Shown piece after piece: positions 1 through 64,000 of a stretch of 64,000 nucleotides of DNA. Position 1 is the first letter of the stretch, and each line of letters opens with the position of its first letter. Under the pieces are notes generated by a model, which worked only from the letters and a program-made list of their open reading frames with translations, did not search any database and was not told the DNA's origin. The stretch is taken from contig JARWSJ010000001.1 of NCBI GenBank assembly GCA_029906195.1, positions 868,001-932,000 of the forward strand, read 5' to 3'. The position numbers and the translations under genes were made by a program. This stretch comes from Chitinophagaceae bacterium 26-R-25 (GTDB lineage Bacteria > Bacteroidota > Bacteroidia > Chitinophagales > Chitinophagaceae).

Positions 1-32
1 CTTTCCATGTCAAAGCTGTTTTACATTGCGTC

Positions 33-653
33 TTATCGTACCTCCGGGCCGCCGCGCCGGTCATCATCCACATAGTATTGTCGTGCCGGCATCACTACTT
101 TGGGCAAGCTCTTTGCATCAATGTTTTTTGTAGAGTCGATGATTTTGTTGCGATACAAAAGATAGGCGGTCAGGCTATACACTTCGTCATCCTTCAATGA
201 ACCCGGCATGTTGTAAGGCATCGTGCGACGGATATAATCAAACAGGGTAGTGGACCAAGGCCAGTAATTACCGATCGTTTTTGCTTTAACCGTATCGCCC
301 ATTGCTCCAACAAGTCGGGCGTATGCACCACCTTCACCTTCCTTGCCGTGACATGCCGCGCATTTCTGTGTGAATATTACTTTGCCTTCCGTCGCATTGC
401 CCGAGCCATACGGCAATCCTTTGCCATCGGCACGTACATCAATATCCCATGCTTTTATTTCTGCGTTCGTTGCTTTTCTGCCAATGCCAAAAGTTGCAGG
501 CATTTCTGTTATGATCTTCGTTTGCGTTGCACTGTCAGTGTTTAGTTGCGCTTCCGGATTTTTGTTGTAAACAATTACTTCATCTTCCTGCTTGTCTTTG
601 CATGAAGTAATGCTCAACGCGGCCAGAAATAAAAGCAACATTTTGTATCTCAC
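33..653 (-). CDS. Lipoprotein cytochrome c, sulfite dehydrogenase cytochrome subunit-like
   Basis: A 206-residue exported monohaem cytochrome c. A hydrophobic N-terminus ends in a lipobox with Cys18, so it should be a membrane-anchored periplasmic lipoprotein. The haem site is C98-A-A-C101-H102, and a likely axial Met lies in the RRTMPYNMPG stretch. The stretches GIGRKATNAEIKAWDIDVR and NYWPWSTTLFDYIRRTMP resemble the small cytochrome subunit that accepts electrons from SoxC/SorA-type molybdenum sulfite dehydrogenases; this is my recognition, not a search. It is the last visible gene of a five-gene minus-strand operon, 7 nt after the DoxX-like gene. A molybdoenzyme partner would be expected just beyond the left edge. 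The cytochrome c call is firm; the sulfite assignment is moderate. Confidence 0.85.
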   Translation of the reverse strand: MRYKMLLLFLAALSITSCKDKQEDEVIVYNKNPEAQLNTDSATQTKIITEMPATFGIGRKATNAEIKAWDIDVRADGKGLPYGSGNATEGKVIFTQKCAACHGKEGEGGAYARLVGAMGDTVKAKTIGNYWPWSTTLFDYIRRTMPYNMPGSLKDDEVYSLTAYLLYRNKIIDSTKNIDAKSLPKVVMPARQYYVDDDRRGGPEVR

Positions 654-660
654 AGTTTGT

Positions 661-2340
661 TCAATATTTTCCAGCCTGCAGGCTGCTTTCTGTTAATGCA
701 TAATTTCTATTGATTCTGTCCAGTACCACGTAGATGGAATCCTTATTCTCATTAATGCCGCTGAGGAAAATCCTGGAGCCATCCTGCGTATCGTATTTCA
801 AAACCATGCGGTTCCTGTTTTCATCATTACGCACATTTTTTAATTCTCTCTTCCTGCGGGTGGAAACAGCGTTCTTGTCTATCTTGTAAATTTCATTGCC
901 GATGTTGGCGAGTGCATCTTTAGGTATCCAGTTATCCTCTTCTTTTTCTATTTTGGTTTTGTCTCTGTTTCTTTTGCCTTTGCCTTTGTCTGCACTTTCA
1001 TTGTTGGATGATGGGTCCTGATCACCCGTATAGTCGCCATCTTCGCCACCTCCGCGTCGCGCCTTGTACTTATCCTGCAGGTAAAGTGTTTTGTTTTGTT
1101 CATCTGCATAGTAGTGGAATACTCTTTGACCACCACCTACACCGGTAAGTTCAAAAGTGCGATACAGATCTCTTTGAGGGCTGCCGCCACCATTCGAAAG
1201 ATCGAGTGGAGTAGGTTTGTTGACTCTGAAAGTAAGTGTGGTCCAGTTTTCGAAGGTTGCTTCGTTCCATCTTACAGTATCTAATGGTGAGTAAGGAATC
1301 ACCTTGTTATTGATGCGGAATTCACTTACCGTATAATTTCCTCTCAATGTCTTAACACCTGCAACAGATGGTTGTTTGTATGGGTCATACCTCCAGTTAA
1401 TGAACTGCAGATAGAAAAGTACACCGAGGAAAATTAGTATCGTTGCACTTTTTAATGTTGCGCGTGTAAGACGCAGCCATTTTGGAAATGCAGGATAAAA
1501 ATTTACGGGAGCAGTGAAACGTTCGAGGATAAAGAGGTTGTATATTTTAGGAAGATCGTTGATCAACAAGAACCCTGCAAGCAATACAAAGTAGCTGCTG
1601 TAGCCGTGTACGCCGCCATCGTATGCAAAGTTCACATACACGATATCTCCTAACGCTCCGAACAACAATATTGCTCCCAGTGTTGTGGTTCTTCTGAAAA
1701 ATAATAATGTACCTGCCGTCAATTCTACAACACCGGCAAATACCTGGTACCAGGGCACTATACCGATCGATAACCAATAAATCTTTTGAGAAGTGAGGTC
1801 TCCGAAATCGGTGTTGAGAACACCGAGTGATGGATAAGGCATTTGAACCGGCAATAGTTTGGTGAAACCAAAACCGATAATGCCGATTGCTGCCCTGTAT
1901 CGCACAATGGCACGAAGCCAGTAATAGGCTGTGTTGTATTCCAGTCTTTCTTTTTTCAATGCCTTTTCCGTAAATGTCCAAACCAAAGCTCCAGCGATGG
2001 AGAACAGCAACGTGTTGATCCATACTGCATAGCCCAGCAAAGAACTTCCAAATATCTTGTTGCCGAACCACGTAATGCCCGAGTTGAAACGTGCGATATC
2101 ATAGAGATCCCGGTAGTGAAGACTTGTCCAGTCAATGTGTGCAACCAATTTGTACCAGCCCCAGCTATTGGGGATAGACAAAATGATGAAGAATATAAAC
2201 GCAATGCGAAACAGGAAACGTTGATAAGGTTTCCATGCAGAAAGTTTTTCTTTCTGTTGCTTTCCGTCCACAGCTTCCGATGCCTCTTGTGGCAGCGTGT
2301 CTGTGTGATGTGTATTTCTAATGGCTTCTATTGTTGACAT
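661..2340 (-). CDS. DoxX-like multi-pass membrane protein with periplasmic tail (paralog 1)
   Basis: A 559-residue protein with a roughly 40-residue polar N-terminus, several membrane segments between about residues 40 and 310, and a C-terminal soluble domain of about 230 residues. The membrane part (IVPWYQVFAGVVELTAGTLL and the following helix) resembles the DoxX/DoxD superfamily, whose best-known members are the thiosulfate:quinone oxidoreductase subunits. The soluble part carries a strongly charged, low-complexity insertion (about residues 425-475, Gly/Asp/Lys rich) absent from the neighbouring paralog. Both genes share the phrases TSLHY, PYPSLxxLNT and SGINENKDSIYVVLD/GADQNNDSLYVVLD, so they arose by tandem duplication. 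It lies 31 nt after paralog 2 and 7 nt before the cytochrome gene. The reaction is unknown; a redox or electron-transfer role is inferred from the neighbours. Confidence 0.75.
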   Translation of the reverse strand: MSTIEAIRNTHHTDTLPQEASEAVDGKQQKEKLSAWKPYQRFLFRIAFIFFIILSIPNSWGWYKLVAHIDWTSLHYRDLYDIARFNSGITWFGNKIFGSSLLGYAVWINTLLFSIAGALVWTFTEKALKKERLEYNTAYYWLRAIVRYRAAIGIIGFGFTKLLPVQMPYPSLGVLNTDFGDLTSQKIYWLSIGIVPWYQVFAGVVELTAGTLLFFRRTTTLGAILLFGALGDIVYVNFAYDGGVHGYSSYFVLLAGFLLINDLPKIYNLFILERFTAPVNFYPAFPKWLRLTRATLKSATILIFLGVLFYLQFINWRYDPYKQPSVAGVKTLRGNYTVSEFRINNKVIPYSPLDTVRWNEATFENWTTLTFRVNKPTPLDLSNGGGSPQRDLYRTFELTGVGGGQRVFHYYADEQNKTLYLQDKYKARRGGGEDGDYTGDQDPSSNNESADKGKGKRNRDKTKIEKEEDNWIPKDALANIGNEIYKIDKNAVSTRRKRELKNVRNDENRNRMVLKYDTQDGSRIFLSGINENKDSIYVVLDRINRNYALTESSLQAGKY

Positions 2341-2371
2341 GATGTTGCTATTTATTTTTTATAACAGTTGA

Positions 2372-3718
2372 TCAGAGCTTTAATGCTTTACCGCGATGTT
2401 GTTTTGCCGCTTCCTTCAACAGATATTTTTTGTCAATCTTATCCAGCACCACATACAACGAATCATTGTTTTGATCTGCGCCGGTAAGAACAATTTGCTT
2501 GCCGTCTGTTTTAGTGTAGGTTAAATGAAGCGTTTCGCCCGCATAGTTCTTGTTCCTGTTGCGCAATACAAGCGCATGGCTTGCTGTGTCTGCATCATAG
2601 CTATAATAGTGTCTGCCACCGGAGCCTTCAAGTTCATACGTTCTCAGGCTATCTGCTTCTGAAATGCGGTCCTTGTTAGACGCATCGATTTGTACCGACC
2701 TGTTGGAGCGGATGCTTACAGTGTTCCATGTTTCAAACACTACATCTTTCCATCGGCGTTGATCTGTTTGTGAATAAGGAAGTTCCTGTCCGTTCACGCG
2801 ATATTCGCTTACGTTGTAAATGCCGCTCACGCCTGCGAGGCCTTTAGCGGTGGGATATTGATAATTGTCCTTATGCGATCCTGACCATGTTTTTGCACCG
2901 TACAATATCACGAAGAAAAACACTGCAAAAGTCTTTAATCCGATGCGTGTATATTTTTGCCAGGGTTTCTCAGATGCAGGAACATACTTTTTGGGTGCAG
3001 TCGGCTTTTGAAGAATAAGCAAATTGAAGATGCGTTGCAGGTCCTGTGCAATAACAAAGAACGCAAGTGTGATGAGGTAGAAACTATAGACCACCTGTCC
3101 GCCATCATACGCGATGTTCGAAACAAACACGTTGCCAGTGAATACCAGGATTAGAAAAGCGCCAATGGACGCTGTTTTCCTCGATAATAAAAGTAAGCCA
3201 AACGTTGTTTCGACAAGGCCGAGGAAAAATTCATAAGAAGGAACAATGCCCAGACTCAGCGAGAACAATTTCCATCTGTTGAAATCTCCGTAAGCTGTGT
3301 TCAGGTTACTGAGCGAAGGATAGGGAGATTGCAGGTTGAAAACTTTCAGTAATCCGTAAGCGACAAGGGCTATGGCCAAACGATAGCGCACAACGGTGCG
3401 TATCCAGTAACAGAGTCGGTCATAGTTGGTTGTGCGATTCTTATCGTTGATTGTCCAGGCTGTAGCGCTTATAACAGCGATAAGAAAAATGAACAACCAG
3501 TTACCAAATCCATCGCCTGTAAACTGAGGCGAATAATGGGCCAGCGTGAAGATGTCCCCGTAATGAAGTGATGTCCAGTTGATGGAAAAAAGTTGTTGAT
3601 AAAACTTCCAGTCAACAGGAATGGCTTGTATGAAAAAATAGATGAAGAAAATGCGAAACACGATCTTTTCAGCATTCGTCCATACAGGTGCATCAGCAGA
3701 AGTGGAGGCTGTAGTCAT
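2372..3718 (-). CDS. DoxX-like multi-pass membrane protein with periplasmic tail (paralog 2)
   Basis: A 448-residue paralog of the following gene. A short N-terminus leads into a membrane domain (roughly residues 15-285) and then a periplasmic domain of about 160 residues ending in a Lys-rich tail. The soluble part begins near GVSGIYNVSEYRVNGQELPYS, which parallels GNYTVSEFRINNKVIPYS in paralog 1, and it lacks the charged insertion. It sits 35 nt after susD and 31 nt before paralog 1, so all should be on one transcript. Membership of the DoxX superfamily is by eye; no catalytic residues are well defined for this group. What the C-terminal domain binds is unknown. Confidence 0.75.
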   Translation of the reverse strand: MTTASTSADAPVWTNAEKIVFRIFFIYFFIQAIPVDWKFYQQLFSINWTSLHYGDIFTLAHYSPQFTGDGFGNWLFIFLIAVISATAWTINDKNRTTNYDRLCYWIRTVVRYRLAIALVAYGLLKVFNLQSPYPSLSNLNTAYGDFNRWKLFSLSLGIVPSYEFFLGLVETTFGLLLLSRKTASIGAFLILVFTGNVFVSNIAYDGGQVVYSFYLITLAFFVIAQDLQRIFNLLILQKPTAPKKYVPASEKPWQKYTRIGLKTFAVFFFVILYGAKTWSGSHKDNYQYPTAKGLAGVSGIYNVSEYRVNGQELPYSQTDQRRWKDVVFETWNTVSIRSNRSVQIDASNKDRISEADSLRTYELEGSGGRHYYSYDADTASHALVLRNRNKNYAGETLHLTYTKTDGKQIVLTGADQNNDSLYVVLDKIDKKYLLKEAAKQHRGKALKL

Positions 3719-3753
3719 AATGTTGAGCTTTTAGCAATTGTTAGAATATTTGT

Positions 3754-5112
3754 TTAGTTATAGCCGGGGTTTTGTTTGAGTGTAGCATCGAGTAGTATTT
3801 GCTGACTTGGTAAAGGCAGAATGTATTTAGTGGTATCTGTTACACCAAGCACAGCTGCTGCTCTGTTCGTTCTTACAAGATCAAACCAGCGATGAGGTTC
3901 AAATGCAAATTCCACCCGACGCTCATTCTCTATCGCCAATAATACATCTGCCTGAGTTGAAGCTGTGCTCGCATCAAGGCCTGCTCTGGCACGCACTGCA
4001 TTCAAATCAAACAAGGCACCGTTCGATCCCGTAAGAAGATTTTGTTGTGCCCTTGACTCTGCTCTGATAAGAAAAAGTTCTGCGATCCTTATCACATATG
4101 AAGCGGAGGAAGTAGTGCTTGGATACAATGTGCCATACCAGCGGTTCTGGTTATCTTTTGCAACAAGTGCACTGCGATTGCCACCGATGATTGCGTTATT
4201 CGCCAAAGCCACGAATGCATCGTTTGGTGCCCATTGTCTTGTGCCGCCCAAAGTTTGAGGCAGCCACTGTCCCCCGTGGCCGTTCGTTTCTGTGGTGCCA
4301 TTATAATAGATCTCGAATACTGATTCCACGGTGCCTCTCGCACCATTGGCAAAAAATGAATTGTAAGGAGACTTCAATTGATAGTTGGTTACATCGCTGA
4401 TTACTTTGGTAGCATAAGATTCAGCATTGGCCCAATCACCCTGATACAGATAGTAGCGGGATTTCAACGCCCACACGGTTTTTGCGGTCGCACGGTAGCG
4501 ATTGGTAGAAGCCGGTAGCAATGCTTCTGCTTTGTTCAGGTCGTCCAATACCTGTGCGTAGGTTTGCTGTTTAGTGCTTCTTGCAACACCTGAGTTGTCG
4601 GTTGCTGTTAATGTGGGTTTCAAAATAAGCGGCACGCCACCCCATGTACGTACAAGGTCGAAGTAAGCGAGCGCCCTGAGAAAATATGCTTCACCCAATA
4701 ATTGATTTTTATTGTCTTCACTAAAATGAGGGTCCTGCAGTGTAGGTACTTTATCGATCACATTATTTGCACGATTGATCGCAACATATATTTGTCCCCA
4801 TGCCGCACTGATCGTGGAGTTATCAGATCTTACATTGTGATTGATAAATTCCTGTACCTGCGATTGCGAACCAGTCCATTGCACATTGTCACCGGAGAGA
4901 TAACCGATTGACTGAAAGCTGGTGCCGTAATAGCTGCCATTTGCGAATGCGTTGTAAATACCGCGCACAGCTTCAGTTGCGGAAGTAACATCAAATATTG
5001 TCTGTTCATCGGAAACAGATTCCTTTGGTTGTACTTCCAAAAATTTCTTGCAGGAAGCGAGTGAAAGCAAAACAGTTGCCGATAGTATATAATTACGAAA
5101 TTTCATGGTCAT
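3754..5112 (-). CDS. SusD/RagB-family outer-membrane lipoprotein
   Basis: A 452-residue surface lipoprotein that would sit as a lid on the SusC channel encoded just upstream (37 nt gap). The signal sequence ends in the lipobox LLSLASC, followed by KKFLEVQPKES, the usual start of mature SusD proteins. The body has the SusD helical TPR-like pattern (LLGEAYFLRALAYFDLVRTWG and AESRAQQN), and the C-terminus has NERRVEFAFEPHRWFDLVRT, a family hallmark. Either of two close ATG codons (residues 1 and 3) could be the start. The substrate cannot be told from the sequence; no glycoside hydrolase is in the operon, so a polysaccharide is not implied. Confidence 0.93.
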   Translation of the reverse strand: MTMKFRNYILSATVLLSLASCKKFLEVQPKESVSDEQTIFDVTSATEAVRGIYNAFANGSYYGTSFQSIGYLSGDNVQWTGSQSQVQEFINHNVRSDNSTISAAWGQIYVAINRANNVIDKVPTLQDPHFSEDNKNQLLGEAYFLRALAYFDLVRTWGGVPLILKPTLTATDNSGVARSTKQQTYAQVLDDLNKAEALLPASTNRYRATAKTVWALKSRYYLYQGDWANAESYATKVISDVTNYQLKSPYNSFFANGARGTVESVFEIYYNGTTETNGHGGQWLPQTLGGTRQWAPNDAFVALANNAIIGGNRSALVAKDNQNRWYGTLYPSTTSSASYVIRIAELFLIRAESRAQQNLLTGSNGALFDLNAVRARAGLDASTASTQADVLLAIENERRVEFAFEPHRWFDLVRTNRAAAVLGVTDTTKYILPLPSQQILLDATLKQNPGYN

Positions 5113-5149
5113 GTTTTTTTGCTGGCATGTGCCAGGTGGATATTCTGTT

Positions 5150-8100
5150 TTAGATGCCTACGTTGATACCGAATTGTACGCTGCGTGGTTGAGGTGGCGT
5201 TCCAAGGTCGATGCCCGGCTGGTTTTGATTGCTGTTGGCAGCCGATTCAGGATCAGGTCCGCTGTATTTGGTGATAAGAAATAGGTTACTACCTGTAACG
5301 TATACACGAATATTTCTTAAGCCGATATTCTTGACGAACGTTTTAGGAAATGAATAGCCAAGTGTAACGTTGCGTAAGCGAACGAAACTGCCGTCTTCCA
5401 ACCAGCGGCTGCCTGCATCCAGGTAGTTGTTTACGTTTACACCGTCAGCTTTTGGAACATCTGTGATGTCGCCTGGTTTTTGCCAGCGTGCAAGATCGCT
5501 CGCGAAGATTACCCTTGCTGCATCTCTTGCGCCACCACCTTCACCAAAGAAGCGGTTGTGGTTGTATGTTTTATTGCCGTATTGAAAGGAGAAGAAAATA
5601 TTAAAGTCGAAGTTGCCCAGCGTTATATCGTTACCTAAACCTCCGAAAAATTTTGGCCAAACACTACCCATGATCTGCTTATCACTTGCTTTAGGATTCA
5701 TGCCCTGTGTACCATCCGCCTTCTGATAAATAGCGTTGCCAGTTTGTGGATCAACATACAGTTGTTTGTAGAGATAGAAAGAATACATTGGAGTACCCTG
5801 CTGCAACAAAATAAGATTGCGGCTTCCGTATTGCAATGGCGTCGCCAGCTTCTCTATCTTGTTAATATTCTGCGCTACGTTGAAATTAGTGGACCACGTG
5901 AAATTCTTTTTCTGAATGTTGATGCTGTTGATCGTAAGTTCAAATCCTTTGTTGCTGATCTCTGCCGCATTGCTCCAGTAAGTGCTGAAGCCGGTAGTGG
6001 CAGGTCTTGCCAATTGCAGCAATCCATCGCTGGTGTATTTGTAATAATAGTTTGCTTCCAGTGAAAGTCTTCCGTTGAATAGAGAAACATCGGTCCCAAT
6101 GTTGAACTGGCTGGTTTTTTCCCATTGCAAATTGTCATTTGCCAATTGCTGCGGTGCAATACCCGCAGTGTCTTTGTACGAGGAGCCGCCTGTCCACAAA
6201 CCTTGTGAAGCAAAATCTCCAATGCCGTTTTGGTTACCGGTGATACCGTAGCTGGCTCTCAGTTTGAGGTCGCTGATTACTGCAACATCTCTAAGAAATT
6301 TTTCCTGCTTCACGCGCCATGCGGCACCAACAGAAGGGAAGTATCCCCATTTTCTTTGCGGGCCAAACTTTGATGAACCATCAGCGCGAAGACTTGCATT
6401 GATGATATACTTGTCATCAAATGTGTAATCCACTTTTCCAAAGAAAGAGGCGAGCGTATTCTGGCTCCAGTTTTGTGTTCCGGTGATTACAGAGGCAGCT
6501 GAAATTTTTGTGAATGAGTTGTTCGCAAAACCTTTTCCATCAAGGAAAGTCCTTTCGAAAGTATTGCTTTGCAAAGTGTTTCCCACAAGCACACCGAAGT
6601 TGTGTTTGCCCAGTTTTTTGCGATAGGTAAGTGTTTGCTCATTCAACCAGCTTGCATTGTCAGATATGCTGGAAGTGGCGTCACCAGAAGGGCTTCCGGC
6701 AATCAACAAGCTATTCCAGTATTCAGATTCTTTGTAGTTGTCATAATCCACGCCCCAGCTTGTACGGAATTTCAAATCAGGAAGAATTTGTACATCGGCA
6801 TATACGTTACCGATATATCTTAAACTGACTGCGTTCACATCATAGTATTGCAACAATAATGTGAGGTTATCAAATCCCGCACGACCTACCAGTACGCCCT
6901 GGTCATTGGTGGGAGGCAGGTAAGTAGGCGTATGCAAAGCTGCTTGCAGAATACCACCCGCAGGGCCGTCACCGGCTCTTCCCTGGTTCCTGTGTGTGCG
7001 TGTAATCGTGTTGCTGCTACCTATTTGCACGATTGAGCTTATCTTATGATCGATGTTGAATTTAAATGTGGCACGATCAAAACTTATGGGTTTGAGGATC
7101 GATTCCTGCTTGTCATAACCTGCACCAAGATAGAATCTCGTCGCTTTGTTGCCTGATGCAACAGAAAGGTTGTAACTGCTAAGATTGGCAGTCTGGAAAG
7201 CTTCATCCAACCTGTCATAAGTCTTTTGGATTTCAGGAGTGCCGCGTGCAGATGATGCTGCAGGGTTCCATACATCACCGGTGAAAGGTTGCTTTCCACC
7301 TATGTTCTTGAAATATTCATTTACGAGCATTGCATGTTCCGGGCCTGTAGTTAATTTCCATAAAGGGGGAGCCCATGCATAGCCATGTGATGCCTGCGCA
7401 TTGATGCGTGTGCCATCGCTAAAATTGCCGCGTTTGGTAGTTACGATGATCACGCCATTTGCACCGCGGGAACCATACAACGCTGTAGCTTCTGCATCTT
7501 TCAACACCTCAACACTTTCCATGTCCGAAGGATTGATGTCTGCAATGGGTGACGTTGATTTACCACCTGTACTCACGGTTTGTAAACTCGTACTGTTGAC
7601 AAACACTCCGTCAATGACATACAGTGGAGTATTGTCTGCATTGATGGACGTTGCGCCGCGAAGACGCACTGTTACGCTCTCGCCCGGTACACCCGAAGTG
7701 GTGGTGGTTTGCAGACCCGCTGCTTTACCCTGCAGTTGTGCATCGAAGCCACCGGCAGGAATATCTCTGAGTTCACTTGCATTTACCTTGGTAACGGCAC
7801 CTACAAGGTTCTTTCGTTTTGATGTGCCATAGCCAACTACAACAACCTCTTCCAGGCCTTTAGGTGTTTCTTTAAGCTGGATTTCTATCGTGCTGGAGGT
7901 TACAGTAATTTCCAGTGTTTCATATCCTACGTGTGATACAATAAGTATGTAAGGAAATTTTTGTCCCGTTCTGAAATTGAAGCGACCCTCATTGTCGGCT
8001 ACCACTTCATGCGTTGTGCCTTTTATTTGAACGTCGGCGCCGCTTAAAGGGAGATTGGTTTTGCGATCCAGTACTCTACCATTAAGAGTAGAATTGATAA

Positions 8101-8176
8101 GAGGTTCGATTTTTTGGGCGAAAATCACCGATAGGACGGACAAGAGCAATAGCCCCGTCAGTACATATTTTTTCAT
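5150..8176 (-). CDS. SusC/RagA-family TonB-dependent outer-membrane transporter
   Basis: A 1008-residue TonB-linked transporter. After a signal peptide (about residues 1-20) comes a carboxypeptidase-regulatory-like domain (GRVLDRKTNLPLSGADVQIKG), then the motif LEEVVVVGYGTSKRKNLVGAV, then the plug with LYVIDGVFV and ATALYGSRGANGVIIVTTK, then the 22-strand barrel to the C-terminus (SVQFGINVGI). There is no STN domain, so unlike the second SusC here it should not signal directly to an anti-sigma factor. It heads the operon with susD, two DoxX-like genes and a cytochrome c. The 5' leader contains two stem-loops and a candidate antisense RNA. The substrate is unknown; the redox neighbours suggest something other than a plain glycan. 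Confidence 0.95.
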   Translation of the reverse strand: MKKYVLTGLLLLSVLSVIFAQKIEPLINSTLNGRVLDRKTNLPLSGADVQIKGTTHEVVADNEGRFNFRTGQKFPYILIVSHVGYETLEITVTSSTIEIQLKETPKGLEEVVVVGYGTSKRKNLVGAVTKVNASELRDIPAGGFDAQLQGKAAGLQTTTTSGVPGESVTVRLRGATSINADNTPLYVIDGVFVNSTSLQTVSTGGKSTSPIADINPSDMESVEVLKDAEATALYGSRGANGVIIVTTKRGNFSDGTRINAQASHGYAWAPPLWKLTTGPEHAMLVNEYFKNIGGKQPFTGDVWNPAASSARGTPEIQKTYDRLDEAFQTANLSSYNLSVASGNKATRFYLGAGYDKQESILKPISFDRATFKFNIDHKISSIVQIGSSNTITRTHRNQGRAGDGPAGGILQAALHTPTYLPPTNDQGVLVGRAGFDNLTLLLQYYDVNAVSLRYIGNVYADVQILPDLKFRTSWGVDYDNYKESEYWNSLLIAGSPSGDATSSISDNASWLNEQTLTYRKKLGKHNFGVLVGNTLQSNTFERTFLDGKGFANNSFTKISAASVITGTQNWSQNTLASFFGKVDYTFDDKYIINASLRADGSSKFGPQRKWGYFPSVGAAWRVKQEKFLRDVAVISDLKLRASYGITGNQNGIGDFASQGLWTGGSSYKDTAGIAPQQLANDNLQWEKTSQFNIGTDVSLFNGRLSLEANYYYKYTSDGLLQLARPATTGFSTYWSNAAEISNKGFELTINSINIQKKNFTWSTNFNVAQNINKIEKLATPLQYGSRNLILLQQGTPMYSFYLYKQLYVDPQTGNAIYQKADGTQGMNPKASDKQIMGSVWPKFFGGLGNDITLGNFDFNIFFSFQYGNKTYNHNRFFGEGGGARDAARVIFASDLARWQKPGDITDVPKADGVNVNNYLDAGSRWLEDGSFVRLRNVTLGYSFPKTFVKNIGLRNIRVYVTGSNLFLITKYSGPDPESAANSNQNQPGIDLGTPPQPRSVQFGINVGI

Positions 8177-8189
8177 TATGTTTGCTTTG

Positions 8190-8262
8190 GTTATTAGTAA
8201 TGAGGCCGCGAAGCCTTGTTATTTCCGGGCCAGGACTGCGCGAACAGTTCCTGGCTTTTTTT
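8190..8262 (+). ncRNA. Putative small RNA antisense to the susC leader
   Basis: On the plus strand, opposite the leader of the minus-strand susC, a perfect TAnnTTTG element (8177-8184) is followed about 45 nt later by a hairpin (arms about 8229-8238 and 8245-8255, one bulge) and seven T residues (8256-8262), a textbook intrinsic terminator. No plus-strand gene lies upstream that this could terminate. Together they define a transcript of about 70 nt complementary to the susC ribosome-binding region. Antisense RNAs of this layout (DonS) are known at susC-type genes in Bacteroides. No TTTG -33 element is visible at the right distance, so the promoter is only half supported. The hairpin could instead act within the susC leader. 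Confidence 0.35.
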
Positions 8263-8882
8263 GCGCCTGTATTTTTATGGCCCTGCGCGATATCTTTTAT
8301 AAGAGAACTCGCATATCCAAAAGCTTTCTGATGCTAACCCGCGAATGTTATGCATCGTGAGAGCCAATGAATATTGGGTATATTCCTGGTTCAACATATT
8401 TATGATGACAATTATTTACCGTTAAAAATATGAGTGAAAGTTATTACGGTATAGTTTAATCAAGGGCGATGAAGTGCAGGATTAACAGCACGTACAAGTG
8501 CAACAGTAGCATGTTGTTACGATTGCCACGGAGTGGGATGGCAATTGATAAAAGTAGTTGGTTAAAATCCTCTTGTTGTAGGAACTATTGTGTTTCATAA
8601 TATAGTTCAGGTGACTAATGAATCACAATATTATCTTAAATTGAATAGTCCACCAAATAAATAGACTATTATTTATTTATGTTTTTTTAAAAGACATGGA
8701 AAATCGTAAAAATCACCTTTGTATAGAAGAGGATGAGGTTTCGTTTACAGGAAATGCTATTGCCGCAAAAAACCATAGTAAACTGACAAAATAATGGTGT
8801 GTTATGTTTTTTTATTACTCCATCTTTAGGCTTTTAGCCTCATACAATCAATGTATAAATAGGCTTATAATGAAAACGGCTA

Positions 8883-8890
8883 TAAGTTTG
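8883..8890 (+). promoter_or_regulatory. Bacteroidota -7 promoter element
   Basis: TAAGTTTG matches the Bacteroidota primary-sigma -7 consensus TAnnTTTG and lies 39 nt before the GTG start of the PNGase F-like gene. A TTTG -33 element is not evident, so this is a partial match. Confidence 0.35.
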
Positions 8891-8929
8891 TTCATTATTT
8901 GAATACCTTAAGTTTATAAATTTTTAAAA

Positions 8930-10855
8930 GTGGACGCACAGAAAACAAAACCAGTATTATTTCTTTTGCTTGCTATTTTCTCCATGAGTGCTCTGGCCCA
9001 AAAGCCTGCAGTGACCCATGTTATTACACATAATCGCACGACCGTTATCTGTGCACCCAAAGGGGAAAATCCTTATCCGGCATGGGGTGTATTTCCATCG
9101 GCGAGTTATCCTGTACGTAAAATAACCATGAACCTTACATTGGGAAGTCCCGACAGTTTACATACTGCGCATTGGGATTATCTTGATCATATTGTTTTGC
9201 GCCGAAAGGGTGGAGTATCCGGAACGGTACTGGATTATGAGTTAGGCAGGATGCTGACTCCCTACGGAAGCATTTACAATAAAGGCTGGAGTTGGAAGTG
9301 GCAGGTAGATGTTACTGATTTTGCTCCTTACCTCCGCGACAGTGCAGAAATAATATATACGCATTCCGGTTACGAAGACAAAACAGTCGGATGGGCACTG
9401 ACCATTGATTTCGAAATTTTATCCGGGCCACCCGTTGTTACACCTCTCGGCATAGTGCCTCTCTGGAACAAAGGGTACAAATATGGTGATCCCAAAGCGA
9501 AGATTGAAGACAGCCTTCTGCCGGTTCGTTATGAAGCTGTGCGCGATGCCGGCATCAATCGTATTCGCATTCAACATACAGGACACGGGATGGATAAGCC
9601 GCGTGGCTGCAGCGAATTTTGCACCCGCTGGCGAACCATTAAGTTCGATGGAAACACTGTTGATTTTCGCAACATGTGGAAAGATTGCGGTGGCAACCCA
9701 TTGTATCCGCAAGGTGGCACATGGATATATGATCGTGCATACTGGTGCCCCGGTGATCTGCAAAACCCGGATGTAATTGATGTATTTACAAAACCAGGTA
9801 GCCATGAATTGGCACTGCAAATGGAACCTTATACGGCAACAGACAATATACAGGCTGTTGAAAATATTTCAGCTTATTTGTTCCAGTATTCCGCACCTAA
9901 GCAAAAAACAGATGTAGCTGTTGAAGCCATTATGGTACCGACTGATGAACAGCGTTTTTTCCGTTTGAACCCTGCAAGCTTTTCTCCCCGCATAACCATA
10001 CGGAATCTTGGCGCCGATAACCTCCGTTCAGTTCGCATTGTGTACGGAACTGAAGGTTTTGAAAAGAAAACGTTCCAATGGAAAGGAGACCTTGCTTTTA
10101 ACAAAGTAGCCGAAGTGATTCTGCCAGGCGAAATTCAGGAGAAAGACGGACAGAATACTTTCAGTGTATTGCTTGACAAACCCAACGGAAAGAAAGATGC
10201 ATGGACAGGAGATAACACAATGCAAGCAACATTTACAGCGCCTGAAAAGCTGCCGTCTGAATTTGTATTGAAGCTGCTTACGAATAACAAACCGAAGGAC
10301 AACAGCTTGTTCTTACTTAACAATAAGCTGGATACCATCTTTCAGAAGAAGCCTTCGCAACTGGAAGCCAAAACGATTTATACAGATACGCTTCGCCTTG
10401 CCGAAGGAAAGTATACTTTATGCCTTGCCGATAGTGCAGGAGATGGTTTGGAGTTTTGGGCAGAACCTCAAAACGGAGATGGTTATCTGCGCTTGTTCGA
10501 CATGAAAGGAAACCTCATTCATGCCTTTGAGAGCGACTGCGGCAATGGTGAAAGGCTGAGTTTTAAAGCAGTTCCGGGATTTGTTGTGGACACTGTGCAG
10601 GGAAAATATGCATTCTCACTTTATCCAAGATTGGTTAGTGATCAAACGCAATTGAGTGTTGTGTCCAACAAGCTAAGCGACATGACTGTGTTGATCACTG
10701 TAGATGGCACTGTATGGCAAAAACATGAATACAAGGCGATCAAAAATGCTGTATTCAATTATGATCTTAACCATCTTCCGGCGGGAAGAATTGTTGTAGA
10801 GGTACTCATGGATGGAGTGAGTAAGTTTAAAGGCAGGATAAATAAGAAAAAGTAG
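8930..10855 (+). CDS. Secreted PNGase F-like amidase (peptide-N-glycosidase F family)
   Basis: A 641-residue exported protein, GTG start, with a signal peptide cleaved after SALA (residue 23). Residues about 60-330 align by eye with the two eight-stranded jelly-roll domains of Flavobacterium PNGase F, which cleaves N-glycans from asparagine. The region W82-D83 corresponds to the catalytic Asp60 site (EWDRY), and GCSEFC (Glu229) to Glu206 in GCAEWC. GGTWIYDRAYWCPGD matches the second-domain motif NWAPDRAGWCPG. The position of Glu118 (IYTETW) appears to be His145 here (IYTHSG), so activity may differ. The last 300 residues are an extra C-terminal region: a beta-rich part (about 330-440), an FLLNNKLD segment, and a tail with FSLYPRLVSDQTQLSVVS that looks like a degenerate type IX sorting domain. 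It is divergent from the SusCD operon. Confidence 0.8.
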   Translation: MDAQKTKPVLFLLLAIFSMSALAQKPAVTHVITHNRTTVICAPKGENPYPAWGVFPSASYPVRKITMNLTLGSPDSLHTAHWDYLDHIVLRRKGGVSGTVLDYELGRMLTPYGSIYNKGWSWKWQVDVTDFAPYLRDSAEIIYTHSGYEDKTVGWALTIDFEILSGPPVVTPLGIVPLWNKGYKYGDPKAKIEDSLLPVRYEAVRDAGINRIRIQHTGHGMDKPRGCSEFCTRWRTIKFDGNTVDFRNMWKDCGGNPLYPQGGTWIYDRAYWCPGDLQNPDVIDVFTKPGSHELALQMEPYTATDNIQAVENISAYLFQYSAPKQKTDVAVEAIMVPTDEQRFFRLNPASFSPRITIRNLGADNLRSVRIVYGTEGFEKKTFQWKGDLAFNKVAEVILPGEIQEKDGQNTFSVLLDKPNGKKDAWTGDNTMQATFTAPEKLPSEFVLKLLTNNKPKDNSLFLLNNKLDTIFQKKPSQLEAKTIYTDTLRLAEGKYTLCLADSAGDGLEFWAEPQNGDGYLRLFDMKGNLIHAFESDCGNGERLSFKAVPGFVVDTVQGKYAFSLYPRLVSDQTQLSVVSNKLSDMTVLITVDGTVWQKHEYKAIKNAVFNYDLNHLPAGRIVVEVLMDGVSKFKGRINKKK

Positions 10856-10945
10856 CGTGCAATAGCGAAAATTGCAACGATAGGTAAATTATAAAAATTG
10901 AATTTTTGGCATGAATTCTAGCTTAAACTATTAGTTTCGCAAATA

Positions 10946-11263
10946 TTGAAATTTTTAACCTTCATAATGGCATTTCTTGTGTTGACGCTTAGCTGTTTGC
11001 CTTGCGCTGACCGGGATGCTATTGTGAAGGATAATAAGGCGAAAACGGCGATCACGAAAACTTCAGATGCATCTCATAACGATCATGAGGATTCATGTTC
11101 ACCTTTTTGTCATTGTTCATGTTGCTCCATTCATTTGACAACACAGAATGTTCCATTCTTTTCCTTCAATACGTTTTCTTCATCTACATATTTTCAATCG
11201 TTGATTGAAAACAATTTGCTTCAGAGATCAATTCCTGTTTGGCAACCTCCTCAATTAGTGTAA
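10946..11263 (+). CDS. Small exported Cys/His-rich protein of metal-efflux loci (DUF6660-like)
   Basis: A 105-residue protein, apparently starting at TTG, with a signal peptide (MKFLTFIMAFLVLTLSCLPC). A His/Asp/Cys-rich centre (HNDHEDSCSPFCHCSCC) is followed by a conserved-looking tail with PFFSFNTFSS and SIPVWQPPQL. Small proteins of this pattern commonly precede CzcA/CusA pumps in Bacteroidota. The clustered Cys and His residues suggest binding of a soft or borderline metal ion (Cu, Zn, Cd) in the periplasm, as a sensor or chaperone; that is inference. The pump gene follows after a repeat-filled gap of about 200 nt. An in-frame ATG 21 nt downstream would cut into the signal peptide, so the TTG start is preferred. 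A weak promoter (TTTG at 10905-10908, TAGTTTCG at 10932-10939) precedes it. Confidence 0.65.
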   Translation: MKFLTFIMAFLVLTLSCLPCADRDAIVKDNKAKTAITKTSDASHNDHEDSCSPFCHCSCCSIHLTTQNVPFFSFNTFSSSTYFQSLIENNLLQRSIPVWQPPQLV

Positions 11264-11313
11264 TTACTTCCTGATTTAATTTATTGATTCTTTGTATGCT
11301 TAGGGCTAAAGGG

Positions 11314-11433
11314 CCTAACGCTTAACGCCCTACGCGTAACGCGGGTGGTTTCACATGATCGTACATCTCGCGTTTGGCACTTCCCGTTAAGCGTTAAGCG
11401 TTATGCGTTATGCGTTATGCGTTCAGCGTTAAG
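11314..11433. repeat. Inverted heptad-repeat element A
   Basis: The right arm (11385-11433) is seven uninterrupted 7-bp units of the form CGTTAAG/CGTTATG. The left arm (11314-11341) is four units of the reverse complement (CCTAACG, CTTAACG, CCCTACG, CGTAACG). A 43-bp spacer lies between them. The arms can pair as a long imperfect hairpin in the presumed leader of the CzcA-type gene. Confidence 0.85.
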
Positions 11434-11466
11434 CATACTTGTTTTCTCTCACAAATCACAACAACA

Positions 11467-14400
11467 ATGCTCAGTAAAATCATTCAATTTAGTATAAAGA
11501 ATAAATTGGTCATTGGTATTTTGGCAGTAGCTCTCATCGTCTGGGGAATATGGAGTGCTACAAAATTACCCGTTGATGCAGTACCTGATATTACGAACAA
11601 CCAGGTTCAGATAATTACTCAAACACCTACACTGGCCGCGCAGGAGGCAGAACAATTGGTTACGTATCCAATTGAGCAGAGCCTTGCCAATTTGCCGGAT
11701 CTTGTTGAGATGCGCTCCATTTCAAGGTTTGGACTATCCGTGATTACCGTTGTTTTTGACGATGCGGTGGATATCTATTTTGCGCGGCAACTCATTAATG
11801 AGAAATTAAAAGAAGCGGAGGAGAAAATCCCCAAAGGAACTGGAAAGCCTGAGCTTGCACCTGTAAGTACCGGACTTGGAGAAGTGTATCAATATATTTT
11901 ACATCCTAAGAAGGGTGCTGAGAATAAGTATTCTGCTATGGATCTCCGCACCATGCAGGATTGGATCGTTGCACGTCAGCTATATGGAACACCGGGAGTT
12001 GCGGAGGTAAACAGTTTTGGTGGAATGCTTAAACAATATGAGGTAGCGGTCAATCCGGCACGCCTGAAAGCGATGAATGTTACCATTGCCGAGATATTTT
12101 CTGCTCTTGAAAAGAACAACGAAAACACTGGAGGTGCTTATATAGACAAGAAGCCAAATGCCTATTTTATCAGGGGGATTGGATTGGTTTCTTCATTAGA
12201 CGATATGAAAAGTATTGTGATAAAAACAGTCAATGGAATTCCCGTTCTTATCAGAGATGTTGCAAATGTGCAGCTGGGTAGTGCGGTACGATATGGTTCT
12301 GTTACGTATAATGGAGAGAAGGAAGTAGTGGGTGGAATAGTAATGATGTTGAAAGGTGCAAACAGTGCGGCTGTTGTGAATAGAGTGAAAGACAAAATGG
12401 TGACGATTAAAAAAGCACTGCCCGCTGATGTGGAAATTGAACCTTTTCTGGATAGAACAGATTTGGTGAGTCACGCTGTAAACACGGTCAAGAAAAACCT
12501 GGTAGAAGGTGCGTTGATCGTCATATTTGTGCTTGTTTTGTTTTTGGGAAATTTTCGCGCAGGATTGATCGTGGCTTCCGCCATTCCGCTGGCGATGCTT
12601 TTTGCGCTTGGTATGATGAATGCGTTTGGAGTGAGTGCCAACCTTATGAGCCTTGGTGCGATTGATTTTGGATTGATCGTAGATGGAGCAGTGATCATAG
12701 TGGAGGCAACCTTGCATCATCTTGCGATAAGGAAATCAACACACAGACTTTCGCAAGCCGAGATGGATGAAGAGGTGTATGAGTCTGCCTCAAAGATCCG
12801 CACCAGTGCCGCTTTTGGTGAGATCATAATTTTGATCGTTTACATTCCCATTCTTACGCTCGTGGGTATCGAAGGAAAAATGTTCCGGCCAATGGCGCAG
12901 ACCGTAAGCTTTGCCATCCTGGGCGCGCTGATACTTTCGCTTACATATATACCTATGATGTCTGCACTTTTTCTCCCAAAAAGTTACTCAGATAAAAAGA
13001 CTTTTTCCGACAAGATGATGAATGTCTTTCTTCGTTGGTACCAGCCCTTGCTTAGCCATAGCATAAAATTTAGAAAAATTGTAGTTGCCATTACAGCCAT
13101 GCTCTTTTGTGCTGCCATTTTCATTTTTACGCGAATGGGTAGTGAATTTATTCCACAATTGCAGGAAGGTGATTATGCGTTTCACTGCATTCTTCCCCAG
13201 GGAACTTCGCTTTCGCAAAGTGTTGAAACTTCCATGCAGGCGAGCCGGATTGTAAAGTCGTTTCCAGAAGTAAAAATGGTAGTTGGTAAAACAGGCTCTG
13301 CAGAAGTACCTACAGATCCAATGCCTCCCGAAGCGACAGATCTCGTCATTGTATTGAAACCGAAAAAAGAATGGAAAACTACGAAGGATTACAACGAGCT
13401 CGCAAGCATGATTGAAGAAAAACTACAGATTATTCCGGGTGTGTTTTTTGAAATAAATCAGCCAATACAAATGCGTTTTAATGAGTTAATGACCGGTGTT
13501 CGGCAAGATGTGGCAATAAAAATATTTGGAGAAAATATTGACACGCTTGCTGCGCTGGCACCGCGAGTTGCCGACATTGTCAAGTCTGTAAAAGGAGCAA
13601 CAGAGCCGCAGATTGAACGCACTGTAGGACTTCCTCAAATTACGATTCAATATGACCGGGCGAGAATTGCTGCGTACGGAATGAACATACAAGACATCAA
13701 TCGCACAGTGCGGGCGGCGTTTGCCGGAGAGTCAGCGGGAGTAGTATTTGAAAACGAAAGAAAATTTGATCTTGTTGTTCGCTTAGACAGCGCTAGTCGT
13801 TCCTCCATTGAGGATGTTTCTGATTTGTTTGTATCAACTCCCGATGGTACGCAAATTCCACTGTCGCAGGTAGCAGTTGTATCTTTTAAAGAAGGCCCTG
13901 CTCAAATTAGCCGTGAGGAAGGCAAACGAAGAATAGTAGTTGGCTTCAATATTAAGGATCGCGATGTTGCCAGTATCGTAGAAGAAATACAGGCAAAATT
14001 ATCAAAAGCGAATATGCTTCCATCCGGCTATTACTATACCTATGGCGGCACATTTGAAAATTTGCAAAAAGCCTCGGCTCGCTTACAAATAGCTGTGCCG
14101 GTTGCGCTGGCGCTTATCTTTTTGTTATTGTTCTTCACATTTGGTTCGCTGAAAGAATCATTGCTGATTTTTACTGCAATTCCAATGAGTGCAATTGGCG
14201 GCGTTTTCGCATTAGTGTTGAGAGACATGCCGTTTAGTATTTCTGCAGGCGTTGGCTTTATTGCTTTGTTCGGGGTGGCTGTGCTCAACGGCATTGTGTT
14301 GATCAGCACATTCAATCAACTGGAAAAGGAGGGAATCAGCGATATTATGGAACGTGTGAAACAGGGTGCCAGCCTGCGGCTAAGACCAGTGCTAATGACA

Positions 14401-15786
14401 GCACTGGTAGCCTCCCTGGGTTTCATACCTATGGCGCTTTCTAACAGTGCAGGGGCAGAAGTGCAAAAGCCTTTAGCAACAGTAGTGATTGGTGGGCTTA
14501 TAACTGCAACCTTTCTCACATTAATCGTGCTGCCGTTGTTATACATTCTTTTCTCAGCTAAGACAAAAATTAAGATGAAGCCCCTTGTAACAATTATTCT
14601 TGTGTTGGTGTCTATGTTGTCTTTCAGTTCGGCATCGGCGCAACAGCCTGTGAGCAAGCGTTTGAGCATTGATGAAGTGCTGACCTCTTCGAAGGCAAAT
14701 CTTCAGTACGACGTAAACAAGCAGCAGATAAACAAAGGGCAGTTGCTTGTTAAAAGTTCCGGCATGCTGCCAAAAACAGGTGTGTTTGCTGAGAATGAAG
14801 ACCTGAGGCCAAGTGAAAAAAGCGGCATATTGAAAATAGGGTTGTCACAAAGTGTAGCATGGCCCGGTTTGTACAAAGCACAAAAGAGCTACTACAGCGA
14901 ACAGCTAAAATATTTTCAAACAAAAACCTCCGCGATTGATGCAGAACTCAAAAAAAATGTGAGGGATGTGTACTATCAGCTTTGGTATTTAGAAGATAAA
15001 CAAAAACTATTTTTATCTCTCGATAGTATTTACAAATCCCTATTGGACGCGGCCGTTTTAAAAGCAAGAACGGGCGACAGTCCGGGATTGGACAGCATTG
15101 CAGCAAATGTTCGGTTAAGAGAATTGCAGGCAATGTTACAGCAAAGTTTTAGTGAGCAAAAAATCCAGCAACAACTTTTGATGCAATTGCTGAACAGCGA
15201 ACAGGCTGTACTTCCCGAAAACAAAGCATTGGAGAAATTGGGTTTGCTCGCAGCAGCAAATGATTCGATACATCCGATTATTCAATTACAAAATCAAAAT
15301 GTAAAAATTGCGCAAGCTGCAGTCAACGTCACCAAAAATGAAAACAGGCCGGAGTTTTCGGGGCGGTTCTTTAGTCAAAGATTATATGGACTAAGCGATC
15401 CATACTCAGGATTTTCCGTGAGCGCAACTTTTCCCCTGTTTGGCATGAAGGCTTATGGCAATAAACTGAAGGCATCCCGGGCGGAAGCGAATGTGCAGCA
15501 AACGCAGTATGAGCTGGAGTCGCAGCTATTAGCTACAGAAAGATCACAGGCTGAAAAAGAAGTGGAAAAGAATAATGCGCTCCTTGATTTCTATGAATCA
15601 ACGGGTCTTAAACAAGCCGGTGAAATCATCAAAGCTTCTACTTTGGCATATCGTTCAGGGGAAATCAGCTTTGCTGAACTATCCCAATTCTTAACACAGG
15701 CCATCGACATCAGGCGCAATTATCTCGAGAACCTGAATGCATACAATCATTCAGTTATTCAATATTATTATTTCATCAATCAATAA
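11467..15786 (+). CDS. CzcA/CusA heavy-metal RND pump fused to a TolC-like outer-membrane channel
   Basis: A 1439-residue fusion. Residues 1-1036 are a heavy-metal RND exporter: an N-terminal membrane anchor, the motif LPVDAVPDITNNQVQI, and in TM4 GAIDFGLIVDGAVIIVE with Asp400, Asp406 and Glu413, the HME-class proton-relay region (CusA Asp405). Residues 1037-1439 are an outer-membrane efflux channel (CzcC/CusC type) with Ala/Gln-rich coiled coils. The junction contains what looks like an intact signal peptide (MKPLVTIILVLV through SSASAQQ), with an in-frame ATG at 14575. I chose the start at 11467 because upstream in-frame sequence runs through the heptad repeat. The adaptor gene follows after 12 nt. 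Likely substrates are Cu/Ag or Zn/Cd/Co; the sequence does not decide. Confidence 0.93.
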   Translation: MLSKIIQFSIKNKLVIGILAVALIVWGIWSATKLPVDAVPDITNNQVQIITQTPTLAAQEAEQLVTYPIEQSLANLPDLVEMRSISRFGLSVITVVFDDAVDIYFARQLINEKLKEAEEKIPKGTGKPELAPVSTGLGEVYQYILHPKKGAENKYSAMDLRTMQDWIVARQLYGTPGVAEVNSFGGMLKQYEVAVNPARLKAMNVTIAEIFSALEKNNENTGGAYIDKKPNAYFIRGIGLVSSLDDMKSIVIKTVNGIPVLIRDVANVQLGSAVRYGSVTYNGEKEVVGGIVMMLKGANSAAVVNRVKDKMVTIKKALPADVEIEPFLDRTDLVSHAVNTVKKNLVEGALIVIFVLVLFLGNFRAGLIVASAIPLAMLFALGMMNAFGVSANLMSLGAIDFGLIVDGAVIIVEATLHHLAIRKSTHRLSQAEMDEEVYESASKIRTSAAFGEIIILIVYIPILTLVGIEGKMFRPMAQTVSFAILGALILSLTYIPMMSALFLPKSYSDKKTFSDKMMNVFLRWYQPLLSHSIKFRKIVVAITAMLFCAAIFIFTRMGSEFIPQLQEGDYAFHCILPQGTSLSQSVETSMQASRIVKSFPEVKMVVGKTGSAEVPTDPMPPEATDLVIVLKPKKEWKTTKDYNELASMIEEKLQIIPGVFFEINQPIQMRFNELMTGVRQDVAIKIFGENIDTLAALAPRVADIVKSVKGATEPQIERTVGLPQITIQYDRARIAAYGMNIQDINRTVRAAFAGESAGVVFENERKFDLVVRLDSASRSSIEDVSDLFVSTPDGTQIPLSQVAVVSFKEGPAQISREEGKRRIVVGFNIKDRDVASIVEEIQAKLSKANMLPSGYYYTYGGTFENLQKASARLQIAVPVALALIFLLLFFTFGSLKESLLIFTAIPMSAIGGVFALVLRDMPFSISAGVGFIALFGVAVLNGIVLISTFNQLEKEGISDIMERVKQGASLRLRPVLMTALVASLGFIPMALSNSAGAEVQKPLATVVIGGLITATFLTLIVLPLLYILFSAKTKIKMKPLVTIILVLVSMLSFSSASAQQPVSKRLSIDEVLTSSKANLQYDVNKQQINKGQLLVKSSGMLPKTGVFAENEDLRPSEKSGILKIGLSQSVAWPGLYKAQKSYYSEQLKYFQTKTSAIDAELKKNVRDVYYQLWYLEDKQKLFLSLDSIYKSLLDAAVLKARTGDSPGLDSIAANVRLRELQAMLQQSFSEQKIQQQLLMQLLNSEQAVLPENKALEKLGLLAAANDSIHPIIQLQNQNVKIAQAAVNVTKNENRPEFSGRFFSQRLYGLSDPYSGFSVSATFPLFGMKAYGNKLKASRAEANVQQTQYELESQLLATERSQAEKEVEKNNALLDFYESTGLKQAGEIIKASTLAYRSGEISFAELSQFLTQAIDIRRNYLENLNAYNHSVIQYYYFINQ

Positions 15787-15798
15787 ATAAATCACGGG

Positions 15799-16989
15799 AT
15801 GAAAAAGGTTTTATTCATTATACAAGTCGTGTTCTTCGCAGCTGTGTTTACTTCTTGCGGCAACACTGGAAATGAGCAAGCAAAGCAAACAGAGGTGGGC
15901 GCCCACAGTGAACCGGGAAAGGAAAATACCGCAACACTCACTGAGGCGCAGATAAAAGCTATTGGCATCGAAACGGGAACAATAGAAGACAAGCAACTGA
16001 CATCTTCATTAAAAGCAAATGGGGTACTTCAAGTTCCCAATCAAAACAAAGCAAGTATTAGTTCAGTGTACAACGGTGTTGTAAAATCGTTGCTTGTTCA
16101 GCCAGGCAATACTGTTTCGAAAGGACAGATCATCGCAACCATTGCCAACCCGGAATTTATACAATCACAGGAAGAATACCTGAGTCTTGCACCAAAGATT
16201 GTACTGGCAGAGCAGGAGTTCAGCAGGCAAAAGGAATTGAATGAAGGCAACGCCGGTGCGCTAAAAAATCTGCAAGCAGCAGATGCGCAGCTTAAAGCAT
16301 TGAAGACACGCAGAGCTGCTCTTGCCAACCAGATACAGTTGATGGGCATTAACCCTGAGACTCTGACCAGTGATAAGTTAAATTCGGTATTAGCTGTCAG
16401 AAGTCCAATTGCGGGAGTGGTGAGCGATGTAGTAGTTAAGATTGGCAGCTTCGTCAGCAACGGTACAAGCATTGCTGATATTGTGGACAATAGTCAGCTG
16501 CATGTTGATCTGTTTGTTTATGAAAAAGATCTTTCAAAGCTGCGCGAAAATCAGGTCATCCATTTTACATTAACCAACAATCCCGGTAAAGAATATGATG
16601 CAGAGATATATTCGCTGGGTTCATCCTTTGAAGGAGAAAGCAAGGCGGTTACCGTGCACGCAAAGGTAAAGGGCAATAAGACGGGACTCATTGACGGCAT
16701 GAATATTACAGCAGTGATTAGTCTTGATAAAAACACTTCACCCGCTGTGCCTTCAGACGCGATCGTTACGCAACAGGGTCAGGATTACATTTTCGTCGTT
16801 ACAAGTGAAACTGAAAAGCCTGAGAAAATGGTAACTTTTGAAAAAATACCTGTAGCCAAAGGAACGAATGATGTTGGATATACAGCGATTACGCTTTTAA
16901 GGCAGATAACGCCGGAAACAAAAGTGGTTACCAAAGGTGCGTTTTTTGTTTTGGCAAAAATGACAAACTCTGGCGAACACGAACAGTAA
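15799..16989 (+). CDS. RND efflux periplasmic adaptor lipoprotein (CzcB/CusB family)
   Basis: A 396-residue membrane-fusion protein. The signal peptide ends in the lipobox VFTSC (Cys20), so it should be anchored in the inner membrane. A barrel-sandwich (lipoyl-like) half motif appears at GVVKSLLVQPGNTVSKGQIIATIANPE, then a helical hairpin (about 110-180), then the second lipoyl half at VRSPIAGVVSDVVVKIGSFV, then beta-barrel and membrane-proximal domains. It couples the RND pump to the outer-membrane channel that is fused to the pump in this locus. It lies 12 nt downstream and is surely co-transcribed. No His/Met-rich N-terminal metal-binding segment of the CusB kind is obvious. Confidence 0.93.
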   Translation: MKKVLFIIQVVFFAAVFTSCGNTGNEQAKQTEVGAHSEPGKENTATLTEAQIKAIGIETGTIEDKQLTSSLKANGVLQVPNQNKASISSVYNGVVKSLLVQPGNTVSKGQIIATIANPEFIQSQEEYLSLAPKIVLAEQEFSRQKELNEGNAGALKNLQAADAQLKALKTRRAALANQIQLMGINPETLTSDKLNSVLAVRSPIAGVVSDVVVKIGSFVSNGTSIADIVDNSQLHVDLFVYEKDLSKLRENQVIHFTLTNNPGKEYDAEIYSLGSSFEGESKAVTVHAKVKGNKTGLIDGMNITAVISLDKNTSPAVPSDAIVTQQGQDYIFVVTSETEKPEKMVTFEKIPVAKGTNDVGYTAITLLRQITPETKVVTKGAFFVLAKMTNSGEHEQ

Positions 16990-17299
16990 TTGTTTGGTTT
17001 TGGTGGTGGTGTTTAATGCGTTGAGATTATTGGTTTATAAGAACAGATGCAGGTAGTTCTACATAAACCTGGGAAACATAATTAATGCATTTACAAAAAA
17101 ACTTAAAGAAATAAGAAGCTTTCATGCATAAAAAGCGGAAGTTATTTGGGGCACTTTTTTGCATTTCGTTCTAATAGATATGTTGGCGGTAAAACCGGTT
17201 GTAAGAATATCGTAAGCACTGTTTGCCGCCGCAAGATGTCCGTTTAATAACCCTAAAAAAATATGTTGCAGTTATCTGCAATCACTGGAGTCTTTTTGT
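16990..17299. other. Intergenic region with a palindromic operator-like site
   Basis: A 310-bp gap between the efflux adaptor and the OmpH-like gene. I see no coding sequence. The only structured element is the 16-bp palindrome at 17266-17281. No clear terminator for the efflux operon is visible. Confidence 0.4.
17266..17281. promoter_or_regulatory. 16-bp perfect palindrome, possible operator
   Basis: TTGCAG-TTAT-CTGCAA is a perfect 6-4-6 palindrome ending 18 nt before the ATG of the OmpH-like gene. The position would suit a repressor-binding site over the promoter or leader, or a small hairpin near the ribosome-binding site. The regulator is unknown. Confidence 0.35.
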
Positions 17300-17899
17300 A
17301 TGAATCTCTCTATTACTAATCTCACTCGTTTTTTTCAACTACTATTTACCATAATTGGATTGCTGCCGTTTGGAACAAACGATGTTTTTGCGCAGCAACC
17401 ATCTCCGGAAAAGGTCGTCATGCCGAATGGGAGGGTTGTGTCAAAGTTGTCAAATAATGAAATTCTGGAAGATGCAACCACCAATGCTTTGATGGACTAT
17501 GACCAGGTGTACCAAAAGTTTGCGCGTTACAAGAATTACATGCAAAGCATGGAGGATAGAATAAAACAGTTAGACTCTGCTTGTAAAAAAGATATAGAGG
17601 AAATAGACCAACAGGCTGCAGAGCAGCTTAAGGCAACGGGCAATAGCAGCATAGAAGAGCGGGCAGCAATTAATCGAAGGGCGAAAGAGAAAAAGAAGGA
17701 CGTTCAATATTACCAACATCAGAAAAAACTTCTGCTTCAGGATGAAACGAAAGCCGGGGTTAAGAAATTTCAAAAAGAGATGAACGAAGCGGTGCACGAG
17801 GTCATGCTTGAGCTGGGTTATACACGTGTGTTCAGTGTCACCGGCCCCGGCATAAGTGATGATATTACATTCTATGTTATTCAGAAACTAAACAAATAG
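17300..17899 (+). CDS. OmpH/Skp-like periplasmic coiled-coil protein
   Basis: A 199-residue exported protein: signal peptide to about residue 32 (ending VFAQQP), then a long charged helical stretch (about 70-165) rich in Glu/Lys/Gln with heptad character, then a short conserved-looking C-terminus (LELGYTRVFSVTGPG). This build resembles OmpH/Skp chaperones, trimeric proteins that hold outer-membrane proteins in the periplasm, but the N-terminal extension (PEKVVMPNGRVVSKLSNNEILEDATT) is not typical. It is followed after 3 nt by a lipoprotein gene, so the two form an operon. Confident that it is a periplasmic coiled-coil protein, less so that it is a true Skp. Confidence 0.55.
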   Translation: MNLSITNLTRFFQLLFTIIGLLPFGTNDVFAQQPSPEKVVMPNGRVVSKLSNNEILEDATTNALMDYDQVYQKFARYKNYMQSMEDRIKQLDSACKKDIEEIDQQAAEQLKATGNSSIEERAAINRRAKEKKKDVQYYQHQKKLLLQDETKAGVKKFQKEMNEAVHEVMLELGYTRVFSVTGPGISDDITFYVIQKLNK

Positions 17900-17902
17900 T
17901 TA

Positions 17903-18403
17903 GTGAAAAAAATCTTCATCTTAGTGATGGGAGTAATTCTCGTGTCTTGTAAAAATGTTGCTGAGAACAGAAACCATAAAGACGATTGTAAAAGTATCGA
18001 CTGTCTTGATATTCATTATAATCTGGATTCTTTGCAAATCAATAAGGGAATTGCAGAGAAAAAAACACTGCTTTTATTCACTGCATGGAATATGAAAGGC
18101 ACAACTATTTTGGATAGCATGCTAAGTAGCAATTCAGAAATTTTCGAAGCCCTTAGCAAGTACACTATAATTGTGCAATACGTAGATGATAAATCGAGGA
18201 TTCAAGCTGATAGTCTTAATACGATAGGGGATATTAACTTGCAATACGAGATGACCAATTTTAATAGGGCCACCCAACCCTTATACATAATATACATAAA
18301 TGGATTGCCAAGGTGCATGTCGGCTTACCTGGGTAAGAGAAAAGAAGATGTTTTACATTTTCTAAATGAATGCAGTTCAACTTCTCCTGTCATTGATTTT
18401 TGA
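17903..18403 (+). CDS. DsbD C-terminal-like thioredoxin-fold lipoprotein lacking the CxxC
   Basis: A 166-residue lipoprotein (GTG start, lipobox VILVSC, Cys16). Residues about 50-160 resemble the C-terminal thioredoxin domain of Bacteroidota DsbD/cytochrome c biogenesis proteins: LLLFTAW corresponds to VFIDFTG, TIIVQYVDDKSRI to VLITLYVDDKTKL, and ATQPLYIIYINGLP to the cis-Pro region NAQPFYVLL. Where the redox motif CVNC should be, the sequence reads M64-K-G-T67, so both catalytic cysteines are gone. The fold should be kept but thiol-disulfide exchange cannot occur at the usual site. Cys29 and Cys34 lie in the N-terminal linker. It is co-transcribed with the OmpH-like gene, 3 nt upstream. The role is unknown; chaperone or regulatory use is possible. 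Confidence 0.6.
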   Translation: MKKIFILVMGVILVSCKNVAENRNHKDDCKSIDCLDIHYNLDSLQINKGIAEKKTLLLFTAWNMKGTTILDSMLSSNSEIFEALSKYTIIVQYVDDKSRIQADSLNTIGDINLQYEMTNFNRATQPLYIIYINGLPRCMSAYLGKRKEDVLHFLNECSSTSPVIDF

Positions 18404-18520
18404 GAATTGATATTATGAATAATTATAAAGTCTAATAGACAACAAGACTTCCAGTCTCCCTTTTTAATTCCACTATTTATTTTTTACTGGCAACAGTGGT
18501 TACTATTTCTAATAATTCAA

Positions 18521-18528
18521 TAAGTTTG
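18521..18528 (+). promoter_or_regulatory. Bacteroidota -7 promoter element before the sigma factor gene
   Basis: TAAGTTTG matches TAnnTTTG exactly and lies 27 nt before the proposed TTG start, placing transcription start near 18534 with a short leader. No clear -33 TTTG is seen. Confidence 0.4.
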
Positions 18529-18554
18529 ACTATCTTATTTTTAATACCCAAAAC

Positions 18555-19115
18555 TTGCCAGCTATTCAATCATACGACGAACATGAACTGCTTTTGCGCA
18601 TGCGGCAAGGGGATGAGTCGGCATTTACACATATATATGGTCAGCACTGGGAGCTGCTGTATGCCATTGCTTACAACCGCACAAAAGATATTCACCTTTC
18701 ACAAGATATTGTCCAGGATGTTTTTGCCAGCCTTTGGAGTAACCGGAACAGGGCTGAGGTTCATTCATTAAAAAGCTATCTGGCTTCTGCGGTCAAATAC
18801 ATGACCCTTGCGCATTTGCGTAAGTCTGGCCGTACTGTTTTGGGTGACGGGCATGTCGGGTCGGAAGAGTCAGGACATAAAACGGTAGAGGAACAAATAG
18901 ATTACAAAAACCTGCTCTCGTATTTGAATAATGAAACGGACAAGCTGCCGGACAAATGCAGGCTGATCTTTAAATACAGCCGAGGAGAGGGACTTTCCGT
19001 AAAGGAGATTGCGACTGAGTTGAATATTTCTCCCCGCACCGTTGAAACGCAGCTATCAAAAGCGCTTCGCGTTCTTCGAAAATCACTCAAAATGATGTTT
19101 TCCTGGTTTTTTTAA
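18555..19115 (+). CDS. ECF RNA polymerase sigma factor (Bacteroidota FecI-like)
   Basis: A 186-residue sigma-70 family ECF factor. Region 2 spans about residues 10-80 (LLLRMRQGDESAFTHIYGQHW, then LSQDIVQDVFASLWSNR, the core-binding and -10 recognition helices). Region 4 spans about 120-180 (LPDKCRLIFKYSRGEGLSVKEIATELNISPRTVETQLSKAL). The start is a TTG: the next in-frame ATG would remove part of region 2.1. It is followed 65 nt later by a FecR anti-sigma gene and then by a SusC receptor with an STN domain, the standard cell-surface signalling order. It should direct transcription of the downstream SusCD operon when the receptor is occupied. Confidence 0.95.
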   Translation: MPAIQSYDEHELLLRMRQGDESAFTHIYGQHWELLYAIAYNRTKDIHLSQDIVQDVFASLWSNRNRAEVHSLKSYLASAVKYMTLAHLRKSGRTVLGDGHVGSEESGHKTVEEQIDYKNLLSYLNNETDKLPDKCRLIFKYSRGEGLSVKEIATELNISPRTVETQLSKALRVLRKSLKMMFSWFF

Positions 19116-19180
19116 AAAAAATTTTCTTTCACGTACGTGTTCCTCCTCTCTTTTTACACTTTACTATAAGAAGCGATACA

Positions 19181-20344
19181 ATGGAGATTACTGAACAACT
19201 TAAGATTGCTATCAACAACTATTTGAATGGCACAGCGACAGATGCGGAAAAGCAACTGGTAAACGAATGGTATTATGCATTTCATGACGAAGTGGTGGAG
19301 GTTGCTGCACCTGTAGAAGATATGCGGATGCTGCTGGAGACGCAAATGAAAGAAAGGATTCTTCAGCAGATTCATCGTGAAAGTGTTGTTGATCCGGCGC
19401 CTGGTGTTCATCGTGTGCGTACGCTGCCCCCATGGAGTTGGGTGGCTGCTGCGTCTATTATACTGGCACTGGGCATTGGCGCTTTCATTTGGACAAATAA
19501 CAGAAAGGACGCGGCTTCTGCCGGCATAGCACAGGTAAAAGTCGATATCGTTCCCGGAAATAGTGGTGCTGTACTTACCCTTGCAAATGGTTCGCAAGTA
19601 TTATTGGATTCGATAAAAAATGGAGTGGTGGCTTTGCAGGGTGGTATTACGGCCAAAGTTCGCAATGGCGCGTTGATCTATGAAGGTAACGGAAATGAAG
19701 TGGCTTATAATGTGGTGAGCACGCCAAAAGGCAGGGAGTACCAGGTTACATTGCCAGACGGCACACAGGTATGGTTAAACGCTGCCAGTTCTATTCGTTA
19801 TCCAACCAAATTCATTGGAGATGAGCGACGAGTGGAGATTACCGGCGAAGCCTATTTTGAAGTAGCTCGAAATAAAGACATGCCTTTTAAGATAAACGTT
19901 GATGGAAAGGGAGAAGTGGAAGTGCTGGGAACCCATTTTAATGTCAATGCTTATACCGATGAACCGCAAATGAATACTACGTTGTTAGAAGGAAGCATCC
20001 GGTTTACAGATTTACAACATAACAAATCTGCTGTAATTGTGCCGGGCGAACAAGTTCAGCTGAATGATGATGGAAAGATGAATGTTAAAAAGAATGTTGA
20101 CCTTGAATCGGTGATAGGTTGGAAGAACGGGAGCTTCAATTTCAGCAGCCAGGATATCGTAACCATTATGCGCCAAATCAGCAGATGGTATGATGTGCAG
20201 GTTGAATACAAAGGAGAAATCAGTCATGAGACATTTACAGGGATAGTGAGTCGTTACAGCGATGTTTCAGAAGTGCTGAGTTTGATGGAAGCTGAAGGCA
20301 TCAAGTTTAAAATTGAGAATAAAAAGATAGTGGTTCAATTCTAG
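19181..20344 (+). CDS. FecR-family anti-sigma factor
   Basis: A 387-residue single-pass inner-membrane protein. A cytoplasmic N-terminal helical domain (about 1-80), which binds the sigma factor, contains the usual NGTATDAEKQLVNEWY. One membrane helix (about 85-105, WVAAASIILALGIGAF) follows. The periplasmic FecR domain (about 115-290) has TPKGREYQVTLPDGTQVWLNA and GEAYFEVARN, and a C-terminal DUF4974-type domain (about 310-387) ends VEYKGEISHETFTGIVSRYS. It relays the state of the STN-bearing receptor encoded next to the ECF factor encoded before it. Full length and intact. Confidence 0.95.
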   Translation: MEITEQLKIAINNYLNGTATDAEKQLVNEWYYAFHDEVVEVAAPVEDMRMLLETQMKERILQQIHRESVVDPAPGVHRVRTLPPWSWVAAASIILALGIGAFIWTNNRKDAASAGIAQVKVDIVPGNSGAVLTLANGSQVLLDSIKNGVVALQGGITAKVRNGALIYEGNGNEVAYNVVSTPKGREYQVTLPDGTQVWLNAASSIRYPTKFIGDERRVEITGEAYFEVARNKDMPFKINVDGKGEVEVLGTHFNVNAYTDEPQMNTTLLEGSIRFTDLQHNKSAVIVPGEQVQLNDDGKMNVKKNVDLESVIGWKNGSFNFSSQDIVTIMRQISRWYDVQVEYKGEISHETFTGIVSRYSDVSEVLSLMEAEGIKFKIENKKIVVQF

Positions 20345-20571
20345 AATCGAAGCAGGACAAATTATTTTTTAATCATAAAAAAAAGGAGGAACTAAGGGTC
20401 TCAACGATATATTCAACATGCCGGAAAAACGCTATACTTAACAACTGCCACAGTTAATACCCTGCCAACAAAAAATTGGCGGTCTATTATATCAAAACTA
20501 ACTATTACGAACATTTGATCACGTTCACGCTGCTTCTACGGGCGGTGTAACGGGAATCATGCAAAGTATGT

Positions 20572-23500
20572 ATGCTTATGAAATTGAAAATGACTTTGGT
20601 TCTTCTGAGTTCCTTATTCACATTGGCGTCCATCAAAGCCCAAAACATCAGTCTCTCCTTAAAGGATGCTTCATTACAAACCGTTTTTAAAGAAATTAAC
20701 AGGCAAACAAATTTCAGTTTTTTCTGCAAGGATGAAACCTTGAACCGGGCAGGAAAAGTTACCATCGAAGTGTCAGATGCTTCCTTGGATGATGTAATGA
20801 AACGTTGCCTGAATGGCAAAAACCTCAACTATTCTATTGAGGGGAAAAAAATAGTAATTAAACAAAAGGACGCTCCTCCCAAATCGAATGCGAATGAATA
20901 TGAGTCAGCACAGGACCGGATTATAAAGGGACGTGTTACCAATGAATCTGGCGAGGCTGTGCCCGGTGTTTCGGTAACGGTGAAAGGCACGACCAGGGGA
21001 ACTTCTACCAATACTGATGGTTTTTATCAGCTGAATGTAACCAGTTCAGATAGGGTGCTTGTATTTAGCGGTGCAAGTATGAAAACAAAGGAAGTGGTGA
21101 TTTCGGGAGAACCTATGATGAATGTGACTTTAAGTCCTAAGGTTACCGGAATGGGAGATGTGGTGGTAACCGGTATCGTAAACCGGAATAAAAACAGTTT
21201 TACAGGGGCCGCTACAATTTTGTCCAAAGAAGATCTGTTTAAAGTGACCAATAAGAATCTTATGCAAAGCCTTAAGGTTCTGGAACCTTCGCTGATGATA
21301 TTCGATAACCTCACTATGGGCTCTGATCCCAATCAAATGCCCGACATGAACTTAAGAGGTACTTCTTCTTTTCCGCAACAACAGGATGTGGACCTGAAAG
21401 GAGGATACGTTAACAACCCCAATCAGCCGCTTTTCATTCTGGATGGTTTTGAAGCCAGTCTTACAAAAGTGGTTGACCTCGACATGAACCGCATTGAGAG
21501 CGTTACTATTTTGAAAGACGCTTCTGCAAAAGCTTTGTACGGATCGAAAGCTGCCAACGGTGTGGTCGTTATTGAAACAAAAAAACTTACCGGTGGCCAG
21601 GCAAAGATATCTTACAGCGGAAGCCTTGATTGGGAAATGCCCGATCTTTCGAGCTATAATCTTATGAACTCTGCAGAAAAGCTGCAGGCCGAAAAGATCT
21701 ACGGTATGTATTCTCAAAATCCGACGGTGGTTCCAAACTTCCAAACACAGCTAACACTGGATCAGCAGTATAACGCCCACCTTTCGGCGGTGCTGGCTGG
21801 CGTAAACACCGACTGGTCATCTTTGCCACTGCGCAATGGACTGGGACAAAAACATGCATTGTCTGTCGAACTCGGTGAAAAAAATCTGAACGTGATCGCC
21901 GATTTTTCCTACAACAATATTCAGGGTGTAATGAAAGGTTCAGCGAGAAATACTTTCGCTACTTCCATTGCACTGTCCTACAGATACAAGAAGTTATTGT
22001 TTCGTGATATCCTAAGTGTTACCAGTAACAAAGGAACAAACTCTCCCTATGGCACCTTTGGTGACTATTCAAAAATGAATCCTTACTGGACACCGTATGA
22101 TTCATTCGGAATTGTTAAGAGGAACGCTGAAACCGGCATCATTCCCTATACCGGATATTCCGGCATTGGTAGTTTATATGCACCCAATCCATTGTATAAT
22201 TCAACGCTCAATATTAAACTGACAAATGAGTACATAGACGTTACAGATAATTTCTATACAGAAATGACTATCCTGCCAGGCTTGAAAACGACGTTAAGAG
22301 CCGGCGTGACTGCCACAAAAAACCAGGCAGATGAATTTTATCCGGCCAACTATTCAAAGTTTGACAGTTATACCGGCCCTGATTTTTTCAGAAAAGGATC
22401 CTATAAACGCAATGAGGGCGACCAGGTGAGATACAGCGGCGACCTTAACGTCAATTACTCAAAAGTGTTCCGCGACAAACACTTCTTCTTTGCCAATATA
22501 GGCGGTAACATGAGTGAAAATAGTTTTGAAGAAGTAGTGTATCAAGCTGAGGGATTTCCTAATGATAGAATGACCGACATCTTATTCGCCAATCAATACG
22601 CCAAGTACAACAGCCGCCCAACAGGTACAGAGGGAACTTCCCGCGATGTTGGCGTGTTGTCCGTTGTCAACTATTCCTACGACAATCGTTTTTTTGCTGA
22701 TGCCACATACAGGGCCAGTGCGTCTTCGCAATTTGGCGCCAACAACAGATGGGGGAATTTTTGGAGCGCGGGTGTTGGCTGGAACATTCAAAATGAAAAA
22801 TGGGTACAGAGTCTGAACGTGTTTGATCGGTTGAAACTACGCGGATCAGTTGGCTCGACCGGTTCCCAGAACTTTAGTTCCTATCAATCCATCGCCACTT
22901 ACAAATATTACCTCGATAAAGTGTACACGAACTATCTGGGCGCTTACCTGATGGGACTTGCCAATCCGGACCTGAAATGGCAACAGAAAATGGATTATAA
23001 CGTAGGGCTTGATTTTACTATAAAGAAAAAATTGGTTGGTCGTATAGATGTATACCAGAGCAATACGTTGAACACCCTGATTGATTATTCCGTTGCTCCT
23101 TCTACGGGTTTTGCTTCGGTGAAAGAAAACCTCGGCAAAATAAGGAACGTGGGTATTGAAGGAATGCTTACTTATACTTTTTATGCCAACCCGAAAACAA
23201 GGTCATTCTTTTCAATTACCGGCTCGGCCATTCATAACGAGAATAAGATCGTTTCCATTTCGGATGCTTTAAGGGCCTACAACGAAGCCCAGGATAAGAT
23301 TGCAAACGACAAGTTCAATAATAAGGCCGTTGTTAAATACTATGAAGGGATGTCGATGAATTCTATCTGGGCGGTTCGCTCAATGGGAATAGACCCGGCA
23401 AATGGCCAGGAGATCTATCTTGATAAAAAGGGAAATAAAACCTACACTTATTCTGCGACAGACCAGGTGGTGGTGGGCGATAACATGCCAAAATTAACCG

Positions 23501-23979
23501 GAACACTTGGTTTCAATGGCGAGTACAAGGGCCTGGGATTAAACGTGTTTTTCAGGTATCTCTATGGTGCACAATTATACAATCAAACATTGGTAGACAG
23601 GGTTGAAAATGTGGACATGAGTTTTAACGTAGATAAGAGAGTGTTAAACAGTACATGGCAAAAGCCGGGCGATGTAAAACCTTACAAGTCTCTCGCAGCC
23701 GTGAGTGTTCAAAACCCTGATGGAACTTATACTGTAAAATACACGAGAACCCAACCCAGCGACCGGTTTGTGCAGAACAGGAACGAATTCAGCCTCGCTT
23801 CTGTAAATCTCTCTTACGATTTCTACAGATGGAAATTTGTAAAAAGCATTGGTATGGAGCGCTTACGTTGTGGCTTTTATATGAACGATGTCTTTATGCT
23901 GTCGTCTATAAGAGTTGAACGTGGATTGAATTATCCATTTTCAAGGAAGTTTTCTTTCTCACTCCAGACAACATTTTAA
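20572..23979 (+). CDS. SusC/RagA TonB-dependent receptor with STN signalling domain
   Basis: An 1135-residue outer-membrane receptor. After the signal peptide (to about 24) comes an STN domain (about 25-105: ISLSLKDASLQTVFKEINRQ ending IEGKKIVIKQK) that contacts FecR, then a carboxypeptidase-regulatory-like domain (IKGRVTNESGEAVPGVSVTV), then the plug (FILDGFEASLTKVVDLDMNR, SAKALYGSKAANGVVVIETK), then the barrel to the C-terminal Phe. The plug sequence TGMGDVVVTGIVNRNKNSFTGA is a divergent form of the usual VVVVGYG motif. It is followed by susD 44 nt later. The STN domain plus adjacent FecI/FecR genes make this a substrate-sensing uptake system. The substrate is unknown. Confidence 0.95.
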   Translation: MLMKLKMTLVLLSSLFTLASIKAQNISLSLKDASLQTVFKEINRQTNFSFFCKDETLNRAGKVTIEVSDASLDDVMKRCLNGKNLNYSIEGKKIVIKQKDAPPKSNANEYESAQDRIIKGRVTNESGEAVPGVSVTVKGTTRGTSTNTDGFYQLNVTSSDRVLVFSGASMKTKEVVISGEPMMNVTLSPKVTGMGDVVVTGIVNRNKNSFTGAATILSKEDLFKVTNKNLMQSLKVLEPSLMIFDNLTMGSDPNQMPDMNLRGTSSFPQQQDVDLKGGYVNNPNQPLFILDGFEASLTKVVDLDMNRIESVTILKDASAKALYGSKAANGVVVIETKKLTGGQAKISYSGSLDWEMPDLSSYNLMNSAEKLQAEKIYGMYSQNPTVVPNFQTQLTLDQQYNAHLSAVLAGVNTDWSSLPLRNGLGQKHALSVELGEKNLNVIADFSYNNIQGVMKGSARNTFATSIALSYRYKKLLFRDILSVTSNKGTNSPYGTFGDYSKMNPYWTPYDSFGIVKRNAETGIIPYTGYSGIGSLYAPNPLYNSTLNIKLTNEYIDVTDNFYTEMTILPGLKTTLRAGVTATKNQADEFYPANYSKFDSYTGPDFFRKGSYKRNEGDQVRYSGDLNVNYSKVFRDKHFFFANIGGNMSENSFEEVVYQAEGFPNDRMTDILFANQYAKYNSRPTGTEGTSRDVGVLSVVNYSYDNRFFADATYRASASSQFGANNRWGNFWSAGVGWNIQNEKWVQSLNVFDRLKLRGSVGSTGSQNFSSYQSIATYKYYLDKVYTNYLGAYLMGLANPDLKWQQKMDYNVGLDFTIKKKLVGRIDVYQSNTLNTLIDYSVAPSTGFASVKENLGKIRNVGIEGMLTYTFYANPKTRSFFSITGSAIHNENKIVSISDALRAYNEAQDKIANDKFNNKAVVKYYEGMSMNSIWAVRSMGIDPANGQEIYLDKKGNKTYTYSATDQVVVGDNMPKLTGTLGFNGEYKGLGLNVFFRYLYGAQLYNQTLVDRVENVDMSFNVDKRVLNSTWQKPGDVKPYKSLAAVSVQNPDGTYTVKYTRTQPSDRFVQNRNEFSLASVNLSYDFYRWKFVKSIGMERLRCGFYMNDVFMLSSIRVERGLNYPFSRKFSFSLQTTF

Positions 23980-24023
23980 CAGACGGTCCCTGGAATTGAA
24001 TAACCAATTACTAAACTAACAGT

Positions 24024-25502
24024 ATGAAAAAATTAATTGTAATAGCAGTGATTTTCGCTGGATTAACATCTTGTAAAAAGTGGCTGGAGATTTCTCCCAA
24101 GTCGCAGATTGCAGCGAATAAATTATTCGAATCGGAGCAGGGGTTTAAAGATGCGTTAATCGGTAACTACCTGTTGATGACAAATACCAACACCTACGGA
24201 TTTGAGAATAACGTTGGATTTGTTGATGCCCTGGGCCAACAATATTATATCGCCACGTCAAGCAATCCGTACTATTATACATCGCTGTACCAATATGATC
24301 AATTGACGGTTGTTCCAAAAATTGAAAACATCTGGGCGGGCAATTACAATGTAATCGCCAACCTGAACAATCTCATTGAAAATATAGACCAGAAGAAAAG
24401 CATGCTGCACCCTGCAAACTATGCTTTCATAAAAGGAGAAAGCGTAGGACTAAGGGCGTTCCTGCACTTTGATCTTCTGCGTTTATTTGGCTACGGAAAC
24501 CTTGTCAATGATCCTTCCAAGCTATCCGTCAAAATTCTTCCTTACGTAACAAAATACTCAAAGGCGAAAACATTTCCCTGCACCATTGCGGACTACATTG
24601 ATTCCCTGAAAAAAGATCTTAGCACAGCAGAGGCATTGCTGGCGCCCTATGATTCTATTTCACTTTTAAAAAATACACTGGAAATACCTAATGCCGATTT
24701 GTTTTACAACGACAGAAGAATGCGTTTCAATTATTTTGCCGTGAAAGCAACGCAAGCCCGCTTGTATCTGTGGACCGGTGAATATGACAAAGCCATTGCG
24801 GCGGCCAATAAAGTGATAACAGGTGGCATGCAGAACCTCGTTACTTTTAATAGCGGAAATATCAATGATCCTAACCCGGTAAACAAAGACTACACCTTTA
24901 GTACAGAGCATGTTTTTTCTTTGAATGTTCAGAACTTATACGACATCGTGCGTCCCTTCATTCAGCAGTATGCCTTAGATGGTATCAATATCAATTATTC
25001 GCGGCTCAATCATAATGGCACGGTTGCAAATAACCTGTATGAAACCGCCACGAAGCCCAACATGTCATTGTCAGACTACCGTTACAAGGAGTTGTATAAT
25101 AAAGTTTCCACTTCGGATTTCCTGCTGCTGAAATTCAACTACGTTAATAATTCCACATTCAAGGACAGGATGCCTATTATTAAACTCCCTGAAATGTTCT
25201 ATGTACTTGCCGAGGCCAATAACGAAACCGGCAACCAGGTAAATGCAGTAAACTACCTGAACACCGTGAGAATAAACCGTGGGATTTCAAGTCAGTATAA
25301 TTTGACAACAAACATTTCAAAGGACAGCGTTGCTATTGAAATTGAAAAGGAATACAGAAAGGAATTTGTGAGCGAGGGACAACTCTTTTACTACTACAAA
25401 AGACGAGGCAAAGCAAACATTCCCGGCACTTCAAAATTCATGGATAACAATGTCTATGTTTTGCCATTGCCGCAAAAAGAACTCGAAATGGGAGGACAAT
25501 AA
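24024..25502 (+). CDS. SusD/RagB-family outer-membrane lipoprotein (second locus)
   Basis: A 492-residue SusD homologue. Lipobox AGLTSC, then KKWLEISPKSQIAANKLFESEQGF, the canonical mature N-terminus. TPR-like helices include AFIKGESVGLRAFLHFDLLRLFGYG and ATQARLYLWTGEYDKAIAAANKV. The C-terminus has IEKEYRKEFVSEGQLFYYYKRRG and YVLPLPQKELEMGGQ, typical of the subgroup that travels with DUF4843 and PKD-like lipoproteins. It partners the STN-type SusC encoded upstream and is co-transcribed with the two lipoprotein genes that follow. Confidence 0.95.
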   Translation: MKKLIVIAVIFAGLTSCKKWLEISPKSQIAANKLFESEQGFKDALIGNYLLMTNTNTYGFENNVGFVDALGQQYYIATSSNPYYYTSLYQYDQLTVVPKIENIWAGNYNVIANLNNLIENIDQKKSMLHPANYAFIKGESVGLRAFLHFDLLRLFGYGNLVNDPSKLSVKILPYVTKYSKAKTFPCTIADYIDSLKKDLSTAEALLAPYDSISLLKNTLEIPNADLFYNDRRMRFNYFAVKATQARLYLWTGEYDKAIAAANKVITGGMQNLVTFNSGNINDPNPVNKDYTFSTEHVFSLNVQNLYDIVRPFIQQYALDGININYSRLNHNGTVANNLYETATKPNMSLSDYRYKELYNKVSTSDFLLLKFNYVNNSTFKDRMPIIKLPEMFYVLAEANNETGNQVNAVNYLNTVRINRGISSQYNLTTNISKDSVAIEIEKEYRKEFVSEGQLFYYYKRRGKANIPGTSKFMDNNVYVLPLPQKELEMGGQ

Positions 25503-25547
25503 TCCTTTCCAAAAAAACTAAAGCCAAAACTTTTAAATAGAACAATC

Positions 25548-26273
25548 ATGAAACAATTATTAAAATATTCAAGTCTCATAGTTGTCTTTTTAGCATCCTG
25601 CAAAAAGGAAGAAATTAAAGTTTACAAAGATGCACCTGCAGTATATTTTACCGCACCTACTTATTCCTATTCGTTTACACAAGATATTGACTCCAGCGCC
25701 AAGACGATTTATTTGGCGGTGAAACTATCTGGCAATAAAAGCGATCATGACAGGTTGTTCAATATTCAAATCGTTAATGACAGCAACACCAATGTGCCCT
25801 CCACACTCTACGAAATCAAGCCGGGGCTGGTGCCTGGAAATAGCTTTGATGGGAAAGTAGCCATTGTTCTAAAAAGAAATCCAACGGTAGATACCTCTAT
25901 TGTAAAGATGAGGGTTCAGCTGGTGGGCTCTAATGAACTGGATCCAATGCTGAGCCCGATTGTGGACATAACGTGGACAGGAAAAATAATTCAGCCCTCT
26001 AACTGGAAATGGTTGAAGTATTATTTTGGAACACCGTTTTCAACAGGCTGGTACAAGTTTATGATACAGGCAGCAGGCGTATCCTCTTTCCCTTACGATC
26101 CTACTCAGGCGGCGGCGGACCCTGTGACCTGGTGGTGGAATGCAAACCAGATACAGGCATATGGTTTAAAAGTAAAAGAAGCGTTGATAAAATACAATGC
26201 GGAACACCCGGGCAATGAATTGAAACACGATGATGGCGCTTATGCCGGGCAGTTAGTTACAATGCCGATTTAG
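25548..26273 (+). CDS. DUF4843-family lipoprotein
   Basis: A 241-residue lipoprotein (lipobox VVFLASC, then KKEEIKVYKDAPAVYF). The order (beta-sandwich N-terminal half with PSTLYEIKPGLVPGNSFDGK, then WKWLKYYFGTPFSTGWYKFM near the C-terminus) fits the DUF4843 family, found almost only between susD and a PKD-like lipoprotein gene in Bacteroidota. It is presumably exposed at the surface as an accessory to the SusCD complex. It starts 45 nt after susD and ends 34 nt before the next gene. The biochemical role is unknown. Confidence 0.8.
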   Translation: MKQLLKYSSLIVVFLASCKKEEIKVYKDAPAVYFTAPTYSYSFTQDIDSSAKTIYLAVKLSGNKSDHDRLFNIQIVNDSNTNVPSTLYEIKPGLVPGNSFDGKVAIVLKRNPTVDTSIVKMRVQLVGSNELDPMLSPIVDITWTGKIIQPSNWKWLKYYFGTPFSTGWYKFMIQAAGVSSFPYDPTQAAADPVTWWWNANQIQAYGLKVKEALIKYNAEHPGNELKHDDGAYAGQLVTMPI

Positions 26274-26307
26274 TATGCAAATGAATTCTTAAATCAAATT
26301 TACCTTT

Positions 26308-27888
26308 GTGAAAAAAATATCTCCATACATACTGCTGTTCATTTCTGTATTGGCCGTATCCTGCTTAAAGGACCGCACCAATTATAACATACATACCCCT
26401 AGCCCTATTGTTATTGACACGACAGGTGTTCCCGGTTCTTTTGTTGTATTTCAAATGGATACTTTGAGAGTTAGTCCCAATATTTCCAAAGCTGGAATGA
26501 ACACGGACAATCTGACTTACAGCTGGACCATGAATTATTTCCAGGGTTACAAACGTGTCATAGGCACGCAGAAGAAACTGGTAGGAGTAGTTACAGAGGC
26601 GCCGAATTCAAGCGCCTATTCACTTATATTGACAGTAACGGATACTACTACCAATCTCAAGGCATTCTTTTCGTGGATCGTTATCGTGAATCCCCGCTTT
26701 GGTGAAGGATTGGTGGTAGCTGATACAAAAGATGGAGTAAACACTGATCTGAACCTGATCATGGCTTATAATTTCACTTCAAACATTTTATACGATAGTG
26801 TTAGCACTACTTACAGAAATCTGTACAGCTCTGCCAACGGGGCACCCCTTACCGGCATTGTTAAGGGTGTGGCTTACATGAACTATCAAAACAATCGGGT
26901 GCTCACCTGTATAACAGACAATGCCATAACCCGTGTCAACCCTATCAGCTACATATACACTAAACTAGGGAACGATAATTTTATACTTCCTCCGGCTGCA
27001 ATAAGTCCAAACATGGTGCAGAGCGTGGCCGTAAATAATGCGCATGAGTATCTCGTTAACAACGGAAAAGTGCATAGCCGGTACGGAACTAATTTTCAAT
27101 ACGGATATGCCTTCCTGTTTGACAAGACAGATTACGTGTGTCAAAAAATGTGTGGCCTGCAAACGGCCACTACCAATGGTGGAGCTGTTTATGATGAAAA
27201 AAACAACAGGTTCCTTCTGTTGCCTACCATCACTTCCAATTCTGCTCCATTGGCCGCCTATCCTGTATTTGACAACTCCAGTCCTTCGCCCGCATTTGAT
27301 CCGGGTAACATGGGAAATAAAACTTGTTTGAACATGGAGGAAGGCTATAATCAAAAAGTGTTTGCCGTAATGAAGACAAGGGATCTGGATCAATATGCTG
27401 TTTACCAGCTGTCGGTATTATCGCCCGTAAACGGTAAAATGGGTTATGCTATCAACGACCTGAGTGGCAATCCGGAAATAGGCCAATCGAAATTTTATAC
27501 TGAGTCTACACAGGAAAACGTGCTGTTTTATGCGACCGATACTAAAGTGTATTCAACAACGCTTTTGACAGGAGGTGGCACCAGCCCCACTGTGCGATAC
27601 ACGGTTGCGAATGGAGAAAAGATCACCGGAATGAAAATGCATATTAAAGGAGGCAGAATGTCATTGCCTAGTTTAACTGCTCCCGATGACTATACGCAAA
27701 GGATATCCGCATCTTCAGCCAACAGATTGTTGCTGTTGAGTACATACAATGAAAGCACCAAAGAAGGAAAGATCATCGCCATTCCGCTGCAAACACTAGG
27801 AGTGGGCGGACTTGTAACAGATCCGGCATATATAAAAACATACGGCGGCTTTGGAAAAATAACGGCATTTAATTTCCAGGCACCATAA
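26308..27888 (+). CDS. PKD-like family lipoprotein of SusCD loci
   Basis: A 526-residue lipoprotein with a GTG start; lipobox SVLAVSC followed by LKDRTNYNIHTPSPI. An N-terminal PKD-like beta domain (about 35-130: YSWTMNYFQGYKRVIGTQKK, AYSLILTVTDTTTNLKAFFSW) leads into a long region that looks like a beta-propeller (repeated short segments such as GLVVADTKDG, ENVLFYATDTKVYST, RLLLLSTYNES). Members of this family accompany DUF4843 genes. It is probably a surface binding component of the uptake complex. No catalytic motif is visible. It is 19 nt before the TlpA-like gene. Confidence 0.8.
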   Translation: MKKISPYILLFISVLAVSCLKDRTNYNIHTPSPIVIDTTGVPGSFVVFQMDTLRVSPNISKAGMNTDNLTYSWTMNYFQGYKRVIGTQKKLVGVVTEAPNSSAYSLILTVTDTTTNLKAFFSWIVIVNPRFGEGLVVADTKDGVNTDLNLIMAYNFTSNILYDSVSTTYRNLYSSANGAPLTGIVKGVAYMNYQNNRVLTCITDNAITRVNPISYIYTKLGNDNFILPPAAISPNMVQSVAVNNAHEYLVNNGKVHSRYGTNFQYGYAFLFDKTDYVCQKMCGLQTATTNGGAVYDEKNNRFLLLPTITSNSAPLAAYPVFDNSSPSPAFDPGNMGNKTCLNMEEGYNQKVFAVMKTRDLDQYAVYQLSVLSPVNGKMGYAINDLSGNPEIGQSKFYTESTQENVLFYATDTKVYSTTLLTGGGTSPTVRYTVANGEKITGMKMHIKGGRMSLPSLTAPDDYTQRISASSANRLLLLSTYNESTKEGKIIAIPLQTLGVGGLVTDPAYIKTYGGFGKITAFNFQAP

Positions 27889-27907
27889 ACTTGTAAAACA
27901 ACAATTA

Positions 27908-29035
27908 ATGAAATTTAGCGTAATCGGTCTTGCCATTTTATTGCCTTGCACATTGCTTGCACAAAAAGCAGAATTTACTGTCAGCGGAAGAGTAGGAAAT
28001 GTTGACGCGCCTGTAAAGGCTTATCTGTCCTATCGCCAGGGTACTCAAGCAATCCTGGATTCTTCCGGAATTATAAAGGGCAAATTTGCATTCAAAGGAA
28101 GCATTGAAGAGCCAATACAGGCAACGATATTTTTTAGTTACCTCGGCGATGGAACCAGGGGGAAGAACGTACATCGAAAAACTATTTACCTGGAACCGGG
28201 CAACATAAAAGTGAATGGCAAAGATTCTCTTACAACAGCCAAAATATCCGGGAACATTAATGAGGATTATGAAAATCTCACACTGGTGTTAAAACCTTCC
28301 ACAGACAAGATGGATGCGTTCATGGCTGATTACCGCGCATTGCCACAAGAGAAACAAAAAGACAAGGCTGTTCGTGCCGAACTGGATAAAAAATACAATG
28401 CGATTGATGAAGAGCAAAAGAACGCCTACACTACATTTATCAAAGCTCATCCCGGTAGTGTGGTAAGTCTTGATGCCCTGAAGAAATTCGGCGGCTCTAT
28501 TCCTGACTACGCTGTCGTGGCTCCGCTGTATAAATCATTTTCAGAAAGCGTAAAAAACAGCAAAGCTGGTAAAGACTATGCCGCAACGCTTGACAAGATG
28601 GAAAAAACTGCCGTTGGGGCTGTGGCACCAGAGTTCACGCTGAATGATACTTTGGGAAATCCTGTAAAGCTATCCAGCTACCGTGGAAAGTATGTACTGG
28701 TTGATTTTTGGGCATCATGGTGCGGTCCATGCCGCGCGGAAAACCCCAATGTGGTGAAGTCGTACGCGAAATTTCACGACAAGGGATTTGACATTTTGGG
28801 CATCTCTCTCGATACTGAAAAAGAGAAGCAAAATTGGTTGAACGCAATCAAAAAAGATGGACTAACCTGGCAACAGGTGTCCGATCTTAAAGGATGGAAC
28901 AATGAAGTTGCCCAACTCTATTCTATCAGAGCCATTCCGCAAAATGTATTGCTCGACCCAAGCGGTAAAATCATCGCAAAGAACCTCAGAGCAGAAGCAT
29001 TGGAAGAGAAACTCGCCGAACTGTTTCCACTTTAA
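27908..29035 (+). CDS. TlpA-like periplasmic thiol-disulfide oxidoreductase with DUF4369 domain
   Basis: A 375-residue exported protein (signal peptide ending TLLAQKAEF). Residues about 22-130 form a DUF4369-type beta domain (FTVSGRVGNVDAPVKAYLSY, IYLEPGNIKVNG). A charged helical linker follows (about 130-230), then an AhpC/TSA-TlpA thioredoxin domain (about 235-375) with C272-G-P-C275 in WASWCGPCRAENP and the cis-Pro in RAIPQNVLLD. It should reduce or rearrange disulfides in the periplasm. It is the fifth gene of the sigma-regulated SusCD operon, so thiol chemistry is likely part of using the imported substrate or of maturing the receptor. Confidence 0.93.
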   Translation: MKFSVIGLAILLPCTLLAQKAEFTVSGRVGNVDAPVKAYLSYRQGTQAILDSSGIIKGKFAFKGSIEEPIQATIFFSYLGDGTRGKNVHRKTIYLEPGNIKVNGKDSLTTAKISGNINEDYENLTLVLKPSTDKMDAFMADYRALPQEKQKDKAVRAELDKKYNAIDEEQKNAYTTFIKAHPGSVVSLDALKKFGGSIPDYAVVAPLYKSFSESVKNSKAGKDYAATLDKMEKTAVGAVAPEFTLNDTLGNPVKLSSYRGKYVLVDFWASWCGPCRAENPNVVKSYAKFHDKGFDILGISLDTEKEKQNWLNAIKKDGLTWQQVSDLKGWNNEVAQLYSIRAIPQNVLLDPSGKIIAKNLRAEALEEKLAELFPL

Positions 29036-29376
29036 TAACAAAAGAAGGTAGTATAAAAACAATCTGAGACTTAAGAAAGTGTTATCGAAAAACATTTTCT
29101 TAAGTCATCAGCTAGTAGTTGCCGGTAAGTTGAACACACAATACCAATCATAAACCGATGTCGTTTCGCTAAGAGCCTTGAAGAATTGAAAGAATGTTGC
29201 TTGTCATCCCGAGGCACGAGGGATCTGGGTCTGACATTAACATGCAGCCTGAGCAAACACTCAGATCCCTCCTTCGTCGGGATGACAAGCAGTCTTTCTT
29301 TCCGGGCTATGGGACATCATGAAAATGAGAAATATTCTTAAGGAACGACATTGAATCATAAACAAACAGTATTAAA
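29036..29376. other. Intergenic region with a REP-like inverted repeat
   Basis: A 341-bp gap between the two thioredoxin-family genes. Its centre is the inverted repeat at 29199-29290; I see no coding sequence and no clear promoter for the next gene. Confidence 0.5.
29199..29290. repeat. Imperfect inverted repeat of the GTCATCCCGA type
   Basis: Arms of about 32 nt (29199-29230 and 29258-29290) begin GCTTGTCATCCCGA and end TCGGGATGACAAGC, with about five mismatches and a 27-nt loop. The inner part reads GAGGGATCT / AGATCCCTC. Elements of this sequence type recur in intergenic spaces of many Bacteroidota genomes, in my recollection. It can form a long hairpin on either strand. Confidence 0.85.
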
Positions 29377-30639
29377 ATGAACATAAACAAAATCAGGAAA
29401 TCTATTGGTGTCATCCTCGTAGCCCTGGGTTCTTCTTTCGCTACGAATGCGCAGGGTATTGAATTTGAGCACGACCTCGATTCTGCCCTTGCAAAAGCCA
29501 AAGCGGAAAACAAAATTGTATTCGTGGACTTCTATACATCCTGGTGCGCTCCCTGCAAAACACTTGCGCAGGAAGTGTTTCCTGTTGAGAAAGTGGGTAC
29601 TTTTTTCAACAAGCAATTTATTAACTGCAAAGTGCAATGTGATGATAAAGGAAAAGGAGTGAAGCTGGGAGAGAAATACCAGGTCAATGCATATCCTACG
29701 CTTATGTTTGTGGACAAGAATGGTGAATTGATCCATTCAGCAGCTGGAGGCACTTCTCCGGATGGCTTGATAGAATTGGCGAAAATTGCACTGAGCCCCG
29801 ACAAAAATTTATTATCGCTGATCAAGGAATGGAACAGTGGTAATAGGGAAGAGGAGTTTGTTCGCAAGTATTTCAGATCGCTTAAATCTGCGTATCGCAA
29901 TGAAAAAGCAAATGCAGACTTCGAGACTTATTTCAATAATTTGAAGAAAGAGGAGAAGGCGAAAAAAAATATTTTCGAACTGGCAAACTATATCAAAGTA
30001 TCGCCATTCACTCCTGTATTTAATTATATTGAAGACAACAAGAAAGACTACTACAAAACTGTTGGCCGTACAGAAACAGACAAATACATTGCTGATTCCT
30101 ATCTCTGGTATTTGAAAGGTATGATCAATAAAGAGACGAGAAAAGAATATGAAATTGCAAAGGCAAAATTTAAGGCCAAAAAATATCCTTATTATGACGA
30201 GTATGCTATGTTCTACAGCGCCTTTGAAGTACAGGATAGCACCGGCGATTATAACGTTAAGGAATACATGAAGCGTGGCACCGCGTTCCTTGACAAATAC
30301 GGGAAGAATAACGATAGCTATACGCTTGCTTTGACTTCCTTATTGGGAAATTGTACAGGACGGCGAGACGCTGGCATTGACGGCATAAAATGGATGGAAG
30401 ATCTTTTGGCAAGGAACCGCAACCCCGAATACCTCGATACATATTTCTATATTCTTTGGAGAAATTTCCATTTTGAAAAAGCCCTGCAAGTAGGCGATGA
30501 GATCCGGAACAATCTTGTTCGCGAGAACAAGCCAACGAAGAGGATCGATTCTCAGATTACAATGATAACTGAGTATAGAGATAAGCTTGCTAAAAAAGAC
30601 GCAGACAATAAGACCAAAGAAGTTAGTACTTCCAATTGA
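29377..30639 (+). CDS. Periplasmic thioredoxin-family protein with long helical C-terminal domain
   Basis: A 420-residue exported protein (signal peptide ending SFATNAQG). The N-terminal third is a thioredoxin domain: VFVDFYTSWCAPCK with C57-A-P-C60, then YQVNAYPTLMFVDKNGELIHS with the cis-Pro. Residues about 145-420 are helical and Lys/Tyr rich, TPR-like in spacing. It looks like the Bacteroidota thioredoxin-plus-helical-repeat proteins. It ends at a strong terminator (30705-30734). It may be the last gene of the SusCD locus or separately transcribed, as a 340-bp repeat-bearing gap precedes it. Disulfide reductase or isomerase activity is likely. Confidence 0.85.
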   Translation: MNINKIRKSIGVILVALGSSFATNAQGIEFEHDLDSALAKAKAENKIVFVDFYTSWCAPCKTLAQEVFPVEKVGTFFNKQFINCKVQCDDKGKGVKLGEKYQVNAYPTLMFVDKNGELIHSAAGGTSPDGLIELAKIALSPDKNLLSLIKEWNSGNREEEFVRKYFRSLKSAYRNEKANADFETYFNNLKKEEKAKKNIFELANYIKVSPFTPVFNYIEDNKKDYYKTVGRTETDKYIADSYLWYLKGMINKETRKEYEIAKAKFKAKKYPYYDEYAMFYSAFEVQDSTGDYNVKEYMKRGTAFLDKYGKNNDSYTLALTSLLGNCTGRRDAGIDGIKWMEDLLARNRNPEYLDTYFYILWRNFHFEKALQVGDEIRNNLVRENKPTKRIDSQITMITEYRDKLAKKDADNKTKEVSTSN

Positions 30640-30704
30640 GAAATTGTTTCATACCGGATGAAACAACAGCAGCACGCATTCTTTTTCTCATGTGTAATAT
30701 AAGA

Positions 30705-30734
30705 AGGAGGCTATAATGGCCTCCTCTTTTTTTT
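30705..30734 (+). terminator. Intrinsic terminator of the SusCD-thioredoxin locus
   Basis: A 7-bp stem (AGGAGGC / GCCTCCT) with a 7-nt loop is followed, after one C, by eight T residues, 65 nt after the stop of the thioredoxin gene. Confidence 0.9.
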
Positions 30735-30804
30735 GAAAATTATTTGAGAACAAAAGGGTTGGTTGCAATGTCGTTTAGTTAAGAATATTGGCTCACATTC
30801 ACTT

Positions 30805-30874
30805 CAATGGGCTTCGACAAGCTCAGCCTGACAGCGCGAACGGAGTGTCAGGCTGAGCTTGTCGAAGCCCATTG
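30805..30874. repeat. Perfect 29-bp inverted repeat (GCTTCGACAAGCTCAGCC type)
   Basis: Arms 30805-30833 and 30846-30874 are perfect reverse complements over 29 bp, with a 12-nt loop. The core GGCTTCGACAAGCTCAGCC is a sequence recalled as common in intergenic space of many bacteria. It lies between convergent genes, 11 nt from the stop of the minus-strand gene. A perfect stem of this length implies recent origin or active maintenance. Confidence 0.95.
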
Positions 30875-30885
30875 GGTTGTAAATT

Positions 30886-31830
30886 CTATTGCTTGAAAAA
30901 CCTCGTAGAGTAAGAACCCGTTCCCTGGGCAAGTTTTAAGAAGTACAGACCTCTACTTAGCATGGAAACATCAATATTAACGCTCTGATTATCGGAGGTC
31001 AATGTTTTGACCAACTGGCCATAAGTATTGAAAATCGAAATCTGCGCGGGGCCAGATGAAAGTAGCGTGATCGTCATAGAATTGTTGACCAGCGTAGGTT
31101 TTACAGAGAATGTTTCTGTTTGAGGTGAATTAACGGCCACGACTTTACTGAAAACATATTTACTGTCGCGATCAACCATCTTCAGGCGATAATACCGATT
31201 GCCGTTCAATTTATTGCGATCGATGAATGAGTATGAATAACCGCCTCCAGCTGGTGCCATCGCGGAAATTGTATCTATTGGGCGCCAGTTAGACGTCTCG
31301 TAATCGGTCGATTCGATTGCAAAGAAATTTACATTCTCCTCGTTTGCTGTTTTCCAATAAAGCCCCACTTCCTGATTTTGTTGTTTGGCCGCTGTAAAAG
31401 AAACGAGGGTTAACGGCAATGGTGCAGCGCCCGCGCCCTGTCCGGTGTTATTAATGTAATAGGGACCCGTAACCGAAAATGAACCTTTTATCGTGTTGGC
31501 AGGAAAGACAAGCTTGGCTCCGGGATTTCCACCAGTAATACTACCGCCGGTATGGACATTCACCGCCGACGCGGCCCCTAAACTAACTTTTGAGCCATTC
31601 GTAAAATCCAGTGTGCCAAAAATATCGAGGTTTCCAATGGTAACCGTGTTGTTGCCCGTTACCGTAACTGTAAATAAGGCATCAATGGTTACATCATCGC
31701 CTGCGTCTGGAACATGCCCGCAACTCCACGTGCCAGCGGTTTCCCAATTTCCGGATTTGGTGGCTTTGCAAGAGCTTGCTTTTGCATAAATGCTAATCAG
31801 CATTAGAAGGATACTAATGGTCTGTTTCAT
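30886..31830 (-). CDS. Secreted protein with type IX secretion (type A) sorting domain
   Basis: A 314-residue exported protein (signal peptide to about 18). The N-terminal part (CKATKSGNWETAGTWSCGHVPDAGDDVTID, in which WxxAxTWxxGxxP is typical) is a G8-like right-handed beta segment of about 110 residues. Then comes a linker with LPLTLVSFTAAKQQNQEVGLYW, the usual pre-sorting-domain module found in Bacteroidota cell-surface proteins, and a C-terminal sorting domain (VNSPQTETFSVKP through ending YSTRFFKQ) for export through PorSS. It should be surface attached or released. No enzymatic motif. It stands alone, convergent with the thioredoxin gene. Confidence 0.85.
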   Translation of the reverse strand: MKQTISILLMLISIYAKASSCKATKSGNWETAGTWSCGHVPDAGDDVTIDALFTVTVTGNNTVTIGNLDIFGTLDFTNGSKVSLGAASAVNVHTGGSITGGNPGAKLVFPANTIKGSFSVTGPYYINNTGQGAGAAPLPLTLVSFTAAKQQNQEVGLYWKTANEENVNFFAIESTDYETSNWRPIDTISAMAPAGGGYSYSFIDRNKLNGNRYYRLKMVDRDSKYVFSKVVAVNSPQTETFSVKPTLVNNSMTITLLSSGPAQISIFNTYGQLVKTLTSDNQSVNIDVSMLSRGLYFLKLAQGTGSYSTRFFKQ

Positions 31831-32322
31831 GGGTCAATGTTGTTTAGGTAAGGGTTCGTATTTTCCGAAAGCTAAAATAGTAAATATTTTATGTCTTTGC
31901 GGTTTTGTGTAAACGTTAGTTTAGTAAATGTACGACAAAGTAAAATAAATAATAATTTTACGACTACCAATATGCGACGAACTATTTTGTTCAAAATATT
32001 TTCGAAACCCTAACAAAATCGGAGAGGCTGGCAGCCGAAGTACTTAAGAATGCAGGAGAAGAAAAGGAGACAATTCAGTTAGCTGGACTTGTCCGAACAA
32101 ACCGGGATTTTTTGGAACTATGGTTGCGATGTATTTATCTGCCGGGAGTGTTATAGAAACATCCAGTTTTTTGAATAACAGCTATTTGTGATTATAGATC
32201 AGATGTCCATTCCTGCGTTCATAGAAAAATTATGGGTCTTTGAACCCTCTGCGCGATTGCTTGTTAGTGCAATAGAAAGCCATGATTGCATTAACCGCAA
32301 GGCTGACACAAAACTGATCGAT
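31831..32322. other. Divergent intergenic region, 492 bp
   Basis: This lies between the secreted protein (minus) and the DUF1254 gene (plus). The first 150 bp are very AT rich and probably hold the minus-strand promoter. A start-less open stretch at about 31974-32154 reads like degraded coding sequence (ERLAAEVLKNAGEEKETIQ) that I cannot assign. Confidence 0.35.
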
Positions 32323-33816
32323 ATGAAAAAAGTATGTCTCCTTTTGGTAATTACCTATTTCTTCGCGCATTGCAACCCGCCCGTGACAAATAACACGCCT
32401 GCATCTTCGCCCGATTCGGTGAAAACCGTTAGTAGCAGGGATAGCGTGCAAAATCTGCCGCCGGGGCCCGACCTTAAAATGAAAATTACGGCTGAGTATG
32501 CTGCATCTGTGGCCAGAGAGGCCTATTTCTGGGCATGGCCGATGGTAAATATTTACAATCGCCGCCTGGCTTTTGCACAAGTGCCCGAGCAGGGACGTAC
32601 GGGCGGACTGGTTCCCGCCGCACCCTTAAACAGGCTTTCCATGCTGAGCAATTATGTCGAACCCATGGAACGCATAGTCGCATGCCCCAACCAGGATGTG
32701 GTGTATGGAGGAGGTATTGCTGCTTTCGACAAAAGCCCTGTAGTGCTGCAGGTACCTGAGTTTGGTAACCGTTTCTGGGTGTATCAGATAGTGGATCTGC
32801 GGACAGATGGCTTCGCCCAGCTAGGTGCCATGTACGATTCGAAACCAGGCTTCTATCTTTTGGTAGGCCCCGATTGGAACGGTAAAGTGCCTGATGGCAT
32901 TAGTAAAGTCTTTCATTGTCCAACCAATACCGGATTCATTGTACCCCGTGTTTTTCTCTCTGATGCGCCGGGAGACCTGGCCGAAGTGCAAAAACTCACG
33001 CAGGGTATTAACATGTATCCGTTTGTCGAGTATGACGGCAAAATGAAGACAAAGGACTGGACAACCTTACCAAATTTACCTGCCCCTCCCGGAAGCAGTG
33101 AAGAAGTTCATTGGGTATTTCCTGAAAAGTTTTTTGATGAGTTGCCGGCCGTATTGAAAGACGCACCTCCGCTTCGCGGTGAAGAGGCTCGCTATGCCCA
33201 GGTGCTTGCTGTGATAGACGCAGCAAATAAAGATCCTAAAATAAAAGAGGCGATGGTAAAAGCTGCTAAAGAAACCGAAGAGCAAATTGTGAAACCTGTT
33301 TTTGAGTTTCGTAACTGGGGTGTTCAATTGCCATATCATTGGGGTACAATGTTGAACGGCGCTACCTTCGGAACCGATTATTTTACCCGAACAGCCGTTG
33401 CCAAATCTAACATACTGGTTAACGCACCTAAGGAAACAAGATATTTTTACCAGGACCTCGATTCTGTTGGTGGCCGCCTTAACGGAGCGAATAAATACAC
33501 AGTAACTTTTGCAAAGGGTCAAACACCGCCGGTAAATGGCTTTTGGTCGCTCACCCTTTACAATCGTTTCCACTTTTTTGAACCCAATGAAATCAAACGT
33601 TATTCTTTGGGCACCAAAAATCAATCCATGAAATTCAATGCGGATGGTTCGCTTACACTATTTGTGCAGTCAATTGCTCCCGCAGAGGAATGGAAAAACA
33701 ACTGGCTGCCTTCACCAAAGAAAGGAGAGTTCTCGCTTTACATCCGCGCTTACGGACCGAAGGATGAAACGATAAACGGCACCTGGACACCTCCTGCGGT
33801 CGCGAAGGTGAAGTGA
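32323..33816 (+). CDS. DUF1254/DUF1214 domain lipoprotein
   Basis: A 497-residue protein. I place the start at 32323 because it gives a lipoprotein signal (VCLLLVITYFFAHC); an upstream in-frame ATG adds 45 residues with no sense. Residues about 55-190 fit DUF1254 (AREAYFWAWPMVNIYNRR, CPNQDVVYGGGIAAFDKSPVVL) and about 385-497 fit DUF1214 (VNGFWSLTLYNRFHFFEPN, RYSLGTKNQSMKFNADGSL). Proteins of this two-domain type are widespread, usually exported, and without agreed function. The following gene starts within 40 nt, so the two may be co-transcribed. Confidence 0.88.
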   Translation: MKKVCLLLVITYFFAHCNPPVTNNTPASSPDSVKTVSSRDSVQNLPPGPDLKMKITAEYAASVAREAYFWAWPMVNIYNRRLAFAQVPEQGRTGGLVPAAPLNRLSMLSNYVEPMERIVACPNQDVVYGGGIAAFDKSPVVLQVPEFGNRFWVYQIVDLRTDGFAQLGAMYDSKPGFYLLVGPDWNGKVPDGISKVFHCPTNTGFIVPRVFLSDAPGDLAEVQKLTQGINMYPFVEYDGKMKTKDWTTLPNLPAPPGSSEEVHWVFPEKFFDELPAVLKDAPPLRGEEARYAQVLAVIDAANKDPKIKEAMVKAAKETEEQIVKPVFEFRNWGVQLPYHWGTMLNGATFGTDYFTRTAVAKSNILVNAPKETRYFYQDLDSVGGRLNGANKYTVTFAKGQTPPVNGFWSLTLYNRFHFFEPNEIKRYSLGTKNQSMKFNADGSLTLFVQSIAPAEEWKNNWLPSPKKGEFSLYIRAYGPKDETINGTWTPPAVAKVK

Positions 33817-33851
33817 TGTGTTGCCAAAATTTTAATCATAAAGAAATAACA

Positions 33852-34616
33852 ATGAAAGAACTTTATGCATTCGCTTCGTCTCCAAAATGCTGTCAGCTGA
33901 AGACAATCATTATAAAGAAAAAAGGAGTTGTGCTGCTTTTTTTCTTTGTGCTTGTTGGCGCTTCTGTGTTTGCACAAAGTGCATCAAAACGGGGATATGT
34001 TGGCGTTTCGGTTCCTGTTATTGTAAACAATTCTGAAGCACTTTATTATCAACTCGGATCTCCAAAACATCCAACAGGAACGGCTGTAAGTTATGGAGTG
34101 AATATTAATTATACCCAACCGTTCCTTAAAAACTTTTATGCAAGGGCTTCTATCGGCTACTTTAGACAAGCATTCAATCTTCTACGTCCGTTTCAATACC
34201 ATACACCTGATGGAACCAAACCTCTTTATCACACAAAAAAATATTTCTACGATAATTTAATTTCAGGGATTGCCATTGGCTATAAAAGAACTCTCGATAA
34301 ACAATATTCAATCAATGCTGATGTTTGTTACAATCATTTAAGTTCATTTCGTCAGAAATATATCGCCACAGAAAACCAGGCCTATCAGGTAAATAAAGAA
34401 TCTTTTTCTCCGGGACATTTTATATCCCTTAATATAGGATCGGAAAGAGTTTTGAATGAAAAGTTTTCAATTGGCTTTAATGTTTGTGTGCCTGTTTATA
34501 CCAAATGGAACAATGATGAAATGTTCTACAAATTCGAATATTCAGATAAAAGCCAACAGATAGCTAAAACGAAGTTTTCATTGGGAATGGGGTTGTCTTG
34601 TTTTTTTCACCTCTGA
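33852..34616 (+). CDS. Outer-membrane beta-barrel protein, hypothetical
   Basis: A 254-residue exported protein. An N-terminal extension precedes a signal sequence that ends SVFAQSA. The mature part alternates aromatic and small residues in strand-like runs (YGVNINYTQPFLKNFYARASIGYF, NLISGIAIGYKRTLDKQYSINADVCY) and ends FSLGMGLSCFFHL, as in small outer-membrane barrels. The start at 33852 is chosen over a GTG that overlaps the previous stop because it gives a better leader. The function is unknown; it may act with the DUF1254 lipoprotein encoded 35 nt upstream. Confidence 0.65.
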   Translation: MKELYAFASSPKCCQLKTIIIKKKGVVLLFFFVLVGASVFAQSASKRGYVGVSVPVIVNNSEALYYQLGSPKHPTGTAVSYGVNINYTQPFLKNFYARASIGYFRQAFNLLRPFQYHTPDGTKPLYHTKKYFYDNLISGIAIGYKRTLDKQYSINADVCYNHLSSFRQKYIATENQAYQVNKESFSPGHFISLNIGSERVLNEKFSIGFNVCVPVYTKWNNDEMFYKFEYSDKSQQIAKTKFSLGMGLSCFFHL

Positions 34617-34694
34617 AACAAGATTAAGCACTTGTCACCTGAATATCGTGTGGTGATTTACGTAATGTGCCGCATTTTTTTTACTCGTTCATAA

Positions 34695-34702
34695 TAAATT
34701 TG
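34695..34702 (+). promoter_or_regulatory. Bacteroidota -7 promoter element before the IPT/FG-GAP gene
   Basis: TAAATTTG matches TAnnTTTG; the start codon lies 158 nt downstream, implying a long leader. A -33 element is not clear. Confidence 0.3.
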
Positions 34703-34860
34703 ATGTCGTTACAACTGATTGATAAATAAGGTACGGCAAACAGAGATCAGCTGTGTGGCCGCACGATTAATGGATTGCAGTAAAGATCGTGTGTGGCAGG
34801 CAGTGGCTAATTTGGAATAATTTATTTATATTAGAAGACAAACCTTTTAGACCTAGTTTT

Positions 34861-37800
34861 ATGAGTCCCCTCAGTAACTTCTCAAAAAAATTATTGGTTT
34901 TTGTTCTGTTCTTTTTTGTTAAATCAGTTTTTGCCCAACCTGTGATTTCCTCTTTTACGCCTACGGCTGCCAGTTATGGCACAAGCGTGCAAATCAAAGG
35001 AACAGCTTTTTCAAACGCAACAGCCGTAAGCTTCGGAGGCAGGAGTGCACTTTCCTTTAAGGTGATATCGGACACTGAAATTGTTGCGCAGGTAGCTGAC
35101 GGCGGGAGCGGAAACGTGGTTGTGTCTGTATCCGGCATTTCGGGAGCAGCAAGCGGGTTTATTTATATTGCTCCTCCGGTAATCAATTCTTTTGCACCAG
35201 CGTATGGCGAAACAGGCGCTACCGTAACAATAACCGGAAATAATTTTAGCAGCGATCCTGCATCCAACATAGTATATTTTGGCGGCGCAAGGGCAGTGGT
35301 GTCAACAGCTTCCGGCACATCGTTAAAAGTTATCGTTCCGGTGGGAGCTACACACCAGCCGATATCTGTCACTACCAATAATCTCACAGGATTTTCCAAT
35401 AATATTTTTGATGTGACATTTCCCGGAGGCGATACCTCATTTTCTGCAAATTCATTTTCTACCAATATTCCTGCTATGGCGGTGGGCAGCTTACCCAGGG
35501 TTTGCCGGGTTGCGGATTTGGATGGAGACGGAAAGCTGGACTTGGCAGTCTTGACCAACGGAAATGACCAGGTAACGGTTTACAAAAATGTATCCGCCGG
35601 GGGCAACATTTCGTTTAATGGAGACAAAGTTGCTCTGACGCTAAACCCGAGCAGCACCTGTTTGCAAATTGCAGACATAGACGGTGATGGTTTGCTGGAT
35701 ATTATTACCTTCACCAGCACCACTAATAACAACGTCATTTCTATTTTCAGGAACAGAAGCAGCAACGGCAAGCTGGTATTTGAAAAGAATATTGATGTAG
35801 TAGCGCCCCTTGCATACTCTGTTCCGAGTACCCTTTCAATAACGGATCTCGATGGAGACGGAATGAATGATTTTTGCTTTGCGGGAGATAAAACTTTTTG
35901 TGCGTTTAGAAATACAGGAAGTCCGGGCAATATTGCTTTTGCCTCCATGCAACAATTTCCCATTTCGCTAAATTCAGGTGACAAATGTACGATTGCAACA
36001 GATTTCGATAACGATGGCAAGAGGGACATCTTAATGGCTCAAAGGTCTTCCAATATCGGCACCTCAGGTACATTAACGGGATTTAGAAATATCAGTACCA
36101 TCGGAACGATTGCATTTGCCGATCAAACTTTATTATATTCCTGGGACGAGGACCCCGCGGCCATTGCCGCTTGTGACCTGAACAATGATGGTAAAGCTGA
36201 CCTCATAACAGCTAATCAATTGAACTATTCCTTCACCTTATTTAAAAATACTTCCACTCCCGGCGCTTTTAAAATAAACCCTTCTGTTCATCACAGCTCG
36301 GGAGGTTCCAATCCTATGTCGCTTGACATCAATGATTTTGACGGAGATGGCATGGCCGATCTCGCTGTTGCCAATAGCATGGACAATACAATGCTTTTCT
36401 TCAAAAACATAACCCGAAGTGACTCAATTATTTTTTCAGGTGGCCGTAATTATAAAACGCAGGGATCCCCGCTTTGCATTGCAAGTGGTGACCTTAGCGG
36501 CGATGGAAGACCCGATATTATTGTAGTGAACAGGAATGACAATACGCTGTCCATCTATAAAAATAGGGTGAGTGCTCCGGTGGTGAAGTCTTTTACACCA
36601 ACCACTGCAGGAACCGGCGCAACTGTTTTTATTTATGGAAAAAATTTCACCGGAACCTCATCGGTGAAGTTTGGAAATATTGAGGCCACTTCTTTTACAG
36701 TAACGGGAGACACTATCATTAAGGCTATTGTAGCAAGCGGAGCATCGGGAAACGTTGCGGTAACAAACACCAATGAAACTGGTGTTAAATCAGGATTTGT
36801 CTTCAGTACTTTGGCGGATGTGACTTCTTTTGATCCTGTAAGGGGCACTACCGGAACGACTGTGACAATTAAGGGAAGTAATTTTTCCAGTGCTACGGCC
36901 GTGAACTTCGGTAAATTTAAAGCCGCGTCATTTACCATTAACAGCGACACCAGCATCACTGCTGTTGTGGGTGACATCGCTCCGGGCATTTCACCTGTGA
37001 GTGTTATAAATGCTACAGGTAAAGATTCTTTGGTTGGATTTTATACCGGCGTTTTCATAACCTCTTTTGCGCCTTCCTCGGGCCCGATAGGCACCACGGT
37101 TACGATAAGCGGCGTTAATTTCAGCACCACTTTGAGCGATAATATTGTTTTTTTTGGCGGCGTAAGGGCACAGGTATTAAGCGCCACAAATACTTCCCTG
37201 GTGGTTAGGGTACCTGCCAATGCTACCTACCAGCCAATTTCTGTGGGCGTAAAAGGTTCGGTGGCATACTCAGCCAGCCCTTTTATTGTAACGTTTGGAA
37301 AAGGTGGCATTCCGCTTACCGACAGTTCATTCAAAAGGCAAACACTTGCAAACGAAGGCTCTATTCTTGTCAACAGTTATCTAAGTGATCTTGATGGAGA
37401 TGGCAAGCTGGATTTGCTATTGGTAAATGTCGCGGAAAGAAGAATCGCCTTCAGGAGGAACACTTCTACGGTTGATTCAATTTCATTTGCATCTGCTACC
37501 ACTATTGATGTACAACCCAATCCTTCAGGCGTATGTGCCGGAGACCTCAATGGCGATGGCAAGCCGGACCTGGCAATTACAATTTCTGCAGGTGGAGGCT
37601 CAAGATTGTCTATATGGACCAATACCAGCACTAATGGCAATATTTCTTTTCAGTTTGAAGGTATTTACCGGATAAGCTGGAACGACTACGAGTATCCCCA
37701 GAATTGCGCAATAAATGAACTTGATGGTGATGGCTTTCCTGATATTGCTGTGATCAACCAGTACGAAACATTTACCATTTATAGTGCAAATCACATCATT

Positions 37801-39663
37801 AACGGAAAGCTGGGGTTGGATGGTCCCACGAATTTCTCCAAGCAGGGCGGAAGTGCACAAAATTATCTATGCGACCTCGACGGTGACGGGAAACCTGAAA
37901 TGATAACAGCAACCGCTAATTACAATCATGTTTCAGTTTCAAAAAATACAAGTTTACCCGGCCACATTTCTTTTGATCCGGAGACGGTTTATCCTGCGCC
38001 AAATGGCTCAGAGCTTGTTACTGTGGGCGATGTCGATGGAGATGGCAAACCTGATATTGTGGTTGGTAATAAAAATGAAGATAGTCCCATACCGGCTTCA
38101 TTTTCGGTACTGAGAAATACAAGCACATTGAATCATCTTTCTTTCGCGCCAAGGATAGACATACCAACAGGGGCGCCGGTAGGAACAATGGCAATGAGCG
38201 ATGTTGATGGCGACGGAAAGCCTGATGTGGTGGTTACTTTCTTTCATAACTCAAACGATAGTATTGCTGTTTATCGAAATACCAGCGCACCCGGCGCTGT
38301 TTCTTTTGCGCCGAGAGTAGACTACCTGGCCGGGGCACAAACCACGAATGCCGTAATCGGAGATTTAAATAGCGATGGCAAAGCAGACATAGTTGTAACA
38401 AATCTGCAGTCAAATGATATAACGATTTTAAAAAATCAACTGGCTTCTCTCAAGCCTGTTATAACATCCTTTTCACCACAGTCCGGCAGTGTAAAAACGG
38501 AGGTCACCATTAAAGGCACCCGTTTTTCAAATGCCTCCGCCGTTTCTTTTGGCAACATTGCGGCTAGCTCCTTTACAGTGGTTTCAGATACAGTAATTAT
38601 TGCAGTAGTTGGCTCCGGCGCTACAGGTGATATTTCGGTAACAACCAATGAGGGTGTGGCCATAAAAGGAGGGTTTAAATATATTTCTTCTCCGGTAAGT
38701 CTTTATTCATTTTCTCCCACTAGCGGAACAAAGGGAACCCACGTGATCATTAAAGGGGCAAACCTTACTAATGCAATAGGCGTTACCTTCGGCGGTGTGG
38801 CTGCATCATCATTTAAAATAGTTGCAGACAGTGTAATAGACGCCGTTGTTGGCGTTGGTGCAAGCGGAAACTTAGAAATAAATACATCTGATTCGAAGGC
38901 TTCGCTCCAAGGGTTTACTTACTTAAAGCCTGCACCGGAAATATTTTCATTTTCTCCTGCAAGTGCAGCAACAGGAGATACCGTAAGAATCGTGGGCAGA
39001 GGGTTTGATTCAGCATCCGCTGTAAGTTTTGGAGACATTGCTGCTGCCTCGTTTAAAGTAATTTCAGATTCAGTTATAATAGCAATCGTTGGTCGTGGAG
39101 CCAGTGGAAATATTAATATCATAGTGTCGGGTGTTAAAATTTCGCGTCCGGGATTTGTATATATAGCTCCTAAACCGCAAATACTTTCATTCTCGCCAAC
39201 GAGCGCAACGCTGGGGGCAACCGTTACCATTAAGGGAAGCGGCTTTAGTAATGTTACCGCTGTAAGCTTTGGAGGAACAGATGCTTTCTCATTTGAAATA
39301 ATTTCTGATTCTGTGATAAAAGCTGTCGTTGCTTCGGGCGCTTCCGGTAAAGTTCAGGTATCTACCAGAACGGATACAACATCATTGGATGGCTTCATTT
39401 ACATTTCTCAACAGCCAAATGATGTGATCCAGGTTTATCCAAACCCATCGATAAATGGCTCTATAACGGTTAAGCATCCTTCGGTTTCCACGACTTCGCA
39501 AATCACCATTGTTGACATGAATGGAAGTATTGTTAAAACAGTTAAAGTAGACCCTAATACTGACACCACAAAAGTAGATGTGAGTTCTCTCATAAAAGGT
39601 ATTTACAGAGTGATTTGGAGCGATGGTCAGCAAAAAATAGGGCTGACGATATTAGTGCAATAA
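34861..39663 (+). CDS. Giant secreted IPT/TIG and FG-GAP (VCBS) repeat protein with type IX sorting domain
   Basis: A 1600-residue surface protein. After the signal peptide (ending SVFAQP, about residue 28) it is modular: two IPT/TIG domains (about 30-195), a seven-bladed-type run of FG-GAP repeats (about 215-575, with Ca-binding-like DLDGDGKLDLAV, DIDGDGLLDIIT, DLNNDGKADLIT), three IPT/TIG domains (about 580-810), a second FG-GAP run (about 835-1195), four IPT/TIG domains (about 1200-1525), and a C-terminal sorting domain (IQVYPNPSINGSITVKHP ending IGLTILVQ). The IPT units share FSPTSxxxGxxVTIKG and AVSFGxxxAxSF and are near-copies. The start at 34861 is chosen for the signal peptide. Likely an adhesin or surface binding protein; no enzyme domain is seen. 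Confidence 0.92.
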   Translation: MSPLSNFSKKLLVFVLFFFVKSVFAQPVISSFTPTAASYGTSVQIKGTAFSNATAVSFGGRSALSFKVISDTEIVAQVADGGSGNVVVSVSGISGAASGFIYIAPPVINSFAPAYGETGATVTITGNNFSSDPASNIVYFGGARAVVSTASGTSLKVIVPVGATHQPISVTTNNLTGFSNNIFDVTFPGGDTSFSANSFSTNIPAMAVGSLPRVCRVADLDGDGKLDLAVLTNGNDQVTVYKNVSAGGNISFNGDKVALTLNPSSTCLQIADIDGDGLLDIITFTSTTNNNVISIFRNRSSNGKLVFEKNIDVVAPLAYSVPSTLSITDLDGDGMNDFCFAGDKTFCAFRNTGSPGNIAFASMQQFPISLNSGDKCTIATDFDNDGKRDILMAQRSSNIGTSGTLTGFRNISTIGTIAFADQTLLYSWDEDPAAIAACDLNNDGKADLITANQLNYSFTLFKNTSTPGAFKINPSVHHSSGGSNPMSLDINDFDGDGMADLAVANSMDNTMLFFKNITRSDSIIFSGGRNYKTQGSPLCIASGDLSGDGRPDIIVVNRNDNTLSIYKNRVSAPVVKSFTPTTAGTGATVFIYGKNFTGTSSVKFGNIEATSFTVTGDTIIKAIVASGASGNVAVTNTNETGVKSGFVFSTLADVTSFDPVRGTTGTTVTIKGSNFSSATAVNFGKFKAASFTINSDTSITAVVGDIAPGISPVSVINATGKDSLVGFYTGVFITSFAPSSGPIGTTVTISGVNFSTTLSDNIVFFGGVRAQVLSATNTSLVVRVPANATYQPISVGVKGSVAYSASPFIVTFGKGGIPLTDSSFKRQTLANEGSILVNSYLSDLDGDGKLDLLLVNVAERRIAFRRNTSTVDSISFASATTIDVQPNPSGVCAGDLNGDGKPDLAITISAGGGSRLSIWTNTSTNGNISFQFEGIYRISWNDYEYPQNCAINELDGDGFPDIAVINQYETFTIYSANHIINGKLGLDGPTNFSKQGGSAQNYLCDLDGDGKPEMITATANYNHVSVSKNTSLPGHISFDPETVYPAPNGSELVTVGDVDGDGKPDIVVGNKNEDSPIPASFSVLRNTSTLNHLSFAPRIDIPTGAPVGTMAMSDVDGDGKPDVVVTFFHNSNDSIAVYRNTSAPGAVSFAPRVDYLAGAQTTNAVIGDLNSDGKADIVVTNLQSNDITILKNQLASLKPVITSFSPQSGSVKTEVTIKGTRFSNASAVSFGNIAASSFTVVSDTVIIAVVGSGATGDISVTTNEGVAIKGGFKYISSPVSLYSFSPTSGTKGTHVIIKGANLTNAIGVTFGGVAASSFKIVADSVIDAVVGVGASGNLEINTSDSKASLQGFTYLKPAPEIFSFSPASAATGDTVRIVGRGFDSASAVSFGDIAAASFKVISDSVIIAIVGRGASGNINIIVSGVKISRPGFVYIAPKPQILSFSPTSATLGATVTIKGSGFSNVTAVSFGGTDAFSFEIISDSVIKAVVASGASGKVQVSTRTDTTSLDGFIYISQQPNDVIQVYPNPSINGSITVKHPSVSTTSQITIVDMNGSIVKTVKVDPNTDTTKVDVSSLIKGIYRVIWSDGQQKIGLTILVQ

Positions 39664-39752
39664 CGGCAAGTTGAAAATCTGTAGTTTGTTTTTTGAAGCA
39701 AGTTGGCCTTGTTGCTAAATTTCGACTATTGATTAACGTTATATCGTAGATT

Positions 39753-40475
39753 TTACCATGGCATTTCGCCGTCTTCATTGAAGAATTTTCCTGTCGCACC
39801 ATCTGAGTTAATGGTTGCATACTTTACAATAGCCCGTGCTCCATGTTCGACTGGCTTTACTCCCATGTAATTATTGAACGCTGTTTTTGTAAAGCCGGGG
39901 CAAACACAATTCACTTTGAAATTTGTGTCTTTAAGTTCTTTAGCCAACATAACAGTGTAGGCATTTAATGCTGACTTCGAAGCCCCGTAAGCTGAGGGAT
40001 TATAGGCGTAATATTCCCAGGTGGGGTCTTGATGTTTGGTAATAGAAGAAAGTTCCGTAGTTACATTTACAATTCGTGGTTCCTTTGATTTTTTTAGTAA
40101 ATCAATAAATTCTTGTATAACCTGAATCGGAGCAAAGAAATTAGTTTCAAAAACTGTTTTTACTTTCTCGATAGGAACTGTAAGAGGTTGTTGTGGAAAG
40201 CCGCCACTAATGCCGGCATTGTTTATTAAAACATCTAACTGTGGTGTTTTGCTTTCTACTGTTTGCCGCGCTGCTTTGATGGATGCAATGTTCGTTACAT
40301 CTAATTCAATGCAATCTACATTTGACAAACCCAATGCCTTAAGTGCTGTCACGGCCTCAAGCCCTTTTGTTTTTTCCCGGCTGCCCATGTAAACAAAATA
40401 TCCGAGTGCTGCTAATTGTTTTGCGGTTTCAAAACCGATCCCTCTGTTTGCTCCGGTTATAAATGCTGATTTCAT
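39753..40475 (-). CDS. Short-chain dehydrogenase/reductase (SDR)
   Basis: A 240-residue classical SDR, NAD(P)-dependent. The cofactor motif is TGANRGIG at residues 8-15, with SREKT after beta-2 suggesting NADP preference. NNAG appears in LINNAGISGG, and the catalytic YGASK (YxxxK) follows a Ser in TTELSS. The active-site set is complete. It lies 64 nt downstream of an AraC regulator on the same strand, a common pairing for inducible detoxification or catabolic reductases. The substrate is unknown. Confidence 0.92.
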   Translation of the reverse strand: MKSAFITGANRGIGFETAKQLAALGYFVYMGSREKTKGLEAVTALKALGLSNVDCIELDVTNIASIKAARQTVESKTPQLDVLINNAGISGGFPQQPLTVPIEKVKTVFETNFFAPIQVIQEFIDLLKKSKEPRIVNVTTELSSITKHQDPTWEYYAYNPSAYGASKSALNAYTVMLAKELKDTNFKVNCVCPGFTKTAFNNYMGVKPVEHGARAIVKYATINSDGATGKFFNEDGEMPW

Positions 40476-40539
40476 TCTTTAATAAATTACTTACCGCAAA
40501 AATCGGTGGAGCAAATTGAAATGGGATGGACAATTCATT

Positions 40540-41421
40540 TTAGTTGCCTGACAAATCCTGAATGTCAGCTAAATAATTACTGATACTTTTCCCCGTGGTC
40601 TTTTTGAAAAGCCGTGAAAAATAATCGGGGTCGTTAAAGCCAAGTTCATAGGCTAGTTCTTTAACAGAAGATTTTGAATAGTGCAGTTTTCGTTGTGCTT
40701 CCAACATTAAACGGTTCGTGATAAATTCTTTTGGTGAAACACCTGAAAACTCTTTTACAATGTTGTAAAGGTGGTTAGTCGTTATGGTCAAATTGTCGGC
40801 AATGGTATTTATTGAAAGTTGTTCTGTGAGATGGGTTTCAACTGCAATTTTAAAATCAATGTATTTAGAAAGTCGGTCAGGCAGCAAGTTTTCTTTCACC
40901 ACATTTTTAAAATAGGCAGTGTTTATCTCTGTCATTATAGAATTAAGATGAGCCAAAATAATATCTCCATCTTCTTCATTTCCATCTGCATTTAGAATGT
41001 TGTTCAAAATTTCAAAAAGCATTTTCGTTCGCTGCCTTGAAGCGTCGTCAAACGAAACGATTTGCGAGTTTAGCGGATTGAGTAAAAAAGAAAATTGTTT
41101 AGGAAGCAATGACAAACAGTTTTGGTCAAAGCTCATTTTAAAACATTTAAGATTATCCTTAACTTTTTCCGGTGCTGTATGGATTTGGTTTGGCAGAATG
41201 AAAAACAACTGTCCACTGGTGATGGTCAAGTCTTTCAAATCAACTTTATGGGTAAGTGAACCGCTTTCAACAAACACAAAAAAATAGTTGGCTTTGCGGT
41301 GAGGTTGGGTAAGCATTTTCATTACATCAGCAGGTAAATTAGTATTAGCGTTAGTGCTTACTCTAATGGCAATTTTGCTGTGTAATTTTATTTGCTGAAT
41401 CAGTCCTTTTGTTTCCTGCAT
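40540..41421 (-). CDS. AraC-family transcriptional regulator
   Basis: A 293-residue regulator: an N-terminal cupin-like sensing domain (about 15-170, with GQLFFILPNQIHTAPEKV) and two C-terminal helix-turn-helix motifs (about 195-290, NTIADNLTITTNHLYNIVKE and VKELAYELGFNDPDYFSRLFKKTTGKSISNY, the AraC signature). It probably controls itself and the SDR gene 64 nt downstream. The ligand is unknown. Confidence 0.93.
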   Translation of the reverse strand: MQETKGLIQQIKLHSKIAIRVSTNANTNLPADVMKMLTQPHRKANYFFVFVESGSLTHKVDLKDLTITSGQLFFILPNQIHTAPEKVKDNLKCFKMSFDQNCLSLLPKQFSFLLNPLNSQIVSFDDASRQRTKMLFEILNNILNADGNEEDGDIILAHLNSIMTEINTAYFKNVVKENLLPDRLSKYIDFKIAVETHLTEQLSINTIADNLTITTNHLYNIVKEFSGVSPKEFITNRLMLEAQRKLHYSKSSVKELAYELGFNDPDYFSRLFKKTTGKSISNYLADIQDLSGN

Positions 41422-41723
41422 TTTATTCGTTTCTACATATTTATGGACGTTTCCAGTAAGCTAAGGCGAAACGTATTCACTCTATGTAAATTTAAGTAAT
41501 AAATAGTTTCTTATGTTTGGATTTAAACTTGAACGTAATATTTCTTTTTTAGAAAACAGACTGTCGAAAAAAAATAACAGATCAATGTCATTGATTAGGG
41601 GAGTAATAAAAAAACATTGTTTTCTTCGGCTAATGATTGACGTGATGTTATTTTCCAACCTGTTAGTTCGCACAGACTAGATTTGATTTCGTAAATATTG
41701 ATTAGTACAAAGAGTGGTTAAAT

Positions 41724-41759
41724 AAAAAAGCTGATAATTTGTTAATTATCAGCTTTTTT
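41724..41759. terminator. Bidirectional intrinsic terminator
   Basis: A perfect 16-bp stem (AAAAAAGCTGATAATT / AATTATCAGCTTTTTT) with a TGTT loop gives T-runs in both directions. It is 113 nt downstream of the formate dehydrogenase stop on the minus strand, and next to a tRNA-Leu 3'-end relic. Confidence 0.9.
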
Positions 41760-41765
41760 ATAAAA

Positions 41766-41793
41766 GTGCCCAGGAGTGGAGTTTTCTCGAACC
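41766..41793 (-). pseudogene. Relic of tRNA-Leu 3' end (degenerate, possible att scar)
   Basis: GTGCCCAGGAGTGGA followed by TCGAACC matches the acceptor and T-arm of the intact tRNA-Leu(CAG) at 48880, with one substitution and a short insertion. It directly adjoins a terminator hairpin, as the real tRNA does. Confidence 0.6.
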
Positions 41794-41872
41794 GTTTTAT
41801 GAAGGATTTGAGAACTTTGGCTGCAATACAATTAAGTTGTTTTATTATTTGTAAGCTTAATATTATAATATT

Positions 41873-43033
41873 TTAGTCTAGTTTGTAAGAGCTTGCTCCT
41901 GTACCTGCAAGGTTGCCACCGTCAACTATCAAGTATTCTTTTCTGATAGATTTTCCTTCAAAGAAGCATTGCAAAATCTCTAATGTTCCCGCGGCATAAC
42001 GAGCCTGACCCGACAACGATGTCCCCGAAATGTGCGGCACCATTGCATTGTTTGGCATAGTACGCCAAGGGTGATCAACCGGTGCCGGTTGCGGAAACCA
42101 TACATCGCCGCCATAACCAGCAAGCTGTCCTGATTCCAAAGCACGGGCAATCGCATCACGGTCGCACAATGCACCCCGTGCAGTATTGATCAGATATGCC
42201 CCGCGTTTGAACTTCGACAAAAACTCTTCATTTATGAATCCTTGTGTAGAAGGATAAAGCGGTGTTTGTACGTTGACAACATCACAAACATTAACCAATG
42301 ATTCGGGCGAACTGTGGTACTTTACATTGAGTTCTTTTTCGACATCTCCGGAAAGGCGGTGAGGGTCGTAATAGTGAAGCTTTACGTCAAACGGTTTCAT
42401 ACGTTTGAGAACGGCCACACCGATACGTCCTGCACCCAACGTGCCAAATTCCATTCCTTCAATGTCATAGCTGCGGGATACACAATCCGCAATGTTCCAG
42501 CCGCCCAAAGTGGCAATAGTGTGAGAAGGCGCAAAGTTACGAACAAGTGCCAAAGCTGTAAGCACCACGTGTTCCGATACGCTTATAGAGTTGGAAAATG
42601 TAACTTCAGCAACGGTAATGCCTCGTTCTGCTGCTGCTTTCAAATCAACGTGATCAGAGCCAATACCGGCAGTCAATGCCAGCTTGAGTTTTTCAGCTTT
42701 TGCGATGCGCTCCGCAGTAAGATAGGCGGGCCAAAACGGCTGCGAAATCACCACATCGGCATCGGGCAAATGGCGGTCAAATACCGAGTCCGCACCCTCT
42801 TTGTCACTGGTAACAATTAATTCATGACCATTTGCTTCCAGATAAGTACGCAAACCTAAACCGCCGGATACACATCCCAATAACTCACCAGGCGTAAAGC
42901 CAAACTCTCCAACCGGAGTAGGGGTAGTTTGTCCGTTAGGATATACTTGAATTTCAGGTATGCTTTTACGGGCATATTTGGGAGGATAACCTGTTACAGG
43001 ATCAGGATACAGTACGCAAAGAATTTTTGCCAT
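41873..43033 (-). CDS. NAD-dependent formate dehydrogenase
   Basis: A 386-residue D-2-hydroxyacid-dehydrogenase-fold enzyme that oxidises formate to CO2 with NAD. It aligns closely by eye with the Pseudomonas sp. 101 enzyme: MAKILCVLYPDPVTGYP, ISQPFWPAYLTAERIAKA, GSDHVDL and HPWRTMPNNAMVPHISGT. With an offset of two, catalytic residues are all present: Asn148, Arg286 (in NTARG), Gln315 and His334. The Rossmann motif is GAGRIG (200-205), and Asp223 after beta-2 indicates NAD rather than NADP. No molybdenum or electron-transfer subunits are nearby, so it would supply NADH or detoxify formate. It lies between tRNA-Leu 3'-end relics and near an IS3 fragment, consistent with acquisition by transfer. 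Confidence 0.96.
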   Translation of the reverse strand: MAKILCVLYPDPVTGYPPKYARKSIPEIQVYPNGQTTPTPVGEFGFTPGELLGCVSGGLGLRTYLEANGHELIVTSDKEGADSVFDRHLPDADVVISQPFWPAYLTAERIAKAEKLKLALTAGIGSDHVDLKAAAERGITVAEVTFSNSISVSEHVVLTALALVRNFAPSHTIATLGGWNIADCVSRSYDIEGMEFGTLGAGRIGVAVLKRMKPFDVKLHYYDPHRLSGDVEKELNVKYHSSPESLVNVCDVVNVQTPLYPSTQGFINEEFLSKFKRGAYLINTARGALCDRDAIARALESGQLAGYGGDVWFPQPAPVDHPWRTMPNNAMVPHISGTSLSGQARYAAGTLEILQCFFEGKSIRKEYLIVDGGNLAGTGASSYKLD

Positions 43034-43489
43034 AATGTTTTAATTTTAAAGTTGTTATTAAAATTGATTCACATTTTCTTTTTTGTAGCTAATTTTTTCT
43101 TTTGATGTCTGAACGTTTTGTTTCATGCGGGTGCTGTTTTATTGTTCTACCTCAGCGATTTATAAACCGAGGATATCGAAAACGAAGCAGTGACATTGCC
43201 TTGCTCGATTGCATAAAGTCAATCTCTCCTTTCAAAAATGAATTGTCCACCCCTAAAAAGATTCTTTTGAAGTTATTCTTGGAATTTAAACTTCTACCAT
43301 ACCATGCAGATTTTGTCTACAATAAAAAACACGTGATTGTAAACAAACAAATGCAACGTTTGTTTCGACAATTGCGCCCTCGCCGCGCCGCAAACTGCCC
43401 CCTAAAAACCGATCTTAAAATCGCCTTACAAGGTCTTACAAGACGCGATCATAAAAATGACCCAAAGAACCATTGTTGTGTGGGATAAA
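43034..43489. other. Intergenic region upstream of formate dehydrogenase
   Basis: About 456 bp. The first 70 bp are AT rich and should contain the formate dehydrogenase promoter on the minus strand. The rest includes degraded sequence continuous with the IS3 remnant; I find no supported gene. Confidence 0.4.
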
Positions 43490-43712
43490 ATGGCACCATT
43501 TATAAAAGATGCTTTTAGGAATGCCCAAATCTTTTAATGTCAATTTATACCGATGTCTGAACGAGCAACAATAGCGATTGCCGTGGTGGCCTCTCTGGAG
43601 GTGTCGCCAGTAGCCTTTTTTACCTGGTTCCAGGAACTGCTTGTTCCAATTGTAAAACTAGGTTGATGAATGCCATATTTTCTGCAGATCTCTTTATCAC
43701 ATGCAGGCGCTT
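43490..43712 (-). pseudogene. Remnant of an IS3-family transposase (OrfA end and OrfB start)
   Basis: Read on the minus strand across at least three frameshifts, this gives a helix-turn-helix ICRKYGIHQPSF, then YNWNKQFLE, then GDTSREATT, the usual OrfA order, and then LTLKDLGIPKSIFYKW, the usual start of OrfB in the same IS group. Each step needs a one- or two-base correction, so the element is long dead. No terminal inverted repeats were located. Its presence next to the channel gene marks this as an insertion-prone stretch. Confidence 0.6.
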
Positions 43713-43792
43713 CATTTACTTAAACAAACAATTTTCGTTGCTTATTGTTATATCACTGCTAGCACGCTTAATTAATCATTAATAACTTTGTT

Positions 43793-44464
43793 TTGAAGGC
43801 ATTGGGTAAAAAGATCAAGCTGCTTTGGACAAATGAAGTAGGTCTTACGATTTTGCTTTGCATTCTGTTTATACAGATCTTCATCGTTATCCCATTAGGA
43901 CAAAAAACGATTTTTGGCAAGGTGATTTTCAGTGTTTTTTATTTTTGTTTGCTTGCCACAGGTATATTGATTTTTTTTAAAAACTACCTTTTGAAAGTAT
44001 TCGGAGCTGCCCTATTGGTATTGTTTATTCTCGGAGCAATATTTAGCTCTCCGACTCTCACAGTGACTAACGACACTCTTTTGATATTGTATAGCATGAT
44101 GCTTAGTTGGGTGGTGCTGCTTCGTACATTCAGTGCTGGAGCAGTTACCATACATCGGGTATTTGGAGCAGTTGTTGTATATCTTCTCATCGGATTCATT
44201 TTTGCATTAATGTACGAGACTGTCTATTTCGTTGACGATGATACGGCCTTTAAAGGATTAAGTTTAGCGGAGAGAAAAGAATTCATGTACTTTAGTCTGA
44301 CAACTTTAACAACTGTCGGTTACGGAGATATTATCCCTTTACTACCCTTCAGCAGATCTCTCGCAAATATGGAAGCATTGATTGGACAGCTGTATCCTGC
44401 TATTTTGATAGCCAGACTTGTCTCGATGGAAATTGATGCTCCGCAAGAAAGAAAAAAAAAATAA
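43793..44464 (+). CDS. Two-pore-helix type potassium channel protein
   Basis: A 223-residue inner-membrane protein with about six hydrophobic segments and an ion-channel pore near the C-terminus. The K+ selectivity filter is T174-V-G-Y-G-D179, preceded by the pore helix (FMYFSLTTLT) and followed by a last helix (LIGQLYPAILIARLVSME). It ends in a basic ERKKK tail, with no RCK/TrkA ligand domain. The start is a TTG; no ATG occurs before residue 102, so a non-ATG start is required. The next gene is a SulP transporter 180 nt away. It conducts K+ down its gradient; the gating signal is unknown. Confidence 0.85.
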   Translation: MKALGKKIKLLWTNEVGLTILLCILFIQIFIVIPLGQKTIFGKVIFSVFYFCLLATGILIFFKNYLLKVFGAALLVLFILGAIFSSPTLTVTNDTLLILYSMMLSWVVLLRTFSAGAVTIHRVFGAVVVYLLIGFIFALMYETVYFVDDDTAFKGLSLAERKEFMYFSLTTLTTVGYGDIIPLLPFSRSLANMEALIGQLYPAILIARLVSMEIDAPQERKKK

Positions 44465-44647
44465 ATACATCTCATTTCATAGGCGGTGATTTTATTGTGG
44501 ATAGAGGTCCGTATGGTTCCAATAAAATGAGATTATCACAAGGCTTTGTAGGGTTTGTTATTATCTTGGTCGTTGATGGCCACAGAAATGATATCGACAT
44601 GTTCTGCAACAAAGCAAGACGAGTTTAGCCGGCATGCCAAATGACTG

Positions 44648-46417
44648 ATGGGAAAATTAAAGTGGTTATTTAAAGTTGACACACTCATGCACATTGGTTC
44701 ATCATATCTGAAAACGAGAATAAAAACAGCTTTTAATAGGCAAAACATTCTTTTGTCTATACCTATCACGCAGTGGTTACCAAACTATCAACGGATCTTT
44801 TTTAAATGGGACTTAGTAGCAGGAATTACACTTGCGTCATTTGTGCTACCTGAATCAATGGCATATGCAACACTAGCCGGAGTACCCACTTACTTTGGAA
44901 TCTATTGCTGTCTTGTGGGCGGATTTTTTTTTGCACTCTTTACTACCTCTCGTCATGTTGCTGTAGGTCCAACGTCAGCAATGTCATTGATGATAGGCTC
45001 AACACTCGCAGTGCTTTCAAAGGGGGATCCCCAAAGGTGGTCAGCAATTGCAGAGCTGACAGCATTTGCTGTGGCTTGCATTTGCTTTGTTGCTTTTATT
45101 TTTAAATTAAGTTCTCTTGTAAATTTTATAAGCGATAATATCCTGCTGGGATTTAAAGCAGGTGCAGCTCTCTCTATTATTTCAACGCAATTGCCGAAGC
45201 TCTTTGGTGTGGAAGGCGGAGAAGGCAACTTTTTTGAGCGGGTAGCGATATTGTTTCAGCATTTACCACAAACAAATTACGTTGTTCTTGGTTTCGGCAT
45301 GGTAGCATTGTTGTTGCTGATCGCAGGAAATATGATTTTACCAGGCAAGCCCGTATCATTGTTTGTGGTGGTTGCCTCTATTATCGTTATTTCCGTTACA
45401 CAACTGTCATCGTTGGGTATCCATGTAACAGGTGAAATACCCAAAGGCCTGCCTTCAATTGGAAAACCCTCACTAAGATTTCGTGACATTGATGGCATTT
45501 TTGGTCTGGCATTTGCATGTTTTCTCATGGGTTATATAGAGACTATCTCTGCTGCGCGAACATTGGCACTAAAAAATGATTACACAATCAATCCACGACA
45601 AGAACTGCTTTCGCTAGGATTTGCAAATTTCGTAGCTGCCTTTTCCAGTGCTTATGTTGTTTCAGGCGGTTTATCACAATCAACGGTAAATGAAAAGTCA
45701 GGTGCGAAAACACCTTTGTCGATCATTATTTGTTCTATTACGCTTGCAGTAATATTGCTTTGTTTAACGGAATGGTTAAAATATTTGCCGGAAGTGCTGC
45801 TTGCGGTAATTGTATTGCATGCAGTATCCGGCTTAATACAGGTAAAAGAAATGAAACGCGTTTATCAACTGGACAGAATCGAGTTTTTTGTATTGATGTT
45901 TGCGTTTGCTGGTGTACTCGTGTTTGGAATTTTAAAGGGAGTGATGCTTTCCGTAATTGTTTCTTTGATTTTATTAATCAGACGGACAGCCCATCCGAAT
46001 GTTGCTGAACTTGGACGAGTAACAAATACCGACCAGTATTCCGATATTAAGCGCCATCCGGACAATATTACATACAGTGGCATCCTCATTTTACGAATAG
46101 AATCGTCCATTCTTTACTTCAATGCAATGGACGTTCTGGAGAAAATTTCAAAACACATGGAGGCACACAATGCCGATCTCAAATTAGTGATCCTTGATTT
46201 GTCCTCGGCTCCTTATGTTGATGTTGCAGGTTCAAAAATGTTATTGCAGTTGTCAAACCAGTTGTTCAAAAAAGAAATTGATCTAAAAATAGTTGAAGCG
46301 TTATCAAATGTGAGAGACCTTTTGCGCAAGCAGGAAATGGAAGTCATTATCGGTCATATAAGTAGACGTTTTTTGGTGAATGATGTTGTTCAGGAATTTA
46401 TTAATAAACGCAACTAA
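44648..46417 (+). CDS. SulP-family anion transporter with STAS domain
   Basis: A 589-residue inner-membrane transporter. The transmembrane domain (about 45-450) starts WDLVAGITLASFVLPESMAYATLAGVP and GPTSAMSLMIG, both family hallmarks, and contains about 12-14 helices. The cytoplasmic STAS domain (about 475-589) has LRIESSILYFNAMDVLEKI and LDLSSAPYVDVAGSKML. SulP proteins move sulfate, bicarbonate or other anions with Na+ or H+; the substrate here is not decided. The start ATG at 44648 gives an N-terminal tail of about 40 residues before the first helix. Confidence 0.92.
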   Translation: MGKLKWLFKVDTLMHIGSSYLKTRIKTAFNRQNILLSIPITQWLPNYQRIFFKWDLVAGITLASFVLPESMAYATLAGVPTYFGIYCCLVGGFFFALFTTSRHVAVGPTSAMSLMIGSTLAVLSKGDPQRWSAIAELTAFAVACICFVAFIFKLSSLVNFISDNILLGFKAGAALSIISTQLPKLFGVEGGEGNFFERVAILFQHLPQTNYVVLGFGMVALLLLIAGNMILPGKPVSLFVVVASIIVISVTQLSSLGIHVTGEIPKGLPSIGKPSLRFRDIDGIFGLAFACFLMGYIETISAARTLALKNDYTINPRQELLSLGFANFVAAFSSAYVVSGGLSQSTVNEKSGAKTPLSIIICSITLAVILLCLTEWLKYLPEVLLAVIVLHAVSGLIQVKEMKRVYQLDRIEFFVLMFAFAGVLVFGILKGVMLSVIVSLILLIRRTAHPNVAELGRVTNTDQYSDIKRHPDNITYSGILILRIESSILYFNAMDVLEKISKHMEAHNADLKLVILDLSSAPYVDVAGSKMLLQLSNQLFKKEIDLKIVEALSNVRDLLRKQEMEVIIGHISRRFLVNDVVQEFINKRN

Positions 46418-46682
46418 CAATTGCTCGAATAGAGGTGTTCCGGCAAGCCAGGCTAACAAATTTCCGGTATTTTACCAAAGCGAGTTTGATGCCTTTTGAG
46501 ATGCAGCGCAGCTGATCGGCAGTAACGTCTTACTCGGGAAGTGTTTTCCGTTGTTAAATACCGTGATTTGCTTTGAATGTGCTGGTTCCGTGTTGGAATC
46601 GGACCAGCGAAAGCGTGTGTCATTTGTGTTTCGTAATGAGTGAAAAAAAAGCGTAGAAAAGAGGACCAACGACATTGATGAC

Positions 46683-46720
46683 AAAAAATTAGGTTGAGAA
46701 TCGATGATCCTCAACCTAAT
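46683..46720 (-). terminator. Terminator hairpin attached to a tRNA-Leu 3'-end copy
   Basis: A perfect 11-bp stem (ATTAGGTTGAG / CTCAACCTAAT) followed on the minus strand by a T-run. It directly follows, in the tRNA sense, the copied tRNA 3' end at 46722-46741. Confidence 0.85.
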
Positions 46721-46721
46721 C

Positions 46722-46741
46722 GTGTGCCCAGGACTGGATTC
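46722..46741 (-). pseudogene. 20-bp exact copy of the tRNA-Leu 3' end (candidate attachment site)
   Basis: These 20 bp are identical to 48877-48896, the last bases of tRNA-Leu(CAG) from the T-loop through the acceptor stem plus three following bases. Identity stops within the T-loop, where tyrosine recombinases often cut. With the intact tRNA it bounds a 2.1-kb segment. Confidence 0.75.
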
Positions 46742-46960
46742 AGACTGGGCGTATATATCATTACGTTATGAAGATCGTGTGTCAAAAAAGTGTCGTCCTC
46801 TTATCCTTTATCAATACAATATACAAGGTTATCAAAAAATGCAAGTGCTTGTGTCATAAATTTGACGCACGTGTGTCATTGGTGAAAAAATAGTTTGAAA
46901 TCGAAAGAATGTGGAGCTAAATGGCAGTTCAACGTTTTTGATTGCGTGTTTCATTTTTAG

Positions 46961-47143
46961 AGAAATCAAAGAAAAGCCGGAACAGGAGTCATTGATGGAT
47001 ATCATTTTGTTGTTCACCCCGTCATTGCCGGGGAAGGTACGCGGTTGTTAGGTGGTATCAATTTGCCGGAGACACTTCAGTTGAAACTCGCCGATGCAAC
47101 GGTTCTGAACCCTGGCATCGTTGCACTTCGTTATTTGAAATAG
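46961..47143 (+). pseudogene. C-terminal fragment of a DHFR/RibD-C family reductase
   Basis: The frame ending at the TAG at 47141 encodes about 60 residues with IDGYHFVVHPVIAGEGTRLL and LPETLQLKLADAT, ending VALRYLK, the typical C-terminus of the single-domain dihydrofolate-reductase-like (RibD C-terminal) proteins of Bacteroidota. Upstream, an in-frame TAG and unrelated sequence show that the N-terminal two thirds are missing. No start codon is available. It lies between two tRNA-Leu 3'-end copies, so it looks like leftover cargo. Confidence 0.75.
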
Positions 47144-47200
47144 ATATTTTTGAAACGACATTGTTTGCCTGATTATTTAAGTACGCCACGCTACATCGCA

Positions 47201-48469
47201 TTAGTGCTGCCAGTTAGCGCTCCAGCCATTGGTCACAATAATGCCTTTTGAAGATCCATCTGCATAGGCCCATGCTACATCTTTTCTCGATCCTGACAGT
47301 GAAGTGTAGGCCACTCTTGTGCCATCGGCTGACCAAGTGGTTGCTGTTCCAGCTTTTATTCCTGCCGCGATCGGCTTTAGTCCGGTGCCATCAGCACTCA
47401 TCGTTCCAATTCGCGTGTCCAGCAGATCAACACCGCTTGGCTGACGAATTTCCATTGCCAGCCTTGAGCCGTCCGGCGACCAGCTTGGCCCAAGGTAGTT
47501 TAGCTCACCGAGAGTCTTTACAACAGGAATTTTGATGAATCCTGTGCCGTCGGGGGCAATCGTATAGATTTCATAAGGGTGGTCTGTGCCTGCAAGATTG
47601 CTGGCGAAGGCGATCTTCGTTCCATCCGGCGACCACGCCGGCTGATCATCTTGCGTATCTCCATCGAATAGCAACGATGGTAATCCACTCGTTGCGCCCA
47701 CCACCCAGATGCTTGTATTGCCATTAATGATCGAAGAATAAGCGATCTTTGTTCCATCTGGCGACCAGGTTGGGTGCCCGCTATAGCTTTCAGTGAAGGT
47801 CCTGCGAATAACATTTGAGCCGTCTGCATTCATGACGTAAATCTCAGGAATACTGGTTCTGTCACTCACGAACGCAATATGTTTTCCGTCCGCAGACCAG
47901 GCGGCCTGGTCATCAAGTCCGGCGCTGTTGGTAAGTCGCTTGATGTTGGAGCCATCAGCATTGCAAGAGTAAATTTCGGCATTGCCATCGCGGTCAGATG
48001 TAAACACGATTTTGCAATCTGTGCATGGAACACGCCGGCTCGTCACCGTAAGCTTCACTGTGTCTTTATCTGACAGACCACCGGCATCTGTCACTTTTAG
48101 TTCAAACTCATAAGTTCCTTCCGCCAGGTTATTTACTGAAGTTAATGCAGCATTCGACGCAGCAATGTTAGGCAACGATGGCCCCGAAATTTTTGTCCAT
48201 AAGTAACCGGTGATATTATTGTCCGGATCAGTTGAACCTCTTCCGTCAAGTGTAGCAGTAGTTGCCGGTAATGTAATTGTCTGATCGGCTCCCGCATTGG
48301 CAACGGGTGGATGATTTGTTGTGCGTATTGAATCGACAAATCTGCAGCTCTCACACGATAATTCCTTTTTGCAGGAAAAGCTTAGCATGGCAAAACACAA
48401 GATCACAAAAATGAGACCCAGCGCTTCTTCAGCATTGCTAACCGTTGAGGATGGGCCTGCTTTAACCAT
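47201..48469 (-). CDS. PKD plus TolB-like (PD40) beta-propeller lipoprotein
   Basis: A 422-residue exported protein. A short leader precedes a hydrophobic segment ending in the lipobox MLSFSC. Residues about 52-145 form a PKD/chitobiase-like domain (PPVANAGADQTITLPATTAT, YEFELKVTDAGGLSDKDTV). Residues about 150-422 are six WD40-like PD40 repeats of the TolB type (VFTSDRDGNAEIYSCNADGS, WSPDGTKIAYSS, WSPDGTKIAFAS). It should be a surface or periplasmic binding scaffold. It stands alone between a tRNA-Leu copy and the intact tRNA-Leu, so it may be island cargo. Confidence 0.85.
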   Translation of the reverse strand: MVKAGPSSTVSNAEEALGLIFVILCFAMLSFSCKKELSCESCRFVDSIRTTNHPPVANAGADQTITLPATTATLDGRGSTDPDNNITGYLWTKISGPSLPNIAASNAALTSVNNLAEGTYEFELKVTDAGGLSDKDTVKLTVTSRRVPCTDCKIVFTSDRDGNAEIYSCNADGSNIKRLTNSAGLDDQAAWSADGKHIAFVSDRTSIPEIYVMNADGSNVIRRTFTESYSGHPTWSPDGTKIAYSSIINGNTSIWVVGATSGLPSLLFDGDTQDDQPAWSPDGTKIAFASNLAGTDHPYEIYTIAPDGTGFIKIPVVKTLGELNYLGPSWSPDGSRLAMEIRQPSGVDLLDTRIGTMSADGTGLKPIAAGIKAGTATTWSADGTRVAYTSLSGSRKDVAWAYADGSSKGIIVTNGWSANWQH

Positions 48470-48836
48470 AAAGAGTTTGTTATGACTGCGAAAAAAAAAT
48501 CGTCGGTATCGCCGTAAAAATGTAAAACTACAAATATTTTCACTGGTTAAGAATAGACGTTGAGTCGGTTAAAAACGGAATAAAAACCTGCCTCTGGTGT
48601 TTTATTTGCTTTTTCACTTGAAATTGTTTTGACGTGGTTTGCGTTTACGCGCATTTTCCAGTATAATAGACCTTTCGGTCATTGCGCATACGCCTTGGTG
48701 TTATAATGATGTTCACTTAGATAAAACCACCAAGAACGTGCCTGTCTTTCTTGTTTTTTTTGACGTGTGTGCCGTTTGTGTGCCGCCTTTTAGAGGTGCT
48801 ATCAAATTGACTATGAAACGATTGGGAACAAGAAAG
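48470..48836. other. Intergenic region before tRNA-Leu, no gene found
   Basis: A 367-bp stretch upstream of the propeller gene. It includes a TetR/NemR-like inverted repeat (48667-48682) beside a TATAAT stretch. I see no coding sequence; a 118-codon open stretch here runs over the tRNA and is spurious. Confidence 0.4.
48667..48682. promoter_or_regulatory. TetR-type operator-like inverted repeat
   Basis: TAGACC-TTTC-GGTCAT is an inverted repeat resembling the TAGACCnnnnGGTCTA boxes bound by NemR-like TetR regulators. No TetR gene is nearby; it may be a relic of lost island cargo. Confidence 0.25.
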
Positions 48837-48876
48837 AAAAAAGGCTTTCAGAATCGGTTGATTTTGAAAGCCTTTT
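48837..48876 (-). terminator. Terminator of tRNA-Leu
   Basis: The stem GGCTTTCA / TGAAAGCC, extended by four A-T pairs, is followed on the minus strand by a T-run, starting 3 nt after the tRNA 3' end. Confidence 0.85.
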
Positions 48877-48879
48877 GTG

Positions 48880-48961
48880 TGCCCAGGACTGGATTCGAAC
48901 CAGCACACCTCGCGGCGCCGCCACCTGAAGACGGTGCGTCTACCAATTTCGCCACCTGGGC
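48880..48961 (-). tRNA. tRNA-Leu (anticodon CAG)
   Basis: An 82-nt class II tRNA folds completely. Acceptor GCCCAGG pairs with CCTGGGC, with discriminator A. The D-arm is GCG/CGC. The anticodon stem CCGTC/GGCGG encloses the loop TTCAGGT (anticodon CAG). A short variable arm (GCC/GGT) and T-arm GCTGG-TTCGAAT-CCAGT follow. CCA is not encoded. It reads CUG codons. Its 3' end is duplicated at 46722 and, degenerately, at 41766. Confidence 0.97.
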
Positions 48962-49030
48962 ATCCTTTAACAGGGGGTGCAAATATAGGAACTAGAAATA
49001 AATAACGGATAAGTTTTTTGAAAAAAATTT

Positions 49031-49100
49031 GAGTAGTGGGTTATGAGTTTTGAGTACTAATAAAAATTTAGCGCAAAAGACTCATAACCCAACTTTCAAT
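49031..49100. repeat. Inverted heptad-repeat element B
   Basis: Left arm 49031-49058 is four 7-bp units (GAGTAGT, GGGTTAT, GAGTTTT, GAGTACT). The right arm 49080-49100 has inverted units (ACTCATA, ACCCAAC, TTTCAAT); ACTCATAACCC is an exact 11-nt reverse complement of the left arm. The right arm ends about 4 nt from the dapD stop codon. Confidence 0.7.
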
Positions 49101-49104
49101 TCTC

Positions 49105-49911
49105 TTACACTGCCACATTAAAGTCGCGCAAAGCATCATTCAAACTTGTTTTCAAGTCTGTGCTTGGTTTACGCTGACCAATGATCAGTGCGCAGCTTAC
49201 ATTATATTCGCCAGCTGGGAATTTTTTTGCATATGTACCAGGAATAACAACACTTCTTGCCGGTACGCGTCCTTTGTATTCGATCGGCTCAGCACCGCTT
49301 ACGTCAATGATCTTCGTGCTTTGCGTTAGTACTACGTTTGCACCCAATACTGCCTCTTTTTCTACACGAACACCTTCTACCACAATACATCTTGAACCCA
49401 CAAATACGCCGTCTTCGATGATTACAGGAGAAGCCTGCAATGGTTCCAACACTCCGCCAATACCTACACCACCACTAAGGTGAACGCCTTTGCCTATTTG
49501 AGCGCAGCTGCCCACAGTTGCCCATGTGTCAACCATTGTACCTTCGTCAACAAAAGCACCAATGTTTACGTAGCTAGGCATTAATACCACATTTTTGGCG
49601 ATGTAAGCGCCATATCTTGCCACAGCGTGGGGAACCGCACGTACGCCCAGTGAAGCATAGTCTTTCTTCAGTTCCATTTTATCATAAAACTCAAACGGAG
49701 GTAATGACATGGTTTTCATTTGCTGAATACCGAAGTACATCAGAATGGCTTGTTTCACCCATTCGTTCACTTCCCAGCCACTTTCTACGGGAGCAGCTAC
49801 TCTCAGTCTTCCTTTGTCCACTTCTTCAATCACCGCTCTTACGGCATCGGCATATTTCGCGTCTTTCAACAATTCGCGGTTTGCCCATGCTGATGTGATC
49901 AATTCTTTCAT
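49105..49911 (-). CDS. dapD: 2,3,4,5-tetrahydropyridine-2,6-dicarboxylate N-succinyltransferase
   Basis: A 268-residue enzyme of lysine and diaminopimelate synthesis, transferring succinyl from succinyl-CoA to tetrahydrodipicolinate in the cytoplasm. The N-terminal helical part carries RVAAPVESGWEVNEWVKQAIL. The middle is a left-handed beta-helix of hexapeptide repeats (VGSCAQIGKGVHLSGGVGIGGVLEP, VIIEDGVFVGSRCIVVEGV). The C-terminus has RVPARSVVIPGTYAKKFPAGEY. Length and motif order match DapD of Bacteroidota, implying the succinylase route to peptidoglycan DAP and lysine. It stands alone; inverted heptad elements flank both ends. Confidence 0.96.
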   Translation of the reverse strand: MKELITSAWANRELLKDAKYADAVRAVIEEVDKGRLRVAAPVESGWEVNEWVKQAILMYFGIQQMKTMSLPPFEFYDKMELKKDYASLGVRAVPHAVARYGAYIAKNVVLMPSYVNIGAFVDEGTMVDTWATVGSCAQIGKGVHLSGGVGIGGVLEPLQASPVIIEDGVFVGSRCIVVEGVRVEKEAVLGANVVLTQSTKIIDVSGAEPIEYKGRVPARSVVIPGTYAKKFPAGEYNVSCALIIGQRKPSTDLKTSLNDALRDFNVAV

Positions 49912-49948
49912 GCTTGAAAATTTTTTGCAAACATAAAGGAATAAGCAG

Positions 49949-50061
49949 TAAGTTTTGAGTTTTGAGTTATGAGTTTTGACTGCTAAGCGTTGAGTGTTGA
50001 AACATAGGTGAATTGTGTATTATAAAATGCAGCTTCCGACTCATCACTCAAAACTTGCCCG
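49949..50061. repeat. Inverted heptad-repeat element C
   Basis: Left arm 49949-49997 is seven 7-bp units of type TGAGTTT (TAAGTTT, TGAGTTT, TGAGTTA, TGAGTTT, TGACTGC, TAAGCGT, TGAGTGT). Right arm about 50038-50061 is three inverted units (read in reverse complement CAAGTTT, TGAGTGA, TGAGTCG). It lies between divergent genes, so it overlaps or adjoins both promoters. Confidence 0.85.
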
Positions 50062-50135
50062 GTAATGGTACAAATTTTACAGGCTGAAATAATGGCCACC
50101 GGGCCAGTCATCGTAACTTTAAAAAAAACTCATTT

Positions 50136-50735
50136 ATGATCACTGCACTAGACAAAAACACAGCCCTTGTGTTGATCGATCTCCAGAAAGGAACCTTGAA
50201 CGCTCAACTGGTCCATCCCGCGAAGGCTGTATTGGCAAACGCAGCAAAACTGCTGGACGCTTTTGGAAATGCAGGTCTGCCGGTTGTGATCGTGCATGTC
50301 AACCCTCTAGGTGCGCCGTGGACGAAAACACGAAAGCAGGTAAGTATGATTCCTGCAGATGCCGAAGGACAAAAAGCGGCAGAGGCAAAAATGCAGGAGG
50401 AGGGCTTCTTTACGATAGTGCCTGAAATTATGCTGCACCCGGGTGACTTGCTGGTTACCAAAAAAACATGGAACGCTTTCTACGAAACCGGGTTGCATGA
50501 CGAGCTGCAAAAAAGAAATGTTACCGGAATTGTACTGGGCGGAGTATCAACAAGCGTGGGTGTGGAAGGTACAGCCAGGGCAGCAAGTGAACTGGGATAT
50601 AATATTACATTGGCCTCCGATGCAACTACCGACAGATTAGCCTCTGCCTACGAACATAGCGTGAACACTATCTTTCCGCGGATCAGCGAAATAGATACTA
50701 CAGACGCGATCATCAAAATGTTGCATGAAAAATAA
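50136..50735 (+). CDS. Isochorismatase-family (cysteine-hydrolase fold) protein without the catalytic Cys
   Basis: A 199-residue Rossmann-like hydrolase. The conserved Asp15 (LVLIDLQKG) and Lys109 (LLVTKKTWNAF) are in place, but where amidase members have GVxTNxCVxxTAR this protein reads GGVSTSVGVEGTARAA, with Gly142 at the cysteine position. That excludes the nicotinamidase/N-carbamoylsarcosine amidase mechanism and is reminiscent of true isochorismatases, which also lack the cysteine. No siderophore or phenazine genes are nearby, so the substrate is open. It stands alone, divergent from dapD. Confidence 0.85.
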   Translation: MITALDKNTALVLIDLQKGTLNAQLVHPAKAVLANAAKLLDAFGNAGLPVVIVHVNPLGAPWTKTRKQVSMIPADAEGQKAAEAKMQEEGFFTIVPEIMLHPGDLLVTKKTWNAFYETGLHDELQKRNVTGIVLGGVSTSVGVEGTARAASELGYNITLASDATTDRLASAYEHSVNTIFPRISEIDTTDAIIKMLHEK

Positions 50736-50823
50736 ATGTCAGAAAGTTATTTATTATTATGCGGCATGACAAACGAATGTCGAAAACAATTATCTTGCTT
50801 GAAATAAGTTCATAACATTTTAT

Positions 50824-51255
50824 ATGGCATTACTAGAAGAACACTTGGTAGTAAAAAAATCAGGTTTACCCAACGCCGGTAAAGGTTTATACACCAGAAG
50901 GCCGATCCCCAAAGGCACCCGCATCGTAGAATACAAAGGCAAATTCACTACATGGAAGGAGGTTGATCATGATGAAGGTAGCAACGGTTATATATTTTTT
51001 GTAAACCGCAATCACGTGATCGATGCCCGTGAAACACCAGAAGAACTTGCACGCTATGCCAACGACGCAAAGGGGTTGCAACGTGTAAAGGGTATTAACA
51101 ATAACAGCGAGTATGAAAAACAGGGGAAAATGGTTTTTATAAAATCACTAAAAGATATTCCCGCCGGCAGCGAAATCTTCGTGTCCTACGGAAAAGAATA
51201 TTGGGACACCGTGAAGGAGAACTTGAAGATTGATAAGGTGAATGGGAAGAAGTAG
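50824..51255 (+). CDS. SET-domain protein (putative protein-lysine methyltransferase)
   Basis: A 143-residue protein consisting of a bare SET domain. The N-terminal SET motif is NAGKGLYTRRPIPKGTRIVEYKG (Gly-x-Gly region for SAM binding at GKGLY). A middle motif RYANDAKG takes the place of the eukaryotic RFxNHxC. The C-terminal motif is AGSEIFVSYGKEYW, with the active-site Tyr in SYGKEYW. Small SET proteins occur widely in Bacteroidota; their substrates are mostly unknown (ribosomal or DNA-binding proteins are candidates). The gene ends 2 nt before the arm of a heptad-repeat element. Confidence 0.88.
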   Translation: MALLEEHLVVKKSGLPNAGKGLYTRRPIPKGTRIVEYKGKFTTWKEVDHDEGSNGYIFFVNRNHVIDARETPEELARYANDAKGLQRVKGINNNSEYEKQGKMVFIKSLKDIPAGSEIFVSYGKEYWDTVKENLKIDKVNGKK

Positions 51256-51257
51256 GA

Positions 51258-51410
51258 GAATTAATAATTAATAATTAAGAATTAATAGGTGTAGCATAGT
51301 GATGGGAGAATACCGGATCATCTGCTATACAAGCAACAGGGCCGCATTCGCTCAAGAATGTGGCCCTGTTAATTACTAATTATTAATTATTAATTCCTAA
51401 TTCTTAATTG
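51258..51410. repeat. Inverted heptad-repeat element D
   Basis: Left arm 51258-51285 is four units (GAATTAA, TAATTAA, TAATTAA, GAATTAA). Right arm 51369-51410 is six inverted units (TTAATTA, CTAATTA, TTAATTA, TTAATTC, CTAATTC, TTAATTG). The left arm starts 2 nt after the SET stop and the right arm ends 2 nt before the ferritin stop; a separate hairpin sits in the middle. Confidence 0.9.
51335..51370. terminator. Central hairpin between convergent SET and ferritin genes
   Basis: A 15-bp stem with one wobble pair (AACAGGGCCGCATTC / GAATGTGGCCCTGTT) and a 6-nt loop. No long T-run follows, but the convergent position suits a bidirectional terminator. Confidence 0.65.
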
Positions 51411-51412
51411 CC

Positions 51413-51925
51413 CTACCGTTTCTTCCCCTCATTCCCTCTATGCAACATAATATCCCTGTCAAAAAGATAGATTCCGCCTTTGTCTTCGCCTACAAGAACC
51501 AGTTTGTCATTTAAGGTTCTGGCAAGATGTTCCTCTTCAATTTGTTCGTTCACGTACCACTGCAGAAAGTTGTGCGTGGCATAATCTCGTTCATTAAGCG
51601 CCATTCCCACCAGCTCGTTAATATTTTCCGATACAATGATCTCGTGTTTTAAAAATTCTTCGAACACCCGCTGAAGAGACAGGAAGGTAATGATCGGTTG
51701 TTCCAGAGCGGGAACGATCGCAAAACCACCACGTTCGTTAATGTAACGGATCAGCTTCAGCATGTGCATGCGCTCTTCATCGGATTGCGTATAAAAAAAG
51801 TTTGTAACACCGTCAAGCCCCGGCTGGATCTCCGCCCAGCTGGCCATTGCCAGGTATGCCTGTGAGCTTTCGGCTTCGAGTTGTACCTGCCTGTTTAGGG
51901 CCTCTTGCATCGTTTTTGATAGCAT
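51413..51925 (-). CDS. Ferritin (non-haem, FtnA-like)
   Basis: A 170-residue four-helix-bundle iron-storage protein. Ferroxidase-centre residues are visible: Glu in LEAESSQAYLAMASWAE on helix A, EERMHMLKLI (ExxH) on helix B, and Glu/Gln in NEQIEEEHLARTLNDKL on helix C/D. Helix E-type sequence ends GIYLFDRDI. Length is normal for prokaryotic ferritin. It oxidises Fe(II) and stores ferric mineral in the cytoplasm. It is a single gene, convergent with the SET gene. Confidence 0.95.
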   Translation of the reverse strand: MLSKTMQEALNRQVQLEAESSQAYLAMASWAEIQPGLDGVTNFFYTQSDEERMHMLKLIRYINERGGFAIVPALEQPIITFLSLQRVFEEFLKHEIIVSENINELVGMALNERDYATHNFLQWYVNEQIEEEHLARTLNDKLVLVGEDKGGIYLFDRDIMLHRGNEGKKR

Positions 51926-52068
51926 GGGTTAATTTTTTACAAACAATATAATGAATTGTACGCTTTTTAGAGTCGTGATATTCCTTAATCTTTTTTGGAA
52001 AAAACACAAGAAACGGTGAACTGTTCAGGAAGTTTTTTGTTACAGTCAAATATGTAATAAACACGCTT

Positions 52069-52197
52069 ATGGATTCCAATCAAGACTTTCCTGAGAAATT
52101 CGTACCACGCGGCGCTGTTGCCTTCTTTTCATTGCTTGTCGCCCTGGGCCTCATCATCTGGTTTACTATATATTTTATCATGCTTTACCGCAGCTAA
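52069..52197 (+). CDS. Cytochrome c oxidase subunit IIa (ba3 type), 42 residues
   Basis: A 42-residue single-helix membrane protein reading MDSNQDFPEKFVPRGAVAFF followed by a hydrophobic helix (SLLVALGLIIWFTIYFIML) and YRS. The GAxAFF...W pattern and position directly before subunit II (11 nt) match the small subunit IIa of Thermus-type ba3 oxidases, which completes the missing helix of subunit II. It is easily missed because it is so short. It is the first gene of the oxidase operon. Confidence 0.85.
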   Translation: MDSNQDFPEKFVPRGAVAFFSLLVALGLIIWFTIYFIMLYRS

Positions 52198-52208
52198 AAC
52201 AATTTACT

Positions 52209-52661
52209 ATGCTGGATAAATTCGAAAGAACAGTAATAGGAGTGGCGCTGCTGGTGTCCGCGCTATTTATATTTTGCCTTTTCTATGCCATGGGGGCAAA
52301 AAAAGGGAACGTTACCGAATGCCTTCCTTACGATAAATCGTACGAAGATGCGCGGGTGAGCCAGGTAGATAAAAATACATACCAGGTTTTTTACGTTGCC
52401 CGCATGTGGAACTTCGAACCTTCTGTTGTTTACATCCCCGTAGGCAGCGAGGTTGATTTTTTTGTAACATCAAAAGATGTGGTGCATGGTTTTGACATTT
52501 CCGAAAAAAATGTAAACCTGATGGGCGTACAGGGTGCTGTGGCAAAAACAACGGTAAAGTTTGACAAACCCGGCGTGTACAAAGTCACCTGCCACGAATT
52601 CTGCGGCACGGGCCACCAGAACATGCAGGCGGAAGTAATCGTTAACTATCCTTCAAAATAA
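52209..52661 (+). CDS. Cytochrome c oxidase subunit II, ba3 type (CuA)
   Basis: A 150-residue subunit with one N-terminal membrane helix (about 10-30) and a periplasmic cupredoxin domain binding the binuclear CuA centre. Ligands are His93 (DVVHGFDI), Cys128, Glu130, Cys132 and His136 (TCHEFCGTGHQNM), with Met139. The single helix instead of two, and the short length, are typical of ba3 oxidases, where subunit IIa supplies the other helix. It receives electrons from cytochrome c; the last operon gene encodes a candidate donor. It is 7 nt before subunit I. Confidence 0.96.
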   Translation: MLDKFERTVIGVALLVSALFIFCLFYAMGAKKGNVTECLPYDKSYEDARVSQVDKNTYQVFYVARMWNFEPSVVYIPVGSEVDFFVTSKDVVHGFDISEKNVNLMGVQGAVAKTTVKFDKPGVYKVTCHEFCGTGHQNMQAEVIVNYPSK

Positions 52662-52668
52662 CCATAAC

Positions 52669-54357
52669 ATGCACCTAAGTAAACCGATAAGAAATATTAT
52701 TCTCATAGAGCTTTTTGTACCTGTATTGCTACTGACCATCGGCATTTATCACGGCCTGATGCAGGTTATTTACAGGGCAGGGGTTATCCACCAATCGTCA
52801 TTTGCAAAGCTTGATTATTACCAGGGCCTCACGCTGCATGGAGTGATCAATGCAATTGTACTCACCACATTTTTTGCAGTAGCATTTGGCCATGCCACCA
52901 TTGCTTTTCATTTAAAAAAAGAACCCAACTATAGAGCATCCATGCTTTCGGTTTGCCTGATGGTGGGCGGAACTTTGATGGCCGCGTGGGCCATGTTGAT
53001 GGGCAAGGCTTCTGTGCTGTATACGTTTTATGCACCGCTAAAAGCACATCCACTCTTTTACCTTGGAACAGCATTGCTGATCGTGGGCTCATGGGTAGCA
53101 TTCTTCGACTGGGTAACCATTTATTCAAAATGGAAAAAAGACAATAGCGAAGTAAATACGCCGCTGGCGGTTTTGGGAACGCTTGTCAATTTCACCATAT
53201 GGTTCGTTTGTACATTGGCTGTAGCGTATGAAGTACTCGTGCTGCTGATCCCCTGGTCGATGGGATGGACGCCAACTGTAAATGTTTCGCTCACAAGAAC
53301 ATTGTTCTGGTTCTTTGGCCACGCACTGGTGTATTTCTGGTTGCTGCCGGCCTATATCATGTTCTATACGATTTTACCAAAGTTAGCCGGAGGCAAATTA
53401 TACTCTGAGCTTGCCGGTCGCATTGCATTCTTCCTCTTCCTGTTGTTGTCAATTCCTATTGGTGTGCACCACCAGTTCGGAGATCCCGCAATTGGCAGAG
53501 GCATTAAACTCACACAATCCATTCTCACATTTGGCGTAGCCGTTCCCAGTTTTATTACAGCGTTTACCATTGCCGCCTCACTTGAATATGCAGGCAGGAA
53601 AAGAGGCGCAAAAGGTTTGTGGAACTGGGTTTGGAAACTGCCCTTCTTCGATAAAAATGTTTACCTCTTTGGCTATCTTATCAACGGATTGATACTGTTT
53701 ATATTCGGAGGATTAACAGGCCTTGTGAATGCTTCTTATTCGCTTAATAATGTTATTCACAACACTGCATGGGTGCCAGGACATTTTCACCTAACCGTTG
53801 CCGGACCTGTGTTCCTGGCAATATTGGGCATGTCCATTTTCATGACTTCTCAACTTACCGGCAAGAAAATTTTTCTGCCAAAGATCAACACCATTGTTCC
53901 TTATCTGTGGACAGTGGGCGTGCTGATCTTCTCTACAGGACTCATGTGGGGTGGTCTATTGGGTGAGCCACGCAGAACAAATCTCGGTCTTACCTATCTC
54001 AATCCAGAGAGTGAGTTATACAATCCATACTGGGTAATTACAACCATGCTCGGTCTTGCAGGAGGCGGCATTATGTTCGCCGCGGGCCTGCTATATTTCA
54101 TTGTTTTCTTTGGCACTTTTTTGAGTAAACGTACTGCCGAGCCGGTGATTGATTTTCCCATCAGCGAAGTGTACCATACGGAAAAACGTGTTCCCATTTT
54201 CGATACTTTCCGCCCGTGGCTCGTTGCTATGGGGGTCATACTATTTATGGCATATGTACCGGCCATTATGGATACGCTGAACAACAATGGTAAAAAGGCG
54301 CCGCCCTATTTGCCAACGGACCCGGCACCGGTAATATCAACGATTGAAAAGAAATGA
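52669..54357 (+). CDS. Cytochrome c oxidase subunit I, ba3 type
   Basis: A 562-residue haem-copper oxidase core, reducing O2 to water with proton pumping. Visible ligands: His57 (GLTLHGVINA) and His374 for the low-spin haem; His218 with cross-linked Tyr222 (FFGHALVYFW), His267 and His268 (VHHQFGD) for CuB; His372 (VPGHFHLTVAGP) for the high-spin haem. The GHxxVYF spacing (His-Tyr four apart) and about 13 helices put it in the B (ba3) family, usually high-affinity. It overlaps the SCO gene by 4 nt. Confidence 0.96.
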   Translation: MHLSKPIRNIILIELFVPVLLLTIGIYHGLMQVIYRAGVIHQSSFAKLDYYQGLTLHGVINAIVLTTFFAVAFGHATIAFHLKKEPNYRASMLSVCLMVGGTLMAAWAMLMGKASVLYTFYAPLKAHPLFYLGTALLIVGSWVAFFDWVTIYSKWKKDNSEVNTPLAVLGTLVNFTIWFVCTLAVAYEVLVLLIPWSMGWTPTVNVSLTRTLFWFFGHALVYFWLLPAYIMFYTILPKLAGGKLYSELAGRIAFFLFLLLSIPIGVHHQFGDPAIGRGIKLTQSILTFGVAVPSFITAFTIAASLEYAGRKRGAKGLWNWVWKLPFFDKNVYLFGYLINGLILFIFGGLTGLVNASYSLNNVIHNTAWVPGHFHLTVAGPVFLAILGMSIFMTSQLTGKKIFLPKINTIVPYLWTVGVLIFSTGLMWGGLLGEPRRTNLGLTYLNPESELYNPYWVITTMLGLAGGGIMFAAGLLYFIVFFGTFLSKRTAEPVIDFPISEVYHTEKRVPIFDTFRPWLVAMGVILFMAYVPAIMDTLNNNGKKAPPYLPTDPAPVISTIEKK

Positions 54358-55007
54358 ATAAGTTTTACCGGTACATATTAACTTCATGGAAAGCCTTTGT
54401 GGTACTTATTTTGGTGCTGCCATTACTTGCTTATACCGTTGTGAACTGGTTGGAAAATAAATACAGCCCGCTGCCATACAAGGGCATCGATGATAATTGG
54501 GTGAGCAAAAAAAATGCTGTGGTACTAATGCCGTTTTCATTTATCGATCAACAACACAAAGTATATAGCTCTGCCGTCATAAAAGGAAAGATCATGGTGG
54601 CGAATTTCTTTTTTTCATCATGTCCAACCATATGTCCTGATATGTTCAGGCACATCAAAAAAGTGAGTAAAGCATACGCCAATGCCAATGATATAAAGTT
54701 CGTTTCTTTTACCGTCGATCCTGAGCACGACACGCCGGAAAGACTGGATGCCTACGGCAAATTAAACGATATCGATCCCGGGCAGTGGAAGTTGTTGACG
54801 GGAGAGAAAAAGGATCTGTATCGCCTTGCACGAAAGGGTTTCTACATCACAGCCACAGAAGGGGATGGAGGGCCGGAAGATTTTATTCACAGTGATAGAT
54901 TGGTGTTGGTCGATAAAGAAGAATTCATTCGTGGTTACTATGATGGAACGTCTGATAAAGACATTCAATTACTGATTAACGATATTAAAAAGCTGCAAAA
55001 TGATTAA
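54354..55007 (+). CDS. SCO1/SenC-family copper chaperone
   Basis: A 217-residue membrane-anchored thioredoxin-fold protein that delivers copper to, or reduces, the CuA site of subunit II. An N-terminal helix (about 12-31) anchors it. The copper motif is C90-P-T-I-C94 in SSCPTICPDM, with the third ligand His179 (EDFIHSDRLVLVD). It starts within the end of the subunit I gene (ATGA overlap) and its stop overlaps the next start, so translation is coupled. Confidence 0.95.
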   Translation: MNKFYRYILTSWKAFVVLILVLPLLAYTVVNWLENKYSPLPYKGIDDNWVSKKNAVVLMPFSFIDQQHKVYSSAVIKGKIMVANFFFSSCPTICPDMFRHIKKVSKAYANANDIKFVSFTVDPEHDTPERLDAYGKLNDIDPGQWKLLTGEKKDLYRLARKGFYITATEGDGGPEDFIHSDRLVLVDKEEFIRGYYDGTSDKDIQLLINDIKKLQND

Positions 55008-55569
55008 AGCTTCAAAGTATTTCACAGGCAAATATTTTGCAATACTACCGGTGATGGTTACGTGTTTTATATTATTTGCAAGGCAAAATTCCATCGCTCA
55101 AAATATAAGTGCAGATGAAGGCAAAAAACTCTTCCAGGGTCGCTGTGCATCCTGCCATAATGTGAACAAAACTTTAACCGGACCGGCACTCGCAAAAGTG
55201 GATGAACGCCACACTATGCCGTGGATTATCAGCTTTGTAAAAGGTTCCCAGGCCATGGTGAAAAGCGGGGATAAAGAGGCGCTGGATGTGTTTAACAAAC
55301 ACAACCAGATCGTTATGCCCGACCATCCGGATCTAAGTAACAGCCAGATAGAAAGCATTGTGGCGTACATAAAAACAGAAGCAAAAAATCCGGTAGCCGA
55401 TGCGGCTCCTTTTGCCCGCCCGGGTAAAAAAGTGCCGCAAAGAATGCCCTTATCCATTTATAATTACCCCTTTATGATCGGCTATGTGGCACTGATTCTT
55501 TTAATGATCGGAGTCTTAATTTCACTTGTGAATATTAAAAGTTACGAAAGTCATGTGCATCCTGAATAA
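55000..55569 (+). CDS. Membrane-anchored cytochrome c of the ba3 oxidase operon
   Basis: A 189-residue monohaem cytochrome c. The signal segment ends near QNSIAQN; haem binding is C49-A-S-C52-H53 (GRCASCHNVNKTLTGPAL), with a likely Met ligand in QIVMPDHPDLS. A C-terminal helix (about 155-178, FMIGYVALILLMIGVLISLV) anchors it in the membrane, so it is tethered at both ends or after cleavage at the C-terminus. It is probably the electron donor to CuA. It overlaps the SCO gene by 8 nt. Confidence 0.93.
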   Translation: MIKASKYFTGKYFAILPVMVTCFILFARQNSIAQNISADEGKKLFQGRCASCHNVNKTLTGPALAKVDERHTMPWIISFVKGSQAMVKSGDKEALDVFNKHNQIVMPDHPDLSNSQIESIVAYIKTEAKNPVADAAPFARPGKKVPQRMPLSIYNYPFMIGYVALILLMIGVLISLVNIKSYESHVHPE

Positions 55570-55747
55570 CATTTATTAACTTAGTACAACCTATTGTTAA
55601 ACCGGCCTGTTTAACCAAATTATCACATTTTAGTTTTTAGATTTACATACAACATTTACACTAACGATTAGCCGGCTATAGTCTCCTGTTTTATTTACCC
55701 GTACTGCATTGGAAACACTATTCTTTGAATGTGAAAAATAATACACT

Positions 55748-56140
55748 ATGACTATACAAATTAATGACAATCGCAGGTTGCACGATCTGCAGCTCGAGTT
55801 CAGCAAGACCTTTCCTTTTTTGAAAATTGAGTTTTTCAAGAAAAAACACATTGACAGGCAACTGTCGAAAACGCATCTGGTAGAAACAGGTACGCAATGT
55901 GTCAGCGATGTACGTAAATCGCATGAAGAAGGTGTGCTGGAAATTACTTCGACCATGACAGTCGAACAATTTGAGTCTTCATTTGTAAAACAATTCAGTC
56001 TTCCTGTGCAGGTGTTTCGCAAGGCAGGCAGACTTTGGAGAGAGACCACGCTAACAAGCAAGTGGACACTTCATGAGCAAAATGAACATGGAAAGCAGAT
56101 AAACAGGGCGAAAGATGAACGTCCGGAACTTTTTTGGTAG
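55748..56140 (+). CDS. Conserved hypothetical cytoplasmic protein
   Basis: A 130-residue protein without signal peptide or membrane segment, starting MTIQINDNRRLHDLQLEFSK. The middle has LEITSTMTVEQFESSFVKQF and VQVFRKAGRLWRETTLTSKW, and the C-terminus is charged. I recognise the pattern as recurring in Bacteroidota but know no function or domain name. It has good codon structure and a clean terminator 54 nt downstream, so it is a real gene. It follows the ba3 operon by 180 nt but is probably transcribed separately. Confidence 0.65.
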   Translation: MTIQINDNRRLHDLQLEFSKTFPFLKIEFFKKKHIDRQLSKTHLVETGTQCVSDVRKSHEEGVLEITSTMTVEQFESSFVKQFSLPVQVFRKAGRLWRETTLTSKWTLHEQNEHGKQINRAKDERPELFW

Positions 56141-56193
56141 TCATTTGTAAATATTTTAATACTTATTAGACATTAAACCTTTCCAACTTATAG

Positions 56194-56223
56194 AGCATAT
56201 CCTTTTTCCGGGTATGCTTTTTT
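56194..56223 (+). terminator. Intrinsic terminator
   Basis: Stem AGCATATCC / GGGTATGCT (one G-T pair), 7-nt loop, then six T residues; 53 nt after the hypothetical gene. Confidence 0.8.
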
Positions 56224-56422
56224 ATGTGCCTTTGTGACATATTGATTTGGGGTGGGTAATGTGTTTTCGGAAATGTGTAAAATACCCACGGTAAAAATAT
56301 TGTCGTAACTAAACAATAACATTTACACGAAATGTCGTTTTTTTGCGCGATCATTACATGATTTGAGTCTTTTCTATTGATTTTTATTGCCTACCGGAGG
56401 ATAAAATTAGAATACAAGTGTT

Positions 56423-56436
56423 TTGATGTAAATCAA
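56423..56436. promoter_or_regulatory. Perfect FNR/CRP-family binding box
   Basis: TTGAT-GTAA-ATCAA equals the FNR consensus TTGATnnnnATCAA in all ten fixed positions. It lies 104 nt upstream of the ATG of a type IX secreted protein and just before an AT-rich stretch with TATTTTG. It suggests control by a Crp/Fnr-family protein; a chance match is possible. Confidence 0.45.
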
Positions 56437-56539
56437 AAAATTGTATTTTGTAGCAGCTTCAAGTTTCCTAGTACAAAAACCAGATTTTTCGCTTTATCCA
56501 GGTCCTGTGTGTCCCTATTAATGCTATAAAATTTTTGGT

Positions 56540-58870
56540 ATGAGGAAACTATACATCTTACTTCTATGCTTACTTACCACATTACATTCCTCAACGCTGC
56601 TGGCCGCTAATATCACGTGGACAGGAAGCACTGGTGGAGGCTGGAGCGATCCGTCTAACTGGTCAACTGCAACTGTTCCGGGGGCTGGTGACAACGTGAC
56701 GTTTAATAGCAGTGTGACTGTGACAATGGATGACCTCTCCATTGATGTTGCGTCCCTGAAGGTGACAGGCAACAGCAATGTAATTTTTACTTCCGCAGGA
56801 ATCACCGACTTCACTGTTTCGGCTGCTACAAATGCTTTGGCGATAGACAATGGTTCATCGCTTAAGACGTTTACCAGCGGGATTGGCGACAATGGTCTTC
56901 ACGTGATTCTTGAGACCGGCTCTTCGGGTGTGGTCAATGGAACCTTTACAATGGAAGCTAACATTGATCCTTATCCAGGTTGGGGATCAAGTTTGACAAT
57001 GAATACTGGTTCAACACTGGCGGTGAACGGTACCTTGACAATGAATCCCCATGCAGGGATTATCGAGTCTACAACTTCCAGTTTGTTTTTTAATACAGGC
57101 GCCAACTATATTCATAACATGGATGCAGGAAAAATTCCCACTGCTACCTGGGATGCTACTTCTACTTTGCAGCTGACTGGGCTGGTGTACAATGTGCCGG
57201 ATTTTGGAAGCGCTGCGTTGTCGCTGGGAAATGTAATTATAAACACGCCCAATGTGTCGAATCTTTTTCAACCACAATTCTCTTTGAATTTGCCCACCTC
57301 GACAACCATAAAAGGGAATTTCAGCATCGTTAATTTCCACAATCTTCCACTGGTTTTACTTACCAATGTCGGTACCGACGTGTCAGTAACGGTAAATAAG
57401 AATTTTATCCTTAGCACCAACTCTACGGTGCATTTGGGATTCGCTAATTTCTCTTCCGAAACTAACAATTATACGCTGCAGATAAATGGTGACTATGTAC
57501 AGTCTAATGGTTCTTTTTCTATCCAGGGTGATGATTTTGTAACAGGCATAACTACCCTTGGTATCGGGGGAAATTTTAATCAAACAGGTGGAACATTTGG
57601 TGCAGCAAGTGGTGCAACAAGTGCTTCAGATAATTTATTTGTGGTGGAAATGAATGGTAATGCGGCTCAAACTTTCTCGTCCATCACCGGCACCATCGAC
57701 AATGCTGACAGCATGGTGGCATTGCGCATTAATAATACTTCAGGTGGCGTAAGTTTGTCGACTCCTCTACGTGTGGGACGGCTTGATTTGCAATCAGGTG
57801 TTCTTACAACCACCGTTTCAAATTCGCTCACCGTTAACAGCACAAATAATACGCAGGGTGTAACCAATGGCTCTTCTGGTAGTTACGTTGCAGGGCCGGT
57901 TACAAGAAGAACAAATTCGACTTCTGCCTACTTGTTCCCAACCGGACAGAACGGTTTCTACAGACCTATTGAGATTATTCCAAACTCAGCAGCGCCTTCT
58001 ACCTATACGGCAACTTATTTCAGAGCTGCAAACGGTTCTCCTGTTGCTAATCCACTTACAAAAATTGCAAATACCGGATACTGGGCCGTGGGAAGAATCT
58101 CCGGCAGTGATGCTGTTGTGCAGCTTTCTCTGAGTGGCGAGGCAGTTCCCGGCTCTGCGGCTAACAGCGTGTTGGTGGTTGCCGGTTACAATGGCACACA
58201 ATGGACAAGTTTGTTGGGTGCAAACGGTACATCCATCTCTCCGGGTAATGCTGTAAATGGAACAGCAAAATCTGACATACAGAGCACTTTCAACCTGTTT
58301 ACATTCGGTGTTGTCGGCGGTGACCCGTTGCCAATCCTATTGCTTGAATTCACCGCTACAAAATCCGGCTCATCTGCAAACCTGAAATGGAAAGTAGATC
58401 CTGTGGATATACCTCGAACAGTCGAAATCCTGAAGTCCAACAACGGTCGCGACTTTGCGAAAGTAGGCACTGTTGCAGGTGTTGACAACGTTACTACTTA
58501 CAGCTATACAGATCCTTTAAGCGAAGGCAACAATTACTATCGTTTGCGCATGATCGATAAAGATGGTTCTGTAGTTTACAGTAAGGTGGCTGCAATTATT
58601 AACCAGGCAAATGGATTCGCGATCACCGGTTTTGCTCCAACACTGGTTACAAGATCTGTGAAATTGAATGTCAGCGCTGGTTCTGGCGGTACAATGGATC
58701 TGTACATCACTGATATGTCGGGAAAAATATGGCGCAAATTAGGCGTTCAACTTTCTACCGGCAATAACGAACAGCAAATTGATCTGTCTGATCTAAGTGC
58801 CGGTGTGTACCAGGTGTTCGGTTATATGAACGGCGAGAAGACAGGTGTGATAAGGTTTGTGAAGCAATAG
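56540..58870 (+). CDS. Secreted G8-like beta-helix protein with type IX sorting domain
   Basis: A 776-residue surface protein. Signal peptide to about residue 22 (STLLAANI). The N-terminal region (WTGSTGGGWSDPSNWSTATVPGAGDNVTF) is the same type of module as in the 314-residue secreted protein at 30886, followed by a long Ser/Thr/Asn-rich beta-helical region (to about 590) with repeated short strands. The end has the pre-sorting module (LPILLLEFTATKSGSSANLKW, YYRLRMIDKDGSVVYSKV) and a sorting domain ending GVIRFVKQ. It should be exported by the type IX system and fixed at the surface. No catalytic motif is visible. An FNR-type box lies upstream. Confidence 0.85.
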   Translation: MRKLYILLLCLLTTLHSSTLLAANITWTGSTGGGWSDPSNWSTATVPGAGDNVTFNSSVTVTMDDLSIDVASLKVTGNSNVIFTSAGITDFTVSAATNALAIDNGSSLKTFTSGIGDNGLHVILETGSSGVVNGTFTMEANIDPYPGWGSSLTMNTGSTLAVNGTLTMNPHAGIIESTTSSLFFNTGANYIHNMDAGKIPTATWDATSTLQLTGLVYNVPDFGSAALSLGNVIINTPNVSNLFQPQFSLNLPTSTTIKGNFSIVNFHNLPLVLLTNVGTDVSVTVNKNFILSTNSTVHLGFANFSSETNNYTLQINGDYVQSNGSFSIQGDDFVTGITTLGIGGNFNQTGGTFGAASGATSASDNLFVVEMNGNAAQTFSSITGTIDNADSMVALRINNTSGGVSLSTPLRVGRLDLQSGVLTTTVSNSLTVNSTNNTQGVTNGSSGSYVAGPVTRRTNSTSAYLFPTGQNGFYRPIEIIPNSAAPSTYTATYFRAANGSPVANPLTKIANTGYWAVGRISGSDAVVQLSLSGEAVPGSAANSVLVVAGYNGTQWTSLLGANGTSISPGNAVNGTAKSDIQSTFNLFTFGVVGGDPLPILLLEFTATKSGSSANLKWKVDPVDIPRTVEILKSNNGRDFAKVGTVAGVDNVTTYSYTDPLSEGNNYYRLRMIDKDGSVVYSKVAAIINQANGFAITGFAPTLVTRSVKLNVSAGSGGTMDLYITDMSGKIWRKLGVQLSTGNNEQQIDLSDLSAGVYQVFGYMNGEKTGVIRFVKQ

Positions 58871-58872
58871 GG

Positions 58873-59001
58873 AAGTCGAAAGTCAAAAGTTAAAAGTAAA
58901 AAACACAGTCACTCCATCTTCGATTGGAGATCTAATAAAATCAAAAAGGGAGTTCGATAAATATCGGGCTCCCTTTTTTACTTTTTACTTTTGAATTTTA
59001 A
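58873..59001. repeat. Inverted heptad-repeat element J (with second right arm to 59123)
   Basis: Left arm 58873-58900 is four units (AAGTCGA, AAGTCAA, AAGTTAA, AAGTAAA), starting 2 nt after a stop codon. Right arm 58975-59001 has inverted units (TTTTTAC, TTTTTAC, TTTTGAA, TTTTAAA). A further arm of four units (TTTTGAA, TTTTTAC, TTTTGAA, TTTTGAA) at 59096-59123 abuts the mqnE stop. Terminators lie between. Confidence 0.8.
58943..58979 (+). terminator. Intrinsic terminator of the secreted-protein gene
   Basis: A long stem (AAAAGGGAG / CTCCCTTTT with an inner CGAT/ATCG) followed by a T-run, 72 nt after the stop. Confidence 0.85.
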
Positions 59002-59064
59002 AGGTCATGAAGCTTAACTACAAGTAAGAAATTTGCACACCAACAAATCACCATGACTCACAAT

Positions 59065-59099
59065 AAAAAAGAGCTCGACATTTATCGAGCTCCCTTTTT
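59065..59099. terminator. Bidirectional intrinsic terminator of mqnE and the convergent gene
   Basis: GAGCTCGA / TCGAGCTC stem (59071-59092) with T-runs on both strands, between convergent genes and 25 nt from the mqnE stop. Confidence 0.85.
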
Positions 59100-59123
59100 G
59101 AATTTTTACTTTTGAATTTTGAA

Positions 59124-60308
59124 TTAGTTCAACAGCGGATTCACTTCAATCTCTTTCAAGTCAATATCAGAATAATCCCTGATCTCGTTGTACAAAGTAT
59201 CTCTTTCAACAGGTTGACGTTTTACCTGTTTGATCAATGCCACCATTTCAGCGGTGCTCATTACAGGCGTTTGTTCTTCGCTTCCTGCCATTGAGTAGAT
59301 CTTTGTAGAATCGTCGATGGTGCCGTCGATATCATTCACACCAAAGGCAAGCGTCAATTGGGCGTTTTTGCGGCCCAGCATTGGCCAGTAAGCCTTCAGG
59401 TGAGGGAAGTTGTCCATGTATAACCTGGCAATCGCGTAAAGCCTCATGTCCTCTGTTACTGAGCTTTCCGGTACATTGCTCATGTCATTTTGTTTGTTGC
59501 GGAATTTCAGCGGAATGAATGTATTGAATCCCCCTGTTTTGTCCTGCAGGCTGCGCAATCTTTCCATATGATCAATGCGGTGATTGAACTTTTCGATATG
59601 ACCATACAACATCGTGGCATTTGAATGCATGCCCAGCTTGTGTGCCGCTTCATGAATAGCCAGCCAGCCAGCCGCGTCCACTTTGTCCTCACAGATCTGT
59701 GTGCGGATTTCAGGGGCGAAGATCTCCGCACCACCTCCCGGCAATGATTGCAAACCCGCTTCGTGCAGGAATTTCATGCCTTCCTCTATCGTCATTTTTG
59801 CCTTGCGGAACATGTAGTCAAGTTCTACCGCTGTAAAACCCTTTACGTGCAGGTCCGGGCGATGCGCCTTGATTTTTTGCAGAAGATCTGCGAAGAAATT
59901 AAGATTCAGTTTCGGGTGAACGCCGCCAACGATGTGCACTTCCGTAACCGGTTTACCATCGTATTTTTTAACGATGTTCAGCATGTCATCAGTGGTCAGT
60001 TCCCAGCCTTCTTCCCGATGTGCATACAAGCGTGAGTAGGAGCAGAACTTGCATGAAAACACGCAAACATTCGTGGGCTCAATATGAAAGTTGCGATTGA
60101 AATATGTTTTGTTGCCATGAAGTCTTTCGCGAACATGATTCGCCAAAGCACCTACAAAAGGGAGGCTCCCTTTTTCAAAAAGTAAAACGCCTTCTTCCTC
60201 TGTTATTCTTTCTTTATGGATAATTTTCTCGCCAATGCTTCGAAGTGCTTTCTCTTTTTCTGCTTCTATGATCTTTTCTATAGAAATTGTTGAGTCTGTA
60301 ATAATCAT
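59124..60308 (-). CDS. mqnE: Aminofutalosine synthase
   Basis: A 394-residue radical SAM enzyme of the futalosine pathway to menaquinone, adding an adenosyl unit to the product of MqnA. The cluster motif is C82-V-F-S-C86-K-F-C89, preceded by FNRNFHIEPTNVC. Downstream motifs include EVHIVGGVHPKLNLNFFADL, LPGGGAEIF, and near the C-terminus LTLAFGVNDIDGTIDDS, which fit MqnE rather than MqnC. It implies a menaquinone-based respiratory chain made without the classical Men enzymes; no other mqn gene is in the window. It stands alone. Confidence 0.93.
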   Translation of the reverse strand: MIITDSTISIEKIIEAEKEKALRSIGEKIIHKERITEEEGVLLFEKGSLPFVGALANHVRERLHGNKTYFNRNFHIEPTNVCVFSCKFCSYSRLYAHREEGWELTTDDMLNIVKKYDGKPVTEVHIVGGVHPKLNLNFFADLLQKIKAHRPDLHVKGFTAVELDYMFRKAKMTIEEGMKFLHEAGLQSLPGGGAEIFAPEIRTQICEDKVDAAGWLAIHEAAHKLGMHSNATMLYGHIEKFNHRIDHMERLRSLQDKTGGFNTFIPLKFRNKQNDMSNVPESSVTEDMRLYAIARLYMDNFPHLKAYWPMLGRKNAQLTLAFGVNDIDGTIDDSTKIYSMAGSEEQTPVMSTAEMVALIKQVKRQPVERDTLYNEIRDYSDIDLKEIEVNPLLN

Positions 60309-60371
60309 CTTGTAAAGCTTTTTCTGGGGCGAAATTACGGGATTTAAGTGAATGGTGGCAGGTAGGTTATG

Positions 60372-60470
60372 GTAGCCAGTGGCCAGATGCCGGTAGCCGG
60401 GCTTGGAGGCGCGTCAAACTTTTGATAATAGCATATAAGGACTGGCTACCGGAAACCGGCTACTGGCTGC
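60372..60470. repeat. Inverted heptad-repeat element E
   Basis: Left arm 60372-60399 is four units (GTAGCCA, GTGGCCA, GATGCCG, GTAGCCG). Right arm 60443-60470 is four inverted units (TGGCTAC, CGGAAAC, CGGCTAC, TGGCTGC). It is GC rich, unlike the other elements, and lies between divergent genes. Confidence 0.88.
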
Positions 60471-60536
60471 GATCTTCTTTTTTGCCATTTCCCATTATTT
60501 ACTATCTTGACCCCTTTATTCTATCAATCTGCATAC

Positions 60537-61799
60537 ATGAGTATTAAGTTCCGCCTCACAATAATGAGTTTCTTTCAATTTTTTGTTTGGGGTTCATGGC
60601 TCATCACCATCGGTAATTACTGGTTCAGCACAAAGGGATGGGATGGGGCAAAATTTGGAGTTATTTTTTCCACAATGGGAATAGCTTCGTTGTTTATGCC
60701 CGCACTGATGGGAATGGTGGCGGATCGATGGGTAAATGCTGAAAAACTGTACGGTTTCCTGCATATTTTAAGTGGCGTGTCTCTGTGTCTGATCCCGCAG
60801 ATCAATGATCCTTCGCAGTTTTTCTGGGGCATTTTACTGGCGATGATATTTTATATGCCCACCATCGCACTTGCGAATTCCATAGCATATACCGGGTTAA
60901 AAAATAATAGGTTTGATGTTGTGATCGATTTCCCGCCAATCAGGGTTTTCGGCACCATTGGCTTTATCGCGGCGATGTGGACCACTAATCTTAGCGGTAA
61001 TAAAGCTTCTGCCAATCAGTTTTATATTGCGGCAATTGCATCATTTATATTGGGGCTGTATTCTTTTACATTGCCGCCTTGTCCGCCGTTAGGCAAGCAA
61101 ACCGGTAACAAGAGCTGGAGCCAGGTATTGGGTTTTGACGCCCTTCACTTATTTAAAGATAAGAAGATGGCGCTGTTCTTTATTTTTTCAATGTTCTTAG
61201 GTGCCGCGTTGCAACTGACGAATGCTTATGGCGACGTTTTTCTCGGTGAGTTTAGTAAAGTACCCGAATACGCGAATTCGTTTGTAGTGAAGCGCTCAAC
61301 TATTATCATGTCCATCTCACAATTTTCTGAAACAGCTTTCATTCTTGCTATTCCATTTTTCTTAAGGCGTTTCGGTATTAAGAATGTGATGCTCATAAGT
61401 ATGCTGGCATGGGTTTTCAGGTTCGGACTGTTTGCATACGGTGATCCTTCTCCAGTGGGAGTAAGCCTTATTATTTTGTCATGCATCGTATATGGAATGG
61501 CGTTCGATTTCTTCAATGTATCCGGTTCACTGTTTGTGGAAACCTCTACTACGCCTGATATCAGGTCGAGTGCGCAGGGGATATTCATGATGATGACGAA
61601 TGGTGTTGGCGCTGTTGCCGGAAGTACTATAAGCGGGTTCATCATACAAGAATTCTACACCGCAGCAGACGGAAGAACAAAGGACTGGCATGGCATCTGG
61701 CTGGCATTCGCGATCTACGCCTTAATTGTTTCGATTTTGTTCGCCGTATTTTTCAAACATAAACACGTGGTGAGTGAAGTAGTGGCAGTGAAACACTAG
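60537..61799 (+). CDS. Nucleoside permease (NupG/MFS family)
   Basis: A 420-residue, roughly 12-helix inner-membrane transporter. The start at 60537 (MSIKFRLTIMSFFQFFVWGSW) is preferred over an upstream in-frame TTG. The N-terminal WGSWLITIGNYW, GIASLFMPALMGMVADRW and FPPIRVFGTIGFIAAMW phrases are typical of the nucleoside:H+ symporter group of the major facilitator superfamily. It should import nucleosides. It ends 3 nt before a heptad-repeat arm, with a terminator 32 nt further on. Confidence 0.92.
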   Translation: MSIKFRLTIMSFFQFFVWGSWLITIGNYWFSTKGWDGAKFGVIFSTMGIASLFMPALMGMVADRWVNAEKLYGFLHILSGVSLCLIPQINDPSQFFWGILLAMIFYMPTIALANSIAYTGLKNNRFDVVIDFPPIRVFGTIGFIAAMWTTNLSGNKASANQFYIAAIASFILGLYSFTLPPCPPLGKQTGNKSWSQVLGFDALHLFKDKKMALFFIFSMFLGAALQLTNAYGDVFLGEFSKVPEYANSFVVKRSTIIMSISQFSETAFILAIPFFLRRFGIKNVMLISMLAWVFRFGLFAYGDPSPVGVSLIILSCIVYGMAFDFFNVSGSLFVETSTTPDIRSSAQGIFMMMTNGVGAVAGSTISGFIIQEFYTAADGRTKDWHGIWLAFAIYALIVSILFAVFFKHKHVVSEVVAVKH

Positions 61800-61801
61800 A
61801 G

Positions 61802-61938
61802 GAATTAATAATTAATAAGTAATAATTAATAGGGAGTCATTCGTTTATTCGATGACTCCCTATTTTTTTGATTAGTCATGAGCGACGACTACGATTTCGG
61901 ATAAGCCCTATTAATTCTTAATTGTTAATTATTAATTC
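61802..61938. repeat. Inverted heptad-repeat element F
   Basis: Left arm 61802-61829 is GAATTAA, TAATTAA, TAAGTAA, TAATTAA. Right arm 61911-61938 is TTAATTC, TTAATTG, TTAATTA, TTAATTC. The left arm starts 2 nt after the permease stop. It uses nearly the same unit as element D, 10 kb away, but with a different spacer. Confidence 0.9.
61831..61869 (+). terminator. Intrinsic terminator of the nucleoside permease gene
   Basis: Stem AGGGAGTCA / TGACTCCCT followed by A and seven T residues, inside the spacer of element F. Confidence 0.9.
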
Positions 61939-62226
61939 TTCTCCTTTAGCAAACTGAATTCCTCATCGTATGCTCCAAAGTACAGATAAAGAAATCAAGT
62001 CGCAGGAGATGCTGGCTCTCTTTGTTGACAAGGGTTTGGCATGATAAATTGATTTTGTTAAAATCAATCAGGCAACATTAAGTTAACTACTCATTAATAC
62101 AGAGTGGTACAAGGATTGATAAATTTGCAGAGGCAAAAACGAAATGACCTCTTGTAAATATTTAAGTCCAGGTAAGTGTCAGACTTGCTTTATTAAATGA
62201 ATGTCTGATAACGCCTGGCACCAATT

Positions 62227-62346
62227 TAATTAGGAGTTAGGAATTAGGAATTAGGAACTTTAATGAAGTTAAACTGACGGGAATTGGGCAAAAAGACAGG
62301 CAAGCAGCGGACAAAGAATTCCTAATTTCTAATTCCTAATTCCTGA
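62227..62346. repeat. Inverted heptad-repeat element G
   Basis: Left arm 62227-62254 is TAATTAG, GAGTTAG, GAATTAG, GAATTAG. Right arm 62319-62346 is TTCCTAA, TTTCTAA, TTCCTAA, TTCCTGA. It lies directly before the methyltransferase gene, the right arm ending 37 nt before its start codon. Confidence 0.9.
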
Positions 62347-62383
62347 TTTCTTCCATAGTTTGTTGCCTTCTAAAACCTTCTGC

Positions 62384-63259
62384 ATGAAATCGACCGCTGC
62401 CAGTAAAACCGCGCAATACATGGCTTTGTTCAGGGCGCTGGAAACCAGGCGACCAAAGAACAAGCGACTCTTTACAGATTCATTTGCTGTTTCTTTTCTT
62501 GACAAAAATTTACAGCTTGCGACAAAGTTGACGGCATTGCCTTTTGGCGAGAAACTCGTTCAAAGAATTATCTACAAGAGAATTCCGGGTGCGTTTTCTT
62601 CTGGCATTGCCCGCACAAAATATATTGATGACCTGTTGGAGAAGTCCGTAAAAGCAGGAGTGAAGCAGGTTATTATTTTAGGTGCAGGGTTTGATACCAG
62701 GGCATTACGCTTGCCATTTTTGCAAAATGTTCCTGTCATAGAAATTGATCATCCAAACACCAGCCGCATAAAGATGAATAAGGTGAAAGAGCGGTTGGGA
62801 AAATTACCTTCACATGTTCGCTATTTCCAGATTGACTTTAACCGGCAAAGTATTCATGAACTGACTGCCCAACAAAATATTGATTTCGCTGTACCAACGA
62901 CGATCATCTGGGAAGGGGTGACCAATTATTTATCCGCTGAAGCTGTCGATACTACTTTCGCTTTTGTAAAAAAGTTTGCCGCTGGTTCCTACATCATTTT
63001 TACTTACGTTCACAAGGAGGTGTTGGATAAACCTTCAAGTTTTTATGGAGCAGAAAAATTGTTAAGTGATCTGGATGCGTTGGAAGAGAAATGGACCTTT
63101 GGTTTTTATCCCCGGGAACTACAAAACTATCTTTCTCAATTTAACATACAACTTCTTGAAGACGCCGGCGCCGCTGAATACCGCTCAAAGTACATGCCTG
63201 AGAGAAATGAAAAAGGGTACGAGTTTTATAGAGTGGCGTTTGGGAGAATGACTGAATAA
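62384..63259 (+). CDS. Class I SAM-dependent methyltransferase (leucine carboxymethyltransferase-like)
   Basis: A 291-residue enzyme of the PPM1/LCMT-like family common in bacteria. The N-terminal AQYMALFRALETRRP and GIARTKYIDDLLEKSV precede the SAM-binding motif VIILGAGFDTRALRL, then VIEIDHPNTSRIKMNK and IIWEGVTNYLSAEAV (motif IV). The start at 62384 is chosen over an upstream TTG as it begins right at the conserved part. The substrate is unknown; family members methylate small carboxylates or natural products. The last codons and stop lie inside the first units of repeat element H. Confidence 0.88.
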   Translation: MKSTAASKTAQYMALFRALETRRPKNKRLFTDSFAVSFLDKNLQLATKLTALPFGEKLVQRIIYKRIPGAFSSGIARTKYIDDLLEKSVKAGVKQVIILGAGFDTRALRLPFLQNVPVIEIDHPNTSRIKMNKVKERLGKLPSHVRYFQIDFNRQSIHELTAQQNIDFAVPTTIIWEGVTNYLSAEAVDTTFAFVKKFAAGSYIIFTYVHKEVLDKPSSFYGAEKLLSDLDALEEKWTFGFYPRELQNYLSQFNIQLLEDAGAAEYRSKYMPERNEKGYEFYRVAFGRMTE

Positions 63260-63397
63260 CTGAGTAACTGAATAACTGAGTAACTGAATAACTGAATAAC
63301 TGAATGACTGAGTAATCGACTTTAAATACCTTGAATAATTGAAATACAGATGAATGACACATAATCAAGTTCAGTTATTCAGTTACTCAGTTATTTA
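63247..63397. repeat. Inverted octad-repeat element H
   Basis: The left arm (63251-63320) is about eight 8-bp units of type ACTGAATA/ACTGAGTA. The right arm (about 63369-63397) is inverted units (TTCAGTTA, TTCAGTTA, CTCAGTTA). The first unit contains the stop codon of the methyltransferase gene. The 50-nt spacer (63312-63360 region, with ATCGACTTTAAATACCTTGA) recurs in element I. Confidence 0.9.
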
Positions 63398-63401
63398 AAA
63401 T

Positions 63402-63433
63402 AAAAGAAGCCATTCGTTAGAACAGCTTCTTTT
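63402..63433 (+). terminator. Intrinsic terminator after element H
   Basis: Stem AAAAGAAGC / GCTTCTTTT with a 14-nt loop; the T-run is within the stem. Likely ends the methyltransferase transcript. Confidence 0.75.
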
Positions 63434-63810
63434 AAGAATTTAGGTAATATAGTAAAGTTAAATTAATCTTCGTACTGCTAGGATCGGATATATTACCTGA
63501 TTTTCAACAAGGATGTGTGGATGTTCATTTCATAAAAAAGGTTGTAACGGTGGTTTTTTTCATTTGGATCGGACTCGGTTTTTTGGACTAATGGACTATT
63601 GGTTTTTGATCGTTTGGATATTGTAATTTGACAATGCAAATATGTTTAAACTTTCGATGCAGTGTTCGATTTGTGTATTACGTCTTTGTTAACTAAGGAG
63701 AAGGTTTGAATATGCCTAACCGTAATGTATGTGTTAAATTAGTTATTTAATCGGTACAAGCAAACTTTATTAAAGAAAATTATTATGTTATAAGTGTAAA
63801 CACTTAGGAA
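63434..63810. other. Non-coding stretch between elements H and I
   Basis: About 375 AT-rich bases with no supported gene. Short direct echoes such as TTGGACTAATGGACTATTGG occur near 63584. Nothing further is recognised. Confidence 0.5.
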
Positions 63811-63983
63811 AATGACTGAATAAATGAATAACTGAGTAACTGAATAACTGAATAATTGAATAATTGAATAACTGAATGACTGAGTAATCGACTTTGAATA
63901 CCTTGAATAATTGAAATACAGATGAATGACAAATATTCAAGTTCAGTTATTCAGTTACTCAGTTACTCAGTTAGTCAGTCATT
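63811..63983. repeat. Inverted octad-repeat element I (second copy of H)
   Basis: It begins AATGACTGA and ends TCAGTCATT, perfect terminal inverted repeats. The left arm is about nine 8-bp units of type ACTGAATA; the right arm is five inverted units. The spacer (ATCGACTTTGAATACCTTGA and onward) is nearly identical to that of element H. Confidence 0.92.
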
Positions 63984-64000
63984 AAAATCCTCACCACGTC

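Follow-up and report, generated by a model that had tools for sequence, protein, structure and literature searches.

The window examined here is a stretch of 64,000 nucleotides from Chitinophagaceae bacterium 26-R-25. Its intergenic gaps contain a series of repeat elements built on one plan, in which a run of short tandem units is followed, after a spacer, by the same unit in inverse orientation (Table 1). A preliminary description listed ten such sites with arms of 3-9 units. Six of these (51259, 58873, 61803 and 62230 at period 7; 63246 and 63817 at period 8) are recovered by a strict detector of period-p arrays (score at least 10, inverted arms within 150 bp, periods 5-12). The other four are inverted by eye with one weak arm each; at these sites (11314, 49031, 49949 and 60372) the weak arm has about 2-4 degenerate units, and the 49031 site amounts to little more than an 11-bp perfect inverted repeat. 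Each site had been thought to have a private unit, which is not the case: AATTAAT is common to 51258 and 61802, and ACTGAATA to 63247 and 63811, where the spacers of the two elements (63246 and 63817) are 95% identical. The TGAGTTT unit has 19 pattern matches in the genome and none with the reversed control. Among Rfam models only a tRNA scores above the gathering threshold in the window, and none matches the elements.

Table 1. Inverted tandem-unit elements in the window, with the basis of each assignment.
Element	Position	Strand	Basis and remarks
CGTTAAG-type element	11314..11434	.	Degenerate left arm ~11314-11342 (by eye); right arm 11385-11434 (TRF)
Weak TGAGTTA-unit element	49030..49090	.	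11-bp perfect arms GGGTTATGAGT / ACTCATAACCC; by eye, missed by strict detector
TGAGTTT element	49949..50056	.	Left arm 49949-49979 (TRF); short right arm ~50038-50056 (by eye)
AATTAAT element	51259..51409	.	Fills gap between two convergent stop codons; strict detector and ortholog comparison
AAGTCAA element	58873..58999	.	Surrounds terminator-like hairpin (by eye); strict detector
Extra single AAGTCAA-type arm	59096..59125	.	At stop codon of next, convergent gene; TRF and sequence
GTAGCCA element	60371..60470	.	Arms ~60371-60400 and 60442-60470; by eye
AATTAAT element	61803..61937	.	3 bp past stop codon; contains terminator-like hairpin (by eye); strict detector
AATTAGG element	62230..62348	.	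Strict detector and ortholog comparison
8-bp ACTGAATA element	63246..63393	.	Overlaps ORF end; TRF and strict detector
8-bp ACTGAATA element	63817..63979	.	Strict detector and ortholog comparison

At periods 5-12 the strict detector found no inverted pairs in the window at periods other than 7 and 8, and a single direct pair, at period 7. Across 464 kb of the genome there were 61 inverted pairs (32 at period 7, 24 at period 8 and 5 at period 9) and 9 more at period 14, a harmonic of 7; no other period from 4 to 15 gave any. Loci are fewer than these pairs, because some overlap at one locus (e.g., L131). Direct pairs numbered 3, 4 and 1 at periods 7, 8 and 14, and three dinucleotide shuffles yielded neither inverted nor direct pairs. 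Inverted arms of one unit, as originally described, are thus far above chance, and an origin in chance or composition was rejected on the shuffles, the direct-pair controls and controls with reversed patterns. The 464-kb scan gave 140 period-7 arrays, many of them unpartnered by this detector. A looser detector (score at least 9, gap at most 170) returned 83 merged elements in 804 kb, or 12% of the genome, from which a total of several hundred is estimated (coordinates above 64000 are offsets along contig C1 counted from the window start). Both unit lengths of the preliminary description, 7 and 8 bp, are present, and 9-bp families also exist; its spacer range of about 20-100 bp is too narrow, as spacers reach about 168 bp.

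About ten dispersed families can be distinguished by eye, one of them built on 9-bp units. The best sampled have fixed, sharply bounded arms of about 30-37 bp, comprising roughly four units, each 7 or 8 bp long. In the arm consensus the outer edge is sharp for AATTGAA, AATTTGAA, AATTAAT and AATTAAG, softer for AATTAGG and AATAACTG, and not clearly sharp for AGTTGTT and AAGTCAA. Uniform slippage arrays were rejected for the main families on account of these fixed, non-uniform arms and sharp edges. All elements that could be classified have the same polarity (81 forward, 0 reverse, 2 unclassified). One 22-mer family pattern, whose matches overlap within arms, occurs 679 times in this genome (G000), 289 times in congener G001 and 241 times in congener G002, the reversed control giving 0, 0 and 1. 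The AATTTGAA pattern is present in 22 of 147 genomes of the family (reversed control 0) and the AATTGAA pattern in 9, of which 6 lie beyond the genus. The looser AATTANN pattern matches 425 times in this genome against 77 for its reverse and is near parity in some other genera; because the reversed pattern also matches, it gives no clean picture of spread beyond the genus. The sites had been held to share architecture only, which no longer stands given dispersed families, several with a fixed arm and two of them found in other genera. Spacers are mostly unrelated to one another within AATTGAA and only distantly alike within AATTTGAA and AATAACTG. At L121:4807 and L131:7672 an AATTGAA arm contains a nested GATT element.

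Nearly all elements are intergenic, as first described, with 4 of 83 centres inside a called ORF. Taken over every gap, 45 of 89 stop-facing arms are no more than 5 bp from the stop codon, where random placement already gives 41%, since many gaps hardly exceed the length of the element. Weight is therefore carried only by gaps with at least 60 bp of slack, in which 16 of 37 stop-facing arms are this close against 6.5% expected; among start-facing arms in gaps that leave room the figure is 2 of 55.

Comparison with the two congeners separates the address of an element from its occupant. Arrays occur in G001 at 21 of 22 gaps that hold an element here and at 3 of 39 gaps without arrays; in G002 the figures are 13 of 17 and 7 of 27. 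Nevertheless, 19 of 30 mapped elements have no matching spacer in G001, a failed match possibly representing a homolog diverged past detection. This element-by-element comparison leaves aside unmappable elements, 12 of 42 for G001 and 19 of 42 for G002. Its classes are lenient: "same family" allows two mismatches and merges, for example, TAGTTGT with AAAAAGT, and class A includes 63817 in G001, where the arms are of 8 bp and the spacer appears different by eye. The 61803 element has the same family and a matching spacer in both congeners, and the spacer of 51259 is inverted in G002. In G001, a CACTAAG-type element lies at the 60371 address (GTAGCCA here), an AATTAAT element with no matching spacer at the 62230 address (AATTAGG here), and a GATT element beside one leftover AATTGAA arm at the 159209 address. 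An address thus tends to outlast its occupant, and different species often hold different elements at it. Next to such in-place change, few sites are new to a congener (strict pairs at 0 of 39 in G001 and 2 of 27 in G002). Site 102859 is full here and in G001 and 7 bp in G002, while G002 126431 is full in G002 and 27 bp here and in G001; no target site duplication was seen at these two near-empty sites. In 31 non-independent ortholog comparisons the arms are 90.5% and 94.2% identical and the spacer 80.7%, the conserved inverted ends and less conserved spacer of a REPIN. Arms are also more conserved than 60-bp flanks (92% vs 88%), which suggests constraint or homogenisation, although the arms had themselves been selected as periodic.

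MITEs are short, non-coding elements with inverted ends. The elements here resemble them in being short and non-coding, in their nested insertions, in sites that are occupied in one species and nearly empty in another and, for AATTGAA, AATTTGAA, AATTAAT and AATTAAG, in sharp-ended terminal inverted repeats. We favour, with about an even chance of being right, non-autonomous, MITE- or REPIN-like dispersed elements whose best-sampled families have fixed inverted ends and which turn over in place behind stop codons. An enzyme acting in trans would recognise the ends and insert copies at addresses that persist over long times, many of them immediately next to a stop codon, where an insertion would do no harm. 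New elements would mostly enter existing ones, the old arms then being lost, or the arms might recombine, which could also invert the spacer; either course would let the address persist while the occupant changes. Unlike normal MITEs, the elements have no conserved interior within the AATTGAA family, no target duplication was seen, and a search among the Y1 genes found no partner transposase; the rarity of new sites also speaks against free transposition. A text search of the literature with six of the repeat sequences found no paper, and neither a mobiliser or writer of the arms nor the replacement of occupants appears in the literature searched, supplements aside. Around ten end sequences with no relation to one another, all following a single design, are present in the genus, and scaling 83 elements per 804 kb to the genome gives several hundred sites. 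Separating address from occupant makes it possible to test three roles for the DNA past a stop codon: landing zone, functional 3'-end slot or fragile site.

The second of these, functional 3'-end elements under selection, is possible but less likely than the favoured reading. A long hairpin, in many cases formed around an intrinsic terminator, would directly follow the stop codon and protect or end transcripts, in both directions between convergent genes; its sequence would be interchangeable, so that the occupant changes and the site stays. The stop-codon placement, the persistence of sites between species and the conservation of arms above spacers are consistent with this, as are terminator-like hairpins seen by eye in 51259, 58873, 61803 and 159209 and an approximately two-fold higher density in convergent gaps (1.5 per kb vs 0.72 and 0.54 elsewhere). 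However, 14 of 79 gap-placed elements lie in divergent gaps, which have no stop codon, and 22 elements are spread over 79 convergent gaps, most of which lack a strict element.

Local birth, in which tandem units arise by slippage and the inverse arm is a copy made by template switching, was one reading of the preliminary description and is unlikely. The spacer inversion at 51259 accords with it. So does the closer match of arms within than between sites in two 7-bp groups (0.802 vs 0.479, a contrast inflated by the several subfamilies pooled in this first group, and 0.857 vs 0.727; reached in 0 of 5000 permutations) and in AATAACTG (p 0.004). No such excess was found for AATTTGAA (p 0.12) or GATT (p 0.53). 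Purely local copying does not predict one non-uniform arm at many sites, sharp outer edges or a single polarity; the 81:0 polarity and the two arm sequences in other genera make it improbable.

Intergenic tandem heptamers are familiar as STRR or LSSR repeats, and repeats resembling CACTAAGG and GTCATTGCGAGG are widespread in environmental bacteria. Heptamer STRRs are direct repeats with no inverted partner, which does not fit the period-7 pairs here, 32 inverted and 3 direct. The TAACTGA heptamers of Beggiatoaceae, Cyanobacteria and Bacteroidetes are likewise intergenic and tandem; they are described as direct, with one inverted case among 170 sets, and in the main genome as mostly ahead of start codons (PMC4679880). 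Cyanobacterial STRRs had been named as the nearest described repeats, a place better given to the "global regulator binding sites" of Geobacter metallireducens. As described in PMC2700814, these form classes 1-3 of 3-5 tandem 8- or 7-mers (GTTGCTYN, TCTCCGTS[Y], MTYCTGA) paired on opposite strands at variable distance, and so share with the elements here both the paired 7/8-mers and the several classes per genome. They number 24, 21 and 8 pairs, compared with 83 merged elements from just 12% of the genome studied here, and the passages describing them mention neither stop-codon placement nor replacement of occupants (PMC2700814). They were proposed to bind protein, a global regulator or IHF/HU being suggested (PMC2700814). 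By analogy, the arms here might serve a DNA-binding or nucleoid protein as paired arrays of binding sites, and their conservation over the spacers would agree. We regard this as improbable: about ten unrelated units per genome would need equally many proteins, or none specific, and one family replaces another at a site.

A REPIN-RAYT system, in which the arms would be REP ends of subclass 2.6-type Y1 transposases in the genus, was once the leading explanation. It was dropped on the flanks of homologs and the other hairpins beside Y1 genes, and now seems quite improbable. REPINs share with the elements here conserved inverted ends, a less conserved spacer, a predicted hairpin, intergenic location and several groups per genome (PMC3116915). 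In TnpAREP subclass 2.6, Y1 genes of Bacteroidetes are described as flanked by atypical secondary structures copied elsewhere in the genome (PMC6006769), and the two Y1 proteins here read NHVH and YIHNNP / YLHQNP. Near one Y1 gene there are two full AATTTGAA pairs in G001 and partial arms in G002. Past the stop of another, a GATT arm is present in all three species, with a full pair in this genome only. Each of the 22 genomes carrying the AATTTGAA pattern also has a homolog of the first Y1 gene at E <= 0.001, as do 96 of the 147 overall (hypergeometric 3e-5, uncorrected for kinship, genome size and the several patterns tried), this genome counting via the second Y1 gene only, at 41% identity. 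Adjacency of gene and element is not rare, because 7 of 555 genes are flanked on both sides by same-family elements and in 78 the nearest element is no more than 60 bp from the stop. Moreover, both Y1 genes examined adjoin palindromes other than the tandem arms, which departs from the subclass 2.6 scheme (PMC6006769) and, with the periodic ends, from REPINs (PMC3116915). These palindromes are CTGCAAGGCT-type hairpins and inverted pairs built on a GCGCAGATATGC-like core; the pairs resemble, by eye, those beside homologs in G149, G074 and G011. No cognate RAYT flanked by the same ends was found at the two genes, and AATTTGAA arms occur at 0 of 28 homolog loci beyond the genus, including 8 genomes with the pattern elsewhere. 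A constant GTAG-type tetranucleotide tag is absent, the outer columns being near background for AATTGAA, AATTTGAA, AATTAAT and AATTAAG.

Reverse transcriptases offer a parallel for a last, very doubtful alternative to transposition, in which a templated polymerase (reverse-transcriptase or telomerase-like) extends the two 3' ends of a break past a stop codon, 5'->3', with an identical 30-37-nt sequence, the ends then rejoining around filler or pre-existing DNA; if true, one step would give single polarity, arms equal at each site, a fixed arm length despite non-uniform units, spacers that are unrelated, and arms that can be renewed from another template while the fragile address stays the same.

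The second Y1 gene gave 30 homolog loci, this genome contributing one, and no constant arm family appeared among them; heptamer arrays occur in the stretches of L255, L277, L279 and L283.

Inverted pairs of tandem arrays (score of at least 10, arms within 150 bp) occur in 464 kb of the organism's own DNA (genome 6.5 Mb, six contigs) at periods 7 (32 pairs), 8 (24), 9 (5) and 14 (9), and at no other period between 4 and 15. Direct pairs at these four periods number 3, 4, 0 and 1, and shuffled sequence, a check of the kind proposed in the preliminary description, gave 0 pairs. The ten window sites of that description largely held up, six passing strict detection and the remaining four showing one weak arm. 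In two congeners, G001 and G002 (88.7% and 86.3% aligned identity over the syntenic stretch), pairs of period 7-9 number 16 in 100 kb and 9 in 160 kb; genome G006 has 1 in 80 kb, and G019 none in 60 kb. The DapD-like protein of the window has its nearest relatives in Chitinophagaceae, and 3 pairs turned up in 1.34 Mb made up of 80 Bacteroidota loci that surround a DapD relative.

The units were originally taken to be locus-specific. They recur between sites, as families that include AATTAAT/AATTAGG/AATTAAG, AATTGAA, AGTTGTT/AGTTGAG, AAGTCAA/AAAGTAA, AATTTGAA, AATAACTG and GATTNTCAT, and a 20-mer TGAGTT pattern matches the genome 19 times. The AATTGAA pattern has 679 overlapping matches in the own genome and is present in 9 of 147 family genomes; AATTTGAA is present in 22 of these and AATTANN in 30, though for the latter the reversed control matches too, and GATT is confined to the three congeneric genomes. 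In G071, from another genus, loci L220-L227 share the 31-bp AATTGAA arm and hold further heptamer arrays of ACCTGAT, ATAGCTG and CGTACTT.

The AATTGAA arm (AATTGAAAATTGAAAGTTGAAAATTGAAAATG) keeps an odd third unit, and conservation drops to background immediately outside it (20 pooled arms). Similar edges bound AATTTGAA (27 arms), AATTAAT (30) and AATTAAG (34), with softer ones for AATTAGG (11) and AATAACTG (34) and no clear edge in the arm profiles of AGTTGTT (25) and AAGTCAA (54); the GATT edge is no independent test, because its profile was anchored on the family's own outer end. Among 83 elements the left arm is forward in 81, reverse in 0 and unclassified in 2. Arms agree better within than between sites in two 7-bp groups (0.802 versus 0.479, n = 32; 0.857 versus 0.727, n = 18; 0 of 5000 permutations reached the observed value in either), part of the contrast in the larger group being subfamily structure, since AATTGAA, AAGTCAA and similar units were lumped there. 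The excess is also seen in AATAACTG (p 0.004, n = 13) and is absent in AATTTGAA (p 0.12, n = 10) and GATT (p 0.53, n = 8).

Addresses persist between congeners, and their contents change. Mappings in the reverse direction agree with those from the own genome, and all empty calls come from two sites. Three sites were scored as "other sequence" in G002, and two of them carry, by eye, arms of ~10-bp period. When own gaps of 40-500 bp were sorted by content, G001 had arrays at 21 of 22 element gaps (14 strict pairs), 23 of 30 arrays-only gaps (6) and 3 of 39 array-free gaps (0). The contrast is weaker for G002, at 13/17 (8 strict), 13/26 (4) and 7/27 (2).

Orthologous sites by class (A, same family with the spacer matching; B, family same or similar, no spacer match; C, a different family; D, different arrays; F, other sequence)
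Direction	Mapped	A	Spacer only	Inverted spacer	B	C	D	F	Empty
own to G001	30 of 42	10	1		14	2	2	1	0
own to G002	23 of 42	9		1	7	1	1	3	1
G001 to own	24 of 37	10			9	3	2		
G001 to G002	21	12			4	2	1	1	1
G002 to own	18 of 24	5		1	8	1	2		1
G002 to G001	19	12			2	2	2		1

Coordinates of features, including clear tenant swaps (window, G000:C1:868001-932000; values above 64000 are counted along C1 from the start of the window)
Position	Genome or stretch	Feature
48879-48961	own	tRNA-Leu (CAG) gene adjoining site 49031
49031	own	TGAGTT site
49949	own	TGAGTT site
62230	own	tenant swap
63246	own	element; spacer repeat in G001 ortholog
81846	own	tenant swap
102859	own	element; empty call in G002
104780	own offset	longer inverted element in G001, G002
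117178	own	tenant swap
118864	own	tenant swap
159884	own	tenant swap
162182	own	tenant swap
172357	own	tenant swap
175973	own offset	longer inverted element in G001, G002
214192	own	tenant swap
126431	G002	element; empty call in own and G001
near 100-340	L208-L210	longer inverted elements

The longer inverted elements have arms of ~9-10-bp period (CTGATxxxx) and contain nested CGCAAAGG-type repeats.

Where orthologous spacers match, their identity is ~77-95%. In both the AATTTGAA and the AATAACTG family, spacers are distantly alike (~60-85% over part or whole length, sometimes in opposite orientation); those of AATTGAA are mostly unrelated to one another, and some contain a terminator-like hairpin or an entire GATT element. 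Over 31 matching-spacer comparisons, which are non-independent (three species pairs, overlapping sites) and have arms preselected as periodic, identity was 90.5% for left arms, 94.2% for right arms (92.3% combined), 80.7% for spacers and 88.4% for 60-bp flanks. One spacer in G001 holds a GTCATTGCGAGG...GAGATTGCTTCG...CGCAATGACG repeat, a type common in environmental bacteria.

Based on crude ORF-based gene calls (804 kb, 555 genes; starts less sure than stops), convergent gaps hold 1.5 elements per kb (22 elements), tandem gaps 0.72 (43) and divergent gaps 0.54 (14), with 4 further centres inside called ORFs. Among 89 arms that face a stop codon, 45 come within 5 bp of it. Placing elements at random in these gaps gives 41%, an expectation that is high because many gaps hardly exceed element length. 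In gaps with at least 60 bp of slack the figures are 16 of 37 versus 6.5% expected, and 2 of 55 start-facing arms lie within 5 bp. In this sample TAG is commoner beside arms (31 of 67 stops, with TAA 27 and TGA 9) than elsewhere (127 of 488; TAA 270, TGA 91).

The best-supported reading, in which we infer movement from the pattern, is that these are non-autonomous dispersed elements that would turn over in place at addresses behind stop codons. Selection for a hairpin at the 3' end fits too, and may be a reason why addresses last. The architecture itself is already known, since PMC2700814 reports sites of tandem 8-mers and 7-mers that form pairs across opposite strands (24, 21 and 8 pairs), interpreted there as binding sites; intergenic TAACTGA arrays appear in PMC4679880. 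The number of families per genome, the stop-codon placement and the pattern of stable addresses with changing tenants were not found in the literature searched.

Two Y1 (RAYT-like) transposase genes adjoin elements or single arms, and REPINs (as defined in PMC3116915) were considered; Bacteroidetes Y1 subclass 2.6 has atypical flanking structures, according to PMC6006769. The elements were rejected as REPINs of these two genes, as homolog flanks and hairpins reveal other palindromes beside each. This lowers the case for REPINs of these RAYTs and leaves REPIN-like behaviour untouched. One Y1 gene has its own REPIN-like inverted pair, by eye with a GCGCAGATATGC-like core (L211, L212, L294, L295, L305), in G001, G002, G149, G074 and G011; a protein search of the own genome found no close copy of it. 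The second (L208-L210) is adjoined by CTGCAAGGCT..AGCCTTGCAG-type hairpins, on both sides in L209 and L210 and with one perfect copy in L208; the 804 kb sampled contain few such hairpins.
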